Shown here: one piece after another, positions 1 through 64,000 of the stretch
Position numbering within the stretch: position 1 is the stretch's first letter
Layout of the letters: each line of letters begins with the position of its first letter
Assembly: GCA_022478985.1 (NCBI GenBank)
Contig: JAKSZP010006707.1
Location: 1 to 64,000 of the forward strand
Reading direction: 5' to 3'
Length of the DNA stretch: 64,000 nucleotides
Origin: Massospora cicadina
Lineage: Eukaryota; Entomophthoromycota; Entomophthoromycetes; Entomophthorales; Entomophthoraceae
The notes under the pieces: model-generated
What the model was told of the DNA's origin: nothing
Databases searched by the model: none
Seen by the model: only the letters and a program-made list of their open reading frames with translations
Translations under genes and position numbers: made by a program

Positions 1-196
1 AAATGACATCACCCCTCTCTAAGGTCATGCTTTTTTTGGTGAAATTTTTTTTACTTTCTTGATGCAGTGGGTACAGTCTGCTGCTAATTTCTGGGTGGCC
101 TCCTCAATGGGACAGTCCTAAAATTTTACCAGATAAGAGAATTTGGTTCTGATGATTTAATTTACAGGATGGCCTTAACTTATGATCTTGTTTTCC

Positions 197-855
197 TGTA
201 AGGAGATGTCTCAAACTCCTTAAAAAAACTATGCATAAAATTGTTGCTCATGCACCCCCATCAGCCCTTACAACTTGAATTGATATGAAATAACCTGGAT
301 AAATCCCTAAGGTGATATACCACAAGGCCAACACAACGTAACATAAGGTATGAATATATGAATATAACCAAAGTACTTTTACTGAGGAGATGACCAACAA
401 AGAGATTGGTCCAGGCAAAAATAATTTAAAATAAAAGCAAAATTTAGGACTCTATTTGATCATTAGGCTTGGAAATGACTCTAGCAGATATATCAAGGCC
501 CCCACCCCTAGCATTTTGATATCAAGTAAACAAAAATTTAAGAATTTAATACCAACTGACCACCACCTTCCTAAGTAACATTAAAATTTGTAAATTTAAC
601 GCAATCTGTGTTCAGAAATTAAATGTAAAAATCTTCTTTATTCAAACTATAATGGTAACTCTTAACCCCATTAATGTAACACTTGGGGCCCCATCACACG
701 ATTCCTGAATTCATTTAGTCCTTCTTGTCCTTGACCCAAAGTTTATCCACAGTAAATATAAGTTAAGGGAGGGCGGCCAACTTGACTCCTCTGGCCTGTC
801 CCATCTCATCCTTGCCCTTGAAATACTCCCACAATTATGTCATTTAAATATGACA
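197..855 (-). repeat. Gy-B 3' LTR
   Basis: Aligns along its whole length with 18,062-18,729: shared blocks include TGTRAGGAGA at the left end, the stretch around 250-300, GGCGGCCAACTTGACTCC near 770, and a TGACA right end. Read on the minus strand it begins TGTCA and ends in CA, the usual LTR termini. The copy differs by many small substitutions and indels from its partner, so the insertion is old. It also contains an inverted repeat, GACCAA ... TTGGTC, at about 389-409. Confidence 0.7.
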
Positions 856-874
856 TCACCCTCTCATTTTTTAG
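856..874 (-). other. Polypurine tract of Gy-B
   Basis: On the minus strand this reads CTAAAAAATGAGAGGGTGA directly before the TGTCA start of the 3' LTR. A purine run abutting the 3' LTR is the plus-strand priming site of LTR retrotransposons. It independently supports the orientation given to Gy-B. Confidence 0.55.
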
Positions 875-984
875 GCACCACCCCTCCACCAGGGCATCAG
901 CCAGTGAGAAGTTCTTGTGGGCTGGGGTAGCTTAGTGGATGCAATTTATCATTAGACTTGAGAACCATGGCATTAGTGTAGCGC

Positions 985-2093
985 GGTAACGGTCAAGGCG
1001 TTGCCTGACCGCCACATTGCCCTAATCTTACCTATTGCGATGATTGGGGCCTAGGGTGATAGCACAATTGCTACAAATTTCGAAAATGGCAATCTGACAA
1101 ATTAAGTGCCTCAAAATTGACCTAAATAGGTATCCTAAGGATGTAAAGAAGGAAATCCTCATAAATGGCGCTCCGGCCAACCAGATGCTGCCAAATCCAA
1201 TGTTATCAAATATGGTGATGAGGGAGTAGATTCTCAAGAATGAAGCTATGGCCAACCAGATGTGACCAAGTCTGATGTCTCCAAATGTGTAATGAGGATG
1301 GAAATCTTTGTAAATGGCGCTCTGGACAACCAGATGCCACCATCCTCAATATTCCTGAAAAAGGTGATGAGGATGAAAATCCTTATAAATGGCGCTCTGG
1401 CCAACCAGATGCCGCCACTTCAGTTGAGGCTGGAAAAGCCTCTCAGAAATAACTATTGGGCAAATCAGAGGCCACCAAAACTTTATTTAATTAATTTAAA
1501 AATTTAGAGATAAGGATGTCAACAAAAGTTCAGGCTTCAGGAATAATTCAAAGCAAAATAATAAATGTGGAAAAGTTTCCACAACCGTAAAGGTACCAGA
1601 TCCTATTGTTGAAATGGGTCTCAATAAGGAAATCGAGGGTCTAGATCCTTGGGTCATGTCTGCCATCAAGAAGTTGTCTGCAGACTCTGCGGAGAACAAG
1701 ACCCACTCTTCTCCCTATGCCTAGTATAAATTTGAACTGACAAAGTTCATAAAGCAGTTTCATCTTCTATAATTTAAAATAAAACTTAGTATTTTCCAAA
1801 ATTAATTTTTTAAATTGGAAAATCATCTTTATTAAGTAACCAAGGGAAACTGCTCATGGACTACAGCTCGGATTTTGACAAGGCCATTGAGTCATTATAT
1901 GCGCTTTCTGTAGGGCAGACCCTCTTGCTTGGCGCCAGAATAGTTCTGACTGTTGTCCAAACTTTTATAGTCAAGTGCTTTTCACACAGTTGGATTAGGA
2001 TTTCCACAGCAGGGTTATCTTGCTTGTGGGCACTTACCTGGGCCCTCTTGCCTAACTGCTTTGTGGCAGTGTTCAGGGACCCCATCCGTCACA
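985..2093 (+). repeat. Gy-A 5' LTR
   Basis: Matches 6,353-7,460 from [T/G]GTAACGGTCAAGG to CCCATCCGTCACA, giving TG...CA termini with the first base mutated here (GG). Inside are four loose repeats of a phrase like GGCGCTCTGGCCAACCAGATG (about 1,163, 1,242, 1,315 and 1,390), each following an AAATCCT- or AGATTCT-like phrase. They suggest an internal tandem array in U3, about 70-90 bp apart. Confidence 0.88.
1725..1786 (+). promoter_or_regulatory. Gy-A LTR TATA box and poly(A) signal
   Basis: TATAAA at 1,725-1,730 is followed about 50 bp later by AATAAA (about 1,779-1,784). The same pair occurs in the 3' LTR (TATAAA at 7,091-7,096, then AATAAA near 7,146). This is the expected U3-R-U5 layout, with transcription starting just after the TATA box and polyadenylation in R/U5. 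Confidence 0.5.
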
Positions 2094-2113
2094 TAAGACA
2101 TAACTTATCTAAC

Positions 2114-3057
2114 ATGATGTCTCTGTTTTTAGATATAGTGGATAAGCCTTCAGAACGCGCCTTTCCTGCATAGTATAAAAACCCAACCACGATTCTGATG
2201 GTTATCTTCTTTCTCCTGTTCCTCATAAGAGAAGTCACCAATTTCCTCCCCTCTTGTGGGCATGTCCAAATCTACTCCTGTTCTGAGCAGTCCTCGTCAG
2301 AATTTCAACACGCCCTCACTTATGGGGAGCTAAGCACCCTACATGCAACCTTCTCTCATATAAGACTTCAGGTCCAGCTGACCACTGCCTCAGGTGGAAC
2401 TGCCCAATGTCACTCCAGATTGTTCAAATAGTGGCCTTCCTGCCCAGAAAACTGGCAGACTGGTTTACTGAGCTATTAAAAACCCAGTAGGTGCTTCCTC
2501 CTACCATGGGTGAATGTCTCCAGTTGCATGAGACAGCAGCCACGCCTAATGACTCCCAAAACGCGGCTTGGTCAGCACTCTTGACCCTAACAAGGGAATA
2601 TGTCCATCCTGGAGTACGCCTGTGTCTACCGCCCATTGGCCAAGGCAGCCAAAGTCACCTCTACCTAGATCATGCAGATGTTCCACAAGAATCTCCGCCC
2701 CAACATCCTCGCTGCCTTGGCTGCCACTTGCCTAGGAGCCACCCACAATGAGGAAATTTCAGTCGCAATCAAGGTGGGGGGGCAACTGGCATTAGCTCAG
2801 ATAAAATCCCATCCCATGTCACAACAAGGGAAGTTCTGTGGATGCCAAGCGGAGTCTGAGCCCATTTCTAGCACCTCGCAGGAGCCATCTCAAGGATCAC
2901 CCTACAGCTCTGCCAATGGGGTGACCCCCTCTGAAAACCCCAGAGAGGGCAACCCTAGTCCTACCTACAACTCCCACCCTACCCCCGCGCGCGTTACTGC
3001 TATCAATAAAGGAAATACCTCGTCTTATCTCTATGTTCCATATTCGTTCCAGCTTTG
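2114..3057 (+). pseudogene. Gy-A gag remnant
   Basis: It begins after the 5' LTR with an ATGATGTCT context at about 2,114 and is broken into several short frames before a readable 128-residue stretch (2,672-3,058). That stretch has a helical core (LRPNILAALAATCLGATHNE), then a Pro/Ser-rich tail, and ends in a stop (TGA at about 3,056) directly before protease. No CCHC zinc knuckle is visible, which is seen in some chromovirus gags or could reflect decay. Gag would form the virus-like particle. I assign it by position between LTR and protease plus its composition, not by a diagnostic motif. Confidence 0.6.
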
Positions 3058-3605
3058 AGGAAGAAAAGAGAAGTGGTGGTTCAACTCTGGGCGCTGGTAG
3101 ACACTGGAGCAGAGGATAACTATTTAAACTTCTGGTTAGAGAAAAGAATGAAGATGGAGATGGAGTGCAAGGGAACCGTTACACTAGCAGATAACTCAAA
3201 ATCAGTGGGATGTTGTAAAGTCAAAACCCAGGTACTGCTTCGGCAGGGGCCTCGCACATTCCAAGAAAAATTTAGCGGTATCAAAACCTGCCTCGCCCAT
3301 AATCCAGAGCATGCAGTGGTGGCACAATTACACCCTCAGTTCAAACTGGAGGAGCGCCTGGTCATGCTACACCCTAAGGGCCAACCTCCAGTGGCACTAG
3401 ATTTCTTCACCACTGGTGGAGGGAAGTCTGGGGTTAACGCAGTACTGGGGAAAGAGCCTGTGGTGGACATTTATGAAGATTTTCAAACTACGCCCGCCTG
3501 TTTCAGAAAAACAAAGCTCCTTCAACCTCCCCAAATGGGCCTTTCCCCTTTACATTCAAGTTCAAGGAGGACGCGGAGTTTCCCAAGGGTTGCCATGTCT
3601 ACCCC
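3058..3605 (+). pseudogene. Gy-A aspartic protease
   Basis: A 184-residue open stretch has the retropepsin active-site motif LWALVDTGAEDNYLN, with the catalytic Asp-Thr-Gly-Ala codons at 3,100-3,111 intact. In the family this dimeric protease cuts the Gag-Pol polyprotein. It follows the gag stop closely, and the next frame (RT) starts at about 3,606 after a frame change. Of all the Gy-A domains this one is the least damaged. Confidence 0.8.
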
Positions 3606-4420
3606 TTGAACCTGAAGGTGAAGGCAGCCCTAGAAGTGTATGTTAAAGAGATTCTGGAGAGTGGGATGATTGTACCTTCCAAGTCTCCCATGGTATCGCC
3701 CAAACTCCTGGTCCCAAAATCATGTTACAAGATCTGTCCATGTGTGGATTACCGGCGATTGAATGCAATAACCAAGTCCAACCCCTATCCTATTCCATTG
3801 ATAGAGACCATCTCTTAGATGATCTCAGGGAGTCAGGTCTTCACCAAGATGGACCTGGTCGACCTGTTCAACCAAGTTCCTGTGATCACAGAGCAACAAC
3901 AGTATAAGGCCTTCAAGTGCCACTTGGGGGTGTTTGAATACAAGGTGATGCCCTTCAGTCTCAAAAAATGCCCCAGCAGTACTCCAGCATACCATAGAGA
4001 ACGCTTTGGGCGACCTATTTGGAAATGTTGTGTAGCATACAGGGAATATATCCTCATGTTCTCCAAGGCCAAAGAGGATCACAAGGGCGATGTGCTGAGC
4101 ATGCTGGAGGCCCTCAGTAAGGAGAACTTACGCTTGAAGCTATCAAAATGTAAATTCTACAAGGACTCTGTCTCCTTCTTGGGGAACGTAGCCTTCCAAA
4201 AGGGGACAGGCATATGCCCTGACAAGTTGAAGGCAGTGAGGGAGTGTCCAGCCCCTAAATATATAACTGGCGTTAAAAGTTTTATAGGCGTGGTGAATTT
4301 TTTGAGAAGGTTTGCTAAAGACCTCTCCAAAACTGCTGCATCCTTAACCCGTCTGACAGGGCAGGTGCCGTACCATTGGGGAGAAGAGGAGGAGAAATCT
4401 TTCCATGCCATCAAGGAGAG
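3606..4420 (+). pseudogene. Gy-A reverse transcriptase, catalytic site destroyed
   Basis: The fingers/palm sequence is clear: GMIVPSKSPMVSPKLLVPK, CVDYRRLNAITKSNPYPIPL, then after an in-frame stop at about 3,816-3,818 FTKMDLVDLFNQV, FEYKVMPF, LKLSKCKFYKDSVSFLG and GVVNFLRRFAKDLS. The Y[V/L]DD box is replaced by Y-R-E-Y (tyrosine codon at 4,038-4,040, AGG GAA at 4,041-4,046), so both metal-binding aspartates are lost. The NAPATFQ region is also garbled (KKCPSSTPAYHR). It belongs to the Ty3/gypsy RT family by its motif set and its fusion to RNase H and integrase. Confidence 0.92.
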
Positions 4421-4439
4421 CCTCATGATGGCACCAGTA

Positions 4440-4900
4440 CTCGCCCACCCTGACGCCAACCGCCCTTTCATATTGGAGACTGACGCCTCAAACTTCGCAA
4501 TTGGGGCGGTACTGCTTCATGTTGTGGAAGATGGGGTAGACCATCCTGTAAGCTATTTTAGCAGAAAAACGCTGCCCGCTGAGACAAACTACCCTGTATA
4601 TGATAAGGAGCTCCTAGCGATTGTATCAGCTCTGGAGGAATGGCAGCATCAAATGTACGCAGACACCCTTTTACTATCAGAACTGACCACCGCGCCCTTA
4701 ATTCTAAAAGAGCCCAAAGTGCATGAACTAGCGCCAGGCCAGGTGGCATCTTGAGCTGTCGCCGTATGATTTCAAGATCATGTACAAGCCAGGGGAGAGC
4801 AACTTCATATGAGACCTCTTAAGCAGGCACCCAGGAAAGTCATTCCCAATGGAGGAGTTGGATGCCTACAACACAGCAACTATGTTGCCCCCAAATGTGT
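4440..4900 (+). pseudogene. Gy-A RNase H and linker
   Basis: FILETDASNFAIGAVLL holds the first catalytic Asp, YPVYDKELLAIVSALEEW the catalytic Glu, and TDHRAL (about 4,686) the next Asp motif after a frameshift. Then comes the conserved tail WHLELSPYDFKIMYKPGES, followed by F-I-stop-D-L-L-S-R. The stop TGA at 4,810-4,812 is what a CGA arginine codon would become by C-to-T change. The domain would degrade the RNA strand of the hybrid during reverse transcription. Confidence 0.85.
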
Positions 4901-4955
4901 TTGCCGTCATCCAAAATGCCACCCATGAACTGACAGACAAGCTTCAGGCCGCCCA

Positions 4956-6060
4956 GTGAAGCTTGGAATATGGTGCACACTCTGGAAGGACCTGGAGGAG
5001 GGGATTGATAATGAACATAAGAATTTCTGTAAAGAGAAGGGCCTCATCCTACACAAAGGGCGCCCATGGCTTCCCAGCCTCGAGCTCCAGGAGGTGGCAA
5101 TAAGTACATTCAATGACCACCCCTTAACGGTACACCCTGGGAATGAGAAGATGATAGAGCTCTTTTCCCGAAGTTACTCATGGCCAGGGATGCCAAGCGC
5201 CGTGAGGAAGCACATTTTAAAATGTATAACATGCGCCTGATCCAAGCATGCCAGGCAGAAGCCTTTGGGGAAACTAAAACTGCTCCAGATCGCAGAGATT
5301 CTGTGGTCATCACTAAGTGTGTATTTTATAACAGGGTTTCCAAAATTGAAGGGTTATGATGCTGTCATGGTGGTAGTGGACAGAATGACCAAGTACGCTA
5401 AATTCTTTCCGTGTACTTCCAAAGTCACAGCAAAGGGCATGGCATAGATTTTTTATGAATGAGGTGTTCTCTCACCATAGCCTTCCTGGGGAGATAGTGT
5501 CAGATAAAGGCCCAAAATTTATCCCACGCTTCTGGCAACATTTACTTGAAAGTCTTCAGATCAAACCGTGCAGATCATTGGCCTACCACCCTCAGTCAGA
5601 TGGCCAGACCAAATGAGTTAATCAAGTTCTCGAACAGTATCTGCAATGCCACATGACCACCCAACAGGAACTCTGGATGGAATGGCTGAAACTAGCCCAA
5701 TTTTCATATAATAATCTAGCACTCATCAACAGGAATGTCGCCCTTCATGGCGAACTATGGGTTCCACCCAAGATGGTGGAAAACCACCACACAGGTCCAA
5801 AACTGGTGGCGAATGACCTGGCAGCAGAGATGAAAAAACCTGAAAATCCTACATGCAAATTTTATGAAAGTAATAGAGGTGCAGAAGAAGAAGGCTGACG
5901 TTCACGAATCCAAGGTCCTAGTGCTAAAGGAAGGAGATTGGTGATGATTAATGTGAAAAAAATACTCAGTTCCCACTAGCTGCAGGATATTTGGACCATT
6001 CGCCATGGGCCCATTCAAGGTCCTCCACCAAGTAAACAAAGTAGCTTACAGACTGGAGTT
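4956..6060 (+). pseudogene. Gy-A integrase
   Basis: The zinc-binding HHCC module is present (NDHPLTVHPG ... ILKCITCA), then a stop at 5,238-5,240 within the usual CxxC(A)RSK stretch. The core shows VVVDRMTKYAKFFPC, VSDKGPKFIPRFWQH with the second catalytic Asp, and AYHPQSDGQTK-stop-VNQVLEQYL, where the family has GQTERVN. The catalytic Glu codon has become AAA (5,611-5,613) and the next Arg codon TGA (5,614-5,616). LKLAQFSYNN and a GPFKVL-like C-terminal barrel (about 6,000-6,060) follow. A frameshift also lies near 5,450. Confidence 0.9.
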
Positions 6061-6138
6061 CCCCAAGGGATCTCACATGCATCCAGTACTGAATGTTTTG
6101 CAACTGAAGAAGTTCAAAAGGACCTCTTCCAGAGAAGC

Positions 6139-6357
6139 TTGAGCCTGTTCACTCAGGACCCAGGAGAAGCTGAGTATGAGGTAGAGAAAATCCTGGACAT
6201 GAAGACTTCAAAAAAGAAGCGTTGGTATCTGGTGACGTGGCAGGGTTACCCAGTGGAGGAATCCACCTGGCAAACTGCCGTTGACTGCAGCAACTGCCCA
6301 CAGAAGGAGGGGGAGTTCTGGATTCAGAGGAGGCTCTCATCTGGGGGTCTAATGTAA
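6139..6357 (+). pseudogene. Gy-A chromodomain at the integrase C-terminus
   Basis: Residues from AEYEVEKILDMKTS through KKRWYLVTWQGYP to VEESTWQTAVDCSNCP match the three-strand plus helix chromodomain, with the aromatic positions Y, W and W typical of this family present. In chromoviruses this domain directs integration to methylated-histone chromatin. The open frame ends in TAA at 6,355-6,357, a few bases inside the 3' LTR, so the pol stop overlaps the LTR start (TGTAACGG at 6,353). It is open over 72 codons, unlike the broken domains upstream. Confidence 0.88.
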
Positions 6358-7460
6358 CGGTCAAGGTGTTGCCTGACCGCCACATTGCCCTAATCTTACC
6401 TATTGCAATGATTGGGGACAAGGGTGATGGGCACGATTGCTACAAATTTTGAAAACGGCAATCTGACAAATCAGATGCCTCAAAATTGAAACTAAATAAA
6501 TATCTCAAGGATGACAAGGAAGGAAATCCTTGTAGATAGCGCTCTGGCCAAACATATGCTGCTAAATCCAATGCTACCAAATATGGTGATGATAGAGTAG
6601 ATTCTTGAGATCAAAGCTCTGGCCAACCAGATGCATCCAAGTCCAAATCTCCTAATGTGTCGACAATGACAAAAATCTTTGTAAATGGTGCTCTGGCCAA
6701 CCAGATGCTACCAACTACAATATTACTAAAAAAGGCAACAAGGATGAAAATCCTCATGAATGGCACTCTGACCAATTAGATGCCACCACTTCAGTTGAGG
6801 CTGGACAAGCCTCCCAGAAATAACAATTGGGCGAATCAGAGGCCACCAAAACTTCTTATAAACTAAAATTTAGAGATAAGGATTTTGGCAAAGGTTTGGG
6901 CTTTGAGAATAATTTGAAGCAAAATAATAAATGTAGAAAAGTTTCCACAACTGCAAAGGTACTAGATCCTTTTGCTGGAATGGGTCTCAACAAGGAAATC
7001 GAGGGTCTAGATCCTTGAGTCATGCCTGCAATCAAGAAGTTGCCTGCAGACTCTGCAGAGAACAAGACCCACTCTTCTCCCCATGCCTAGTATAAATTTG
7101 AACTGACGAAGTTTCCTAAAGCAGTTTCATCTTCTATAATTTAAAATAAAACTTAGTATATTCCAAAATTAATTTTTAAATTGGAATATCATTTTTATTA
7201 AGTAACCAAGGGATCCTGCACATGGACTACAGCTCGGATTTTAACAAGGCCATTGATTCATTATATGCGCTTTCTGGACGGCAGACCCTCTTGCTTGGCG
7301 CCAGCATAGTTTTTACTGTTGTTCAAACTTTTATAGTTAAATTCTTTCTACACAGTCGGATTAGGGATATTGCATGGCAGGGTTATCCTGCTTGTAGGAA
7401 CTTACCTGGGCCCTCTTGCTAAGGGCTTTGTGGCAGTGTTCAGGAACCCCATCCGTCACA
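6353..7460 (+). repeat. Gy-A 3' LTR
   Basis: Starts TGTAACGGTCAAGG and ends CCGTCACA, collinear with 985-2,093. It carries the same internal GCTCTGGCCAACCAGATG-like repeats and the same TATA and AATAAA pair. The 20 or so bases before it (GAGGAGGCTCTCATCTGGG) are a poor polypurine tract. Confidence 0.88.
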
Positions 7461-7739
7461 AACGCTCATGGAACGTGGTAATCAAGTCCTGAGCATAAGC
7501 TCAATAACAAGCTGGAGCCCAGATATTATCTGTGTTGGTAAACCCCTTCTAAGTTACAAGATATTTGAGCCTTATTTTTACCTAACAAGAGGCCACAATC
7601 CCTCCCACCTCCCACTCTGGTTAGCCATCCATAAGGTAAAAATCTGGTGTCTATGGAGGAGACCCTCAAACTGTGGCAACTTACTCTCATGGAAAGTTGA
7701 AAAGATTTAGAATTTCTCCAGAAGCTACAACTGGTATGA

Positions 7740-8760
7740 GGCATGGCCCACCTTCCTGAAAATACGGTAAGGTCCTATCATCTTTGGTCCTATCTTCATC
7801 CATGGCTGCTTGATGAGAATATTTTCCGGCATCCAACATCACCAGGTCCCCCTCATTATACTATGGGCTTACCTTTCTCTTCCCATTACATTCTTATTGC
7901 AGGTCTTCATAGCTGCGTCCAAGTTGGTGCTTACTCCTTGTGTTCTTTCTTGATGAACTTGGTAAAGTCCACCACCGCTTCCACCTTGGACTCACATGGG
8001 CTCCATGTTAAAGTAAGGATTATAACCATGTTTGGTAAAGTATGGAGAGCAACCAGTTGAGGTGTAAGAGCGTATTTATAGCTAAACTGTGCCAAAGGGA
8101 GATATGAGGCCCAGTCTGAGTGGTCAGCTGACATTTATCACCGCAGAAAAATTGTTCCAAACATTGGGTTAGTCATTTTAATCTCCCAAAAGATTGAGGG
8201 TGGAAGGCAGTAGAATGGCATGGGAGAATTTAAAGATTCTTTCACAACTCATCCCATAATACAGATGTGAACTGTGGCCCGTGGTCACTAAAGATCTTTT
8301 TGTGGCACCTCATGGGTGGAGAAAATGTGGGAAACAAACAACTTGGCCATCTGAGCCGTCATTACTGTAGTGAGACATGAAATAAAATGGGCAAGCTTAA
8401 TAAACTGGTCCATCAAAATCATGATAGCATCATACCCATTAGAGAGGGGTTGTTCCAGAATAAAGTTTACAGAAAGGGAGGATCAAGGGCCCCTATGCTT
8501 TTTGGACTTATACCAACAAGCCACCAAGGGGATAAAAATTTAGTTTTATCCTATTTCAGATCTGACAGTTCTTGGTATAATTTGTAACCTGATCAAAGAT
8601 CCATCCCAGCTGTATGTACAGAGAATAAGCTTCAGGGTTTTTGTTTTCCCAGGATGCCCTAAATTTCTCCCATCTTGATATTCTTTAATTATATCCAGGC
8701 GAAGTGGTCCTTCAGGGACCCTGTTGTGTTGGGTGTCTGCTTCAGAGGGCTGGTTATTCT
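7740..8760 (-). pseudogene. Gy-B integrase
   Basis: Reading the minus strand from about 8,760: GRNLGHPGKTKTLKLI and TYSWDG (zinc-binding region), AIMILMDQFIKLAHFISCL with the first catalytic Asp, STHEVPQ, IFSDHGPQFTSVLWDEL with the second Asp (about 8,237-8,290), TQCLEQF where the Glu region follows, DWASYLPLAQFSYKYAL, and GDLVMLDAGKYS of the C-terminal barrel near 7,820-7,870. Frameshifts separate these pieces. The sequence is related to but clearly distinct from Gy-A integrase. No chromodomain is visible before the Gy-A insertion point. Confidence 0.85.
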
Positions 8761-9600
8761 TAAAGGGTGGAATGTAGTTTAGCACATCTATTGTGTGAGG
8801 ATGATAGATAGGATGGTGATTAAAATCTATAATATAGATTCTTGGTAGTACTCCAATCGTATACCCTGTCATTTCACTTAGACGATGGCACGCCGCCCTG
8901 ATCCTACTGATCCCAAGTGAAAATTGACAAGTACAGAATGAAGTGCTAAACGCAAAAAGTTTATAAGATAAATTATAAACTCGTCCAGTAGTTGAATGTT
9001 TTTTAATAGTATCAACTTGAGGGTTATTTATAGGGTTCAATGTTAACCACATCTTACCCATGATGTCTCATTTTCAATGGCACCATGTAAAATATTTGTA
9101 AGAACGTCTACAAATACTTTGACTCAGTGCATCATGCTCAGCCTCAGCGTCAGAGTAAACACTGTCATCATTATTGAGATGGCATTTCGGACACATCTTC
9201 AAAATAGCTGAACTGATTCGCTTTCACATGTTGTTGGCAGCACATACCAAGGCGATTTGTATCACTAATTAGTAATTAATTTGATCAAAAACTCGACTGA
9301 CATTAAAAACTAATTTTGACATAGACCAACAAAGCCCACATGCCTGAGTCATTAAATTGAAACTTAATTTTAAGTCCAACCTAACCAACAAAGCTCTTGA
9401 GCCTGTGTCATCATGGTCAAATATTATTAAGTGAAATCGCTAGGCCACAATTCCCAAGTTTAGATATACTTAGAATACACCTGAACCATAATCACTGATA
9501 TCTGATATGATCCAATATCCAACAATTAGGTCCAGTCAATTACTCAACAGACCCATAAGCTTCCCTGGAACCATATCATCCCCTCCTTTTCATGGTACCC
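8761..9600. other. Unassigned stretch between Gy-B RNase H and integrase
   Basis: 8,761-9,061 is open on the minus strand (part of a 171-residue frame, with YHPHTIDVLNYIPPF near its middle) and may be the RNase H-integrase linker. 9,062-9,600 is AT-rich, has no pol similarity, and holds two imperfect direct repeats beginning ACCAACAAAGC (about 9,324 and 9,388). It could be a small insertion such as a solo LTR, but I found no clean ends. Confidence 0.3.
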
Positions 9601-10315
9601 TAGATTATATCCTCCTGATTTGATCTGCATTTGTTGAGTACACTAGTATATTCCGCTGATAGTGATTGAGAAAGAGTGACCCTTCTGAACATAACATAAT
9701 CGTCTAGGTTTCTAAGCAAAGCAAGAACTGGTATGATTGTAGTTCTAGAGGGTTGCTTGGATACATCCTTACTTGAAGAAGTCATCAAGTGGCGTTGTGC
9801 AACTCAACCTCTTTGGGATCAAGAGCTAACGCAAGGTTCCAGCTCTAAGCATTTGCTAACCCATTTTATCTGCCTTTCTTGATCTCATGAGAACACAAAT
9901 TGAGAAAGGGTCTCATGCCAGTGATATTGTTGGAGTTGGGACATGAGAGTCCCAGTAGTTTAACAGAGCCTGATGGTTAGTCTGACATGGAAGGTCAGGG
10001 AAAAACCATGAAGATGATGGCGCCAGTAGGCCAGTGCTTCCACTACCGCCAATAGTTCCTTGTCATAGACAGCATAGTTCAACTTGGGTAGTGACATTTT
10101 CCATATAAAATATCCTACCGGTGCTCAACTCCATCTTCACTCTCTTGTAAGAGAGCTGCATTTATTGCAAAGTTGGACGCATTAGTATCCATTATAAACT
10201 CCCTCTTAGGGTCCACGTGGTGAAGAACTGACTTGGAAAGCAAAGTGCACTTCATCGCTTGGAATGCCTCCTCTAGTGCAGAGGACCACTGAACAACCTT
10301 AATCCCCACTCGCAT
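9600..10315 (-). pseudogene. Gy-B RNase H and linker
   Basis: From the minus strand: REFIMDTNASNFAINAALL (first catalytic Asp), SEDGVEH, then after frame changes LPKLNYAVYDKELLAVVEAL with the catalytic Glu and AYWRHHLHG. A less conserved linker runs to about 9,600 (LDDYVMFRRVTLSQSL). Several frameshifts and stops are present. The Gy-A counterpart of the first motif reads LETDASNFAIGAVLL. Confidence 0.78.
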
Positions 10316-10359
10316 TATACAAAGGCGACGCCACCTCAGAAAGGCTAGGCGTGAACTTT

Positions 10360-11243
10360 TTAATGGAGGTGCAAGTCCCCAAATGATCCTCGACTCTTTA
10401 ACTGAGGTTGGTTTGGGTCAATCTCAGATTGCTTCTCCTTGTCTGGAGCAATCTTGTGGCCTTTGTTAAACATTATGTTGCCCAAGAAGGTGACCTGGGA
10501 CTTAAAAAATTCACACTTACTATTTTTCAGCGTTAGGTTTGCTGCCCTCAAATGATCACTCACTTTCCACAAGTGTATCTTATGGGACTCTTGATCTGTG
10601 GAAAAAATAAATTGTTATATAAGGGGCTACTGCGCATACTCCTAATAAGTCCCAAAGGCTGCATCAATATGACGCTGAAAGATTGCAGGCTCATCCTTAA
10701 GACAACAAGAATGACCCAGAATTGGAAAATCCCCTCCATGGTACAAAATGCAGTGGGCCATTCCTGCCCTTTTTTATGCAAATCTGGTTAAAGGTGTTTA
10801 AGAAGTCCAGTTTAGAGAAGACTTTAGCCTTCTCCACATACCAGGCAATTGCGCCTCCAAAGGAATGGTATGTAGCTCAGGTATGGTCACATTATTCAAA
10901 TTCCCATAATCAACGCAAGGGCGTAGTGTCCCATCTGCTTTTCCACAAAGAGTAGCGGTGAGCATACTGTAGAGGTACGCTGGAAAAAGCCCCTGGCAAG
11001 TTGCTCCATAACACAAAAATCTAATAATGCCTCCTCACTCAAGGTTGGAGGGTAAATGGGAAAGGAGATACGAATTAGGTCAACTGTGAGCTTAAACTCA
11101 CAATGAAATTTCAAGTGATCTGGCAAGGCATTTGTGGAAGCCGCATCAAATGAAGCCTCCAACCCCTCCAAAAAGTGGGGTAGTGATACTTTAGGAGTAA
11201 GCTTCAGCAGAGGTGCAAGAATAAGCTCATGTACATTGGCCAC
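10360..11243 (-). pseudogene. Gy-B reverse transcriptase
   Basis: Minus-strand fragments in order: LSEEALLDFCVMEQLARGFF, CSPLLFVEKQ, GTLRPCVDYGNLNNVTI, KKGQEWPTAFCTMEGIFQF, then NLTLKNSKCEFFKSQVTFLG and GHKIAPDKEK. These are the Ty3/gypsy RT fingers, palm and connection. The Y[V/L]DD box cannot be read in any frame in the region around 10,580-10,620, so the polymerase is dead. RNase H follows, then integrase after the gap at 9,062-9,600. Confidence 0.8.
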
Positions 11244-11297
11244 TGCGGCAAGTCTCTCAGGGTGCTACCATCTGACATGGAAATAATTAATACATGA

Positions 11298-11660
11298 CTA
11301 CTCCACAAAGACAAAGTTAGTGTTATCTTTCAAATTAGGTTTGACATCTATCTTCGCCACCAACTCACAAGATAATTGGAGATAGTAATTTTTTGACATC
11401 CAATAAGTGGTCATCCAGGTGGAGCATACCAACTTGAAAAGCAACCAGACCCTGAACCTTTTAGGTTGGAATACCCTGGGAGGCCTTGTCCTAACCATAC
11501 CACCAAGCAAGTAGTGCAACCAAAGATAGTCAGTTAAAGACAGATCAATAAAGTTCTCTGAGGCCCATTATCCACTAAAATAGCTGTCCTAAACTTCCTT
11601 GAAGGAGAAGAGAGAGTAGCCAAAAGCTAAAAATATCCTAACATTTAAAACTAAATGCAG
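11298..11660 (-). pseudogene. Gy-B protease remnant
   Basis: On the minus strand near 11,530-11,590 the sequence reads as a retropepsin active site in two frames: AILVDNG then, after a one-base shift, ASENFIDLSLTDYL. The usual form is VD[S/T]GASENFID, so the middle residue is changed and the frame is broken. A 73-residue frame follows (ending NTNFVFVE). The 5' side is cut by the 3' end of LINE-1 at 11,681, so gag is missing here. Confidence 0.65.
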
Positions 11661-11680
11661 TTGACGCTGACAAACCCAGG

Positions 11681-11726
11681 TATTTTTATTTATTTGAGGA
11701 TGGCTGACCAGGGGACAGACACATCT
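11681..11726 (-). repeat. LINE-1 conserved 3' tail
   Basis: On the minus strand it reads GTCTGTCCCCTGGTCAGCC, then ATCCTC and AAATAAATAAAAATA. The same tail closes LINE-2 (30,551-30,590) and the O elements. A shared 3' end is the usual recognition signal for LINE-type target-primed reverse transcription. Confidence 0.8.
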
Positions 11727-11875
11727 GATATGTAGGGAAGAGGAAAACGGAAAACAGAAGAGGGAAGAGAGCGCAAAACAATGGAACTCAAAAGATATGA
11801 CTTGGCACACTTGGGTGTGGCTAGGAGCCACGGGTGGTGGATGACTAGACCTTAAGTGGCATGGCAGCTCAGGGG

Positions 11876-12686
11876 CTAGTAGGGTGTACCGCCTATGAAG
11901 ACTGTGAGGTTTTCAATGTCATAACGAAGGAACCAGATTGGAATCCAGTTGCCCATCCGTTTCTTCCATTTGTGTTGGAGTGATCTGAACAGCCAGGCTT
12001 GGAAGTGGTCGGCCAAATGGCTGTGGAACCTGACGATGGCTTGGTTGAAATTGTGGAGGATCCCGTTGAAAGCGTCGAGGGTAATTGTGTGAATGGACCA
12101 TATTGCAATACTCACAATTAGAGCCCTTAGCGTCTGGGGGATAGGCGAGGCCATGTTGAGTGCCAGGATATCGCGGGATAGTCGGAATTCAGCTGTTGGT
12201 GATTGTTGAAACAAGTGCATCACGTTGGCCCAGATATGCGCGGATGGCGGGCACTCTTCCAGGCGGTGTGCTAGTGTGTTGGGTCCGCCGCAGATGGCGC
12301 ATGTCTTGAACATTGAGAAGGTGCGGTCAGCTGTTCTAAACGTATGGCGCATGTAGCGCCACACTGTGGAGCACACTTGTGGGGATAAGAGGGGGCAGGT
12401 GTGAGAGGTCCCACACCTGCTTTTGGGTGCGCAAGTCATATGGGACGTCTTGGTAGTCTAGGTAGTCAATCTGGGATAGAGGAAAGGATGGTAGTGGGGC
12501 AGGCGCGTTAGTCACCGTTTGTCCCCTGTGGAGTTGCATGTAACCAGTTTGAGGGTGAATGTCTTCGGATTGCTGTGCATAGGAGAAGCTCCAATCCCCT
12601 TGTCTTAGGTTGTACAGGATGCGTTTGAAATATTGGTTGGTGTTGTGCGGTCCAGTGGCGGTTGGATGTGTTGCAAGGTACTTCAT
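11876..12686 (-). pseudogene. LINE-1 ORF2 C-terminal region with zinc knuckle
   Basis: The minus-strand frames (187 and 116 residues, overlapping with a shift near 12,340-12,440) contain CAICGGPNTLAHRLEECPP, a CX2CX6HX4C knuckle of the zf-RVT type found after the RT of many LINEs, preceded by VCSTVWRYMRHTFRTAD. Downstream is a tryptophan-rich helix (NWIPIWFLRYDIENL). The equivalent C-terminus in LINE-2 reads KSWFPIWFLHVTP at 30,770-30,810. The domain is thought to bind RNA. Confidence 0.8.
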
Positions 12687-14563
12687 CAGAGTTGCAGGGT
12701 TGGAGGGGGACCTCAGATGTAGTGCCCTTGCGAAGTTGGTTTGGGCTGCCTTAGCCCAGTGGGGGGATGGTGGGTTGGGTGACGTTGTGAGAGCTACCCA
12801 TGAGCTGAGGATTTGCGTTGCTCATTCCATGAAGTTGAGCAGCCCCATCCCGCCTTTCTTCCGTGGGCCGTACATGGTCTCCAGCCTGACAGGTGCGCGG
12901 TAACCAGACCATAGCCAGTTCTGCAGGAGCTTGTAGACTGCGTTGGTAAAGTTGGCGGAGAAGGGAACCGCGTGGGCAGCAAACCATAACTTTGACAAGA
13001 TCAGGGAGTTGGCTAACACAACTCTTCTGGTTAAACTAGCTTTACTCCTCCGCATACATGTCATTCTTTTTGTGATGTTGTCCAAAATGTTGGTTTTGAT
13101 GGTGTCAAGTGCATATCCACCAGCTTCGAGCCATATGCCCAGATGACGGACTGGGTTGGTGGCGGGGTGGTGTGCAAAGGGTAAACACAGTGGTTTTACT
13201 GGCTTGGATCGTTGTTGTGTGGTTGGATGTGTGGTTGGTTGGTTTGTGTGGTGGTGGGAGGGTGAGGCCCAGTTTGAACTGAATTTGCCCATAACAATTA
13301 CCTCTGTTTTCTGTTTGTTCAGCATGGCGTTACTCACTGACTCATACTGGTGAATAATGCGCTCAATCGCCCTGGCATCCCTATTGCCTGAGACTCCAAC
13401 AACGCAGTCGTCAGCAAAGGCGAGCATTTTGGTTGGTAGTTGTCCCTCCAACCTGATTCCAGTGAGCTTTGAGTTTACAATGCGGAGGAGAGGGTCAAGG
13501 GTAAAATTGTATAGTAGGGGGCTAAGCGGGTCACCTTGTTTGAGGCCCCTTTGGGGGGTGATGGTGTCAGTTAGGAAACCTGGGCCTCTGATTGCAAACC
13601 TGGCTGAGCGCGTTAGGAGGAGCGCCCAGTTTATAAAACGGGGTGGTAGGTTGAAAGCCTTTAGACACTGTTCTAGGTAACCCCAGTGCACTCGGTCATA
13701 TGCTTTCTTTTGGTCCAGGAAAGCAAGGGCGCCTGTGGGGTTAGCTTGGCAGATGTTGGCAATTGTGTGGATGTTATCCCAAATTGAGCGATTTGGGATG
13801 AAGCCAAACTGATGGGGGAGAGGGCTGTCTGAGCAATGCAACCCAGACGCTTAGCTAAGATTTTAGTTAGTATTTTGGTGTCAGTATTGGTGAGAGCGAT
13901 TGGACGCCAGTTGTTTAGGTCTGCCTGGTCTCCTTTTTTGAAGAGTGTGACCACATATGCGTCTTGGCCGCCAGGTAGAAGGGTTGTGTCCTCCAGGCAC
14001 TTGTTCATAGTTGCCAGTAGTATTGGTGCGATATAGTCAAAATATTTTTTGAAAAATTCATATGGTAGGCCATCAGGCCCAGGGCACTTGTTGCGCGGAG
14101 TTGATCTTATTACCTCCCATAGTTCATCTTTAGTGATGGGTGTGACAAGGTCTGGTTGATCAGCTATAGTGTCAATATTAGCGGATGATAAAAATTTTCC
14201 AATTTCTCTAGGTGATGCGAAATCCGCCGTGTACAGGTCAGTGTAAAATTGGTGTAATTTGGCCGATATTTTGGATGGTGTGGACGCCAGTGTGTCATCT
14301 GCTCGGCGGACCTGTGTGCAAGTCGCCAAAGTTGAAATTGGTTTAAAATGGTGGAAGAATTGGGCCATGTGAGTTTTGCCGGATAGGATGTATTTTGATT
14401 TGTAGCATACTTCAGTGTAGTGCTGGTGTTTTCTAAAGAGGGAGTTTACCTGTGTAGATAGCTGGAACCACAGGCGGCCCCATTGGGGGCTGTATCCCTC
14501 ACGAGGTGTGTTGTTTTCTAAGTGCTGAAGCTGTCTGATAGCCTTGTTGATTGTCACGGACAT
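12687..14563 (-). pseudogene. LINE-1 ORF2 reverse transcriptase
   Basis: Two long minus-strand frames: 13,673-14,563 (RT N-terminus: KCPGPDGLPYEFFKKYFDYI, LLPGGQDAYVVTLFKKGD, NNWRPIALTNTDTKILTKIL) and 12,822-13,841 (FGFIPNRSIWDNIHTI, ALAFLDQKKAYDRVHW, GLKQGDPLSPLLYNFTLDPL, MLAFADDCVVGVSGN, then thumb). The catalytic FADD and the first Asp (FLDQKKAYDRV) are intact. One frameshift around 13,800 joins the two frames and another lies near 12,820. This is the L1-like RT family with the PGPDG and PLSP signatures. Confidence 0.93.
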
Positions 14564-15482
14564 CGCGGCTGTTTTTCTGGAGTTCAGGTGGCAGGCTTTC
14601 TTGGTTGCTCGAGCCTTGAATATTTCCCACTTGGTGATAGGGTTCCCGTTGGGTGGTCATCTTTCTTGCTGTGTTGTTAGCACCATCTCAATCCAAAGTT
14701 TAAGCTCCAGAAGATGGATGGTGCTTGGGTGAACTCTGTGCCAGGTTGGTGGCTTTTGGTATTTTTCTGAGGATGATAATGCTATTGAGACCATCTGGTG
14801 GTCAGAGAAAGGGATAATTGTTGTTGTAAAATCTGATACCTGGTGATGGAAGTCTATAGGTGGTGGGGCCTCGTCATGTTGGCCAGGGTGGGGGCTTGTT
14901 TGGGAATGGTGTCACACAGGCCCAGCGTTGCCTTTAGTATGCATAGTTCTGTGTGGCTGCAGGGTATAGCCTTAGACTTGGGCCAGTGGTCAGTAATGGT
15001 GTTAAGCCAGCAGTTGAAATCTCCCGTGAAAAACGTTGCCTCAGGGAAAGGGATTGAGAGGATATCAGAGAAAAATTTTTGGTGGTCGTTTAGATCATTT
15101 GGGGCATACACACACACCACGGTGAAAGTTTCTCCATTCCACTCAAGATCTGCTAGAAGCAGCCGTCCCTCCAGGTGGGAGGATGTGCTTCAGATATTTA
15201 CTGGAGGATTATGGTTGGTTCAAATTACCACCCCACAGTGGTATGTCCAAAAGGATTTGGCCAGAAGGAGCATGGTTGACCATGACTCCTCCTCCCCCAG
15301 TGGACAGTGGGGTTCTTGGACAGCCAAGATGTCCATGGGGATATTGTGCAGGAAAGCCATTTTTTTGGCCCAGGACGTGGGGGCCTGGCTCCCACAATGT
15401 TGAGCATCCCTATGATGATTGCAGTAGTCTGCACATCAGGAACGCTGGGGCGACACACTGAGGTCACCCAGTTCCTTATCAT
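14564..15482 (-). pseudogene. LINE-1 ORF2 endonuclease domain
   Basis: The N-terminus of ORF2 shows the exonuclease-endonuclease-phosphatase fold motifs on the minus strand: GMLNIVGARPPRPGPKK at the start, then after a shift MDILAVQEPHCPLG (metal-binding Glu), VCVYAPNDLNDHQKFF, TFFTGDFNCWLNTI (GDFN at about 15,010-15,030) and SDHQMVS (SDH at about 14,785-14,801). In LINEs this domain nicks the target DNA. An in-frame stop and a frameshift lie around 15,180-15,360. It overlaps or closely follows the ORF1 end. Confidence 0.88.
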
Positions 15483-16973
15483 GGGTCATACTGCGAGTAT
15501 GGGGCCAATTATCCAGATTGGTTCCAGTGTGTTGGTCGGCGGTCTTAGTATTGGTTTTGTTCAGTTTCTTCTGGCTCAGATTACTCCGTGGAGTTTGGGT
15601 CTGGTATGGGTTGGCTTGTGCCCCATCAGCAAAAAATTTTCCGCCACTTGCCTGTGGGTTTGATGGGCAGAAACTAGGAGTTGGGGTGATTGAGTTTTGT
15701 GCATGAGTGTTGTCACATTGTGATTGGCTGAAATGGTTTTGTATATCATGCGCATGAACCATATCATCGCTGATCACACGTGATTGGCTGGGAGGATCCA
15801 CAGTGGTGCATGGTGGATTTGCTCCAGTGTGGTTGGAGGTGTTTGATTGGTTGTGTCTGAAAAATTCATCATTTTGGTTGCATTGGTTATATGCGGGGGA
15901 TCTGATTGGTTATTCCGCTGTGCTGCCATGGCATCCACCTGAATCTGTTCTGGGGAAATCGTGGTGTGAGCTTGGGTCTCAGTGGAACTTGCGGCCTGCT
16001 TGTGGGCAGTCTGTGCACAACGACGGTCCTTGCATGAAATGGGCTTGACCAAAGCAATGTCAGCTCTTTCACCCCAATAGAAGGCAAAAGTGGAGTCCTT
16101 AATTTTGCCAAAAGTTGGGCTTGTTTTGTCCATATTGTCCTCACAAAATTCCGGTGCTTCAATCCCGCACTTGATGGGGCACGCGTGGTCTTTGTGGCCT
16201 ATAGCTGAGCAGAATTCGCAGATAGGTGGGGTGTGTTCCAGTGTGATGTGGAAGGGGCGAGATACGCTGCCATCAGGGAGGTTGATGGTCGCTGTGCATG
16301 GAATGAGGGTGATATCCTCTACCACGTCCTGATCTGGTTCTATAATGGCTATTGCCTTCCCTGTACACAGGTGGGGCAGGAGGGGGAAGTTCTCAAATTC
16401 AAACTGTTTGATTACGCTATAACCTTTGAGGCCCCCACGGAGCTCATCTGCAAGGATATCATGGTGCATGGTGCTCAGGAGTTGGTCAAATATGATGAAT
16501 AGGTCATTTGCCTCGTTCCATAATGTGCACACCATGCGGATGGTGCGGTCTTTGTTGTTAATTTTTATGGAGAATATGACTTTTGCTGCTTCCACCGCTT
16601 CCTCCACAGACATGAACCTGACATCCATCCATCCTCTATGTAAATTGTTATAATTTACTGAGACAGTGTTTGGGAAAGTTGTGGAGAAGGCCTCCCCATT
16701 TTTCCCCATGATTCAAGAGAAGTATCACCAACCATAATTCTAAGGTCATGCTCAAAGGAGGACAGGGGTTGGGAGTGTTCTATTTTTGGTATATGCGCCC
16801 ATTTTTTGCAGAAATTGCAAAACTTCTGGTGCGGCACTGTGCTCACCCTTTTTGGTGGGAGGGTGTGTCAACATTCCACTGGGGCATTTTTCCCCAGTGG
16901 GTTGGGAGGGCTTCAGGCCTTTTGCACTGGCCACTTTCGCCCAACTGGTGTTGTTGCGGACAAATTTGCTCAT
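15436..16973 (-). pseudogene. LINE-1 ORF1 (RNA-binding protein with zinc knuckle)
   Basis: The start is chosen at 16,973 (MSKFVRNNTSWAKVASAKG), the first Met after the leader. The frame shifts near 16,700-16,750 into a 311-residue stretch (15,774-16,709) and again near 15,790 into the C-terminal 121 residues. Features: an RRM-like middle (GWMDVRFMSVEEAVEAAKVI), SRPFHITLEHTPP, then CEFCSAIGHKDHAC, a CX2CX4HX4C knuckle, and a Ser/Thr/Gln-rich tail. LINE ORF1 proteins coat the element RNA. LINE-2 has the same knuckle (CNYCRALGHKVHAC), so this is a family trait. Confidence 0.85.
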
Positions 16974-17054
16974 ATTTCCTGGTTGATTGTCAATCTCAGA
17001 GAAATTGTGTAAATTGTGTTACTAAAAGTGATAGTAACAGGAAAGAAAAGCTAG

Positions 17055-17380
17055 AACTTTGCAGCAAGATATATGAAACTTTCAATCAAAATATCAGCCA
17101 TGAATCCCTACCAACCCTCGCGCTTATCTCAGAAAGGAAGGTACAAAAGCAACAGAAACCGCCAATTGAAAAGGAATTCAGGCTTTCTGGGAGCAATATC
17201 TTTTAAGGTGATTGCTGGTGATTCCCTTTGCGGCAAATATCTGAAATACTTAGTTAAACTTTCCATCCCAGACCAAATCCGACCCTCACGCTCTCCAAAA
17301 CGTGAAGGTAAATGAAGCAATAAACACCGCCAGTTGCAAAGAAATTTCTGTTTCCAAGGCCTATAATTATAGGGGCCATC
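17055..17380 (-). repeat. Two tandem ~170-bp monomers in the LINE-1 leader
   Basis: Plus-strand phrases recur in order at about 170-bp spacing: CTTTGCAGCAAGATAT then CTTTGCGGCAAATAT; AATCCCTACCAACCCTCGCGC then CAAATCCGACCCTCACGC; CAGAAACCGCCAATTG then AAACACCGCCAGTTGC; AGGCTTTCTGGGAGCAATAT then TTTCCAAGGCCTATAAT. They lie just upstream of the ORF1 start, where monomeric promoters occur in some LINEs. That role is inference. Confidence 0.5.
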
Positions 17381-17383
17381 ACA

Positions 17384-17764
17384 GTGAAACACCATGGACA
17401 AATCAACGAACCCCCTTCAGTTGGGGTGGGGAATTTACAGCCAAATGAACTAATCACAGTATGGGAGAAAGCAAGAAGAGAATGGCAACTTCAAATGTAC
17501 CCTGACCAGCTGATTACAGTTTTTATGAGTAATGACACTTTGATGTCAAGAAAAATTAAGCCTGAGACCCAACTGGAATTATATATAGGGCTCCCAAATG
17601 CGCCTAATTTACTGGGCGCAAATGACCTCCAGACAATTTGGATGACAGAGAACGCAGGTCATCCTGTTGCCAGGAGGCGTTTTAAACCTTCCACCGCCCT
17701 GTTCATAATAAACATAATGCTCATAACTATAAATACCCAGGAAGGATCATGGGGTATTAAGTGA
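17384..17764 (+). CDS. 126-residue open frame, probably fortuitous
   Basis: An uninterrupted plus-strand frame (MKHHGQINEPPSVG ... TINTQEGSWGIK) lies where the LINE-1 leader meets Gy-B. I recognise no domain, signal peptide or membrane segment. It crosses the inferred LINE-1 5' boundary and lies antisense to the flanking elements, which argues against a real gene. On the other strand a CCTATATATAATTCC TATA-like motif is present near 17,575-17,590. Confidence 0.15.
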   Translation: MKHHGQINEPPSVGVGNLQPNELITVWEKARREWQLQMYPDQLITVFMSNDTLMSRKIKPETQLELYIGLPNAPNLLGANDLQTIWMTENAGHPVARRRFKPSTALFIINIMLITINTQEGSWGIK

Positions 17765-18061
17765 TACAGCCACTCAAAACCTGGAGAAGGTAATCTAGGG
17801 CTGCTCTTCTTACAATTGATATAAGATTTGCAAAATTTTTAGCCCGAGAAACAAAGCCTTGAACATTTCAAAACCACCAAGTACTCTCAGAAAGGTGGAA
17901 GTCACACCATGGGCGTAAAAAAGAAACGCTGGTTTGGACCATCACCAAAAAAAGGTAACGCTGTGGTCAAAAGCATCAAAACCAAAGTGCACAGCTAATG
18001 AACTTCCTCACCACCAAGAGAATTTATTACAAAATAGTTTCAAAAAAGGATGGTCATCTAA

Positions 18062-18729
18062 TGTGAGGAGAGTGTCTTTAACTCTAAAGGGAAAACAAAC
18101 ATAAATTTAGTGCGCATGCACCCTCCTCAGCCCTTACAACTTGAATTACTATGAAATAAATCCAGGATAAATCCATAAGGATGTATACCATAGGCCAATA
18201 CAACGTAACATAAGATATAAATATATGAATATAACTAAAGTCCCTTTATTGAGGAGACGACCAACAAAAGAGATTAGTCAGGGCGAAACTGATTTGATGG
18301 AAAAGCGAGAATTTAGGCCTCAAATAAATCATTAAGCCAGGAAATGGCTCTAGCAGATATAACGAGGCCCTCATCATTAGCAGTTTGATATCAAGTTAAA
18401 CAACCTTGAGACTTTAATAACAAATGATTACCCCCTACCTTAGTAACATTAAAATTTGTAAATTAACGCAATCTTCATTCAGAAATTAAATGTAAAAACC
18501 TTCTTTATTAAAACTATAAAGAAAACCCTTAGCCCCGTTAATGTAACACTTGGGCCCCCATCACTTGATATCTGAGGCTTTAAATGGTTCTTCTTGGCCT
18601 TGACCCAACGTTAATATTATTAAACCTTAGGTCAAGGAGGGCGGCCAACTTGACTCCTCTGGCCTGGCCCATCTCCTCCTTGTCCTTGAAATCCACTCTA
18701 CAATTAATTCATTAACCATAGCATTGACA
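18062..18729 (-). repeat. Gy-B 5' LTR
   Basis: Collinear with 197-855, including TGTGAGGAGAG at the left end, CTTTATTGAGGAGACGACCAAC (minus-strand AATAAAG), GGAGGGCGGCCAACTTGAC and the TGACA right end. It lies downstream of everything else in Gy-B on the plus strand and so is the 5' LTR for a minus-strand element. No tRNA-like primer site could be recognised just inside it. Confidence 0.7.
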
Positions 18730-19380
18730 GGGTTCTCTGAGCATATTGAACCTGACAAGTCTACAATGGGTTACTGTTGGATTTTTGGGTTGGAAAGATG
18801 CTCGCTGGTGTTTATCTACCTCTAATCCAACAATATACGTGAAGGGCTTTTCTCACCATCTATATGAAAATAATAAAAACAGATAAATACTGAAAAGGTT
18901 TAGATTTATAGAATTTTATTTGGCACCAAGCAGGGGTAAAAAAAGTGTCTACTTAATAAATTGATAATAGTATTTAAAACATTGAGGCCTGATATTCAGT
19001 AGCTTGGGGAATACCAAATTAGGTAATATGTGATTTTAGCCTATCAAAGCTTGGAAAACTCGCTTCACTTTGGCTGAATGATGGATGGGGAATTATTTTT
19101 GGCTAAGATGTAGACATGGGGTAATGACTTAATAAATTTCAGCCAGTCTCCATTTGATAAAATAATTGCACCTTGGGGGACCCCAGCCATGCCTATAAAA
19201 AGGGGTGGTCCCCACGTAGGTGCTTGAATGTAACTGGGCATGGATGGAGGAGTACCATCTGATGGAAGCCCCATGGTCTTCTTTATGGTCGGAGTAATTT
19301 GACTGTTGGTATTGGTTTAGTTGCCCGTAAAGTATTTGAAATCATTTTACCCCAACCTGCAGGGTTACACCAAGAATCAG
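18730..19380. other. Unassigned sequence between Gy-B and Gy-C
   Basis: AT-rich with an inverted pair TGTTGGAT ... ATCCAACA-like (about 18,776 and 18,825) and AATAAAATTC on the minus strand near 18,905-18,920. It may include the 3' LTR of Gy-C. A 69-residue minus-strand frame (19,065-19,274) has no recognisable domain. I could not pair this stretch with a second copy in the window. Confidence 0.25.
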
Positions 19381-19399
19381 CCAGGGTCTTTTGGATAAA

Positions 19400-20700
19400 A
19401 ATCCGTTATTAGTAATTAAATCAATCTTATTATTATTGAGGACTTGTAAATGTCTGAAATTTCCCTTTTTGGCCACTTTTACTCACAACATTCTTATTCT
19501 GAAGCCTGGGAGGCAAGTGTCTGACAGTCCCTAAACTACCTTAGTTGGGAGACATGGAGGACAGGCTGAGCTCTGGAGTCTCTTTGGAGCGCTAGAAAAG
19601 CTACTTTGTGACCTGGAGGAGTACCTTGTATTGGCCTTGGGCAAAGGACCTAACTTGTGGCCCTATACAGGGACAGAGTAGTTCTTAGCATTGATAAGAA
19701 CCATATTGCCTTCTTTGTAAACAGGGGGATCTGAACGGTGAGCGGAAGCCTTGACCTTTTAATCTTACATGGCCTTGTTGAGATGAGTCTTCAGATCAGT
19801 GAGTTTTGACTGGATATTGATTACTAGGTTGTTAGAGGTGGCTCTACTCCATCAGGTTGTACTTTGAACATCCTGGAGTGTTGTCCATGGTTGGCAAAAA
19901 TGGGGATATACCTGTGGGGGAGTGATTGTGGTTGTTGTAGGCAAACTGGGCAAGAGGAAGCCAGAAGGCCCAAGTTCTCTGCTGGGCTGAGATGTAGCAG
20001 CAAAGGAACTGCTATAGAAGCTGGTTGACTCTTTAATTTTGGCTATTTGGCTGGGGATGGTAGGTGGAGTAGCAACAGGGTTGATGCCTAGGTTGGACAG
20101 GAGGTTTTACAGAAATGCGAGATAAAATGGGGGCTTCATCCTGACACAACTTCAACAGGTAGGCCATGTCTCAAAAAGATCTCCTTGATATACATTTCAG
20201 CTGTTTCCTTTACGGTGATGTGAGAGGTGCAGGGAAGGTTTCCTCTTACTTGGTGAACCAATATACAACCACTATGATTAAATAATACCCATTTGACAAT
20301 GGAAGACAGTTGAGAAAATAGACGCTGTTAGAAGTCTAGGGCATGGTGGAAATTTGGAGTGGCATTAGTTTACCCTGGGGCATGGATCTCAAAGGTCTAG
20401 ATCCAGCATAGTTCAGGCACTTGGAGAGGTGTTTCTTCACCATGGGGTACACTCCCAGCCATGTGTAAAATTGATTAATTAAGTTTGCAGACTTCCCAAC
20501 GCCAGGGTGTCCAGCTAGATGGTGGTCATGGTAGTCCTGGAGAATCTCCTCTTGCTTCTTTGTGACAGATATCCAGGTCTTCCCTTGGTGCAGGATGATC
20601 CCTTTCTAGATAAAGAGGCTCTTATGCGCCTCATTGGTGAAGCCTTCCATAGGAACTTCTTTAGATCCTTCCCAGCGTTCTGTGATCTTAGGTATCTCAT
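19400..20700 (-). pseudogene. Gy-C integrase
   Basis: The minus strand reads the end of the zinc module near 20,515-20,700, then a decayed core, and TYHPQPNSQN-stop-RVNQLL at about 20,010-20,060, where the family has GQTERVNQ. The catalytic Glu codon is replaced by a TAA stop. TWAFWLPLAQFAYNNHNHSP, TGISPF and a C-terminal region to about 19,400 follow. The conserved order and HPQ...RVNQ...LPLAQFAYNN motifs leave little doubt about the family. Confidence 0.78.
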
Positions 20701-20989
20701 ATTATATACATGAATCCATTGAATAGAATTGGATCATGAAAAAATTGGGGGAACCATGGTTACGGTGTTAAACACATTCAATTTGGTTAGAGTAAAAGCT
20801 TACCGAAGGTTGCATCTGAGGAGGTCTGGGATCAAGTTCAGATATCCAGGCTTTACTCGATATTGAGTTGTATTTGAATAGTGCATGGTTTAAGCGGGCT
20901 TGTCTCTGGTTCCTATTTACACGCACTCTTATGGAATTCCAGGGCGCGGTGATCTGTTCTTATGATAGGGATGGCGGGCATATATCAAG

Positions 20990-21377
20990 TGGTGCTTTCA
21001 TTCATTGAGCATGGCGATGATGGCGAGCAATTCCTTGTCATACAATGGGTAGTTGGTTTCAGCTGGGAGCATCTTGCAACTGAAAAAACACACAGGATCT
21101 TCTAAACCATTTTCCTCCAGTAAGAGAACAGCTACAAGAACAGTGGAGTCATCTGTCATAACAATAAAAGGACGATTGAGCATGGATGATCCATTAAAGG
21201 TGCTAAAAGTAGACTCTTTTTTATGTCTTGGAAGGCTGCCTTCTCCCCTTTCCTCCAAATGAAGAAAACCTGGCCTTTAAGGTGAGTTAATGGAGTTGCA
21301 GTCAACGAGAGATCCTTAGTCAAACGACAGAAGAAAGTAACCATGCCATGAAAACTGCAAACGCTAGTTATGTCCAC
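20990..21377 (-). pseudogene. Gy-C RNase H and RT connection
   Basis: Minus strand: FHGMVTFFCRLTKDLSLTAT, PLTHLKGQVFFIWRKGEKAA, then in another frame RPFIVMTDDSTVLVAVLLLE with a changed first motif (normally D-A-S after the catalytic Asp) and MLPAETNYPLYDKELLAIIA carrying the Glu. One frameshift separates the connection from RNase H. Confidence 0.85.
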
Positions 21378-22060
21378 ATGATGATCCCATTCCAGATGAC
21401 CAAAATCCTTTCAGGGCAGATAATCATTCCTTCCTTGAAGATGACATTGCACAAAAACGAGATAGAGTCCTTAAATAACTCACACTTGGAGGGCTTCAGC
21501 TTCAGTATGGCTTTGGCGTCCACCTGGAAAATCCTTTTAACATCCTTTTCATGTTCTTTTCAGGATTTAAAGAGCACAAAGATGTCAAACATATATGCAA
21601 CGCAGATTTAACCACTATATTAATTCAAAATGTGTCAATCTGGCGTTGAAATCCTACATTTGCATTGTGTAGCCCTAATGGCATCACCTTATACTCATAG
21701 ACCCCCAAGTAGCACTTAAAGACCATGTACTGCGGATGCTTGGCAGAACTGGGATTAGATGGAAGGCGTCAACAAGGTACAGCGTGGAGAAAAACTTCCC
21801 TTTTTATAATAATAGGGGAGATGTCCTCCATGAGTGGCATAGGGTAGGGATCCAGCTTGGTAACTGCATTGAGTCAACAGAAGTCCACACATGGACATAG
21901 CTCCCCGTTAGCCTTAAGGATCAAAAGCACATGAGAGATCACTAAAGAATTAAAGGCCAGATAAAATTGCGCGAAAGCTTGTTCTTTATGTACACATCCA
22001 CGGAGTCTTTAGATTTCTAGTTTAGTGATTATATGAGACACCACTTAGTAAGTTCCACGC
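21378..22060 (-). pseudogene. Gy-C reverse transcriptase
   Basis: Short minus-strand pieces in gypsy RT order: a CVD motif near 21,885, LNAV-like, PYPMPLMEDISP, YMVFKCYLGVYEYKVM, then A-Y-M-F-D-I-F-V-L-F at about 21,580-21,605 where the active site normally reads Y-[VL]-D-D-I. The first catalytic Asp is replaced by Phe and the second is kept. Several stops interrupt the domain, so it cannot be functional. Confidence 0.75.
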
Positions 22061-22249
22061 CCCCCTTAAACTTAAAAAGAGAAAGAGAATGAACTGGTTG
22101 CGAACATAGCAGAGTGGGTAGGGGGCTTAACAGATGAGCAAAGTAATGTAATTGCAGTGGGAGGTTTGGTATTGACAGAACCTTTGTGATTACCCCCAAG
22201 AAGGGGCTCTTCTTGAATTAAGAGCAGAAGTCCATTATGACGGATGTTT

Positions 22250-22600
22250 TCCCTTCAGGATGTAGAGTGAAGGACCGCTTCCCATAGAAAAATTGGGATT
22301 TTTACTTGTACCACCACTTCATAACTAGTATGATCGAGCAAGGCATAACTTCCAAGGCACAGAAGCTCCTCCAAACCTATGATAGGCTTGGCGGAGAGCA
22401 ACTGGTTGTTGGTCTACAGCTATGCAAGGTCTTTGAAGTGTCAGCAAGAGTAACGTTCCCATATGAGGCGATTGACAGGTCAAGCCATTTAACCAGGGAG
22501 AAATCAATGAAATTGCCTTTAACTCCAGTGTTGACCAGATCATTGACAGCTTCTATGGTGACCTTATCATATCAATCTGAGTAATTAGTTTTAAATATGA
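22250..22600 (-). pseudogene. Gy-C protease with lost active-site Asp
   Basis: The minus strand reads NDLVNTGVKGNFIDFSLVKW, then SYGNVTLADTSKTL. Retropepsins have D-[ST]-G at this point; here the Asp codon is AAC (plus-strand GTT at 22,530-22,532). This is a change expected from CpG decay of GTCGAC to GTTGAC. Downstream YGNVTLAD matches the usual flap-region spacing. Confidence 0.7.
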
Positions 22601-22649
22601 TAACTAATTAAGAGGATGATTTTAAGTCAAATTTATTTTAACTCATAAG

Positions 22650-23560
22650 ATGTGCTGGATTGGGGCGCAGGTTTTAGTGTTGCTCCACCTCCTCCATGTT
22701 TCAGGTCGCATGGGTTCCTTTAAAGGGACTGGTTGCCTCTGGTGCATGAGAGGGAGTTACACGGCTTTGCTGGTTCTCACTGGGAGAAGAGATACTTTGG
22801 TCACGGAGGCCAGTCCAGGTAGGCGGGACCTATTTTGTGAGCGCCAAATACAGTTGATTCTCCACCTTGTTAGCTAAGTATAACTCCTCCTCTAAGGTAG
22901 TAGCAGGCAGAAGGCTGCTGTGACTCTTAGTAACTCAGGGTCCAAGTTCTGATGTAACTTATGCGAGAGATTTGTGAGAGGAGCTTAAGCAGACTGAGCC
23001 AAGGTATGGAAGTGTAGCATATTATGTCACTAATAAGGTGCCCTACTGTAAGGACAATAGTGCGGACCAGGCTGCATCAAGAGACTCCTCTAATGTGGAC
23101 ACACAAATAGCCAAGTCAATATATACCTCCAGTGTTAAAAGTAGGCTAAGTTGGCTTGCAAGAAGACTCACAACACAGGCTGCAAGTTTGGAGGGCAAGG
23201 TTGAGATAAGCGCGTCTATCTGACCATGTAGAAGCTCTGATACCTAAAAGCCTGTTGGAAGCATGTGCGGAGTTGAAGCCATTACAAAGAATTGCAAAGT
23301 TGGCGTGCCTCTGAGGGGTCCATAGTGGGACAGGATGTATTCCCTGCAGGCAGAGGTTGACAGCGTGAAATTGGGAGACTTGTGGTTGCATAGAAGCGGC
23401 GAATCTCCAGGTACACTAAGAGAAAGGAGAATACAATCATCTTCACAATGGTAGGGTTTATCATACCAAGCGGGAAGGCTTGAAGGCTCATGAGTTTGGT
23501 TCATGTTATAAAGATAGAGGCAGAGGTAAATCAGTTTCTTTTGATATCATGGTTTAAATC
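22650..23560 (-). pseudogene. Gy-C gag-like region
   Basis: The longest minus-strand piece is 86 residues (23,244-23,504; MNQTHEPSSLPAWYDKPYHC ...), and short pieces fill the rest. No CCHC knuckle or other diagnostic motif is readable. The assignment rests on its position 5' of protease and 3' of an LTR-like promoter. A 61-residue plus-strand frame here is a shadow. Confidence 0.4.
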
Positions 23561-23831
23561 CATAGGGTGCAAGGCTTTTGTTAGGATGGCACTCCCACTC
23601 GCATGCTCAAGTTATTGTATTGAAAAGAAACAGATCTTGGCGTAATCCACAATTTTTTAGATGTAGCTTAGATTGCTGGCTAAATACAGACCCAAACAGA
23701 GCAGTAGGATCTCCAGTTGCTAGGGCTCTGGAACAAGAGCAGATTTCGCGGCACTGGAGGCCGCACCAGTTGTGTCTATAATCAGAAGTAAAGCCCAGGG
23801 AACATTAAAAAGAATTTAAACAACAAGTGCC

Positions 23832-23848
23832 TTTATTGGGAGCTTATA
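23832..23848 (-). promoter_or_regulatory. LTR-type TATA and poly(A) pair upstream of Gy-C
   Basis: On the minus strand TTTTATAAG is followed within 10 bp by AATAAAGG. Short TATA-to-AATAAA spacing also marks the X-family and Gy-G LTRs in this window, so this is likely part of the Gy-C 5' LTR, whose ends I cannot place (roughly 23,600-24,500). Confidence 0.35.
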
Positions 23849-23859
23849 AAATAACAACT

Positions 23860-25831
23860 GAAGATTGTAGAGGAGGGGAACTCCTTATTTACCTCTTCAC
23901 CTGTAGGCCAAAAGCTCTGGTTGAATTGTTTTAAAAGATAAATTCTTGTAAAATTGCATCAATCTAATCAGGATCAGTTTGCGCAGTTTGTTCTAGAATC
24001 TAAATTCCCACAGCTAACTTCCCTTCAATTAGAGTAATGATACACGTTATAATAGTTTAGTGGTCAAATGCCAGGTTTGTATTGATTTCATTGATTAATT
24101 CTAAGTATTGATTGGGTCACTTTTGTTTGGGTGCAATTTCCTCAATGGTTCAATTGACTTTCAAACCTTTTGAAATTGAAACCAACTAGTGCTAATTGAT
24201 TTTGAGTTCATTGGCTTTTAAGATCAATAAACTTTATTTTATAAGAGCATGTTGGGGTCAGTTTTCAACTTGCCTTATATATGCTTTTTATTAAGTAAAT
24301 GCTATATCCATAAAAAGCCTAAAATGTGACATTTGCGATAAGCCACAATGCCCAGTATAACCTACAAACTACTACCAAGACAAAAGTTATAAGATTTTGG
24401 CAGCTCCAAAACTGACCTTAATTGGTTGGCATATTTGAGTGATCAATTCAAGTAAGAGAATTTGATTATTCAGTCAGAAATTAAATTTAATTAACAGCAG
24501 TGTGGTGATTGCCCCTACTAACCATTGACTAGCTTCAATATCAGGTTTGAATACAAATATTAATTCCAATTAACAATTAATAGAAATTATCAATAAATAA
24601 AATTGGTGATATGACAGGTGTTAAAATCTATTCTGTTCCTAATAGTTCACAGAAGTTAACTGCAGAGGTTCAGTTATTATGTGTAAAATTTGCGTTGATT
24701 GATATAGATATATAGGTGATAATAGTATGGAGATTTTATCCATAACTGAATATATAAAAATGGTTGATAGTTGGTACAAAGCTAAACTTGGAATGCTCCA
24801 CAAAATGCTAATTATACTGATAATTAGGGACTTCTTCTCACTTCAGGATGAACTTATTTTACTATGAGATTCAGAAGTTCTTGACCTTCTTTCTTATCAT
24901 GCTGAGTCAGCAAAGGTCTGCGTCAAATGTCTGCTTCTCTTCTATGGATATATGATCCTTATTCTTTATCACTCAAAAGAGTCAACAATAATTATACTAC
25001 AACAATAACTTACTGAAGATAATAAGAACTTACAAACAAAATGATCTTCTTTATTGGTATAAAAACCTAGGGAACTTATAGAGGAATTTGACGCCCAACT
25101 ATTCTGTTAACGCCTCAGTAAGGAAACGGCAGCCATTGCCATTGAATTTCCCTTGAGGTTTCTTCCAGAGATGTTCTTCATCAGGATAAGGGTTCTTCCA
25201 TCAGACATCCCAGAGATCTAAAAACGGAAGGAGCGAGAAAACGTGTCCCTAACGTTTCTGCTCAATCACAGCAAACCAACCACATTTGACTAGCGAATTG
25301 CTTTGGTAATGGGACTCTTTAACCATTATAGCAGGCCACAAACCAAATGATTAATTTGCTTGTTGCAGTTGGCATCACCTGCCTCACAACTCCTAAATAA
25401 ATTCCAAATTGGTTGATGATGAAGCCTGACTGATCCCAATTGGTACATCTAATATTTAATCATTGACTAACTATCAGATGAATCAATTTTTTTGGCAACT
25501 CTTCATGACAAGTTCTTAGGCATTTTAACGGATTGACCCAGAAGATTTAAACCTGGAAAATTACCCAAAAATCTTCTGACATTATTAAACCAATAATGAA
25601 TCATCCAATATCCAAATCATTTGCTTGTGGGACTTATCCCCTAGCAAACCAGAACTTTCTCTTTCATAGGAAGCTAGAAATGTAGGCAAAATATCAACAA
25701 CAGGTATCAAACAATATTAATAATTGTCAAACAGCTTTATCACTTTTTCACTGATCACTTATTTGATCAAATTCAAAATTTAAAAAAGTGTTTACCCTCA
25801 ACCGTTTTTTTGCTTTCACCAAACTTAACCT
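23860..25831. other. AT-rich stretch without recognisable genes
   Basis: No frame above 60 codons and no pol or gag similarity. It includes a second compact LTR-like motif (minus-strand TTTTTATACCAATAAAG at about 25,052-25,068), dispersed ATTAATT-rich runs, and no obvious tandem array. The most likely content is old LTR sequence. Confidence 0.3.
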
Positions 25832-26900
25832 ATGTCAACTCAAATGATGCATGCTGCCCCCAAATGGGGTGGTGTGCCGCCTCCTGGCATTTACCAACCA
25901 CTGCTGAAACGCTTTTAGACTGGCCCATCTAGACCCACAAACTCTTATGGTCGCTACATCCCGACTTGGGACCTAGCCCACCACCTCACACGCTCCCAGT
26001 TGGTGTTCAAAAGCCCTTGGTGCTCCTTCAGAGCAATCTGCGTTTTAGCCTACAGGTTGAGTATGGGAATTTATTCCCCTATGTGAGCGTGGCCATCATT
26101 GAGATAGCCACAGTAGTTTATAAACCTGCCAGAATCATGGATTTTCGCCCCTTCAAAGGGAATTTGACCTTGGCTTTTATTATAAAGCTCATTTAATGAT
26201 GGCAGCACAACTGCTTTTGGTTATAAAAATATACCCTCTCCAACTATTCAAAATTGTATGCTGGATGAGGCCACACTTATGGTCCAGTTTGCTGGATTAA
26301 CCTACCACCTCTCCCTAAATACCTCCACCACAAACTCACAGAGGGCTTGAATTTTTACAGTGCTGCCAACATATTGCAGTTCATGGTCTCCAACAGCACT
26401 GATTGTCTTGCCAGGCCTTGTAAATTTGTGACAATCCCTCTCTTATATCCTAATACCCTCCTCATAATACCTCCCACGCCATGATCTGATCCACCCCCTA
26501 ATCATCCCTTATGGGAACACATCAAAAATGGCCGCGTTATCCGTCCCTTGTGCTCAAACTTGATCAATTTAAAGCGTAAGTGCCCAGTGGTTTCTATTGA
26601 AGCTTCCTCCACTTCTGCTCCCTCTGGTGACAACCCCACCACTGGTTCTAATAAAATTTAATATGGAGACTTATTCTCCCAACCCTCATCCACTGAGGGC
26701 GCTGCTTCCACCACTTGCCTCACCAAAAACATGACTGCGAGAACTATTTCTGAGCAGATTGTGGCTCATGCACTAACAGATATGCTTTGGTCAATTGTGC
26801 ACGGCCAAACAGCATTTGCCACCCAACCAAATCCTGTTGCTGGCTCTTTGCTGTCCATACAAATCCTTTCAAAGATCCTTTTTGGTTGACAAAAAAGATT
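25832..26900 (+). pseudogene. O1: ORF1-only element, 5' part
   Basis: The start is placed at 25,832 (MSTQMMHAAPKWGGVPPPG), matching the N-termini of O3 (MSSDPLLTVPAWGGG), O4 and O5 (MSSDPPPAVPVWGSG). The next piece holds VEYGNLFPYVSVAIIEIATV and RIMDFRPFKGN, the RNA-binding-like core shared by the family. A decayed knuckle region LCSNLINLKRKCP lies near 26,555-26,585. It ends without the family 3' tail, so it is truncated or interrupted. O2 then repeats the middle region about 0.9 kb downstream. Confidence 0.65.
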
Positions 26901-27264
26901 AAGCCTACAGCATCAAACACAAGTATAAATGGTAGGAACTTTTCTATAGTAAGTGAATACTAGAAGACATATGTAGATAGCAATAGTGACTAACACGTTC
27001 ATATTTGTAGTTATTACCTATAGTAATAATTGTATATATAAAATCAGACCATCTTTGAGAAAAGTGTATTACAATGCTTAACTAGTCCTAGCTGATTATC
27101 TATAAAATAGCGTAATGAATTGCTAATATAATAGCTATCATTATTAGAAGTTACAACTGATTTATTCACACAAGAATAGCTTGCTTTTAAGAAAATTTTT
27201 CAAAACAAAATCAATGTTGGAAACTGCCCTAAAGTATTTTAACTTATTTAGCAGTTTTAACAAA
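26901..27264. other. AT-rich spacer between O1 and O2
   Basis: No frame or family similarity seen. It is rich in ATAATAG/TATAGT-type words and could be the 3' remnant of O1 or an insertion separating two partial copies. Confidence 0.25.
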
Positions 27265-28610
27265 CGCTCATTTTTCCCACGGTGTTCCATTAGGAGCTGA
27301 TGGATGGTTTGTCAACCTATGGCTCCAACCCCATCTATAATCTGTGGTTCCAAATGAAGCAACACATCTCAATGAGCCTCTAGAATTTTCCATGATTAGC
27401 CCTGAATTTAGTAAAATTTTCTTGTCAGTTCTCCCTTGTGCCATCATTCCTTCAGCCCCCAATAATCCATTCTGGGACCTCATTGAGGTATGGCGGACAA
27501 TCTATATGTCTTGTTTTGAGTTGGAACACTCAAAAAATAAATGTCCCTCCCTAGCTGATTCCACTGGCTCATATTTTTTGTCCGCTTACCTTCAATCCAC
27601 CGCCCACCACGCGCCTGTTTCAGTATGGGGTACTATTATACCCCCTCTCCCCCAAATCCTGATGCAGCAGCTGTGCCCGCAGCCATCAATTAGCCTCTTC
27701 CCTACCACAGTGCCACAAATTCTACTGTAATTAAGCAATGGCTTAGACTCCTGTTTGCTCCCATGCTTCCCCTAACGAACCAACCAAACCTCAGTCATAT
27801 GTTGATTCTCTCATTCAGTTCAACCAAAATTTTAAGACCTATTGTCTGAAATTGATGAAAACGATAATTTTATTGAATCCTCTACTCTTCAAATCAAGCA
27901 GTTCGCCTATGTTGACCATGATGCTAAGCTACCCCTTCGTTCATTCACCCCCAGAAAAATTCAGAAATGTTCTTCAGTGATCATCAGCTGGCTGTTGAAG
28001 AAACTGCCAAGTAATATCATCATCCCCTCTGAAAAGCTATTTCCAAATCAGTGGTGATGCTCTCAGGAGGGATCCCTCATCCCATTATCCATCCAACCTT
28101 GATAAATCATGTAAAAACACGTTGATCTAGCTCACAAAACTGCCAACAACGCTATCCAAACCATGATAATGGTAGCGCAGAATCCCAAAGCCAAGATTAC
28201 CTGCACCAATATTGCATCGTCTGTGGAAAACTTCCTCACGCCTGCCTTAAATCTGAAACACCTTAGTTCAACATCATGCACCTTTTTTATGCTGGCTGCT
28301 TTTCAAACAACACTCACTAAAAATATTTATCCGCATCCTTATGATGTCCAATGCCCTTGCCCACTGTAGCACGTGCCCTGCTTTGGGGTGAAGATGCTTC
28401 CAAGGATGAGCCCCCTAGTCCCCCTCCCTTCCACCATATTGGTTTGACCAGTTTGACTTTGCACCACCTGGTTGGTTGTGTTTTTATATGTGTTTCATAC
28501 ACTTATTCTGGTTAGTTAAATCTGTTTTGTTTAACGAGGATTTTTTTGTTTGTTCTTGAAGCACTGATAAAGTCCATCCCCTGGTCAGCATACTTCAAAT
28601 GTATTATTAT
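27265..28610 (+). pseudogene. O2: ORF1-only element, middle and 3' end
   Basis: Begins within the family middle region and includes LIEVWRTIYMSCFELEHSKNKCP (read as several frames), whose C..C....H....C spacing is the knuckle with the first Cys mutated (O3 reads ICPSCFELDHSK). A C-terminal KAKITCTNIAS motif is also found in O3, O4 and O5. It ends with GTCCATCCCCTGGTCAGC at about 28,572-28,590, the shared 3' tail. The start is probably a 5' truncation of the kind typical for target-primed insertion. Confidence 0.65.
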
Positions 28611-30042
28611 ATGAAAAGTTATTAAAATAGATTTAGTGATCAATTGGTAGTTATTGGCAATTATCAAATTGTCAATTACCAAAAAATGAACCAATCTTTA
28701 TTATCTTATAAAACATTAATTTAATCATTTTTAGAAGGATTATTAGTTAGAACTTAAAAAAGGCTTATTATAGGATAGGCTGGATAATATGGTCATATAA
28801 TTTCCAGCACATCCCCAAACTTAACCAGATTTTACAGCAAACATGTCTGAGCTTTATTAAAATTCTTGTTATTAAAGTTATTTAGAAAGTCTGTTAGAAA
28901 CGGATGCCATTCATTTTGGCGATGAGTCATATTGTCTGAGTATTTTTTGGTCTATGGTCCATCCATATCTTACATCACTAGTCAAGTGGATATATTATCT
29001 AATTCTACAAGTCTGCCATTGACTGTAGTTATCTTTGATGAATGAGGCTTACTACCGTTTTATATAATTATTATAAATATACCGCTCCCAGCCATAGATG
29101 AGTTAGACTTCAATTCTTTATGTATACCAGCTTCTTTTACAGTCAACTAAGCAGATATTACTAAGCCAATACAATCCATATCTCAGATATAAATTAATTA
29201 ATTCTATTGGATTCGTCTTGTTACAAATAAATTATTTTTTTGGTTAAACTACGTTAAAACCAGAGTTAATGTCTTTGAAGTTAACAACAATGTGATTAAA
29301 GCATTGCGTACTCAGTATGTTGAATATAAAGTAAAGGGTAGAAACAATTGCTTCTACTTTTTGCCTAACAAGGTTAAAGAATAGAGTACGGGACGTTTTT
29401 AGTGTTTAGGATACATTTTCAGGTCATATTATTGTCTCTGGGTAATGTCACTCCCTGCTTTTCCCAACTTACATCCCAATTTTACCTTTAGGTTTAAAAA
29501 ATGAAACCACCATTCATTTGGCATTTTGTATTACACGCCAAAATTTCAGGTATTTCTTAAAGCTACTTAGTCGGAGGTCCAACTAAAAGAGAGAGCTGAA
29601 TATAAATAAAAGATAAAGACTCACAAAAAAGAATAAACTTTACCTTTGAAAAATTAAGCTTATTATAGGTTTGGCGTAGTCCTCTTTTGTTAAGATCTTT
29701 TCAATCAACGCATGATTGAATATTCTCTGACTTCATGATTGAAATATACTTGATCTCTCATATTTGCCTTGATGAGTCTCTCATCACCAATTTCATTATC
29801 AGTAACCAATGTTGAAAAATTAGGAGTTGAGAATCCATAACTTCAAATGAGTCAAAAATTTTACCAACTTTAAGGTGCCATTTGTTCATTACATGACTAT
29901 CTCTCTGCCAGATCTTTAATTAGATATATCCTTTATGCCTATAATTGAGGTATGATATAATTAAATTTGTATCACATTCATAGCACCATACCAGCTCATA
30001 TGTGTTAGACAACTGCATGCTAAGGAAAGACTTGTCATCCAA
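28611..30042. other. AT-rich stretch without recognisable genes
   Basis: No coherent pol, gag or ORF1 similarity; only stop-rich short frames. It borders the 3' LTR of Gy-D, so it is the ancestral target of that insertion. AATAAACTTTACC near 29,632 and a TATATAATTATTATAAATATACC patch near 29,061 are the only motif-like runs I noticed. Confidence 0.3.
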
Positions 30043-30550
30043 TGAGGATTTTCAATACCTACAATAGCATCCATAGTATGCATGGCAACGCCGTCTGAGA
30101 ATTTGGGAGTAAGACCGCTGAGGGAGAGGTACATAAAGTATTGAATATGAACATCAATCCTGTTCTAACTATTAAACTTTTAACCAGCTACATTTTTCCC
30201 ACGCTCAAAGGTTGTGGGGGAATCAATTTGTTCAGGTGGGGGTCTTGTGACTGTTCTGAATTAGGATCAAGTTTGGGATCGGTCTGAACATGCACCTGAT
30301 AGTAGTGAGTGGTCGCTGTATCTTCAATTTTGAGTCCACCGGGATTCTTGTTGGTGTTCCATTCTGTTGCTAAGGTTCCTTTAATCTGGTCTTGAGCGCA
30401 GTAGATTGGTTTGGGCAGTTTGGTTTTGGATCAGGGCAGGGATTGTCACTTACATATTCTTGGGAGAGAATTTGTATGGTCAGCTCCCCAAGGTGGATTC
30501 TTTGGTTTCCTCCATTAAGAGAGGCTAACGCTGAGAATACCAAGGAAACA
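30043..30550 (-). repeat. Gy-D 3' LTR, distal part
   Basis: Matches 48,554-49,060: CAATACCTACWATAGCATCC near the left end, CAGGGATTG, GTGGACTCCTTGG-like and TTTCCTCCATTAAGAGAGGCT. It stops at the LINE-2 insertion, where AATACCAAGGAAACA (30,536-30,550) forms one side of a target duplication. Confidence 0.82.
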
Positions 30551-30590
30551 TTTTATTTAATTGGGTTAGGACGACCAGCGGATGGACACT
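30551..30590 (-). repeat. LINE-2 conserved 3' tail
   Basis: On the minus strand: GTGTCCATCCGCTGGTCGTC, then CTAACCCAATTAAATAAAA. It matches the LINE-1 and O-element tails with few changes and abuts the target duplication exactly, as expected for the end primed first during insertion. Confidence 0.85.
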
Positions 30591-31672
30591 ACCAGTATGA
30601 ACTAGATGGAATGGGAGAGGAGAAAGGAGAAGTAGGAGCGAGATTTAGGCACCCCAGAGTAGAAAAGCTACCCCAGTTGCCAGCTAGTACTGTCAGGTGT
30701 ACGAGGGTTGGATACTCTATCCTAAGGGGGCTTCCCCTATGATGTAAAAGGTTTAGTTGAAGGGGTCACATGTAAAAACCAGATTGGGAACCATGACTTG
30801 ACTAGTCTTTGCTGCTTTGGCTTCATGTATCTGTATAGACAGTCTTGGAAGTCTTCCAGTAGGTGTAGGTGAAATCTGCTGATTGTCCCGCGGATGGTTG
30901 GCACAATTCCCTTGAAGGCATCCAGATCTACCAATGGATTGTCCACAGTGTAATGGCGACTATAAGGGCGAAGAGCGTGGGAGGTTCTAAATTCAAGTTA
31001 AAGTGCAAAAAGGCTTTTAAAGATTAACAGCTCCTGGTCATTGTGGGTTTTAAGCAGACGCACAAATTCTCACCATATGGATTTAGGTGGTGGGCATGCT
31101 TCAAGGTGGTGGTGTAGGGTGCCATCCCCTCCACATACGTGCATGTTGCATGAAGAGAGTTGGAGTGGTCTGCTATCCTGTAGGTTCGTCTGAGGCAGCA
31201 TCATGTGTTTCTCTCTTGCCCTTGGCTGGAGGAGTAAATGTTCTGCGAGTCTTCATATTGCCTTATGTGTTATGAGGTCATAGGGGATATCCAAGAGATC
31301 CAGTTATTTTTTTGCAATGGTCGGTGCCATGTCATGTGTGTCCCTCTGGGGGTGGTGTTTTGGTTTCCTTAGCGTAAAGATTGCTCTGGGCCTTCCCCTT
31401 CCCTGACTAGTGTCTGTAATAGTGACTTTCTATCCTATGTGCCATACGGTGCAGATGAGGCGTTTGAAGTTAGGGGGTTCCATGTGGGCTCACTGCCTTG
31501 GGACGGTTTGCTAGATATGTGAGCAGGCTGGACGGCTTTTGGGGGTTGGGTAGTTTGTGTGCCTGTGCGAAGTTGGCCCTCGCCGCTCTAGACCAGTGTT
31601 GGTGTGGAAGTTCTGATGATAGGACTTCCTCTATCCAGGTGCCCAGTATGTGGTTTGTCAGATAATTGACTA
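30591..31672 (-). pseudogene. LINE-2 3' UTR and ORF2 C-terminal region
   Basis: 30,591-30,740 is 3' UTR. Upstream on the minus strand, VKSWFPIWFLHVTP matches NWIPIWFLRYD of LINE-1, and FKGIVPTIRGTISRFHLHLLE matches the preceding helix. The zinc-knuckle region corresponds to about 31,085-31,160 but its cysteines are hard to read in one frame. Many frameshifts make this older than LINE-1. The copy is cut at 31,673 by X1. Confidence 0.7.
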
Positions 31673-32593
31673 TGGGCTCTGCTGTTCATCAGACCAACCA
31701 GTATGAAGACTGGTCGACCCTTGCCATTTTGCCTTAGGCATGGGGCCAGTAGCACCAGCTGACTCCTAGGCATGTCACCTGCACCATTCATGAATCCCCT
31801 AGCCTAAACCCCAACCAACAAAATAAATTATAAACTAAAATCAAACGGTAGATTAGGAAAAGGGAGATGTTTATTGAAAGGGAAGCGCCAGATATTATAC
31901 TATCTACAAAAATCTACTGTGCCCAACGCTGACCTATCAGCTATTCTGCTGGTTCTTCCAGCCAACCACTCTTTCAGCCTTCCGCTGTTCTACTCTCTTC
32001 CCTGGCATCGACCCTCTCTCCCTGTCCTTCCCAATGACCAAAAAATAGTATCAGCTTCATCCTTGGCCTTCAGTCGCCAGTGAACCATATAAGTTACTAT
32101 ATAATTAAATATAAAATGTGAATTTGACTTAATAATAATGTACCAAAAACATCTTTGGTTACCTGGATTAACTTAAGACATCTTGGCTTTCTGATGACAC
32201 ATGTTTTGCCTCATCTTAGTTGATTGTTCAGATAGCCAATCTTAGGTGATAATTGATTATATTAAATGAGGCACTGGAAACAACTTCAGCTGCCTCAAAC
32301 TCAACATAGTCAGGTTCCGCTGACATTTCTTAATTGATACAAATGGATCATTCTTGGCTACAAGTCACCGGTGATCTTTTTACTAATTTGGGCCATTGAT
32401 TGGCTCCACTTGTTCTAACTTCCAAACTCGGTGGAAAACTTGAATTTGGCTCAACCCAATTTGGGGAGCAACTAACCACACAATCAACCTACCATATTTA
32501 ATTCAGTTAATAAGCCATTCCGCTAGGATTGGCCTATTTCATCCCAAATAACTATTAATCATTGGAGGATTTCATCTGGTTAAAATTCTGACG
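31673..32593 (-). repeat. X1: solo-LTR-like repeat inside LINE-2
   Basis: Aligns with X2 (50,864-51,797) and X3 (44,449-45,494): left end TGGGCTCTGCTG, then ACCAACCAGTATGAAGACTG, CCAACCAACAAAATAAA-like, minus-strand TATAATATC followed by AATAAACATCTCC, and right end CATCTGGTTAAAATTCTGAC. Read on the minus strand the family starts TGTCAG and ends GCCCA. LINE-2 RT continues on both sides, so this is an insertion. A target duplication is uncertain (GTCAGATAATTGAC and GCAGTTAGCATGAC are only similar). Confidence 0.7.
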
Positions 32594-33515
32594 CAGTTAG
32601 CATGACTTTCAAAGTATATTAGGCCCATGCCACTTCTGGAGTGCGGGCCAAAGAGCATTTCTACTTGTATGGGTGGCCAGGACTCAGACCACAGCCATCC
32701 TTGGATTATGAGCAGACTGAGGATATAAATGAGGGCGATAAGGAAATTGCATGGACGGGGAACCACAGCATCTAAAGGATGAGTGAATTGGCAACTGATA
32801 CTCACCCTGTTAGTCCTGGTGATCTTTCCGTAAGGGAGGCAATGTAATTGGACATCTGCTGTAGTAGGTTGTTCTTGATGGTCTAATTGGCACACACCCC
32901 TGTTTACAGCCACATTCTAAGGTGGCAGACAGGGTGGGTGAGGGGGTAATGCAAAGGGCAGGATGATTGAGATTTTTTTTTTTGAAGATCTGCGGGACTC
33001 AGGTGTCATGGTCCAGTTGTTAGTGTGCTTGCCCATAAGGATGATTCCCATTTTCTTTTTGTTGATCAATGCGTTACTCACATTGGAATACTCCTCAGGG
33101 TACTTTTCAACTGCTGGGCACCTTTGTTACTAGCTATGCCTGCCACACAGTCATCTGCAAATACTATTTTGATTGTAGGCTGTCCTTGTGCAGTGATTCC
33201 CATGAGGCGTGAGTCAACGACGTGAAGGAGTGGATATATTATAGAGTTATACAGCAGCAGGCTGAGGGGGTCCCCTTAATTGGACCCTCTGCAAGGTTTG
33301 ATTGTGTTGGTCAGAAAGCCATGGCTGCAGACGACCATGGATGTGGACTATTTTAGGAGCATTTCCCAGTTTATAAATTTAGATGGGAGTTTGAAGGCGC
33401 TTAGGCATTTCTTCAGGTATGGCCAGCTAACGTGGCTGTATGCCTTCTCCTGGTCTAGGAATACCAGGGCTTCAGTTGCTCTGGAATGGCAGATGTTGGC
33501 GATGGAGTGCATATT
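32594..33515 (-). pseudogene. LINE-2 reverse transcriptase, palm and thumb
   Basis: The minus strand shows TIKIVFADDCVAGIASN with the catalytic FADD intact near 33,130-33,180, and a thumb segment (WLWSESWPPIQVEMLFGPHS, matching the LINE-1 phrase WLWSGYRAPVRLETMYGP) at 32,600-32,720. A stop/frameshift-rich connector lies between. The domain resumes after O3 at 35,449. Confidence 0.85.
33501..33515. repeat. Target-site duplication of O3 (left)
   Basis: GATGGAGTGCATATT here and GACGGAGTGTATATT at 35,434-35,448, differing by two C/T transitions. Only one copy exists at the equivalent place in LINE-1 (near 13,755-13,780), so the duplication was created by the insertion of O3. Confidence 0.88.
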
Positions 33516-35433
33516 ATTTAACTGAGTTAAGCCAACCAGGGGACGGACATTACCAAACTAAAACTGAAATCATAATAAAAATAACAATTCAAATGAGACA
33601 CCCAAAATGGATGGATCGATTGAATTGTACCTAACAAAATATCCAACCAGGTGGGCAGCGAATACTACTATCCCTCCATGGTGGACAGGGAGGGGGGATC
33701 AGGGGGCTCATCATAAGCTGCATCCATCTCATTCCATAGTAGGGAGATGTTAAGGCAGATAGTAAGGGTGTGGGGGCATCAGCAGAATGGGGTTCAATAT
33801 CCTTGATGACTGGAACTTCCGAATAGTTGCCAGCCATCATATACCAACGATGTATTTGCCCAAAGTCTCTTCAGCTTCGAGGTGGGCGTCTGAGAATTTA
33901 ACGAACATGGCAATGTTGGTTCAGGTTATTTTTGCTTTCAGATTCCGTGCTACTTTTACCACGTTCTGGATGGCTTCAGTGACGTTTTTGTGTAAAGTTT
34001 TCATGTTGATCTTACTTTGTGCAGTAAATTTATGGGGATGACAGGAGGTGAAATTCCTCCTACAAGTGCAGCCACAAATTTGGCGGCAGCTTTGCAAAGT
34101 GGACGTCAATCTGTTGTGGTGGCTGCTTCTACTGCAAGCTGGTTGTCGCTGTAGAATGGTTTGGCATTAGGTTGTGGGACATATTTCTAAGGTGGGAATT
34201 TTGCATCCCATTCTGCATTACAAAGCTGCTTGAGTTGCAGCATCAGTTCTTCAATGACGTTACCTGATTCGTCGATTTTATCCAATAATTCCCATGGATT
34301 TTGGTTGAACTGCATTTAGGAATCAGTGTACAGTTGAGGTTTGTTCGATTCATATGTGGATGCAAGTGATCAAACTGGGATCCAATCTGATGTTTGGTTG
34401 GATGAATTATTTATGGCATTGGGGAAAGGTTGGTGCTAATTGGTGGCTGTAGGTGCAGCTGCAGCATCAGGCATTGGAGGAGGGGAAGGTAGGATTGTAC
34501 CTCATGTCAGAGTTGGTGTGGGGTAAGCAGTAGATTGGTGGGTGTTGGGCAAACTTTTGGCGTCGGAGGAAGTTTCTAAGTATGGGCATTTTTATTTTGA
34601 GTGGTCTAACTCAAAACAGGATGGACAAATCGTCCATCTGCACTTAACGCGGGCCCAGAATGGATGGTTGGGGGCAGATAAGATGGTGGCACTAGGAGGA
34701 ATTGCCAAAGAAATTTTTGTACATTCAGGGCTGATTGTGGCATATGCCCAAGGCCCAGCAAGGTGTGTGGCCCCATTTGGGACCACAAATTGTAAGATGG
34801 GGTTGGCGCTGTAGGCTGCCAAACCTTCCATCCGCTCCTAGTGGAGCACTTCAGGGGGAAGTGGGTGGGCAAACCAGCAAACTGGACCACAAGGTGGTGT
34901 CCATTGGGAGCTGGGTCTGAGTTGTTGGAGGGGAATACTGTTAAAAATTAATGGCACCATTGCCGCAGTGACTGCATCATCTTCACAGGGGAAGCTGAGA
35001 TCAAAGTACCCCTTATAGGGGCGGAAGTCTATAAAACAGGCTGGTGTCATCACCGCCTGAGCCATTTTGATATGGCTTGGTCATCGTAGGGGAAGAATTT
35101 CCCATATTTGACCCTAAGGCCAAAATGCATGTTGCTCTGGGGGAGCACCAGGGGGCAGCGGGGCACCACTTGGGTTTGGGCAAGATGGGCATTAAGATTC
35201 TTGGGAGGAATGAATCATCCCAAGGGTTTGTAATGACTGGGCGAGCCAGTCCAAGTGCATTTTCCTGTCAAATGGAAAACGGAGGGGAGAGTTTCACCGC
35301 CGCCCCACGCTGGGACAGTCAGCAGGGGATCTGATGACATCAGAGCAATACTTCAGTGTGCGATTAAGTGTTTGCTTTTAATTTACTGAAATTAATTTCC
35401 TTGGAAAGTTACACCAAGCAGAGAGAAGCTTGC
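33516..35433 (-). mobile_element. O3: complete ORF1-only non-LTR element (1.92 kb)
   Basis: A discrete insertion in the LINE-2 RT with a 15-bp target duplication. On the minus strand it has a leader of about 90 bp, one long decayed ORF1 (start at 35,340), a short 3' UTR, the tail GTCCGTCCCCTGGTTGGCTT (reverse complement of 33,531-33,551) and an AT-rich end (AACTCAGTTAAAT). There is no room for endonuclease or RT and no trace of either. The same length and layout recur in O4 (about 1.89 kb) and O5 (1.89 kb). Confidence 0.88.
33640..35340 (-). pseudogene. O3 ORF1-like protein
   Basis: Start at 35,340 (MSSDPLLTVPAWGGGETLPS), chosen because O5 shares MSSDPPPAVPVWGSG. Next, in other frames, VKYGKFFPYDDQA, CFIDFRPYKGYFDLSFPCED (an RRM-like beta-alpha-beta core conserved in O1, O4 and O5), LQFVVPNGATHLAGPWAY and the knuckle ICPSCFELDHSK (about 34,600-34,640). 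The C-terminal part has VKVARNLKAKIT, a helical TWxNIAxLxxxxDAHxxAE motif and an ADAPTP end. By analogy with LINE ORF1 and Gag it should bind RNA; that function is inferred. Confidence 0.8.
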
Positions 35434-35448
35434 GACGGAGTGTATATT

Positions 35449-36420
35449 GGTCCAGACAGATCGCCCTGGTATGAACCCAAACTGATTGGGCGACAAGCTT
35501 TTGGAGGCTATGTTGCTAATCTGGTGGCTAAAACTTTTGACAATATTTTTGTATCAGTGTTAGAGAGTGAAATTGGACGCCAGTTGCCAGATCCAGTTTG
35601 GCGCATTTTTAAACAGGGTTATGATAAAGGAGTTCTGCCCACGTGGTAGGAGGCGGGTCTCCAGCAAGCACTGATTCATTGATGCCAAGAGGAGGGGGGC
35701 GATTTGTTTGAAGTACTTCTTGTAGAAATTGTAAGATATCCCATCAGGCCCTGGGCATTTCCTATTTGGTGCACGACGGACTGTGTCCCGGAGCTCCTCC
35801 TGTGTGATTAGATTTAGTAAGTAAAAGTCTGGCAGTGTTCTTTGGATTCCAGCGTTGTGTATATAATTTCTAATTTTTTGGAAACCAGTTGGAGTGTCAC
35901 AGTACAGTTTGGTGTAGTAGCGGTGTACTTCCGCCTTGACCTCCTCTGGGTCAGTTGCCACAGTGCTTTCACCTTTGCGGACCTGTGTTCATTTGGGCTG
36001 GTTGCTGCGGGAGTGAAATTGGTGGAAAAGTATGTCAAGCAGGTTTTTCCATCCTTTATGAACTTACTTTTTTGAACTTGATTCTGTGCTGGTGTTCAAA
36101 GATGAGGGTGTTTAGGCAGGAGGATATTTCCGCCCATTTACGCCCCCAATTGGGGCTGTAGCAGGACTTCATGGTGTTGAGCTTGTGGTGGTCCAGTTCT
36201 GCCAAGGTGCGCCTGATTGCGGCTGTCAACAGTGTACTTGCGTGAGGTGAGATGGCAAGTTTTATTAATCTGACTATGAAATTTTCCCAGGTTGCAATGG
36301 GGTCCAATATGAATGGAGTTGCAAATTTGGGGTTCACGGTCTTATTTTCATCCCAGTTGAATAGTTCAGGCAAATTATAGTCTCTGGGTGCATCTTATTC
36401 CAGTTTGACGCCTGTGCGGG
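35449..36420 (-). pseudogene. LINE-2 reverse transcriptase N-terminal part
   Basis: Minus-strand frames: VKAEVHRYYTKLYCDTPTGF, RRAPNRKCPGPDGISYNFYK, YFKQIAPLLLASMNQCLLET and RLLPRGQNSFIITLFKNAPN, matching LINE-1 phrases KCPGPDGLPYEFFKKYFDYI and LLPGGQDAYVVTLFKKG. It continues into the region joined to 33,515 before O3 inserted. The endonuclease-RT spacer occupies 36,056-36,400. Confidence 0.85.
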
Positions 36421-36439
36421 AGTGAGGGTTGGCAAAAGC

Positions 36440-37090
36440 TGTACTGAAAGGAGTTGGTGGTCAGAGAAGTCTATTTTTAAATGAGAAGTTGGAGATGGTT
36501 GAACAGTGGGTTTTTGCTATGTGATGATGGAGTAAATTTATATAATTAAGATGAGCTTTCTTTCTTGTAAATTGGGGCGAGTCATGAAGGGGAGGAGTGG
36601 TGACCTGGGGGAGGGCATCGTGTAAGCCAAGGGACGCCTTCATTGCTTGTAATTCAATGTGCCCCAGGGGTAAACCCCTGTGTTCAGGCCATTGGTCTGT
36701 GTTGGGGTAAGCCCAGCAGTTGAAGTCTCCCAGTAGAATATTGTCTGGTGGTAGGGCGAGTGTTGGGATGGTCTTGAGGAATTGCTTCCTCTCAGCTGTA
36801 TTGCACGGTGCAAAGATGCATGCTATTGAGATTGTGTCATTCTGGCATGAGATCGTTACTACCAGGATGCATCTGTGAAGATAGGAGATTGAGTTTATAG
36901 TTAAATTTTTTATGATTATGGACGACCACCCCACAGTGGGACGTCTATACCAATTAGGATGGTGAGACCCTGGCTTACCAGTATCCCTCTTCCCCCTGCA
37001 GACAGTGGGTTTCTTGGATGGCCAAGATATCTACAGGGGTTCCGCAGTAAGTCTAGCTTTTTTGGCTTGGAAAGATTAGGCCCTAGCTCC
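36440..37090 (-). pseudogene. LINE-2 endonuclease domain
   Basis: A 157-residue minus-strand frame contains ISIACIFAPCNTAERKQFLK and NILLGDFNCWAYPNTDQWPE (GDFN metal/phosphate-site motif), and upstream VDILAIQETHCLQG with the metal-binding Glu in another frame near 37,000-37,045. SDHQ-like sequence lies at about 36,448-36,460. All core motifs match LINE-1. Stops and shifts disable it. Confidence 0.83.
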
Positions 37091-37399
37091 CACGATGTAG
37101 AATGTCCCTATGGACACTGAGTTGACCGCGGAGCCTCAGAAGCAGTTTGGAGGGCCGTCCAGCCCTATCCATTCACATTATTTCCAGTATTGGCTACGGG
37201 TGACTGGACCTGTCCCACCTGTGCATTTGTTCAATACCTTACCCTTTGCCAATTTCACGCGGGTCTTACTGTTGAGTGGGTTTGAGTTGGTCCCTTCCGC
37301 TCATGTCTTATGGTGACCTGATGTGGTGTGCTGGTTGCTCTCCGTGGTTGCAGGGTTTGCAGCTGTGTTTGTGTGTCCCATCTGTTTTCCAATAATGGG

Positions 37400-38290
37400 G
37401 CTGAATTGTTTGGCTAAATTCATTTGATTGGTGTCACTTGGTTTTCAGTCAAATTGTAGAGAATTTTTTTGTCTTGGGTTGTCTGATCTGATTGGTTGGC
37501 TCATATAATTTCCTCCATGTCTTTCTGGATCTGGCTGGGGGTGATGGAGGAGGCTGCGAGTGACGCTGCCATGGCCACGGCCTGTTTGTGGGCCTTCTGT
37601 GCCATTTTGTGCACTTTGGGTGAGACTGGGTCTATGAGAATTTACTGCCCGTCCTCTCCCCATAGAAAGGCGTGGTTGGTGTCAACGATTTTTGTAAAGT
37701 CTTCGCTGTCTTCTTCCATGGCGTCATTGCAGAAGTTGGGGGCCATTAGGCCCTCCTTCATGGGGCATGCGTGCACCTTGTGCCCCAAGGCTCTGCAGTA
37801 ATTGCAAATTGGCGGTGCACTTTCTGGTGTGACGCAGAACACTTTTGAGACACCCTCATCCAGGAGGTGGAACACTACTGTACTCAGGATCTTTGTGAGC
37901 TCCTCAACCACATCAGGGAGCAGGCTGATCATGACTATTTCCTTACCTGTGCACAGGTTTGGTATCAGGTGAAACTGCTGCAGTTCAAATTGTTTAAACT
38001 TGCCGTAACAGACAAGTACAGCTCAGAGCTTCTCCTCAATTACTTTTCAGGGGAGGCTGTTTGGGAGCTAGTCAAAATTGATGAACAAATATTTTGTTTT
38101 TATTCCATCTGGTTAGCATGATGCACACAATTCATTTGCCTTTGGGGAGGGCATTAAGACGCAGACACTTGTGGCAGCATCTGCATCTTCTTTAGTTTCA
38201 AATCCCTTTTAATCTAGCTATGGTGGATTGTATGGGTATTTATGTACACCGCGTGAGGTATAGTGTGGCCTGTGCCTCGCTCACTTTCTC
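37400..38290 (-). pseudogene. LINE-2 ORF1
   Basis: The minus-strand frames include PPICNYCRALGHKVHACPMK, the CX2CX4HX4C knuckle, flanked by VVEELTKI and MAPNFCNDAMEEDSEDFTKI; LINE-1 has PPICEFCSAIGHKDHACPIK at the same place. The C-terminal part (37,445-37,663) is low-complexity. The N-terminal third (38,000-38,290) is heavily shifted and its start cannot be placed; the LINE-2 leader then runs to 38,628. Confidence 0.8.
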
Positions 38291-38628
38291 CCACAAGGTT
38301 GAAGAATCGCCTTATAGATAGAGTCAGAGCCCATGCTATACTGGTGAGTGGGGTTGAGAATACTGGATCTCAAGGTATGCGTTTTGTTTAGTTGTAAATT
38401 TCACAAACCTGAACGGTGTATGGGTTTGTGGTTTCTTAGCGGCACTGGTTATTAGTCCTCACCAGGGTGTTTCTTGCACTTTGGTGCACCAGTCATCCCA
38501 TTGCCTAATATAACTTATGCCCAGTTTAGATTTTTTTATTAAAGTCGCCCATTTCTCCTATGTGATTATCAAACTACTATTCAATTGAATCTTTGTAACT
38601 AATGTGATTGATACGAAAAAGAAAATCT

Positions 38629-38643
38629 AATACTAAGAAAACA
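38629..38643. repeat. Target-site duplication of LINE-2 (right)
   Basis: AATACTAAGAAAACA, the partner of AATACCAAGGAAACA at 30,536-30,550. The uninterrupted Gy-D 5' LTR has a single related site near 49,050-49,070 (AAGATTACTAAGTAAATAGC). Confidence 0.85.
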
Positions 38644-39433
38644 GCCACAGCCATTATACAAATAATAACAAGTGGTGGCCCTCCTTTGGTTGTGGAAATT
38701 TTCTTGGAAGGAGCTACATCTTTAAACTCAATAAAGTCTAAAATTCTCTAATTTTATTTACAATTGTCTGTTTTTAAAAACGTATAAAATAACCTAGAAC
38801 TCTACTATAGGCAAAGTGCTGGGTTTTTATATTGATAAAAGGGGGAATACTTGAATATTCTTATGAAAACATGGTCTATGTCAAATATTACCAGGGGCGC
38901 TGGAATTTGTCCATAGTTGTTTTCTCATTTCTTCATTGTTCTCTAAGACCTCCATAATGGGTATGGCGGATGGCTTGTGTGATGCTTATATTTGGGAATT
39001 CTTAACATTTGTGGGCGTTGAATTTTCTTCTATTAACCCCCAAAACTGCTTTACCCATTTGAGTTTCATTTATTATTGCATCTGGGGGATTATAAATCTG
39101 TTTGTAGAATTCCTTTATTGGCATGACAAATTCGCCCCATTCAAGGTTCAATTGTAATCTGCTAGTATGATTGTAAAACCTTGGCATATGCCCATAATCT
39201 TATCTATGTACGCTTCAGTGGATTCTATAAATGATAGGGGCATTGGGGAACTAACTGGCTTGAGGTTGGGATGGTCATATTCTGGGAGGGGCAGCGGCCA
39301 CCCACCGATCATTTAGGGTGTGTCCCAAGTTTACTATACTCTACATGGCAGTGCTTGGGGACATTCCCTTTTTTTGGTCAAAAAAGGGTATAGCATCCTG
39401 TCCAGCTTAATGGCTACAGCGGGGACTCTTAAA
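38644..39433 (-). repeat. Gy-D 3' LTR, proximal part
   Basis: Matches 49,066-49,868: GGGTTTTTATATTGA (minus-strand TATAAAAACCC; TATA at 38,826-38,831), minus-strand AATAAAATTAGAG, and ATTTGTCCATAG. The right edge GGGGACTCTTAAA corresponds to GGGGACCCTTACA in the 5' LTR. The minus-strand sequence just before the LTR is TTTTTTTAGGAAAGGGTA, a good polypurine tract (39,434-39,451). Confidence 0.85.
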
Positions 39434-39449
39434 TACCCTTTCCTAAAAA

Positions 39450-40860
39450 AACAGGGTCTATTCCACTGTTGGGGCCTGTACTAACACGTAGTTTTTGTGT
39501 TATAAGGAAATATGATGCGGTAATCCTGATGAGTTTGGGAGGGGGAGGGGATTTGGGTGCGTCAGGCCTTTTGGCGTGAAAGTCTATAATTAGCTCATAA
39601 TAGTTGGTGTAGTCTCTGGTAGGGATCCAAGCCATTCTCGTACGCTGGATATCCTTTTCAAGTCACCATGTATTGTATTTCCCGGTTGACCTATAGACGT
39701 CCAAAACCTTCTCCACCTTAAATTCCAGTGCTCCTTCTATCATTACTTGTCAACCTTGGCTGGGTTTCCCCTTTTAATGGAGACATCAGGAAGGAGTGGA
39801 AGGCCTTGTAAATTTTCCAATGCAAATGGAACTCTTCATGGTAGGACCACTGGGCAGAACCTTGATGATGGGGAATGTACTGGCTCTTTTGCACGCCAAT
39901 TTTTGCCCTAGTACTTCGAGATGAAAATTTTTATGTTCACCATAACAAGGTTTCCAAACTGATAGTCTGAGGCCAGATGACGTTTTCTATCAGTAAATCC
40001 TTTGGCATCTTTGGAAGCTTTCATTAAATGTCTTTGCACTTATTAGTGTATTTTGCAGATGTGCGCTATGAATCTGTTTTCTGCAAGGACGTCAGAACAT
40101 ATCTAGGGGCCGTTGTTGAAAGTAGGGTTGTAGCCTAGGTTATCATACAGTAGCAGCATCCCTGTTGGTACGTGGAGTGAGTTATTATATACAAACTGAG
40201 CTATTGGGAGGTCATCCTCCCAAGTGTCCTAGGAGGCAGTAGCATAGTGGCGGAGATATTATTCCAGTGACTGTTTATCCTTTCTGTTTTTTTGTCAGAC
40301 TGTGGGTAGTACGTGGACTGGTGCAGTTTAATTTTCAGTGCTTCGCTTAGGGAGTCTCAGAATTTTGAGGTGAATTGGGGCTCTCTACGGCTCGCAACCT
40401 CCTGTGAACTCTTAACATGTTGAAAACAAAGGACACTAATAACTGAGCCATATCCTTGACTTTAGTTGTCTGTAGACATGGGGTAAATATGAAGTAATTC
40501 ATAAATCATTCTACCACCACCATAATCACATTAAATCCTTGTGAAGTCAGTGACCTATGATGCAGTCTACTAAAATCAACGTCCATGGCCCCGTCGCATG
40601 TGGAGTGGGTGTAGGAGTCCATCTTTGCCCGTCCTGTCCAGTTTTTTTGCGCGCAGATGAGCCAGAGTTCATACTCAGGAGAGCACTTCCTTTGTTAGTC
40701 CATTCCAGTCATATGCAAGTTTTATCAGGTTGATTCATTTTTTGCTTTAAAGTGCTCAATTGTTGGAGGTTCATGACGTTCCCTTATGACCTGTGGCGTA
40801 GGACTTTGGGTACTTATACTTGGTTATAGAAATAAATTACCTTCTCTTTTATAATAATAT
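39450..40860 (-). pseudogene. Gy-D integrase
   Basis: Weak but ordered minus-strand signals: TGPWTLILVDCIIGH (first catalytic Asp) near 40,555-40,605, VIMVVVER-like sequence at about 40,505-40,530, FIFTPCLQTTKVKDMAQLLV at about 40,440-40,500, and a C-terminal region to 39,450. The second Asp and the Glu cannot be read confidently. The placement between RNase H and the polypurine tract is what identifies it. Confidence 0.6.
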
Positions 40861-41089
40861 CATCCAGAGGGGCTTTCCCCTCCAGGATCTTGTCACTTAA
40901 GGCTGTCCTTTTAGGAAATTTGGATTGGTTATTTAACATGACCTCTAGGAGTGAGACTTTTGTATTGATTGTTGGGCTTGCTTTGAGATTATTAGTTGGG
41001 GAAGGAGCAGTGATCGGCGTTTGGTTTGATTATACGCCAGATATACATCTTTCTTGGCTTGGGGAAGGGGTGATAGCGGCTATGGCTGC

Positions 41090-41680
41090 TAATTAAATTG
41101 GGAGTTCTGCCGCGACTTTCTCTGGTGGGATCACCATGACCAGTTCAGTATCCTCTGTGGGATCAGGTATGGCTGATGGACTTCTCAGAATGTCCAGTAG
41201 TATGTGCATTGGCCCTCAGATGGTCTTATATTTGAAGTCAAAATTAAGAAGTCACAGTGCATCATAGTTTGTTTATGTGCCAGATTCTGAGGTTGCCAGT
41301 AATATCAGTGATTTGTGGTTCATGCGCACTTTCATCGTGTGTTTTGCTTCCTGAAGCAAGTATCATCAGTGCATAAATGACCAGGCAACGGCAGCAATTC
41401 TTTGTTGTAGATTTCCCACGAGCGTTTGGCATATATGAATTTTCTGGAGATTTACACTAATGGGTATACGCATTATCATGCTCCTGCTTTAGAACGGCCC
41501 TTACAGCTGTTCCAGAGACATCCTATGCTACAATTAACAGTTTGCCTTTGTTGGCGTGATGCAAGGCTGACTCAGTGGCAAAAACTTCCTTGATGGCATT
41601 GAACGTATGTTGGCAATTTTTCGACCAAATAAATGGCGCGTTTTTGACATTAGGGTGTAACGGTGTGACCAAATATGAGA
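41090..41680 (-). pseudogene. Gy-D RNase H
   Basis: Minus strand: YSRKFIYAKRSWEIYNKELL near 41,380-41,450 corresponds to the YSRKL...Y...DKELLAI block of gypsy RNase H. The first-Asp motif region around 41,500-41,560 is too damaged to read. Stops in every frame. Confidence 0.6.
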
Positions 41681-41699
41681 TCAAAGGAGAGAATTTTTC

Positions 41700-42440
41700 T
41701 GTAATGTGAATAGTCCTAAAAACTGAAAAGCTACTTTTGGTTGGTGGGTGTAAACCATGATCTTATTGCTTCTAGCTTGGAGGGGGCAATGGCATGTCCA
41801 TCCTTGAGTACAAGGTTCCCTTTAACTGCACTTTATCCTTAAATTTTCGCATTTTGGGAGCTTTGCGTTCAGGCCTGACTTCTGTAGGTTGGCTGCCAAT
41901 GCTGCAAAGTCCTTTTCATGATGTTCAGGTGTGAGGAAAGAACCAAGATCTTGTCAATGTATGCCACGCCGCACATAAAGTGAAGGTCTCCCAGCACGTG
42001 ATTGACGACCCATAGGAATATGGTTGGGAAATTCTTAGGCCAAATGGTATGACCTTGAACTGATATATGCTGTGACATGTCCAGATAGCTGTCAGACATT
42101 CTTGTCCTTCTTTTACTCTAACTTGGTGGAACGCATTCACCAGGTACAGCTTTTTAGAATACTTTAGACTTTGAAATCTCTGGGAGATAGTGGCCCAAAT
42201 GGTAATGGGTAGGGGTCAGGAATGGTGACATTAATTAGGTGGCTATAGTCTATGCATGGTTGAAAGGTACCATATGATCTATGAGTGAACACCACTGGGG
42301 ACGACACTGGCGATTTCTTCTTAATTATTCATCCTTTGGCTAGCATTTTGTCAAGCCAGGTTTTCAAAGATTGATCTTTAGTGGCGGAGTAGGGGTATAG
42401 TGGATAGGTGATCTTGATGAGGGCCACCGTCAGACAAAAA
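41700..42440 (-). pseudogene. Gy-D reverse transcriptase, catalytic site damaged
   Basis: Minus strand: MNAFHQVRVKEGQECLTAIW, YQFKVIPFGL, then CGVAYIDKILVLSSHLNIMK. The active site reads Y-I-D-K, so the second catalytic Asp is replaced by Lys (plus-strand CTT near 41,950). The family usually has Y-[VIL]-D-D. Upstream LNAFHQVRVKE is the LxxAYxQIxxxE block. Frameshifts separate the fingers. Confidence 0.82.
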
Positions 42441-42679
42441 CCAAATTGAACTCAGAGTGCGGCAGCATATGGTTTGGCCATCAACACCAAAGGTACTTTA
42501 CAGTATTTGAGAATACAAGGCATCCTGGGCAGCTCTTTAATAAAGCTGAAGGGGGTATGCTTCACAGTCATTGCAGTTGCATCTCCTTTTATCAGGATGG
42601 AAAGCATAGGGATTTTTCCTATGGGGTAGAAGGAAGTGAAAGTGAGTGCGTTCCGTTTGAGGTTGATGGTTTCTGACTG

Positions 42680-43060
42680 TCAGCGCCACCAGCGTAAGCC
42701 CAAGATCATGGGGTAGAGCAGGGCTAGAATCACTGAGAAATTGGCATTGAAGTGGTGTCCGTGGGCTAAAAATAGTAGCGGCTTATATAAGGGCAGTTTA
42801 ATCATGAGTATGCGTGAAGCTTCCATGACTGGGGCCCTGTGGTAACCGTTAGTTCTAGTTCCTGGACCACCTTAAGTTCAATAAAATTACCAACGTTCCA
42901 GTATCCACTAAGGCATTTAGTACAGTGAGCCTCAAACCTACTGTAATATCCACGGCATTAATGAAACAAGTGCAATTGAATTTATTGAAGCTATTAATGA
43001 TGAATACACTTAGAATGGTATCTATGTCTGTGGACAACTTGTCATGGTCTCAGAATTTCT
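42680..43060 (-). pseudogene. Gy-D protease
   Basis: A 60-residue minus-strand frame (42,855-43,037) includes LRLTVLNALVDTGTLVILLN. D-T-G-T is the retropepsin active site with the catalytic Asp intact, preceded by the hydrophobic strand NALV. It lies directly upstream of RT and is cut off from gag by O4. Confidence 0.72.
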
Positions 43061-43434
43061 TGAGAAGTTGGGAGGGCATTGCTGTCAATTGGATGTAGGA
43101 TAGCGGGGCCAAAGTGGGGTCTTCTGAGTCCACTAATGGGCGTACATGGTCAAGGTTTTAAATGATTGAATTTCTTAAAATCATTTGAATTTTTATTTTT
43201 ATTCAAGGTACACCAACCAGATGATGGACATTACCGATACTCAATGAGCAAAAAAACTGAACAAAAGAATGAACAGATCAACAACCAAAAACCAAAAAAA
43301 ATATCTAACCAGGTGAGGAGTGGAATACCGCTAACCCACCATGGCAGAGTATGAGGGGGTTGAGCCGATCTTCTACAGGCATATTCTAGCTGGTCAGCAT
43401 CATTGAAGTTGTAGAAATGAACATAAGCGGAGAG

Positions 43435-46075
43435 CTAGGGTGTGGGGGCATCAGCATGGTGGGGGTGGATGAGGGTGAAAATTTGGTTACTATCCTCACG
43501 ATTAGCTTGGTAGACAGTTTCAGCAAGTTCCACTAATTGGTGATCAGTTTGAATGTGGGCATCCAGGAGTTGGGCCAAACTGGCTATATTTTGCCATGTG
43601 ATTTTAGCGGTTGGTTTAAATATTCCTAGGGTATCCACATGTATGACAGCGGCTTCAGCTTTATTAAGTAAATTAGTGATTTTGCCTCATGCTGCTTCAG
43701 GGAAATCAGGGGTAAAGGTGAGTGTGGTCAGACCTTCATAGAATTGAGAAACCAATCGGGACACTGCTTTGCATAGGTTTAGGTAATGGCTGAGGCCACC
43801 GCTGCTAAGGCGAGATGGTGGTCACTTTGGTAGGGGATGACAATGGGTTTAGGAGTGGATCGCTTAGGAGATGGGGATTTGTCAAAATCAGAAATTTAAA
43901 ATTCGGCCTAAACACTATCTAGCGGGCTGAGAGGTTCACTGGAGTCCTCATTAGCTACAACCTTACCTGATACATCATTTTCAGCCTATAAGTCCCATGG
44001 AAATGGTTCACAAGGATAGTAGATGAAGATTTTTGGTGGGTAAGAGTTGAATGGGTACTTGGGTGAGAATTTTGGTCCAGGCCTGATTCTGATTGGCGTG
44101 GGTGAAATTGGGTGGGATAATGTGGGTGGGTGATTTGGTGGGTGCCTATTTCCCACTATGGCCATCAAATGAGAATGTTGAGTGGGAGGGGAAACAAAAC
44201 GCCCCATTTGGAATCCGCCAAATATGGCTCAGAGGACACACCAGAGGAAGTGGCTTGGTGTCAGAATTTTTTGAAATGGTCAAGTCTGAAACAGAGAGGA
44301 CAACTTTGGCGACCATTACTCACCTGAGCCCAAAAGAAATGCTCTGGCGCCGCTGTGATACAAGTATGGAGGATTTTGTTGTGCTATAGCAGGGTAGTGT
44401 GAGATTATGGTGGCAGTGGCGCGAGGTGCATTGTCACAAAATTGACCCTGGGCTCCACTAGTGTGCTAGGCCAACCAGTATGAAGACTGGTGGCCCTTTG
44501 CTGTTTGGCTTCATTGGCATACAAACCCCTACAAGTCCTGTGTCCAACCCACCAAGTAACCACCAATGGCTTCGCCTTTAGCCCCAGGTGTCCTCAACAT
44601 GTGCCCCGGCAAGTCCTACCCCCTTCCTTGGCAGCTCAGGCACTTCCGCGCTGCCCCAACCTCGTGACCCTTCACCAACCCATCTGGGCTTGCCCCAGTG
44701 AGTCCATTCCCCTTCCTAGCGGCTATGGCAACTCCCACACTGTACCCCGCTAGGGTTGGTGGCCTGTCAGCGCATCCTCTGGTAGCCAGCTGGCCAGGTT
44801 CCCATTGGTTTCTCATAAGGAGGAGGCATGGGAGCTGGCAGTGCCAGCCACTCCAGGCATGATCACCCGCGCCTATTGGGGATCTCCTATCCCACCTTCC
44901 CCACTCTAGTTGCACTAAACTACTTCAAACAAACAGGAAAGATGGGAAAATGAGAGATGTTTATTAGGAGGGAATGAACGACTATTTATACTACTTTCAG
45001 GGCTACTGCACCCAAGTACTCTTTGGACAATCAACACGCAAAAACCCTTCAGTCTCTTGATTCCAAACCTCTATCAGATCATAAACTCATTCATTCATAC
45101 TTTATAGAGATTCCCTACAGATCTGCTCATATGATCACCAAATATTAAATTAGGTCAATCCATCCTCAGCATAAGTCGCTGGTTGATCATATATAAATTT
45201 GTAAATAAATAAGACTTTGAGCATTCTCGGCATGAGTCGCTGGCGCTCCAAATTAGTTGGCAGAACCATTTCAGATGATTTGTAATGAATTCATCAGCTT
45301 TCCGCTGGAAACTCCTGCAACAATCTTTGGATGGCATTTCAGCAGCAAACACAGCTTCCGCTGAACCTAAGCTCAATTATACATATAACATTGAATAGCA
45401 TCAAACTAGGCAATTAGCCAGCAAATATGCCCAGCTAACCAAAACCCCTAATTTGGATACTATTGGAAGGATTCATATGGCTAAAATCCCAACATGCATC
45501 AAGGCTCTCTGCTCCATAAGGAACACCAAAGACAAGGTTGGGCTGTGTTCCATAAGCCAGAAGCCCCACCATCAACCAATCATATAATAACTGGGATAAT
45601 AGGTGAGATGGGAGGAATGTGAAGGACACCACCAGTTTGTCTGAAGGAAGGCAAGTTTGGCTGTTAAAAATGGGAATGTTTTTGTAAACTAGGGGAGTAG
45701 AATCTGCTGCTGTAGCATCCTCCTCCATCTGGAAACCAATATCAAAATAGCCCTTAAATGGCCGGAAATCAATAAAGCCAGCCAGTGCAAATGAAGCAGT
45801 GGCTACTTCAATAATTGCCTTATCAGCATTTGGGAACAAGCGCCTGTAGTTGACTCTAAAGTAAATTTGGATATTGGAATGAGGGAGGGCGAGAGGATGG
45901 GGTTGAGAAGGGTGGATGTGCGCCAGGTGGAGCACTAAGTCCCATGGGGGACAAAACGGCCTGAAGAAGATGGTGGTCTATTTGACCCCATGCAAATGCA
46001 TTTACCCGCAGGGCGAAAAATGCTAGGCGGTGGAGTACCACTACCCCACATTGTAGCAGTAGGCGGTGGATCCAT
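43435..46075 (-). pseudogene. O4 ORF1-like protein, split by X3
   Basis: Start at 46,075 (MDPPPTATMWGSGTPPPS). A long frame 45,435-45,935 reads VNYRRLFPNADKAIIEVATA, GFIDFRPFKGYFDIGFQMEE and PNLVFGVPYGAESLDA, then is cut by X3. It resumes at 44,448 (APRATATIISHYPAIAQQ) and reaches the C-terminal ITWQNIASLAQLLDAHIQTD and HHADAPTP. It is the best preserved copy of the RNA-binding-like core. No RT motif occurs anywhere. Confidence 0.78.
44449..45494 (-). repeat. X3: solo-LTR-like repeat inside O4
   Basis: Longest X copy (1,046 bp): left end TGGGCTCC, ACCAGTATGAAGACTGGT hairpin (6-bp stem, 6-base loop), right end CCCAACA. On the minus strand TATAAATAG (44,984-44,990) is followed about 20 bp later by AATAAAC (44,959-44,965), the promoter and poly(A) arrangement of an LTR. 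It lies between homologous halves of the O4 ORF. Confidence 0.72.
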
Positions 46076-46130
46076 AGACATTTTTTTGGAAAATGGGCGT
46101 GGCCAGATGGCTGTGGAAAATTAAACGCTT

Positions 46131-48553
46131 TTTCTTATAAAATTCACATAAAGTGATATCAAGCGGAAAGAAAGGTCAAATCAATGATTCCAATTCAGTG
46201 GCGTTAAATTTGATTTTTCATCAATTTAAGTGGGTAAGGTGACACCATTTGAGGCCTGTGGGTTTACTGAATAAAGAGAATACCCAGGGGTCTATTTACT
46301 ATGTCCACCACAAGGTTCATTAGGCTAGGCCTTTGGGGTCAGGCTGCAGCACCAGAGTCCTGGAGGTGCAGTGCAGTAAATCATGATGGGATCTTGGATT
46401 GTAAAACAACTGGCTGTCCCATGTGGATCTGGGTGTGCTTCATGGGTTTTAGGTAAGGGGGTACCAACTGTGAGAAATTGAGGACTAGCTCACTTATTAA
46501 TGTATTACTGCTTTGATAGTTGGGAGGAGTTTCAGCTGATAAATCCTCAATTATGCTATGTGTCTTATGGTATTTCCTAACCGTTTGGAAGCTCACAAAG
46601 CTATACAACAATAAATGGCTCTTCTGGTCTTCTTTTGGGTATATTTTCTCTCTCTAATTAGGAACTCTCCAGACACAGGTACTTATGACAAGCTCCCCTG
46701 AATGCTTTTCTACACTTCTTATTATGAAAAACAAATTAAGATAAGACAAAAATATGAAAGTATGGAAAGATGATGATTTTATTTTAGGGACAGTCGCTGG
46801 TTTTTTATACCTCTAGGGCATCTCCTGGCCATACTCATCTATTGGATGAATTCATTAAAATCATGCCCTTCCACTATGGATTATGGCAGTGTTTTTATTA
46901 GAATATCCCCAGGTTAATTTGGCCCGTGAATTAACTTAATTAAAATCATTTCAGCCTGATTGGAGGCACTACTACTCTTGTAAGTGGGAAGATTATTAGA
47001 CTTAATATTAGCACCTCAGAGCTGTAAATTCGGCTCTCAATCAGCCTGATTACTTTTTGTCATACAGCTGAAGAAATACAATAAATGGGGAGATTAAAAA
47101 TATAGAGTTTGAATTATGATGCACCCCTAATTGGGACGTCAGCAGGCATCTTAATAGTACTAGGTACTCCCTATTTGGGCCGTCCATGTGCAAGTACCAT
47201 TGTGCCAATTACAATGATTGACATACATTAAAAATAGAACTCTTTAATTGTTTTTGCATTAAAATTTTCAAATGCAATTAGGTTTCTGCCGTAGATTACT
47301 TGGTTCACCCAAGTGGATCCCATAATTATCCATAATGATATTATATCATAGCTATTATTAGCTATGATAATTGGGTCATTTAGATGCAATCAAGGCGATT
47401 TTGAGGTGAATTTGGTTTTTCAGATTATGCAGATAAATTGGGAAGGATAAAAGGATCCATCAATGGGAGTAATCTATTAACATAATAGTCTTCCTGAAGG
47501 GTTTATTCTTGAGTCAACCATCAAAATCTAACACCAACTCAGATCCTCCACTAGATTGAGGCCATGTGGGGGTTTAGGGAGTGAGGAAGAGTACTGCCAG
47601 TGCATGTGGGTTTGATAGCTTGGTGGTTTTTATTTTCTGGGTTGGACTCAGATGTGCCATCAGCGTATTGGTCTAATTCTCTTCTTTGTAGTTGGATGCC
47701 TTCTCCTCTCCATCTGATAGCATAAGAGCACCCTCATTGGTAATATAAAGGGGTGCTCTGTTGGTCTAGTGGTATGGTCTGGTGGGGTCGGTTTCCTTTT
47801 CCATCTTAAACTAGTTTGGGCTCAATATGTTGAGCAGGATATATGCTCTCTTTAAGGTCTGGGGTCTTTTTGTATAATGTCACATGAGAGTTCACCCCCT
47901 GTTTGAGGGAGACCCATAAGGCAACAATTACAAGTTCATTTTGGAGTTGAAGGGAGCCAACTAGCTTCCAGAATGCCTTAATATGGTTGTTTAAATCTGG
48001 AACAAGGGTCCGTTGGTGGACTAGAGTATAGATAAGCTGTGGTTCTGACGTCAAGGTGACTACCATTGATAAAACAATTTCGGAAAAAGAGTGAGGGGCT
48101 CCCCTAAGTGGAAACGCTGGTAAAATACTGTGTTAGTCCACGTTTTCTCCTCACTTTGTAGGGTTTTAAATAGGGCCAACAATTACTGTTCCTCAGAGAA
48201 CTATGTTTCCTATTAATGCAGCTTGGAGTTGCAGTTCAGCCAGAAAATACCAGCACCTACCAGGCTATCTTGAGGCGCAGGAGGTGGGCCCTATCACTGT
48301 CACGTTGGAGGCTGGATCGTTTGAGGGAGGAGATTAGTTGTGCTGCCTAAATGAGAAGCACATGATTGATTGTTTAATTAGTTTAGTCCAGTACCAACAT
48401 GTCAGGAGGGCGCGCACAAGGCCATAAAGGCTTCTTTTGGCTAGCGGCTGACTCATATTTAAAAGTACTTTGGCCATTGACATCACCATAGTTATTAAGT
48501 GGCTAGGTTATTATGTCAGACAATTGGCATTTCAAGGAAAAATTGGCTTCTAC
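46131..48553 (-). pseudogene. Gy-D leader and gag region
   Basis: Between the 5' LTR and O4. Readable minus-strand pieces are 86 residues at 47,806-48,066 (LVPDLNNHIKAFWKLVGSLQ ...) and 76 residues at 46,381-46,611, consistent with gag but without a CCHC knuckle. 46,620-47,550 is AT-rich and contains its own minus-strand TATAAAAAA (46,801-46,809) followed by AATAAA (46,778-46,783), so another solo LTR may be inserted there. Confidence 0.45.
46778..46809 (-). promoter_or_regulatory. LTR-like TATA and poly(A) pair in the Gy-D gag region
   Basis: Minus-strand GAGGTATAAAAAACC then about 20 bp to AATAAAATC. The spacing matches X3 and Gy-G. I could not delimit the LTR it would belong to. Confidence 0.3.
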
Positions 48554-49868
48554 TGTGGTAATACAATACCTACTATAGCATCCATAGTACACGTAGCATC
48601 GCTGTTCTGGGAATTTTGAGTAAGATCCATTGGTAAAGAGGTTTGGAAAATATTAATTTATGACCAATACCATTCCAACTATCAAACTGAGAACCTGTAA
48701 CAACCTTGCCCATGCATCCCAAGATGTGGAGGGAACAATATGTCCAGGTGGGGGTGCTTGTGCTTGTTGTTCTGAATCAGGATCAAGGTTGGGATTGGTC
48801 TGAACATGCACCTTATAGTGGGCAATGGTCGCCATATCTCCAGTTTAAGTATGCTAGGATTCTTATTGACATTCCATTCTATTACAATGTTTCCTTCAAT
48901 ATGGTCTAGAGCGCGGTGGATCAGTTTGGTCAGTTCAGCATTTGGGTCAGTGCAGGGATTGCCGCTCACATATCCATGGGAGGGAGGTTTTATGGTCATC
49001 TCCCCAGGGTGGACTCCTTGGTTTCCTCCATTAAGAGAGGCTACACTAAGATTACTAAGTAAATAGCAACCACCATTATGGAAAATAATGAGTGGGAGAC
49101 CTTCATTGCTCATGGCAATTTTGGCAGGGGGGACTGAATCTTTAAAATTAATAAAATTTAAATTTTTCTGATTTTCTTGAAGTTATCAATTTTAGTAAGG
49201 GAAAGAACAAAATAACTTAGCACTATACTGAAAGGAAGTGCGATGGGTTTTTATATTGAGAAAGGGTAGGAGACACACATTTTCTATGAAAAAATGGAGG
49301 CTGTCAAATTTTCTCAGGGGCACTATGATTTGTCCATAGATATTTTCTCAAGTCGTCCATAGTTTTCTGGGAACTCTAAAATTGGATACAGCGGATTCTC
49401 ATTTGACGCTTTGACTTGGGTACTTTCTCAGCTTTTGAAAGTGCCAAATTTTACTCTATTATTTCCTCTGGGATTGCTTCCCCCACACAAATTTCTTTGA
49501 ACGTTTCATCTGGGAGGTTATTAATTCATTCATTTTAATTTTCCCCTAAGTTTGGGAGTGGTGATTTTTCCCCTTACAAGAGTCTGATTGTAATCCACTA
49601 GTATGATTGAGCATAACTTGGCATATGTCCTTGATTTTATATATGTATGCCTTGGTAGATTCTGCAATGATAGGGGGTTGAGGAACCTTCTGGTTTAAGG
49701 TTGAGAAGGGCGTATTCTGGGTGAAGCGGTGGACACCCACTGCTCACCAAGGGTATGTCCTAGGTCTGTTATTTTCTTTAGCGGCAGTGCTTGAGGACAC
49801 TTCTTTACTTTGTTTGAAAGGGGTGTAGCATCCTGGTCATCCTGATGGCTGTGGCGGGGACCCTTACA
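48554..49868 (-). repeat. Gy-D 5' LTR
   Basis: Uninterrupted 1,315-bp copy; minus strand starts TGTAAGGGTCCCC and ends near CCACA. TATAAAAACCC (TATA at 49,250-49,255) is present. A 143-residue open frame (48,682-49,113) and an overlapping one (48,653-48,835; MATIAHYKVHVQTNPNLDPD) lie in its 3' part, and the second has a similar translation in the 3' LTR copy (HYYQVHVQTDPKLDPNSEQ, about 30,250-30,310). Confidence 0.85.
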
Positions 49869-50689
49869 ATATGTCTTTCATCCATAATGAAGCCCATCTT
49901 TAAACACTAAATACTCATTTTTCTCATTTCTAAATTGACTTAATGTATGTGCTCTCTTATCATCATCCTTTATTCCTGTTTTCTCCCTCATCCCTAGTAC
50001 CTGCTTAGAAAGTTCATATATCATCACTCTTCTATAATTGCATCTTCTTGATCTTCTCTGAAAAAATTAAAAGACTTAGTTTTAATTGGGTTTAGTAATT
50101 ACTAGTTTTTATTCTCAAATCATTTTGACGGCCTGTTCACAACTATTGTCCTCCAGCCTCCCTACCCCAATAGGCGTCTCAGTTGGATTTGAGCTAAAAG
50201 TGGAAAAAATATCTGAATAATAATTAAATTAAATTAAAGAACAAAATAAAGATAAAATAAAAAATTGGAAGTTTCTTTTTCTATATAATATTTTTTATCT
50301 ATTTCTATTTTTGTTTTTATGTGTATATTTTCCATTTAAATAGAATTTACTATAAAATCTAATAATTATATGACCATTAATTACATTTTGTTCACATAGG
50401 CATCAGTTGCCAATTTTTAAAAAATTATTATAGGACCAATCCACATATAATTTACTATCTTTTAGTAACTAAACCTAGAAGTATTGCAATAAGCTATTTT
50501 ATCTTCAATCTGCAAATTTTGAGACGGCAGGTTATTTTTATCAATGTAATTTTTCAGGATGGTTTTCCACCAAATTTTTGTATCATAAGCCAGAAATTGC
50601 AGGTTGATTATAAAAATCTAGCTTATATAAATATTGTTTGGTACTCATCTTTGATGTTAAGTCCAAGTAGAATATAAGATTTGCATTAG
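49869..50689. other. AT-rich stretch without recognisable genes
   Basis: Runs such as AATTAAATTAAAGAAC and TATATAATATTTTTTATC; no frame of note. It lies between Gy-D and the integrase end of Gy-E and may hold the Gy-E 3' LTR. Confidence 0.3.
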
Positions 50690-50863
50690 ATCTGCTCACC
50701 ATCCATACAACAACTTAAAAGGTGTTGCCTCATGGCAGAATTTTAGCTGATGATTTATTAAAACGTCACTAATCTCAGATAACCAAGAGGATATGTTAGT
50801 TGAGATTAATTAGGATTTGTTGCTGCTAATATAACCATCAGAAAAATTCTTTTCCAGCGACAG
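50690..50863 (-). pseudogene. Gy-E integrase, C-terminal part
   Basis: The minus strand reads NISSWLSEISDVLINHQLKF then CHEATPFKLLYGW, matching the (L)xEFAYNNSxHSSTGxSPFELLYG block of gypsy integrases. It is separated from the rest of the core by X2. Confidence 0.65.
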
Positions 50864-51797
50864 TGGGATCTGCTAGTTGGCTAGCCGACCATATGAAGAC
50901 TAATTAGACCTTGTCATTTAACCTTAGGCATCATGGCCAGCAGTGCCAGATGACACCTTGGCATGCCACCCAAGCCATTCAGGGATCTCCCATCCCAGAC
51001 ACCAACCAGTAAGTATAAACATAAACTTAAATCAAAAGGGAGAATAGGCAAAGGGAGATTTTTATTGAAAGGGAAGCTCCAGGTATATTTACAAAAGGGC
51101 TACTGCACCCACCACCTATCAGCTCATTGCTGGACCTTCCAGTCAACCACTCTCTCTTTCTTTCTGCGCTTCTCACTTCCATGGCATTGACCCTCTCACT
51201 CCACCCTTTCCATTGTCCAAATTTGTTTTAGCTCATCCTCAGCCTTGAGTTGCTGGTGAGCCATATAAATTACTTATAAAATTTTTACCAAATTTGTATT
51301 TGACATTTGATTTGCTTAGTAATTATACACTGGAACCTCTTCAGTCGCTTTCTTAACTCAGGATGATTCAGCTCCTGGCTGATGACATACTTTAACTCTT
51401 ATTAGTCGGTTACTTGGTGTTCTGCATACCTTAGGTAACAGCTCATGTTCAACTTTCATTGTCAATTAATACAAAAGATGCTAAAAAACTTTGGCATCTT
51501 AAACTTGGGCTGTCAGTTTCCTCTGACATATAATAAATAAACCAATTGGATCATTCTTGGCTATTAGTCACTGTTATCCTTATACTAAATTGGGGCCATC
51601 AATTGCCCCACTCAATCCTGACTTCCAATATCAACGGAATATTTGGATTTGGCTTGACCCAATTTGGGGAGCAGCATCCTAATAATTGTACTAATAACCA
51701 CGAAATCTAGTCAGTAAGCTATTCCACCAGGACTGGCCTATTTTATTATAAATCCTCTTATATTATTGATGAAACCCATCTGGTTAATTTTCTGACA
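50864..51797 (-). repeat. X2: solo-LTR-like repeat inside Gy-E integrase
   Basis: 934 bp, aligned end to end with X1: TGGGATCTGCTAG at the left, minus-strand AATAAAAATCTCC near 51,055-51,065, CTTCCAGTCAACCACTCTC, CAGCCTTGAGTTGCTGGTGAGCC, and CATCTGGTTAATTTTCTGACA at the right. CAGCGACA to the left (50,856-50,863) and CAGTGACA spanning the right edge may be a target duplication, with some ambiguity about the exact ends. Confidence 0.7.
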
Positions 51798-52500
51798 GTG
51801 ACATTCACTTGTTTACTAATCTTTTTGTTTCCAGATAATATTGAATGTATCCCACAACATAGATGCCCATAAGTTCATCTGGTTGAGGATACATAATAAG
51901 TGAAGTAATTATTAATGTCATGTGAATGACCTTATGGGAGTCATGCCTATGTACTTCTTGTTTCAAAATAAACTTGGCAGCTCTTGTTGCATTGGTATGA
52001 CTTAAGACTCTTGTTTAACCCATCTGGTCATATGGTCAATTATAACAATTATATATATGACTCCTCCAGTGCTGACGCTAAGTGGTCTCATGACATCTAT
52101 GAAGATGGTATGCCATGTGAACTCAAGCCGCATTAAACATATCCCATCACTTCCTTGTGGTGGTTATAAAGTGACTTACCATAACAAAAATACGAAATCA
52201 GCAACATAATGTCTAAAGACTCCCAATATTAGTAACCTAAAGGTGTAATAATGTTTTCTGTATGCCGCTAGGGCTGGCACCTTATGAGCATCTCAGGTAA
52301 TCTCCATTTATTTTTAGTATGGAAACAAAACTTCTTGCCTTTATTATCATGTATACCTTTCCTTTTTCCTCTCCATAAGTACCATAGACTTTTGTAAGCA
52401 ATTTGGACTTCTTGTGATTCATCCCTTAAATTACCATCTATCTAATACTGAAACAAATCATTAGAATGTTGGTGAAAACATAAACTTCAGGTAACCTTAA
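51798..52500 (-). pseudogene. Gy-E integrase core
   Basis: Minus strand: VMRPLSVSTGGVIYIIVIID followed by HMTRWVKQESKSYQCNKSCQ, i.e. the DxxGPLP...YILVAIDxxTRW block with the first catalytic Asp near 52,100. The zinc-binding region would lie at 52,200-52,500 but is unreadable. Confidence 0.65.
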
Positions 52501-53179
52501 CAATCTGTAAGCATATTGAAATATCTTCTACATAGTATTCAATTTTCATTATATGCCTGTAATTTTTAAAGCTCATTACCCTAATATCCCTTTCTTTTCT
52601 CCTTCATTATATAATCAGTGGAGATAAGAACAATCATTTTATAGGTTTTAAAGTGCATCCTATGAAAGCATATAAAAAATTCTTGCGTTCATAAATGACA
52701 TAAAGACATACTCGCTTAGTGTCAGTATAGTTTCTTTAAACTTTATTAGTACTTGGCTCACATAGACAACGGGGTTGTTGTCCTCAATGTCGTCTACTTG
52801 AATCATTATGGCGTTGATTGAGATAAGAGATGCATCTAATTGGAGAATATGTGATTGGGTGACATCTGTATATCAAAATAAATTAATTTTCATTAGTATT
52901 ACATAGGCTTGTTGAGAAATATTTGAGATTCTTTGTTCAAGACACTTTCTTTTTTGACCCTAGAAAATGATATAATGGATTTTCTAACTTACATAGCCTT
53001 GGTGAACAGCAATTATAGCCAACCATCCTAAGATAGACATGCGCATCTCAAACACTCTTTGTGATTGTTATTATTCATTTACTTATATTTTCTGGGGATG
53101 ATGTTGTAACTTTTTCTAGAAATATAAAAGAGCCTAAGCATATAGCTCTACCTTGAAGAAATGATATTTCATCAGCTTG

Positions 53180-53700
53180 ACTTTTAGTTTAGCACCAGCC
53201 AATTGTTGAAACACTTCTTAGAGTTGAATAATAAGGGCGATGAATGTTATGCTAATGACGTTAAAGTCATTTAAGTAAAACTAAGACACAGGAAAACTTT
53301 AAATTAGCAAAGATGTTATCCATAACCCCTTGTAAAATAGCAGGCATATTACAAAGCCCTTGCAACATCCTCATTGGGGTGATAAAGCCCTTGATCTGTT
53401 TTAATAGCATATTTCTTTTGACACTCATGGAGAAAATCAATTTGCAAATACTTAAAATAAGGTCCATTGGGGAGAAAAGTTTTTGGCTCTGCCAAGACAA
53501 TCTAAAGCATAAACTTCTCTAAGCAAAGGGTAAAAATCCTTCTTAGTTATTTTGTTAAGGCTTAGATATTCAATAATGACTAAACTCAAACTATTTTTTA
53601 ATATCAAAATGGGCTAGCCTATGGATTGAAGATAGCACAAATAAACTATTTTCAAACAACTTTTAAATTTATTCGGAACCAGTGCCTCAATGGCTCTCAT
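53180..53700 (-). pseudogene. Gy-E reverse transcriptase
   Basis: A 77-residue minus-strand frame reads LFSPMDLILSICKLIFSMSV, KRNMLLKQIKGFITPMRMLQ and GLCNMPAILQGVMDNIFANL. This covers the KxDLxSGYxQI through GLxNAPATFQxxMN blocks. The Y-x-D-D box just downstream (about 53,270) reads CVLVLLK, so it is lost. Sequence at 53,700-55,013 should hold RT fingers, protease and gag but only stop-rich fragments are visible. Confidence 0.65.
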
Positions 53701-54997
53701 CTTAAAACCAGAATTATCAAAATTAGTTCCAATCTCCCAGTATTAACCTTGTGAATGTTTTTTGCGCAGCCAAGGTCATAATTATTTTGAGCAAATCAAG
53801 TGGTACTTCTAAAATAGGACTTGAACTTCCCCTTCTGAAACTCCACTAGTCTTGTTAACTAATTCAATTGATATTTACATCCACGTCTTTGACAGCTTCT
53901 CCAAGTAATCCCGTCATATCCAGGTTGTTAAAATCTTGAACGCCCATGATTACCATTACAGGGATCATATAGGAAAATGCAATAGTTTAATTTTACACGC
54001 ATGATTTGATTCTTTCTTAGATTAGCAACTAAAAAAATTTCTCCACAACCTGAAACTAGAATCCCTAAGCTATACAAGGTTTAATTCTAAATTTTACATG
54101 AATCATTAATTTCTTTTTAAAGTTATCAGGATTTATAGTATCAAATCCAAATTTAATTACATATTGCATCATGGACTGAATAATGATCACTATCTTAGCC
54201 CAAATAGAATTTTATTATATCCTTCATGTGGGTAGGCATACTTTGTACACTTTTTTGAATTTTTTCAGATAAGAATAACGCCAACTTTATAAATTAGATT
54301 CACAAATTTATACCTTCTAATTGCAATAAAACCCCTTTCCAGTTGTAAAGCAATCACAACGTCTGTCACAGAGTTTTTAATGCGTTTCCATAAAGTCACA
54401 TTTGCATCATACTTTCTTAAGAACTTGTTACTAATGAGATCAAAAGTGGTAGGGCAACATAATTGCTAGTGCAGAGACAACCAATGATTATAAATTAGGG
54501 GAAAGAACTATAAGCCCTACTTGAGGTGATAGAATTGGGTTCCACCGTCCCATATCCCTTCTTGGTGTTCTGGATTTGGCGTAATATGACCATTTTTGGA
54601 AAATTTGGTCAAGATGATATTTAGAGAACCACTATTGATGATGCATTATCTTTTCCATGTTTGACCAAAGTGTCTGCATATGTACACTCAGAGTATTCAG
54701 AAAGGCTGTTTACTGTGAGTATAGCTTTTTTGCTTACCAATTATAAAGTATGGATCAAATTGGGCGTAAATTTTAGGGAATAACTCCCAAATGGTAATCA
54801 TATGAATTTTGACATTGATTTCATTTAGTTTAAACTAAATCTTTTTTCCGCATATTTGGTGTTTCTCATTTTATTGACTAGTTGTAAGTCGTAGGGTCAA
54901 GGCACTTATAGTTTAATATTAAGTCAATCTTCTTACCCGTGATCCTGTTCATTTATACTAAAGAACAGCCTGAGATATCTCAAAATTAGGATGATAA

Positions 54998-55013
54998 AAC
55001 ATGATTATCCTCC
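54998..55013. repeat. Target-site duplication of O5 (left)
   Basis: AACATGATTATCCTCC here and AACATAATTGTCCTCC at 56,904-56,919, with two transitions in 16 bp. This is the length expected of target-primed non-LTR insertion. Confidence 0.88.
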
Positions 55014-56903
55014 CTCTTTCCGTTTGACACCAATTTTAAGCAAATTTTGAAAAAACAGTTGTTTTCTACCGCCACCTCACCACATCAATTTTCCAATTTA
55101 TGTCCTCAGATCCACCACCTGCTGTACCAGTGTGGGGCAGCGGTGCTACACTCACTAGTGTTTACTGCCCAGCAGACAAACTCGTACAGACTGGCTTGTC
55201 CAGTCTGCCAAATACATTTGGCTGCTGTCCCCCAAGGGACTTAGCACTCCACTTTGCATGAGTCCACCCAACCTGCCCCATCCCTTAGCCCTACCTTGAT
55301 CCACTATCCACTTTTGCCTCCATTTTGAGTATGGATGTCTCTTATATATGCTGAAAAAGCAATAATTGAGCTGGCAACTGCCACCTTTGCACCAGCAGGA
55401 TTTATAGACTTCCGCACTAACAAGGGCTATTTTGATATAGGCTTCCCCACTGAAGAGGACGCGGCCGCTGCGGCAGCTACGCTCTTAATATACAAAATAC
55501 CCCCATTACCACCACCTGAACACGTCTCCCAGATGGTACCACTCTCGTGTTGCCATTTGCAAACCTACCCTCACATTTCTCCCTCAAAATCTTTATGAGG
55601 AGTTGATGTCAGGGCTGTACAAAAATGGAAAAGCCCCCATAATCCTTTCATTGTCCCAAGTGGTGATGAGCACCTCACGGAACCTTGGGAAATGGCCACC
55701 ATTACCCCCCACCAGCTGAACATGGCCCAGCACATCCCACCGCATGCCTATATCATATATGCACCCAACCATTTCTTTTGGGCTCACATTGACAACGGTT
55801 GCACAATTTGCCCCCTCTGCCATAAGTTGGACCATACAAAAAACATGTCAATACAATTCAAACCCTGAAAACACTGCAACTCCATCCATGAGGCCACACT
55901 GACAGCGTTTGAGTGGGGATTTTGTCTGCCTCACCCCCCAGGTTGTGCACTCGATAAATCAGCAGCAAAATCTAGCAACCCAAATCTAAGCCGGCCAATT
56001 TACACCCATGCCAACCAATTGGGAGCAGGTTTGGACCCATATTTTTTCCAAAAGTTTTCCCACTCCAAAACCTAACCAACCACAGCCACCTATCACCAAA
56101 TAAATCCAAGTCAACCAAAATCTCTGGGACTTATTGGATGAAGTGACCAAATATAGCGAAATTGTCCCACCACTAGATTTTCCAATCGATTTAGAACCTT
56201 ATCTGAATTCAGACTTTGATGCCCCAGACCCGTGCAACCAATATGTCCCCAAACCAACGCTACCCTTTCCAAACCAACAACTAGCTTGCCAAGGCTGTAG
56301 TGGTCTCACCCAAAAATTGCCATATTTGCAAAGACGTGGTAAAATATGTTGCTGACATTAAGGAAGGGCTGCATATCACCCAGTCCCCCTAATTTCCCTG
56401 CTATTGCAAAAGAGGAATACAAACGCCTCTTTGAAACTTCCACCACCGCTATCAAACATGTCACTAAACTGGAAGATTTTTCCCCATCCACACATGTCAC
56501 CAGAGCCAACATTGCGAAATTATCCCAGCTTCCCAACGCCCACATCCAAGCTGAACACCATGTTGCCAATCCCATAGAGGCTAAGATCTAGGCCCAAAGT
56601 GTTGATCTCTGACTATCTATTTCACCTTGAACCTCATCCCGCGGATGCTCCAGCCCCTTGCTATCAGTATTGATCCTCCTCTTCAATGCTGAATCCTTTG
56701 ATCCGCCTGATCCCACCTCCCCCTCCGCCATGATGGGATAAGCGGCTCGCCGCTGTGCTACCTAGTAAAATTATTTTTTCGTTTTTTTGTTTGCCTCACT
56801 GCTCATTTAGGGCGGTTGGTTCATGCTTTTGATTGGTTTAGTTTTATAGTTTCTGTTTTAGTATTGTCCATCCCCTGGTCGGCTTGCCTTGATTTAATAA
56901 AAA
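55014..56903 (+). mobile_element. O5: complete ORF1-only non-LTR element (1.89 kb)
   Basis: Bounded by a 16-bp target duplication. It has a leader of about 86 bp, ORF1 from 55,100, a 3' UTR, and the tail GTCCATCCCCTGGTCGGCTT (56,868-56,887) followed by GCCTTGATTTAATAAAAA up to the duplication. Same layout and length as O3 and O4, in the opposite orientation and at an unrelated target. No endonuclease or RT. Confidence 0.9.
55100..56760 (+). pseudogene. O5 ORF1-like protein
   Basis: MSSDPPPAVPVWGSGATLTS at the N-terminus (ATG at 55,100). Then AEKAIIELATATFAPAGFID and FRTNKGYFDIGFPTEEDAAA (55,335-55,598), knuckle CTICPLCHKLDHTKNM (about 55,798-55,848; the last Cys is now Met), and the C-terminal domain RANIAKLSQLPNAHIQAEHH (56,346-56,591). 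Frames shift repeatedly. A basic/proline-rich linker lies between the knuckle and the C-terminal domain. Role inferred as RNA binding. Confidence 0.78.
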
Positions 56904-56919
56904 AACATAATTGTCCTCC

Positions 56920-57473
56920 ATTAGGGTCAATCCTTCTGTAATTGATTGGATTCTCATCAATTGAGCCCTTGCCCTTAACTAAACAAGAGTTATTAACTGA
57001 GACCAAGAACTGTCATGAGATAAGACTCCATCTCAGCGCCAGAAGTTGACATCCAGAATCCCTTGCACAATGGGAGGCAACAATCCTGAAGATGATCAAA
57101 GAGAAAGGCTGCAGCTCAACCCTCATACAAGATGGATAGTGAAGTTCCTGAATGAAGAGGCTTGAGCGCCTTATCCACCACAAAACACCTAGACACTTTA
57201 AAAACATCAAAGGCTTTAATTAAAAAAAAGTTTATTGTATATTTCCCCTAGCAAGAATACCTATTTTGTTTGTCGCATAGTTATGATATTTGGATTCATA
57301 ATTCAGGATTTTTATAGTATTGTACTCCAAAGAAGCGAAAGTGTGACGCCATTGCCTCTCTCCAGCCATTCCAAAGAATTAATCCATCCTGAAGATCATC
57401 TGCAACTTCCATTCCTACTACCACATGCACCCCAATTTTTGATCTTTCAGTTTTTTCTTTTTTAGAACAAACA
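56920..57473 (+). repeat. Candidate Gy-F 5' LTR (left end not resolved)
   Basis: This stretch lies directly before a plausible primer site and Gy-F gag, and ends AACAAACA. It also contains minus-strand TATAAAAA (57,309-57,316) and AATAAAC (57,230-57,236), so part of it could instead belong to an LTR on the other strand (Gy-E). The second LTR copy needed to settle this was not found. Confidence 0.3.
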
Positions 57474-57475
57474 CC

Positions 57476-57493
57476 TGGTGGTCACTACAGGAA
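57476..57493 (+). other. Candidate primer-binding site of Gy-F
   Basis: TGGTGGTCACTACAGG begins two bases after a CA terminus. LTR elements usually have TGG plus about 10-15 bases complementary to a tRNA 3' end at this position. I cannot name the tRNA. Confidence 0.35.
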
Positions 57494-57533
57494 CACCCCA
57501 AGCTGTAACTAGTGAAAGTGTCAATCATGCAAC

Positions 57534-59450
57534 ATGGAAAAAACCAATGACATATCCCCTCCCCCAATGGATAAAGGAGCATTACTTGATGGGTTATTAG
57601 TTCACAATATGAGGGACAATCAAGTCAACCTGAGAGCCTAGAATTCTGGGCTACCTTTTAGCTCAACCTTCCCATGCCAAACCCCAGTCGTTTCTACTCT
57701 AAAACTAGCAACCTAGACAACAAATTCAGAATCTTCTTGATGAGATTTATTCTATCAAAACCCACTCTAGCCGCTCGCAAGCTTCTGATGTGCCCTCCTA
57801 TATGTGATAAATCTACAGCTTAGCAGACTTAGCTAGTCAAGAGTTGGTTGGAAGAGCAAAACCCTACCTTTAGCATTTTGTCCATCCAGCTTTCCACCAT
57901 CTCCTCCAATTGGTGGGATTACATTATCAAGGAATACTACGCCATCTAGTATTAGTACAAAGCCTTAATTCCAAACTTGTCAGACTTATTAAACTGCCTC
58001 CACTGATTTCCGTGACAATCAGAAAGCTATTCAGGACATCTGATGCCTTATTAGTGATTCCAGAGGACAAATCTCTCTGTTGAAATCTGGGATCTCTGGG
58101 TATATGGATACAAACCTTACTCAGATATTGCATGGTGTAGTTTCCAAGGTACATGAGTAAGCCAACAATGCCCTTATGAGGTAGCTGCCCAAACCTAAAA
58201 TTTAGGATCCATAAGACACAAAGATTGAGTTACGTAAAAGCCCTTCTTGATCAGCTTCAGAACTAAAGTGTCTCAATCACCAAAGGTCCAAGAGTCCCTG
58301 AGGTGGATGAGGGATAACCAAGCTCTAGAGAGCCCCCTGGCCCCCTGGATCACCAGTTCCTTCAGCTGAAGGCTCCAAGGATCCCAGGCGTGATGAGATG
58401 CTCATAAAGTTGGAGGCCCTACAGAAACAAGTTGAAAACATCGTTTGAGGGTGTGTTGTTCACCCTGATGGAAACCTCATCAATACTGCCATCACTTTAG
58501 ATTCACTTGACTTAAATATGTAAAAAGTATAGATGGTCATTAATTTTACCAACAATCATATCAACGAGATAAAGTATAAACACGAAAATATGGATGCTCT
58601 CATAAGTTTTTGTGAGTCTAAAAATCTAAACTTGAAATCCCAAATTAATAAGAAGGCTGACGCTAACGCGCTTAATTGATGGTGGAACAGGTTGCAGGAT
58701 GATTTGGAGAATATTAATGGCAATTTTGAGCAGGCCACCCTAAGCATATTCTGAGTTAGTGTCCACTGAGCCTAGCCAGATTATTGATACTGGCATTCAG
58801 CCTCTCTGTTGTAGTCAGGCTATTTGTAAACCTAGTTTCAAGGAACAGTTCATTATAGTCCAAAAAGCATTATGTCCTTTTTAAGCGATTTGAGGGTGAT
58901 ATGGAAGAGGTCACCAATCGCCCAATGGTTAAGCATATCCATTCTTACTTATGTGGGAAGCTCGTGAGATTATATCACCCCACTTTTGTGAATGCCAGAC
59001 CTGGTCCCAAGTCGAGGCCACCCTTGTACAGAAATTTGCTCTGATTAGACCCTCTCAAATAAAAAACAAGATCTCATGACATTTCACCTTTACAAAGGAG
59101 AAACCCCTTTTGAGTTTTCATGTTGCTTTTATGATAGTGCATAACTTCTATTTAATACCAATAAAATATTTAAAATGACGCTATTACCGTCATCCTTTCT
59201 GCGCTCAAATCTTGGCCTGAAGTTCACTTCATATGATAGGAATTAAGCTAACTTTCACTAGCATCTGTGACATCAAAGAGGAACTCAATAGTATCCCTGC
59301 TTCCACTTTCAACAAGTACACCTCAATGGTGCAAGCTCCAACTAGACCCAGATTGCATGCTCCGGAGGTCAATAATAAAGAAAAACCACTTGTTCCTACT
59401 GTAAAGGCCGCTGACACACTAAAGAGGGATTCATAAATTTCAGGCGGAAG
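57534..59450 (+). pseudogene. Gy-F gag
   Basis: Start at 57,534 (MEKTNDISPPPMDKGALLDG). The middle part (58,390-58,750) has coiled-coil-like heptads (LEALQKQVENIV, MDALISFCESKNLNLKSQIN). Near the end CSYCKGR then HTKEG (about 59,392-59,430) is a CX2CX4HX4C-type knuckle with the last Cys not readable. Numerous stops. Order gag, protease, RT on the plus strand fits Ty3/gypsy. Confidence 0.62.
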
Positions 59451-59689
59451 AGATGGAATGCAAACAGTTGGGAAAAGAGAGCTCATCATGAAGAAAGAAT
59501 CTCTTTGTGCTGATACTTCTTCCATAATGCTCCTATCAATACTGAAACTCCATAGAGGTCGCTATTGGAGAACTATGGAATCAAGAGTTGAACAATACTG
59601 ATAATAGACTAGTTTACTATAGTTATCCTTATGAAGAGTTGCCAATTTTTCTCACCCTTCCACCTCAATTTAATAGCTGGTCACTTGAG

Positions 59690-59960
59690 TCACAGTTAAT
59701 TTATATAATATCCTGTAAATGCCATTATAGATAGTGGTTCTCCAGTGAATGTAATCTTGTCCATAATAAAGAAACTAAGATTGCTCCTGATCTGCCATTG
59801 CACTGAGTATGGTACTGCCAGGCCACAATTCACCTACTCCATAAGAACTTACTCTGCGTTTTCCTCCAGTTTGGGATGATTACATTCTGTGCTTCTGCCA
59901 TAGCTCTAGACAACCCTAGTTATATTTCTTTACTAAACACTAATTTTCTATGAAAATATC
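59690..59960 (+). pseudogene. Gy-F aspartic protease
   Basis: VNAIIDSGSPVNVILSIIKK contains the D-S-G-S active site (Asp codon at 59,730-59,732) after a hydrophobic strand, as in gypsy retropepsins. The following GTAxPQFTYS... stretch fits the flap and second strand region. The domain is uninterrupted only over about 30 residues. Confidence 0.72.
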
Positions 59961-60599
59961 ATGACATAATCCATTATGAAGAAGAATTTTGATCTCTTTT
60001 TGGTAAGCATATCCTTGGTGTTTGAGACATCCTAGGATGGCAAGGAACACATAAAGGCTCAGACTTGTTTGCTGAAAATTGAAACAAAAATTGATTGATC
60101 CAATTACCAGGTTTGAGGCTCGTGCATAAAACTACTCCCTCACATAGTGGATGGGCCTTAAAGAATTCATGTATATTTTTCAGAGCCTAAGGTAGTTCCT
60201 CTAAGGTCACAGATTATAGTGGAAACCTGGATTCATGTGAATATACCGCCTGGGAGCCTTTTGGAAATCTGCGGAGCTTAAAATACATCTGCAAAAGAGG
60301 TCTTAAACTGCCCAGGTATACTCAACCCCACATATGCTGGCTCTAATTCTGTATTGATGCCTAACCTGACTCCAAAGGCCCAAACCACTAGCCCAAGTAC
60401 TCCAATAGCCTAGCTACGCTTAGTAACAGTCAATGACATCAGCTGTGTCCATGGGTCTGAAAGCCTCTGTGATTTTCGATTATAATAACCTTCCACTGTA
60501 GCTCTAGTCACCACCTCCATATGGGAAGACCTTACCCAGAATAAAGGAAGAAGGTGCTGAGCTCTTTTAAGATATTCTGAACTTTTTACATGTTCTAAG

Positions 60600-61290
60600 T
60601 ATGACTTCAGCAAGGTGAAGAGGGTTATGCACAATGTAGAAATTGTGGACACCTCGCTCAAATACTTGCACCCCTACCATAAAAGCAAGGTTGAATATGT
60701 TCAGGTCATCATTGAACTTAAGGAGCTTCAACATCAGAGTTATTGTTACCCTCAAAAATTTCCTTGGGCGTCTCCACTACTGCTTGTTCAAAAATATGGG
60801 AGCCATTGTGTTGTCATGGATTATTGTAAGCTTAACGCCATAATGCGAAAAGCTAGATACCCCCTCCCTATAATTTATGATTCATTTTAGCTCCTAGCGG
60901 AACCCCATATTTTTCTGTAATAGTTTCACCAGTGATTACTGGAAGATAAAGCTGGTTCCCAAGAATCGAGCCAAGTGTGCCCTTATTGCAAAAAAGGGCT
61001 GTTTGAACCAACCTACTTGTTGCAGGGGCTATGCAATGCCCCTGCCACCTTCCCATGTGCTATGGATGGGCTCCTAGGTGATTTGAATATGTCTAGCATC
61101 CTAGTTTACCCCAACAATATTGCCGTTTTCTCCAAGATTTTCATTAGACAATTAGATTATCTCCGCCAAGATTTTGATTGCCTCTGAGGAGCATCTTTAA
61201 AGTACAAGCCTGCCAAATTCTCGTTCTACCAACTTAAAATGGATTTTATAAGGCACAAGGTCACTAAACAATAAATTCAGCCTTTGCAGA
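60600..61290 (+). pseudogene. Gy-F reverse transcriptase with YPNN active site
   Basis: Fingers: VIIELKELQHQSYCYPQKFP, WASPLLLVQKYGSHCVVMDY, CKLNAIMRKARYPLPIIYDS (60,615-60,890). Palm: GLCNAPATFPCAMDGLLGDL then S-S-I-L-V-Y-P-N-N-I-A-V-F-S. Both catalytic aspartates of the Y-x-D-D box are asparagine (codons 61,113-61,118), so polymerase activity would be lost even without the stops. Frameshifts occur at about 60,890 and 60,975. Confidence 0.88.
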
Positions 61291-62290
61291 CGCGTTCACC
61301 ACCATAAAAAAGGTGACGCCACCTCAAAGCCTTTGGTACATATAAGTGCTCTTAGCATGTTAGGATATTACAGGCAATTCATACCCAGTTCACTGACCTG
61401 GCTGAGGCTTGGTGTAATTGCTCCACAATTTTAGTCCCTTTAGACAGAATCTGGAACAGGATAAGGCTTTTTATTTACTCAGGAAGAGCTCATCCCTTAA
61501 CCTGTGTTAACCCATCTGAACTTTGACCGCTCTTAAGTGTTATTTTCTGCTGCCAGTGATTTCACTGTAGGGGCAATTCTGACCTGACTTTACAACACCA
61601 AGTAGATCAACATGTATCCCTATTGTTAAAACCCTAAAAAAGCTGAACAAAATATAGTTTCACTGAATGTGAATGCTTATCTGTATTTCTCACAGTCAAG
61701 CGCATCTGACCATACTTATATGAAACCATTTCACTAAAATCATCAATTATACTTCTTTAAGATGGCTCCAATAGATGAAAAATCCAACGGTCAATTGGCC
61801 TGGTGGGCCCTTCAGCTTCAAATATAAAACTTTTTTATAGTGCATTTGGTGGGCACAACTCATCATAACATGGATGGGCTACTCAGGATGCTGACCATTG
61901 CAGTATTATTACTTGAGGAAGACCATTTGTACAACTTGATTGGCTGGCCGGAATAATGGGAATTGGAACCCCCAGAAAAGGTGAAGATATTACGCTTGAT
62001 GGCTTCAAACACACAATACAAGATTAAATGTTATATAGACAAGTTGATATAAAATGGCTGCGTTACCTGTGATCTCCTCAAGAACAGAAGTTATGATTGA
62101 AGGACACGCCATGTATGACACAGAGCAGCCAAGAAAACCTATGAATGGTTAAGGAAACAATGCTACTAGGATCAGATACCTAAAACTATGCAGGAGGTTT
62201 TAGATGCTAGCTTAAAATGTATAATCAAGATTGACCAATCACTCGCTTCCATCATAAAGTTTCTTGGCCTAACAGTTCACTTGACTGTCG
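61291..62290 (+). pseudogene. Gy-F RNase H and integrase remnants
   Basis: Only faint plus-strand similarity: LGYYRQFIP-like at 61,360-61,385, an AASDFTVGAIL-like RNase H first motif near 61,548-61,580, and a VLDASLKCIIKIDQSL-like stretch at about 62,198-62,240. Everything is stop-ridden. Position after RT is the main argument. No chromodomain is visible before Gy-G begins. Confidence 0.45.
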
Positions 62291-62733
62291 CCAAAGTCTA
62301 AAAATGGGCTTAAAGCTGAAAATTAGTGCAGAGGTCAAAAAACAAAAAGTTGGATAGAATATAGACTACTTTATTGTGTTAGAAAGCGTCGTTATTTATA
62401 GGCGCATGGTGACATGGTGCCTCAGGGACCTTCATGGCCCTTGAGATCAAGATCTTTTACTGCCTTCCAGCTTAACTTCCTGAACGGGTGCTCTCATTGT
62501 ACTGCATCATACCCATGACCGCAGCGGTGGGGCAGCGCCTCCCGTGATTAGGGAAGTGGGGATGGGAATCCTGAATGTGAATCCATAGAAAGTCATATGT
62601 GTGATGCTTCCTGATTGATCTAGTTTTGATGCTTTCAGGATAGGGTTCCGTTCAAATTGGTTTGAGAGTTAATTGGTTGAGGCTCATTTTGGGGGCAGGA
62701 ATTTTGGCTTGCTTATCATATCATTTCCTGACA
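62290..62733 (-). repeat. Gy-G 3' LTR (left end approximate)
   Basis: On the minus strand it starts TGTCAGGAAATGATATG at 62,733, right after the purine-rich CTTAAAGGGGCGT. TATAAATAACGACGC (62,394-62,400) is followed by AATAAAG (62,370-62,375). Start and promoter layout resemble the X family (TGTCAGAA...; TATAAATAG then AATAAAC), suggesting related LTR lineages. Its left end is not defined. Confidence 0.55.
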
Positions 62734-62759
62734 ACGCCCCTTTAAGATCATGTTGAAGG

Positions 62760-64000
62760 GGGATTTAAGGCTGGAGGAACCGGCCATACACTTGATTCAC
62801 CACTGTCCCCTGATTGACATTGGCAATGGAGTACTCAGATTTCCACTTATGAATGAGCTTATAAGGTCTGTATCAAAGAGCGTTGAGCTTATTTTGTCAC
62901 CTTCTGGGTTGATGGTGATAAAAAAATAGGTCACTTAATTTGAAACAGGTAAGGGGAGTCAGCTGACATTAAAATGAGATGTCTCTCTTTTGGTGGCGGT
63001 GACAATGCCTTTCATAGCTAGGTCTTGAGGCCAGACAATTTCATCCACTAAGGCCCTCATAGTAAAATCAGAGCTCTCAGGAGCTGTGGTTTTGAGCAAA
63101 GGCTGTACGTTACTTGGGGGCTGGGGGAGCACGTCCATATAGAGCTAAAAGGGGGACATTTTTAGTGACTCAGTCATAGCTTATCTGATAGCAAGCAACG
63201 CACTAGGTAGAAAATGATTCCAGTAAGAAGGGTCAGAGGTGGGAATCTTCAATAAAATAGAGACAAGGGTTCCATTAGAGCGTTCCACTGCCCCATTTAC
63301 TAAGGGGTTTTAAGGGGCGGCAGAACTTTGGTTAGTGCTAAAAAGCAAAATAAGTTTTTGCACTGCCTGCGAGGTGAAATTAAATCCCATTGTCTGAAAG
63401 TAAAATTTTGGTGGGCATCCATGATGGATGTTATTGGATCGAATAAGGAAGAGAGCTGTGGCTTTTGCAGTAGCAGCAGGGATGAAATCACTTCAAACCA
63501 CTTGGTCAGATGGTTAGTGGCTAGGAGGATATATTTATGGCCATGCAATCCAGTGGGAAGAGGGCCTATCACATCAAAGCTAACAACGCTGAAGGTATTG
63601 TCAGGGTGATGACTGAGTGTTAGTATTAAGGACAGGCTCCATATTGGGAATAGCAAGTCATACAGGTCTTCAAGACCTCTTGGATGGTCTCCGCCATTTG
63701 GCCCCGTAACATCATGACTTCAGCCATTTGTGAGTCTTCTTAACTGCCCCATGTTCCACAGTAGTATGGCCCTCTAGGATAACGTCAGTTTAGGAAGAAG
63801 GGTGGACATAAGGGAGCCATTTCTTACTGGCCTTCTTGTAGAGTAGCTAGTCCTTAGTTTGAGTGTCTCAAGTCATTTTTGGAGCTAGCTTATACTTCAG
63901 GAGTTTCCAACTCCCAATGATCAGGTTTACCAATCAGTTCATACAATTAGTCCACCTTAGGTTAAAGCAGCTAGCACTGGCATCCTGGAGAGGCTGACAT
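62760..64000 (-). pseudogene. Gy-G integrase (continues beyond the window)
   Basis: A 118-residue minus-strand frame (63,300-63,656) reads FDVIGPLPTGLHGHKYILLA and TNHLTKWFEVISSLLL, the gypsy integrase core with its first catalytic Asp, then SIMDAHQNFTF where the second Asp lies. The C-terminal region (62,760-63,250) precedes the polypurine tract and LTR. 63,660-64,000 should hold the zinc-binding module (CYDLLFP-like at its end), but only fragments are readable. The 5' part of the element is outside the window. Confidence 0.78.

What the first reader, a model, noticed from the sequence alone, without database searches (positions are those of the whole stretch)
33516..56903. A family of 1.9-kb protein-coding non-LTR elements with only an ORF1-like gene
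O3 (33,516-35,433), O4 (43,191-46,130 minus X3) and O5 (55,014-56,903) are separate insertions of 1,918, about 1,894 and 1,890 bp. O3 and O5 have clear target duplications of 15-16 bp, and O4 has a probable one. Each has one long decayed ORF with a shared N-terminus (MSSDP...WGSG), an RNA-binding-like core (GFIDFRPFKGYFDIGF), a CX2CX4HX4C knuckle and a shared C-terminal domain, and none has room for endonuclease or RT. The equal lengths argue against independent deletions. The arrangement parallels mammalian HAL1 (an ORF1-only derivative of L1), but here the ORF1 differs from that of the co-resident LINEs.
Basis: partly seen in the sequence, partly recalled or inferred. Interest (0 to 1): 0.75.

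Follow-up and report, generated by a model that had tools for sequence, protein, structure and literature searches.

The report
Fungal jumping gene borrowing LINE machinery
A family of 1.9-kb jumping genes, probably from a giant-genome insect-killing fungus, carries only one gene of its own and appears to be copied by larger LINE elements whose end-tag it shares.

Summary
O3, O4 and O5 are related insertions of about 1.9 kb (57-64% identical). A fourth site (25,743-28,604) holds O6a and the 5'-truncated O6b. O3 and O5 have significant target duplications; O4's is not supported.

The copies keep protein-level similarity in 9 of 23 blocks tested, and no EN or RT query matches inside them. One protein search found only two relatives, both from Massospora cicadina, a fungus with a 1.49-Gb, L1-bearing genome.

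The main new result is at the ends. A model built only from the four O 3' tails finds the 3' ends of both RT-bearing LINEs in the window (E 7e-7 and 3e-5) and nothing else below E 1.9. O elements thus look like ORF1-only passengers copied in trans by co-resident LINEs through a shared 3' tail. They work like HAL1 and HeT-A, but here ORF1 has diverged beyond BLAST recognition while the tail stayed recognisable. A 5' likeness to one LINE is weaker.

Not shown: trans-mobilisation, RNA binding, ORF1 homology to the LINEs, copy number, and whether a full LINE with this ORF1 exists. The genome search did not complete.

The parts
33516..35432 (-). O3, full-length ORF1-only element, about 1,917 bp, inserted in LINE2's reverse transcriptase region
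   Evidence: alignments; target duplication 33,499-33,515 / 35,432-35,448, 15/17 nt, 0 of 400 random pairs as good; LINE1 RT residues 7-32 match on one side of O3 and 25-305 on the other, so the RT gene runs on across it
43192..46172 (-). O4, full-length element interrupted by insert X3; about 1.92-1.93 kb without X3; no convincing target duplication
   Evidence: M. cicadina P0044 matches 45,956-45,495 (64% identity) and then 44,429-44,364, on the two sides of X3; TSD not supported
44430..45494 (.). X3, unrelated insert in O4 (upper border uncertain by about 20 bp), similar in part to 31,655-31,926 and 50,926-51,111
55014..56903 (+). O5, full-length element, 1,890 bp
   Evidence: target duplication 54,996-55,013 / 56,902-56,919, 16/18 nt, 0 of 400 random pairs as good
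25743..26586 (+). O6a, 5' part of another copy, through the knuckle, then unalignable
27265..28604 (+). O6b, 5'-truncated copy with 3' tail, nearest to O3
   Evidence: model positions 566-1935, E 2e-109; no target duplication found (175 of 400 random as good)
33513..33554 (-). O3 3' tail shared with the LINEs
43194..43235 (-). O4 3' tail
56860..56901 (+). O5 3' tail
28566..28607 (+). O6b 3' tail
30551..38628 (-). LINE2, RT-bearing LINE and possible donor (ORF1, presumed EN, RT, C-terminal region; decayed; carries O3 and a further repeat); 3' tail 30,551-30,593
   Evidence: target duplication 30,536-30,550 / 38,629-38,643, 13/15 nt, 1 of 400 random pairs as good; flanks 30,003-30,548 and 38,631-39,435 match adjoining stretches 48,514-49,063 and 49,053-49,871, an uninterrupted relative of the insertion site
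11684..17048 (-). LINE1, second RT-bearing LINE; ORF1 15,774-16,712, RT 12,822-14,656; 3' tail 11,684-11,726; 5' end 17,023-17,048 resembles the O 5' ends
   Evidence: (RVT_1 E 5e-25); no target duplication found (261 of 400 random as good), so its limits are not independently fixed
45495..45956 (-). best preserved O4 ORF stretch, 64% identical to M. cicadina P0044

Best explanation
The O elements are non-autonomous non-LTR retrotransposons that encode one protein, an ORF1-type protein with a degraded zinc knuckle, and no endonuclease or RT. Their RNA is probably bound by its own ORF1 protein and then copied in trans, by target-primed reverse transcription, by the ORF2 protein of co-resident L1/Tx1-like LINEs, which recognise the shared 3' tail of about 42 nt. 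Shown: no EN/RT match, near-constant length of three copies, target duplications on two copies, one 5'-truncated copy, a 3' tail shared with both LINEs, and protein-level constraint. Suggested only: a 5' end shared with LINE1 and remote ORF1 homology. Inferred: RNA binding, trans-copying, and descent from a LINE by loss of ORF2.
For: Tail model from the four O tails alone: LINE2 E 6.8e-7, LINE1 E 2.8e-5, next hit E 1.9. By mean ungapped match to the four O tails, the two LINE tails rank 5th and 6th of 127,916 window positions, behind only the O tails. The 18-nt motif of O6b gives 5 matches with up to 3 mismatches where 100 shuffles gave none, and the 5 lie at the 3' ends of O3, O5, O6b, LINE1 and LINE2 (O4 has more mismatches). 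LINE2's 3' limit, just behind its tail, is fixed by a target duplication (1 of 400) and by an uninterrupted relative of its insertion site. Target duplications of O3 and O5: 0 of 400 each. Constraint: O5-O4 4 of 11 blocks p<0.05, Fisher 1.5e-6; O3-O6 5 of 12, Fisher 8e-5; LINE1-LINE2 control 23 of 27; the two tail blocks, non-coding, p 0.50 and 0.65. No EN/RT match in the O copies. LINE1's 5' end ranks 4th of 127,950 positions, behind O3, O4 and O5. Relatives P0044 (E 6e-31) and P0045 (E 7e-13) in M. cicadina, a genome reported to be 6.3% L1 LINEs (PMC11105155, passages).
Against: No genome-wide search was possible. O4, O6b and LINE1 have no significant target duplication. The 26-nt 5' comparison was made after I saw the likeness by eye; models of about 95 nt of the O 5' ends did not find either LINE start at E <= 20, and LINE2's start does not match (rank 181). 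A tail hairpin fits all 24 pair cells, but with one-sided changes only, its shuffle control is uninformative, and single sequences do not clearly prefer it. 14 of 23 O blocks are not individually significant, and a plain codon-position test was weak: 6 of 48 windows p<0.05. Fold and domain of ORF1 are unsupported.
Confidence: 0.8

Rival explanations
1. The O elements have their own autonomous parent: a full LINE with the O-type ORF1 plus EN/RT exists elsewhere in the genome (as TAHRE is to HeT-A), and the 1.9-kb form is its deletion derivative. The LINEs of this window are only cousins.
For: Two O-type proteins in M. cicadina show that the lineage is wider than this window; their downstream DNA could not be seen. 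O6a loses its similarity after the knuckle, so its 3' part is unknown.
Against: No O copy in the window carries RT. The LINE2 tail is as close to the O tails (27-33 of 42) as those are to each other (25-31 of 42) and the LINE1 tail nearly so (24-29), so these LINEs would suffice as donors.
Confidence: 0.13
2. The O copies are processed pseudogenes of a host gene that LINEs retro-copied several times.
For: Single ORF, A-rich 3' end, target duplications on two copies.
Against: A host mRNA would not be expected to share its 3' tail with two LINEs. The copies are about as diverged from each other as the two LINEs are.
Confidence: 0.04
3. The copies are independent internal deletions of one longer LINE.
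For: 3' tail shared with both LINEs, and a 5' likeness to LINE1.
Against: Three full-length copies have the same length within about 45 bp; O-type queries found neither LINE's ORF1 by tblastn at E <= 0.01 and BLASTP gave E 0.2 at best, so they are no recent deletions of these LINEs.
Confidence: 0.03

Closest known systems
HAL1 ('half-L1'), mammals
   Same: encodes only ORF1, has target duplications, depends on RT/EN of full-length LINEs (PMC5322556, passages)
   Different: HAL1 is a truncated L1 with its ORF1 and a poly(A) tail; here ORF1 is beyond BLAST recognition from the co-resident LINEs, the 3' tail is a specific shared sequence, and the host is probably an early-diverging fungus
HeT-A, Drosophila telomeres
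   Same: only an ORF1, no RT, relies on another non-LTR element; a two-ORF relative (TAHRE) exists (PMC4700185, passages)
   Different: HeT-A goes to chromosome ends; O3 and O5 sit within other sequence with 17-18-nt target duplications
Stringent-type LINE/SINE pairs, such as ZmSINE2/LINE1-1_ZM and SINEX-3_CR/L1-1_CR
   Same: non-autonomous and autonomous partner share the 3' end, also within the L1 clade (PMC3747384, passages)
   Different: SINEs are short and non-coding; O elements are 1.9 kb with a constrained ORF; the tail hairpin is not established

Membership tests
HAL1-type ORF1-only derivative | ORF1 present, ORF2 (EN/RT) absent | tested here: met
   no RT or presumed-EN match in O3-O6 at E <= 0.01; ORF constraint
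HAL1-type ORF1-only derivative | ORF1 descends from the partner LINE's ORF1 | tested here: inconclusive
   BLASTP E 0.2 and 1.9 at best; collinear hhalign E 0.0075-0.01 but probability only 4-5%; score 23.7 against 200 column shuffles of mean 12.6, sd 2.5, max 27.1
HAL1-type ORF1-only derivative | target-site duplications | tested here: met
   O3 and O5 (0 of 400 random as good); O4 and O6b not
HAL1-type ORF1-only derivative | poly(A) tail, truncated mammalian L1 | tested here: not met
   tails end in short A-rich, AATAAA-like runs behind a specific motif; probable host is a fungus
HAL1-type ORF1-only derivative | copied in trans by the LINE ORF2 protein | not testable with these tools
   needs a retrotransposition or RT assay
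Stringent-type LINE partner (LINE/SINE-like pair) | 3' end shared with an RT-bearing LINE | tested here: met
   LINE1 E 2.8e-5, LINE2 E 6.8e-7
Stringent-type LINE partner (LINE/SINE-like pair) | conserved stem-loop near the 3' end | tested here: inconclusive
   24 of 24 cells pair but no two-sided change and an uninformative shuffle control; single folds do not clearly prefer it
SINE | short, non-coding, pol III (often tRNA-derived) head | tested here: not met
   about 1.9 kb with constrained ORF; ARAGORN, run with its bacterial setting, finds no tRNA in the window
Autonomous L1-clade LINE | own EN and RT | tested here: not met
HeT-A | telomere-specific tandem arrays | tested here: not met
   separate insertions, two with target duplications, O3 inside LINE2

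The most novel reading that the evidence does not exclude
A long-lived lineage of protein-coding LINE parasites in a giant-genome fungus. It keeps its own ORF1 under selection and has diversified beside its LINE hosts for about as long as those LINEs themselves, while its 3' tail stayed locked to theirs. The polymerase interface is thus constrained while the ORF1 partnership is free to change.
Probability: 0.5. Interest if true: 0.75.

Novelty: new variant of a known kind. Interest (0 to 1): 0.6.

Why it matters
Non-autonomous partners of LINEs are usually non-coding (established knowledge). Protein-coding ones such as HAL1 and HeT-A raise the question why a passenger should keep ORF1. This family offers diverged O copies, two LINE partners with readable tails, and a probable host genome with many L1 LINEs, so one can ask whether tail and ORF1 evolve independently and whether ORF1 gives the passenger its own cis-preference.

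Tried and rejected
Codon-position periodicity of mismatches was too weak on decayed copies (6 of 48 windows p<0.05) and was replaced by a substitution-permutation test on protein scores. Structure predictions of LINE1 ORF1 and of the O4 core gave mean pLDDT 30 and 38, so I ran no fold search. Pfam on O pieces, P0044 and P0045 gave nothing significant. A protein search with LINE1 ORF1 found none of 758 candidates at E <= 0.01. Searches of viral contigs with the O core and the LINE1 RT, and of prokaryote genome contigs with the O core, found no relative. Rfam (gathering threshold) and tRNA scans of the window were empty. Models of about 95 nt of the O 5' ends found only the O copies they were made from at significant E; the shorter 26-nt comparison was done afterwards. 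An O4 target duplication and a single-insertion reading of O6 were rejected. A conserved tail hairpin is left open. ORF1 homology between O and LINE is left as suggestive. The best non-O hit among 1,615 window fragments was the ORF1 region of LINE2 for two O-core profiles (E 0.15 and 0.3) but only the third for a later profile (E 0.23). The knuckle profile's best non-O hit was LINE1 ORF1 at E 0.89, and the reverse search with LINE ORF1 did not single out O pieces.

Ten literature searches listed no report of an ORF1-only LINE in fungi. Several lists were cut to the best 6-15 of up to 154 papers, and the library holds open-licence papers only. The HAL1 paper of Bao and Jurka and Ohshima 2012 are not held; I know them only through citing papers.
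Full report
What was checked. The three elements named in the finding are real and related. In a self-comparison of the window, O3, O4 and O5 align with each other at 57-64% identity. Limits were refined with profile and local alignments: O3 33,516-35,432 (-), O4 43,192-46,172 (-) with an unrelated insert X3 at about 44,430 to 45,477-45,494, O5 55,014-56,903 (+). Lengths are about 1,917, 1,920-1,930 (without X3) and 1,890 bp. Target duplications were scored against 400 random pairs of positions. O3 (15/17 nt) and O5 (16/18 nt) beat all 400. O4's best candidate was matched by 36 of 400 and is not supported.

More copies. Two more pieces lie on the + strand. O6a (25,743-26,586) has the 5' part through the knuckle. 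O6b (27,265-28,604) starts at model position 566 and runs to the 3' tail. They overlap by about 280 element positions, so they are not one interrupted copy. O6b looks like a 5'-truncated insertion, but no target duplication was found for it.

Coding capacity. Open fragments in the copies line up in one order: an N-terminus (MSSDP/MSMDP...WGSG), a core, a degraded knuckle and a C-terminal part, broken by stops and frameshifts. From the first shared ATG to the end of the similarity the ORF would have spanned roughly 500-550 codons (my estimate). To ask whether the protein mattered, I kept the substitutions of each ungapped block of 45 nt or more and moved them at random, scoring the best frame on both sides. 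O5-O4 keep more protein similarity than expected in 4 of 11 blocks (Fisher 1.5e-6) and O3-O6 in 5 of 12 (Fisher 8e-5). The two LINEs, as positive control, do so in 23 of 27. The two blocks that cover only the 3' tail do not (p 0.50 and 0.65). So 14 of 23 O blocks are not significant on their own, which is expected for copies that have since decayed but is also a limit. A plain codon-position count was weak (6 of 48 windows p<0.05). No RT query and no presumed EN query matches inside any O copy at E <= 0.01. The EN label rests on position and recalled motifs; Pfam gave no match for that LINE2 stretch.

Partners in the window. Two RT-bearing LINEs are present. LINE1 (11,684-17,048, -) has ORF1, a presumed EN and an RT (RVT_1, E 5e-25). 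LINE2 (30,551-38,628, -) is decayed and carries O3 inside its RT region; LINE1 RT residues 7-32 match on one side of O3 and 25-305 on the other. LINE2's ends are fixed in two ways: a target duplication (13/15 nt; 1 of 400 random as good), and a repeat whose halves flank LINE2 (30,003-30,548 and 38,631-39,435) while its relative elsewhere is uninterrupted (48,514-49,063 and 49,053-49,871). The LINE1 RT's best hits include an unnamed protein, a 'Transposon tx1' protein filed under a plant, and proteins of Absidia and Rhizopus. I call the LINEs L1/Tx1-like on these hits; no tree was made.

Shared ends. The 3' ends of O3, O4, O5 and O6b and of both LINEs carry the same stretch of about 42 nt, close to GTCCATCCCCTGGTCAGC followed by an A-rich end. 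A profile of the four O tails alone finds LINE2 (E 6.8e-7) and LINE1 (E 2.8e-5), and nothing else below E 1.9 in 64 kb. By mean match, the LINE tails rank 5th and 6th of 127,916 positions, after the four O tails. The closest of all pairs is LINE2-O3, 33 of 42. At the 5' end the case is weaker. A 26-nt stretch of O3, O4 and O5 has its best other match in the window at the start of LINE1 (rank 4 of 127,950; mean 17.3 matches, next 14.7), but I chose it after seeing the likeness, longer 5' models did not find LINE1, and LINE2's start does not match (rank 181). A small hairpin is possible in all six tails, but all changes are one-sided, the shuffle control cannot tell, and single sequences do not clearly prefer it.

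ORF1 of O against ORF1 of the LINEs. BLASTP finds at best E 0.2 and 1.9, though in collinear places, and nothing in a third comparison. Profile comparison aligns the O knuckle part with LINE ORF1 93-180 (E 0.0075) and the O core with LINE ORF1 26-48 (E 0.01) or, with the two Massospora proteins added, 26-101 (E 0.01). The order is right, but hhalign's probabilities are only 4-5%. Against 200 column shuffles the last score (23.7) lies far above the mean (12.6, sd 2.5), yet the highest shuffle reached 27.1. I take remote homology as likely but not shown.

Relatives and host. A profile of O5 (one frame, X at stops) with six open pieces from O3, O4 and O6 found two proteins with E <= 0.1 among 7,690 candidates from a database of 5.8 billion: P0044 (191 aa, E 6e-31) and P0045 (123 aa, E 7e-13), both from Massospora cicadina. 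That search sees only proteins of similar length that share exact words. P0044 is 64% identical to O4 over 155 residues and its last part matches O4 again beyond X3. P0045 matches O3 at 65% over 48 residues, though its lowest E-value is to O4 (43% over 96). The published M. cicadina assembly is 1.49 Gb, 41.13% GC and 92% TEs (PMC9584336, part 1 of 3). 6.3% of the genome is L1 LINEs, which another paper calls unique among the entomophthoralean fungi it compared (PMC11105155, passages). The window has 42.2% GC. It is therefore probably from M. cicadina or a close relative; no tool named it.

How it most likely works. An O transcript encodes its ORF1-type protein, which binds it (inferred). The ORF2 protein of a co-resident LINE recognises the shared tail (inferred from the shared sequence) and inserts the copy by target-primed reverse transcription; two target duplications and one 5'-truncated copy fit this. 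LINEs and O copies are about equally diverged among themselves (O blocks 51-84%, LINE blocks 46-74% identity), so the passenger lineage seems old.

What is known. HAL1 (PMC5322556, passages) and HeT-A (PMC4700185, passages) are ORF1-only and depend on other non-LTR elements. L1-clade LINE/SINE pairs with shared 3' ends are known from maize and Chlamydomonas (PMC3747384, passages). The O family combines both: it codes for an ORF1-type protein and shares a specific tail. Ten literature searches listed no such case in fungi. Their lists were capped, the library holds open-licence papers only, and repeat databases could not be searched.

Limits. All of this rests on one window with four sites of copies, two distant proteins and no genome search. 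No tool supports a fold or domain for the O protein. Trans-mobilisation is inference.

Noticed in passing
986-2093 and 6354-7460: A direct repeat of 1.1 kb, 86.6% identical, flanks Ty3-like pol sequence (RT/RNase H at 3,819-4,754): probably one Ty3 element with its two LTRs.
   Followed up: no
31,673-32,592 and 50,864-51,796; part of X3 (44,430-45,494): A repeat pair of about 0.9 kb (68.6% identical), one copy inside LINE2; parts of X3 (about 80 and 190 nt) match the same stretches, so X3 may be a third copy; type not determined.
   Followed up: partly
26,587-27,264: Between O6a and O6b lies a stretch that matches neither; its first 300 bases have open fragments and the rest is AT-rich. Whether O6a has another 3' half is unknown.
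   Followed up: partly
43,305-43,317 (-), 28,462-28,476 (+): The O 3' UTRs may hold a second, partial copy of the CCTGGTTGG part of the tail about 70-110 nt upstream; the tail model's hits there are not significant (E 4.5 and 2.3).
   Followed up: no
9,996-10,608; 20,986-21,753; 41,386-42,152: Further decayed Ty3-like pol fragments, so the window is a nest of old retroelements.
   Followed up: no
30,003-30,548 with 48,514-49,063; 38,631-39,435 with 49,053-49,871: LINE2 sits inside one copy of a repeat (75% and 69% identical halves) whose other copy at 48.5-49.9 kb is uninterrupted; the two matches overlap there by 11 nt, as a target duplication would make them do.
   Followed up: partly
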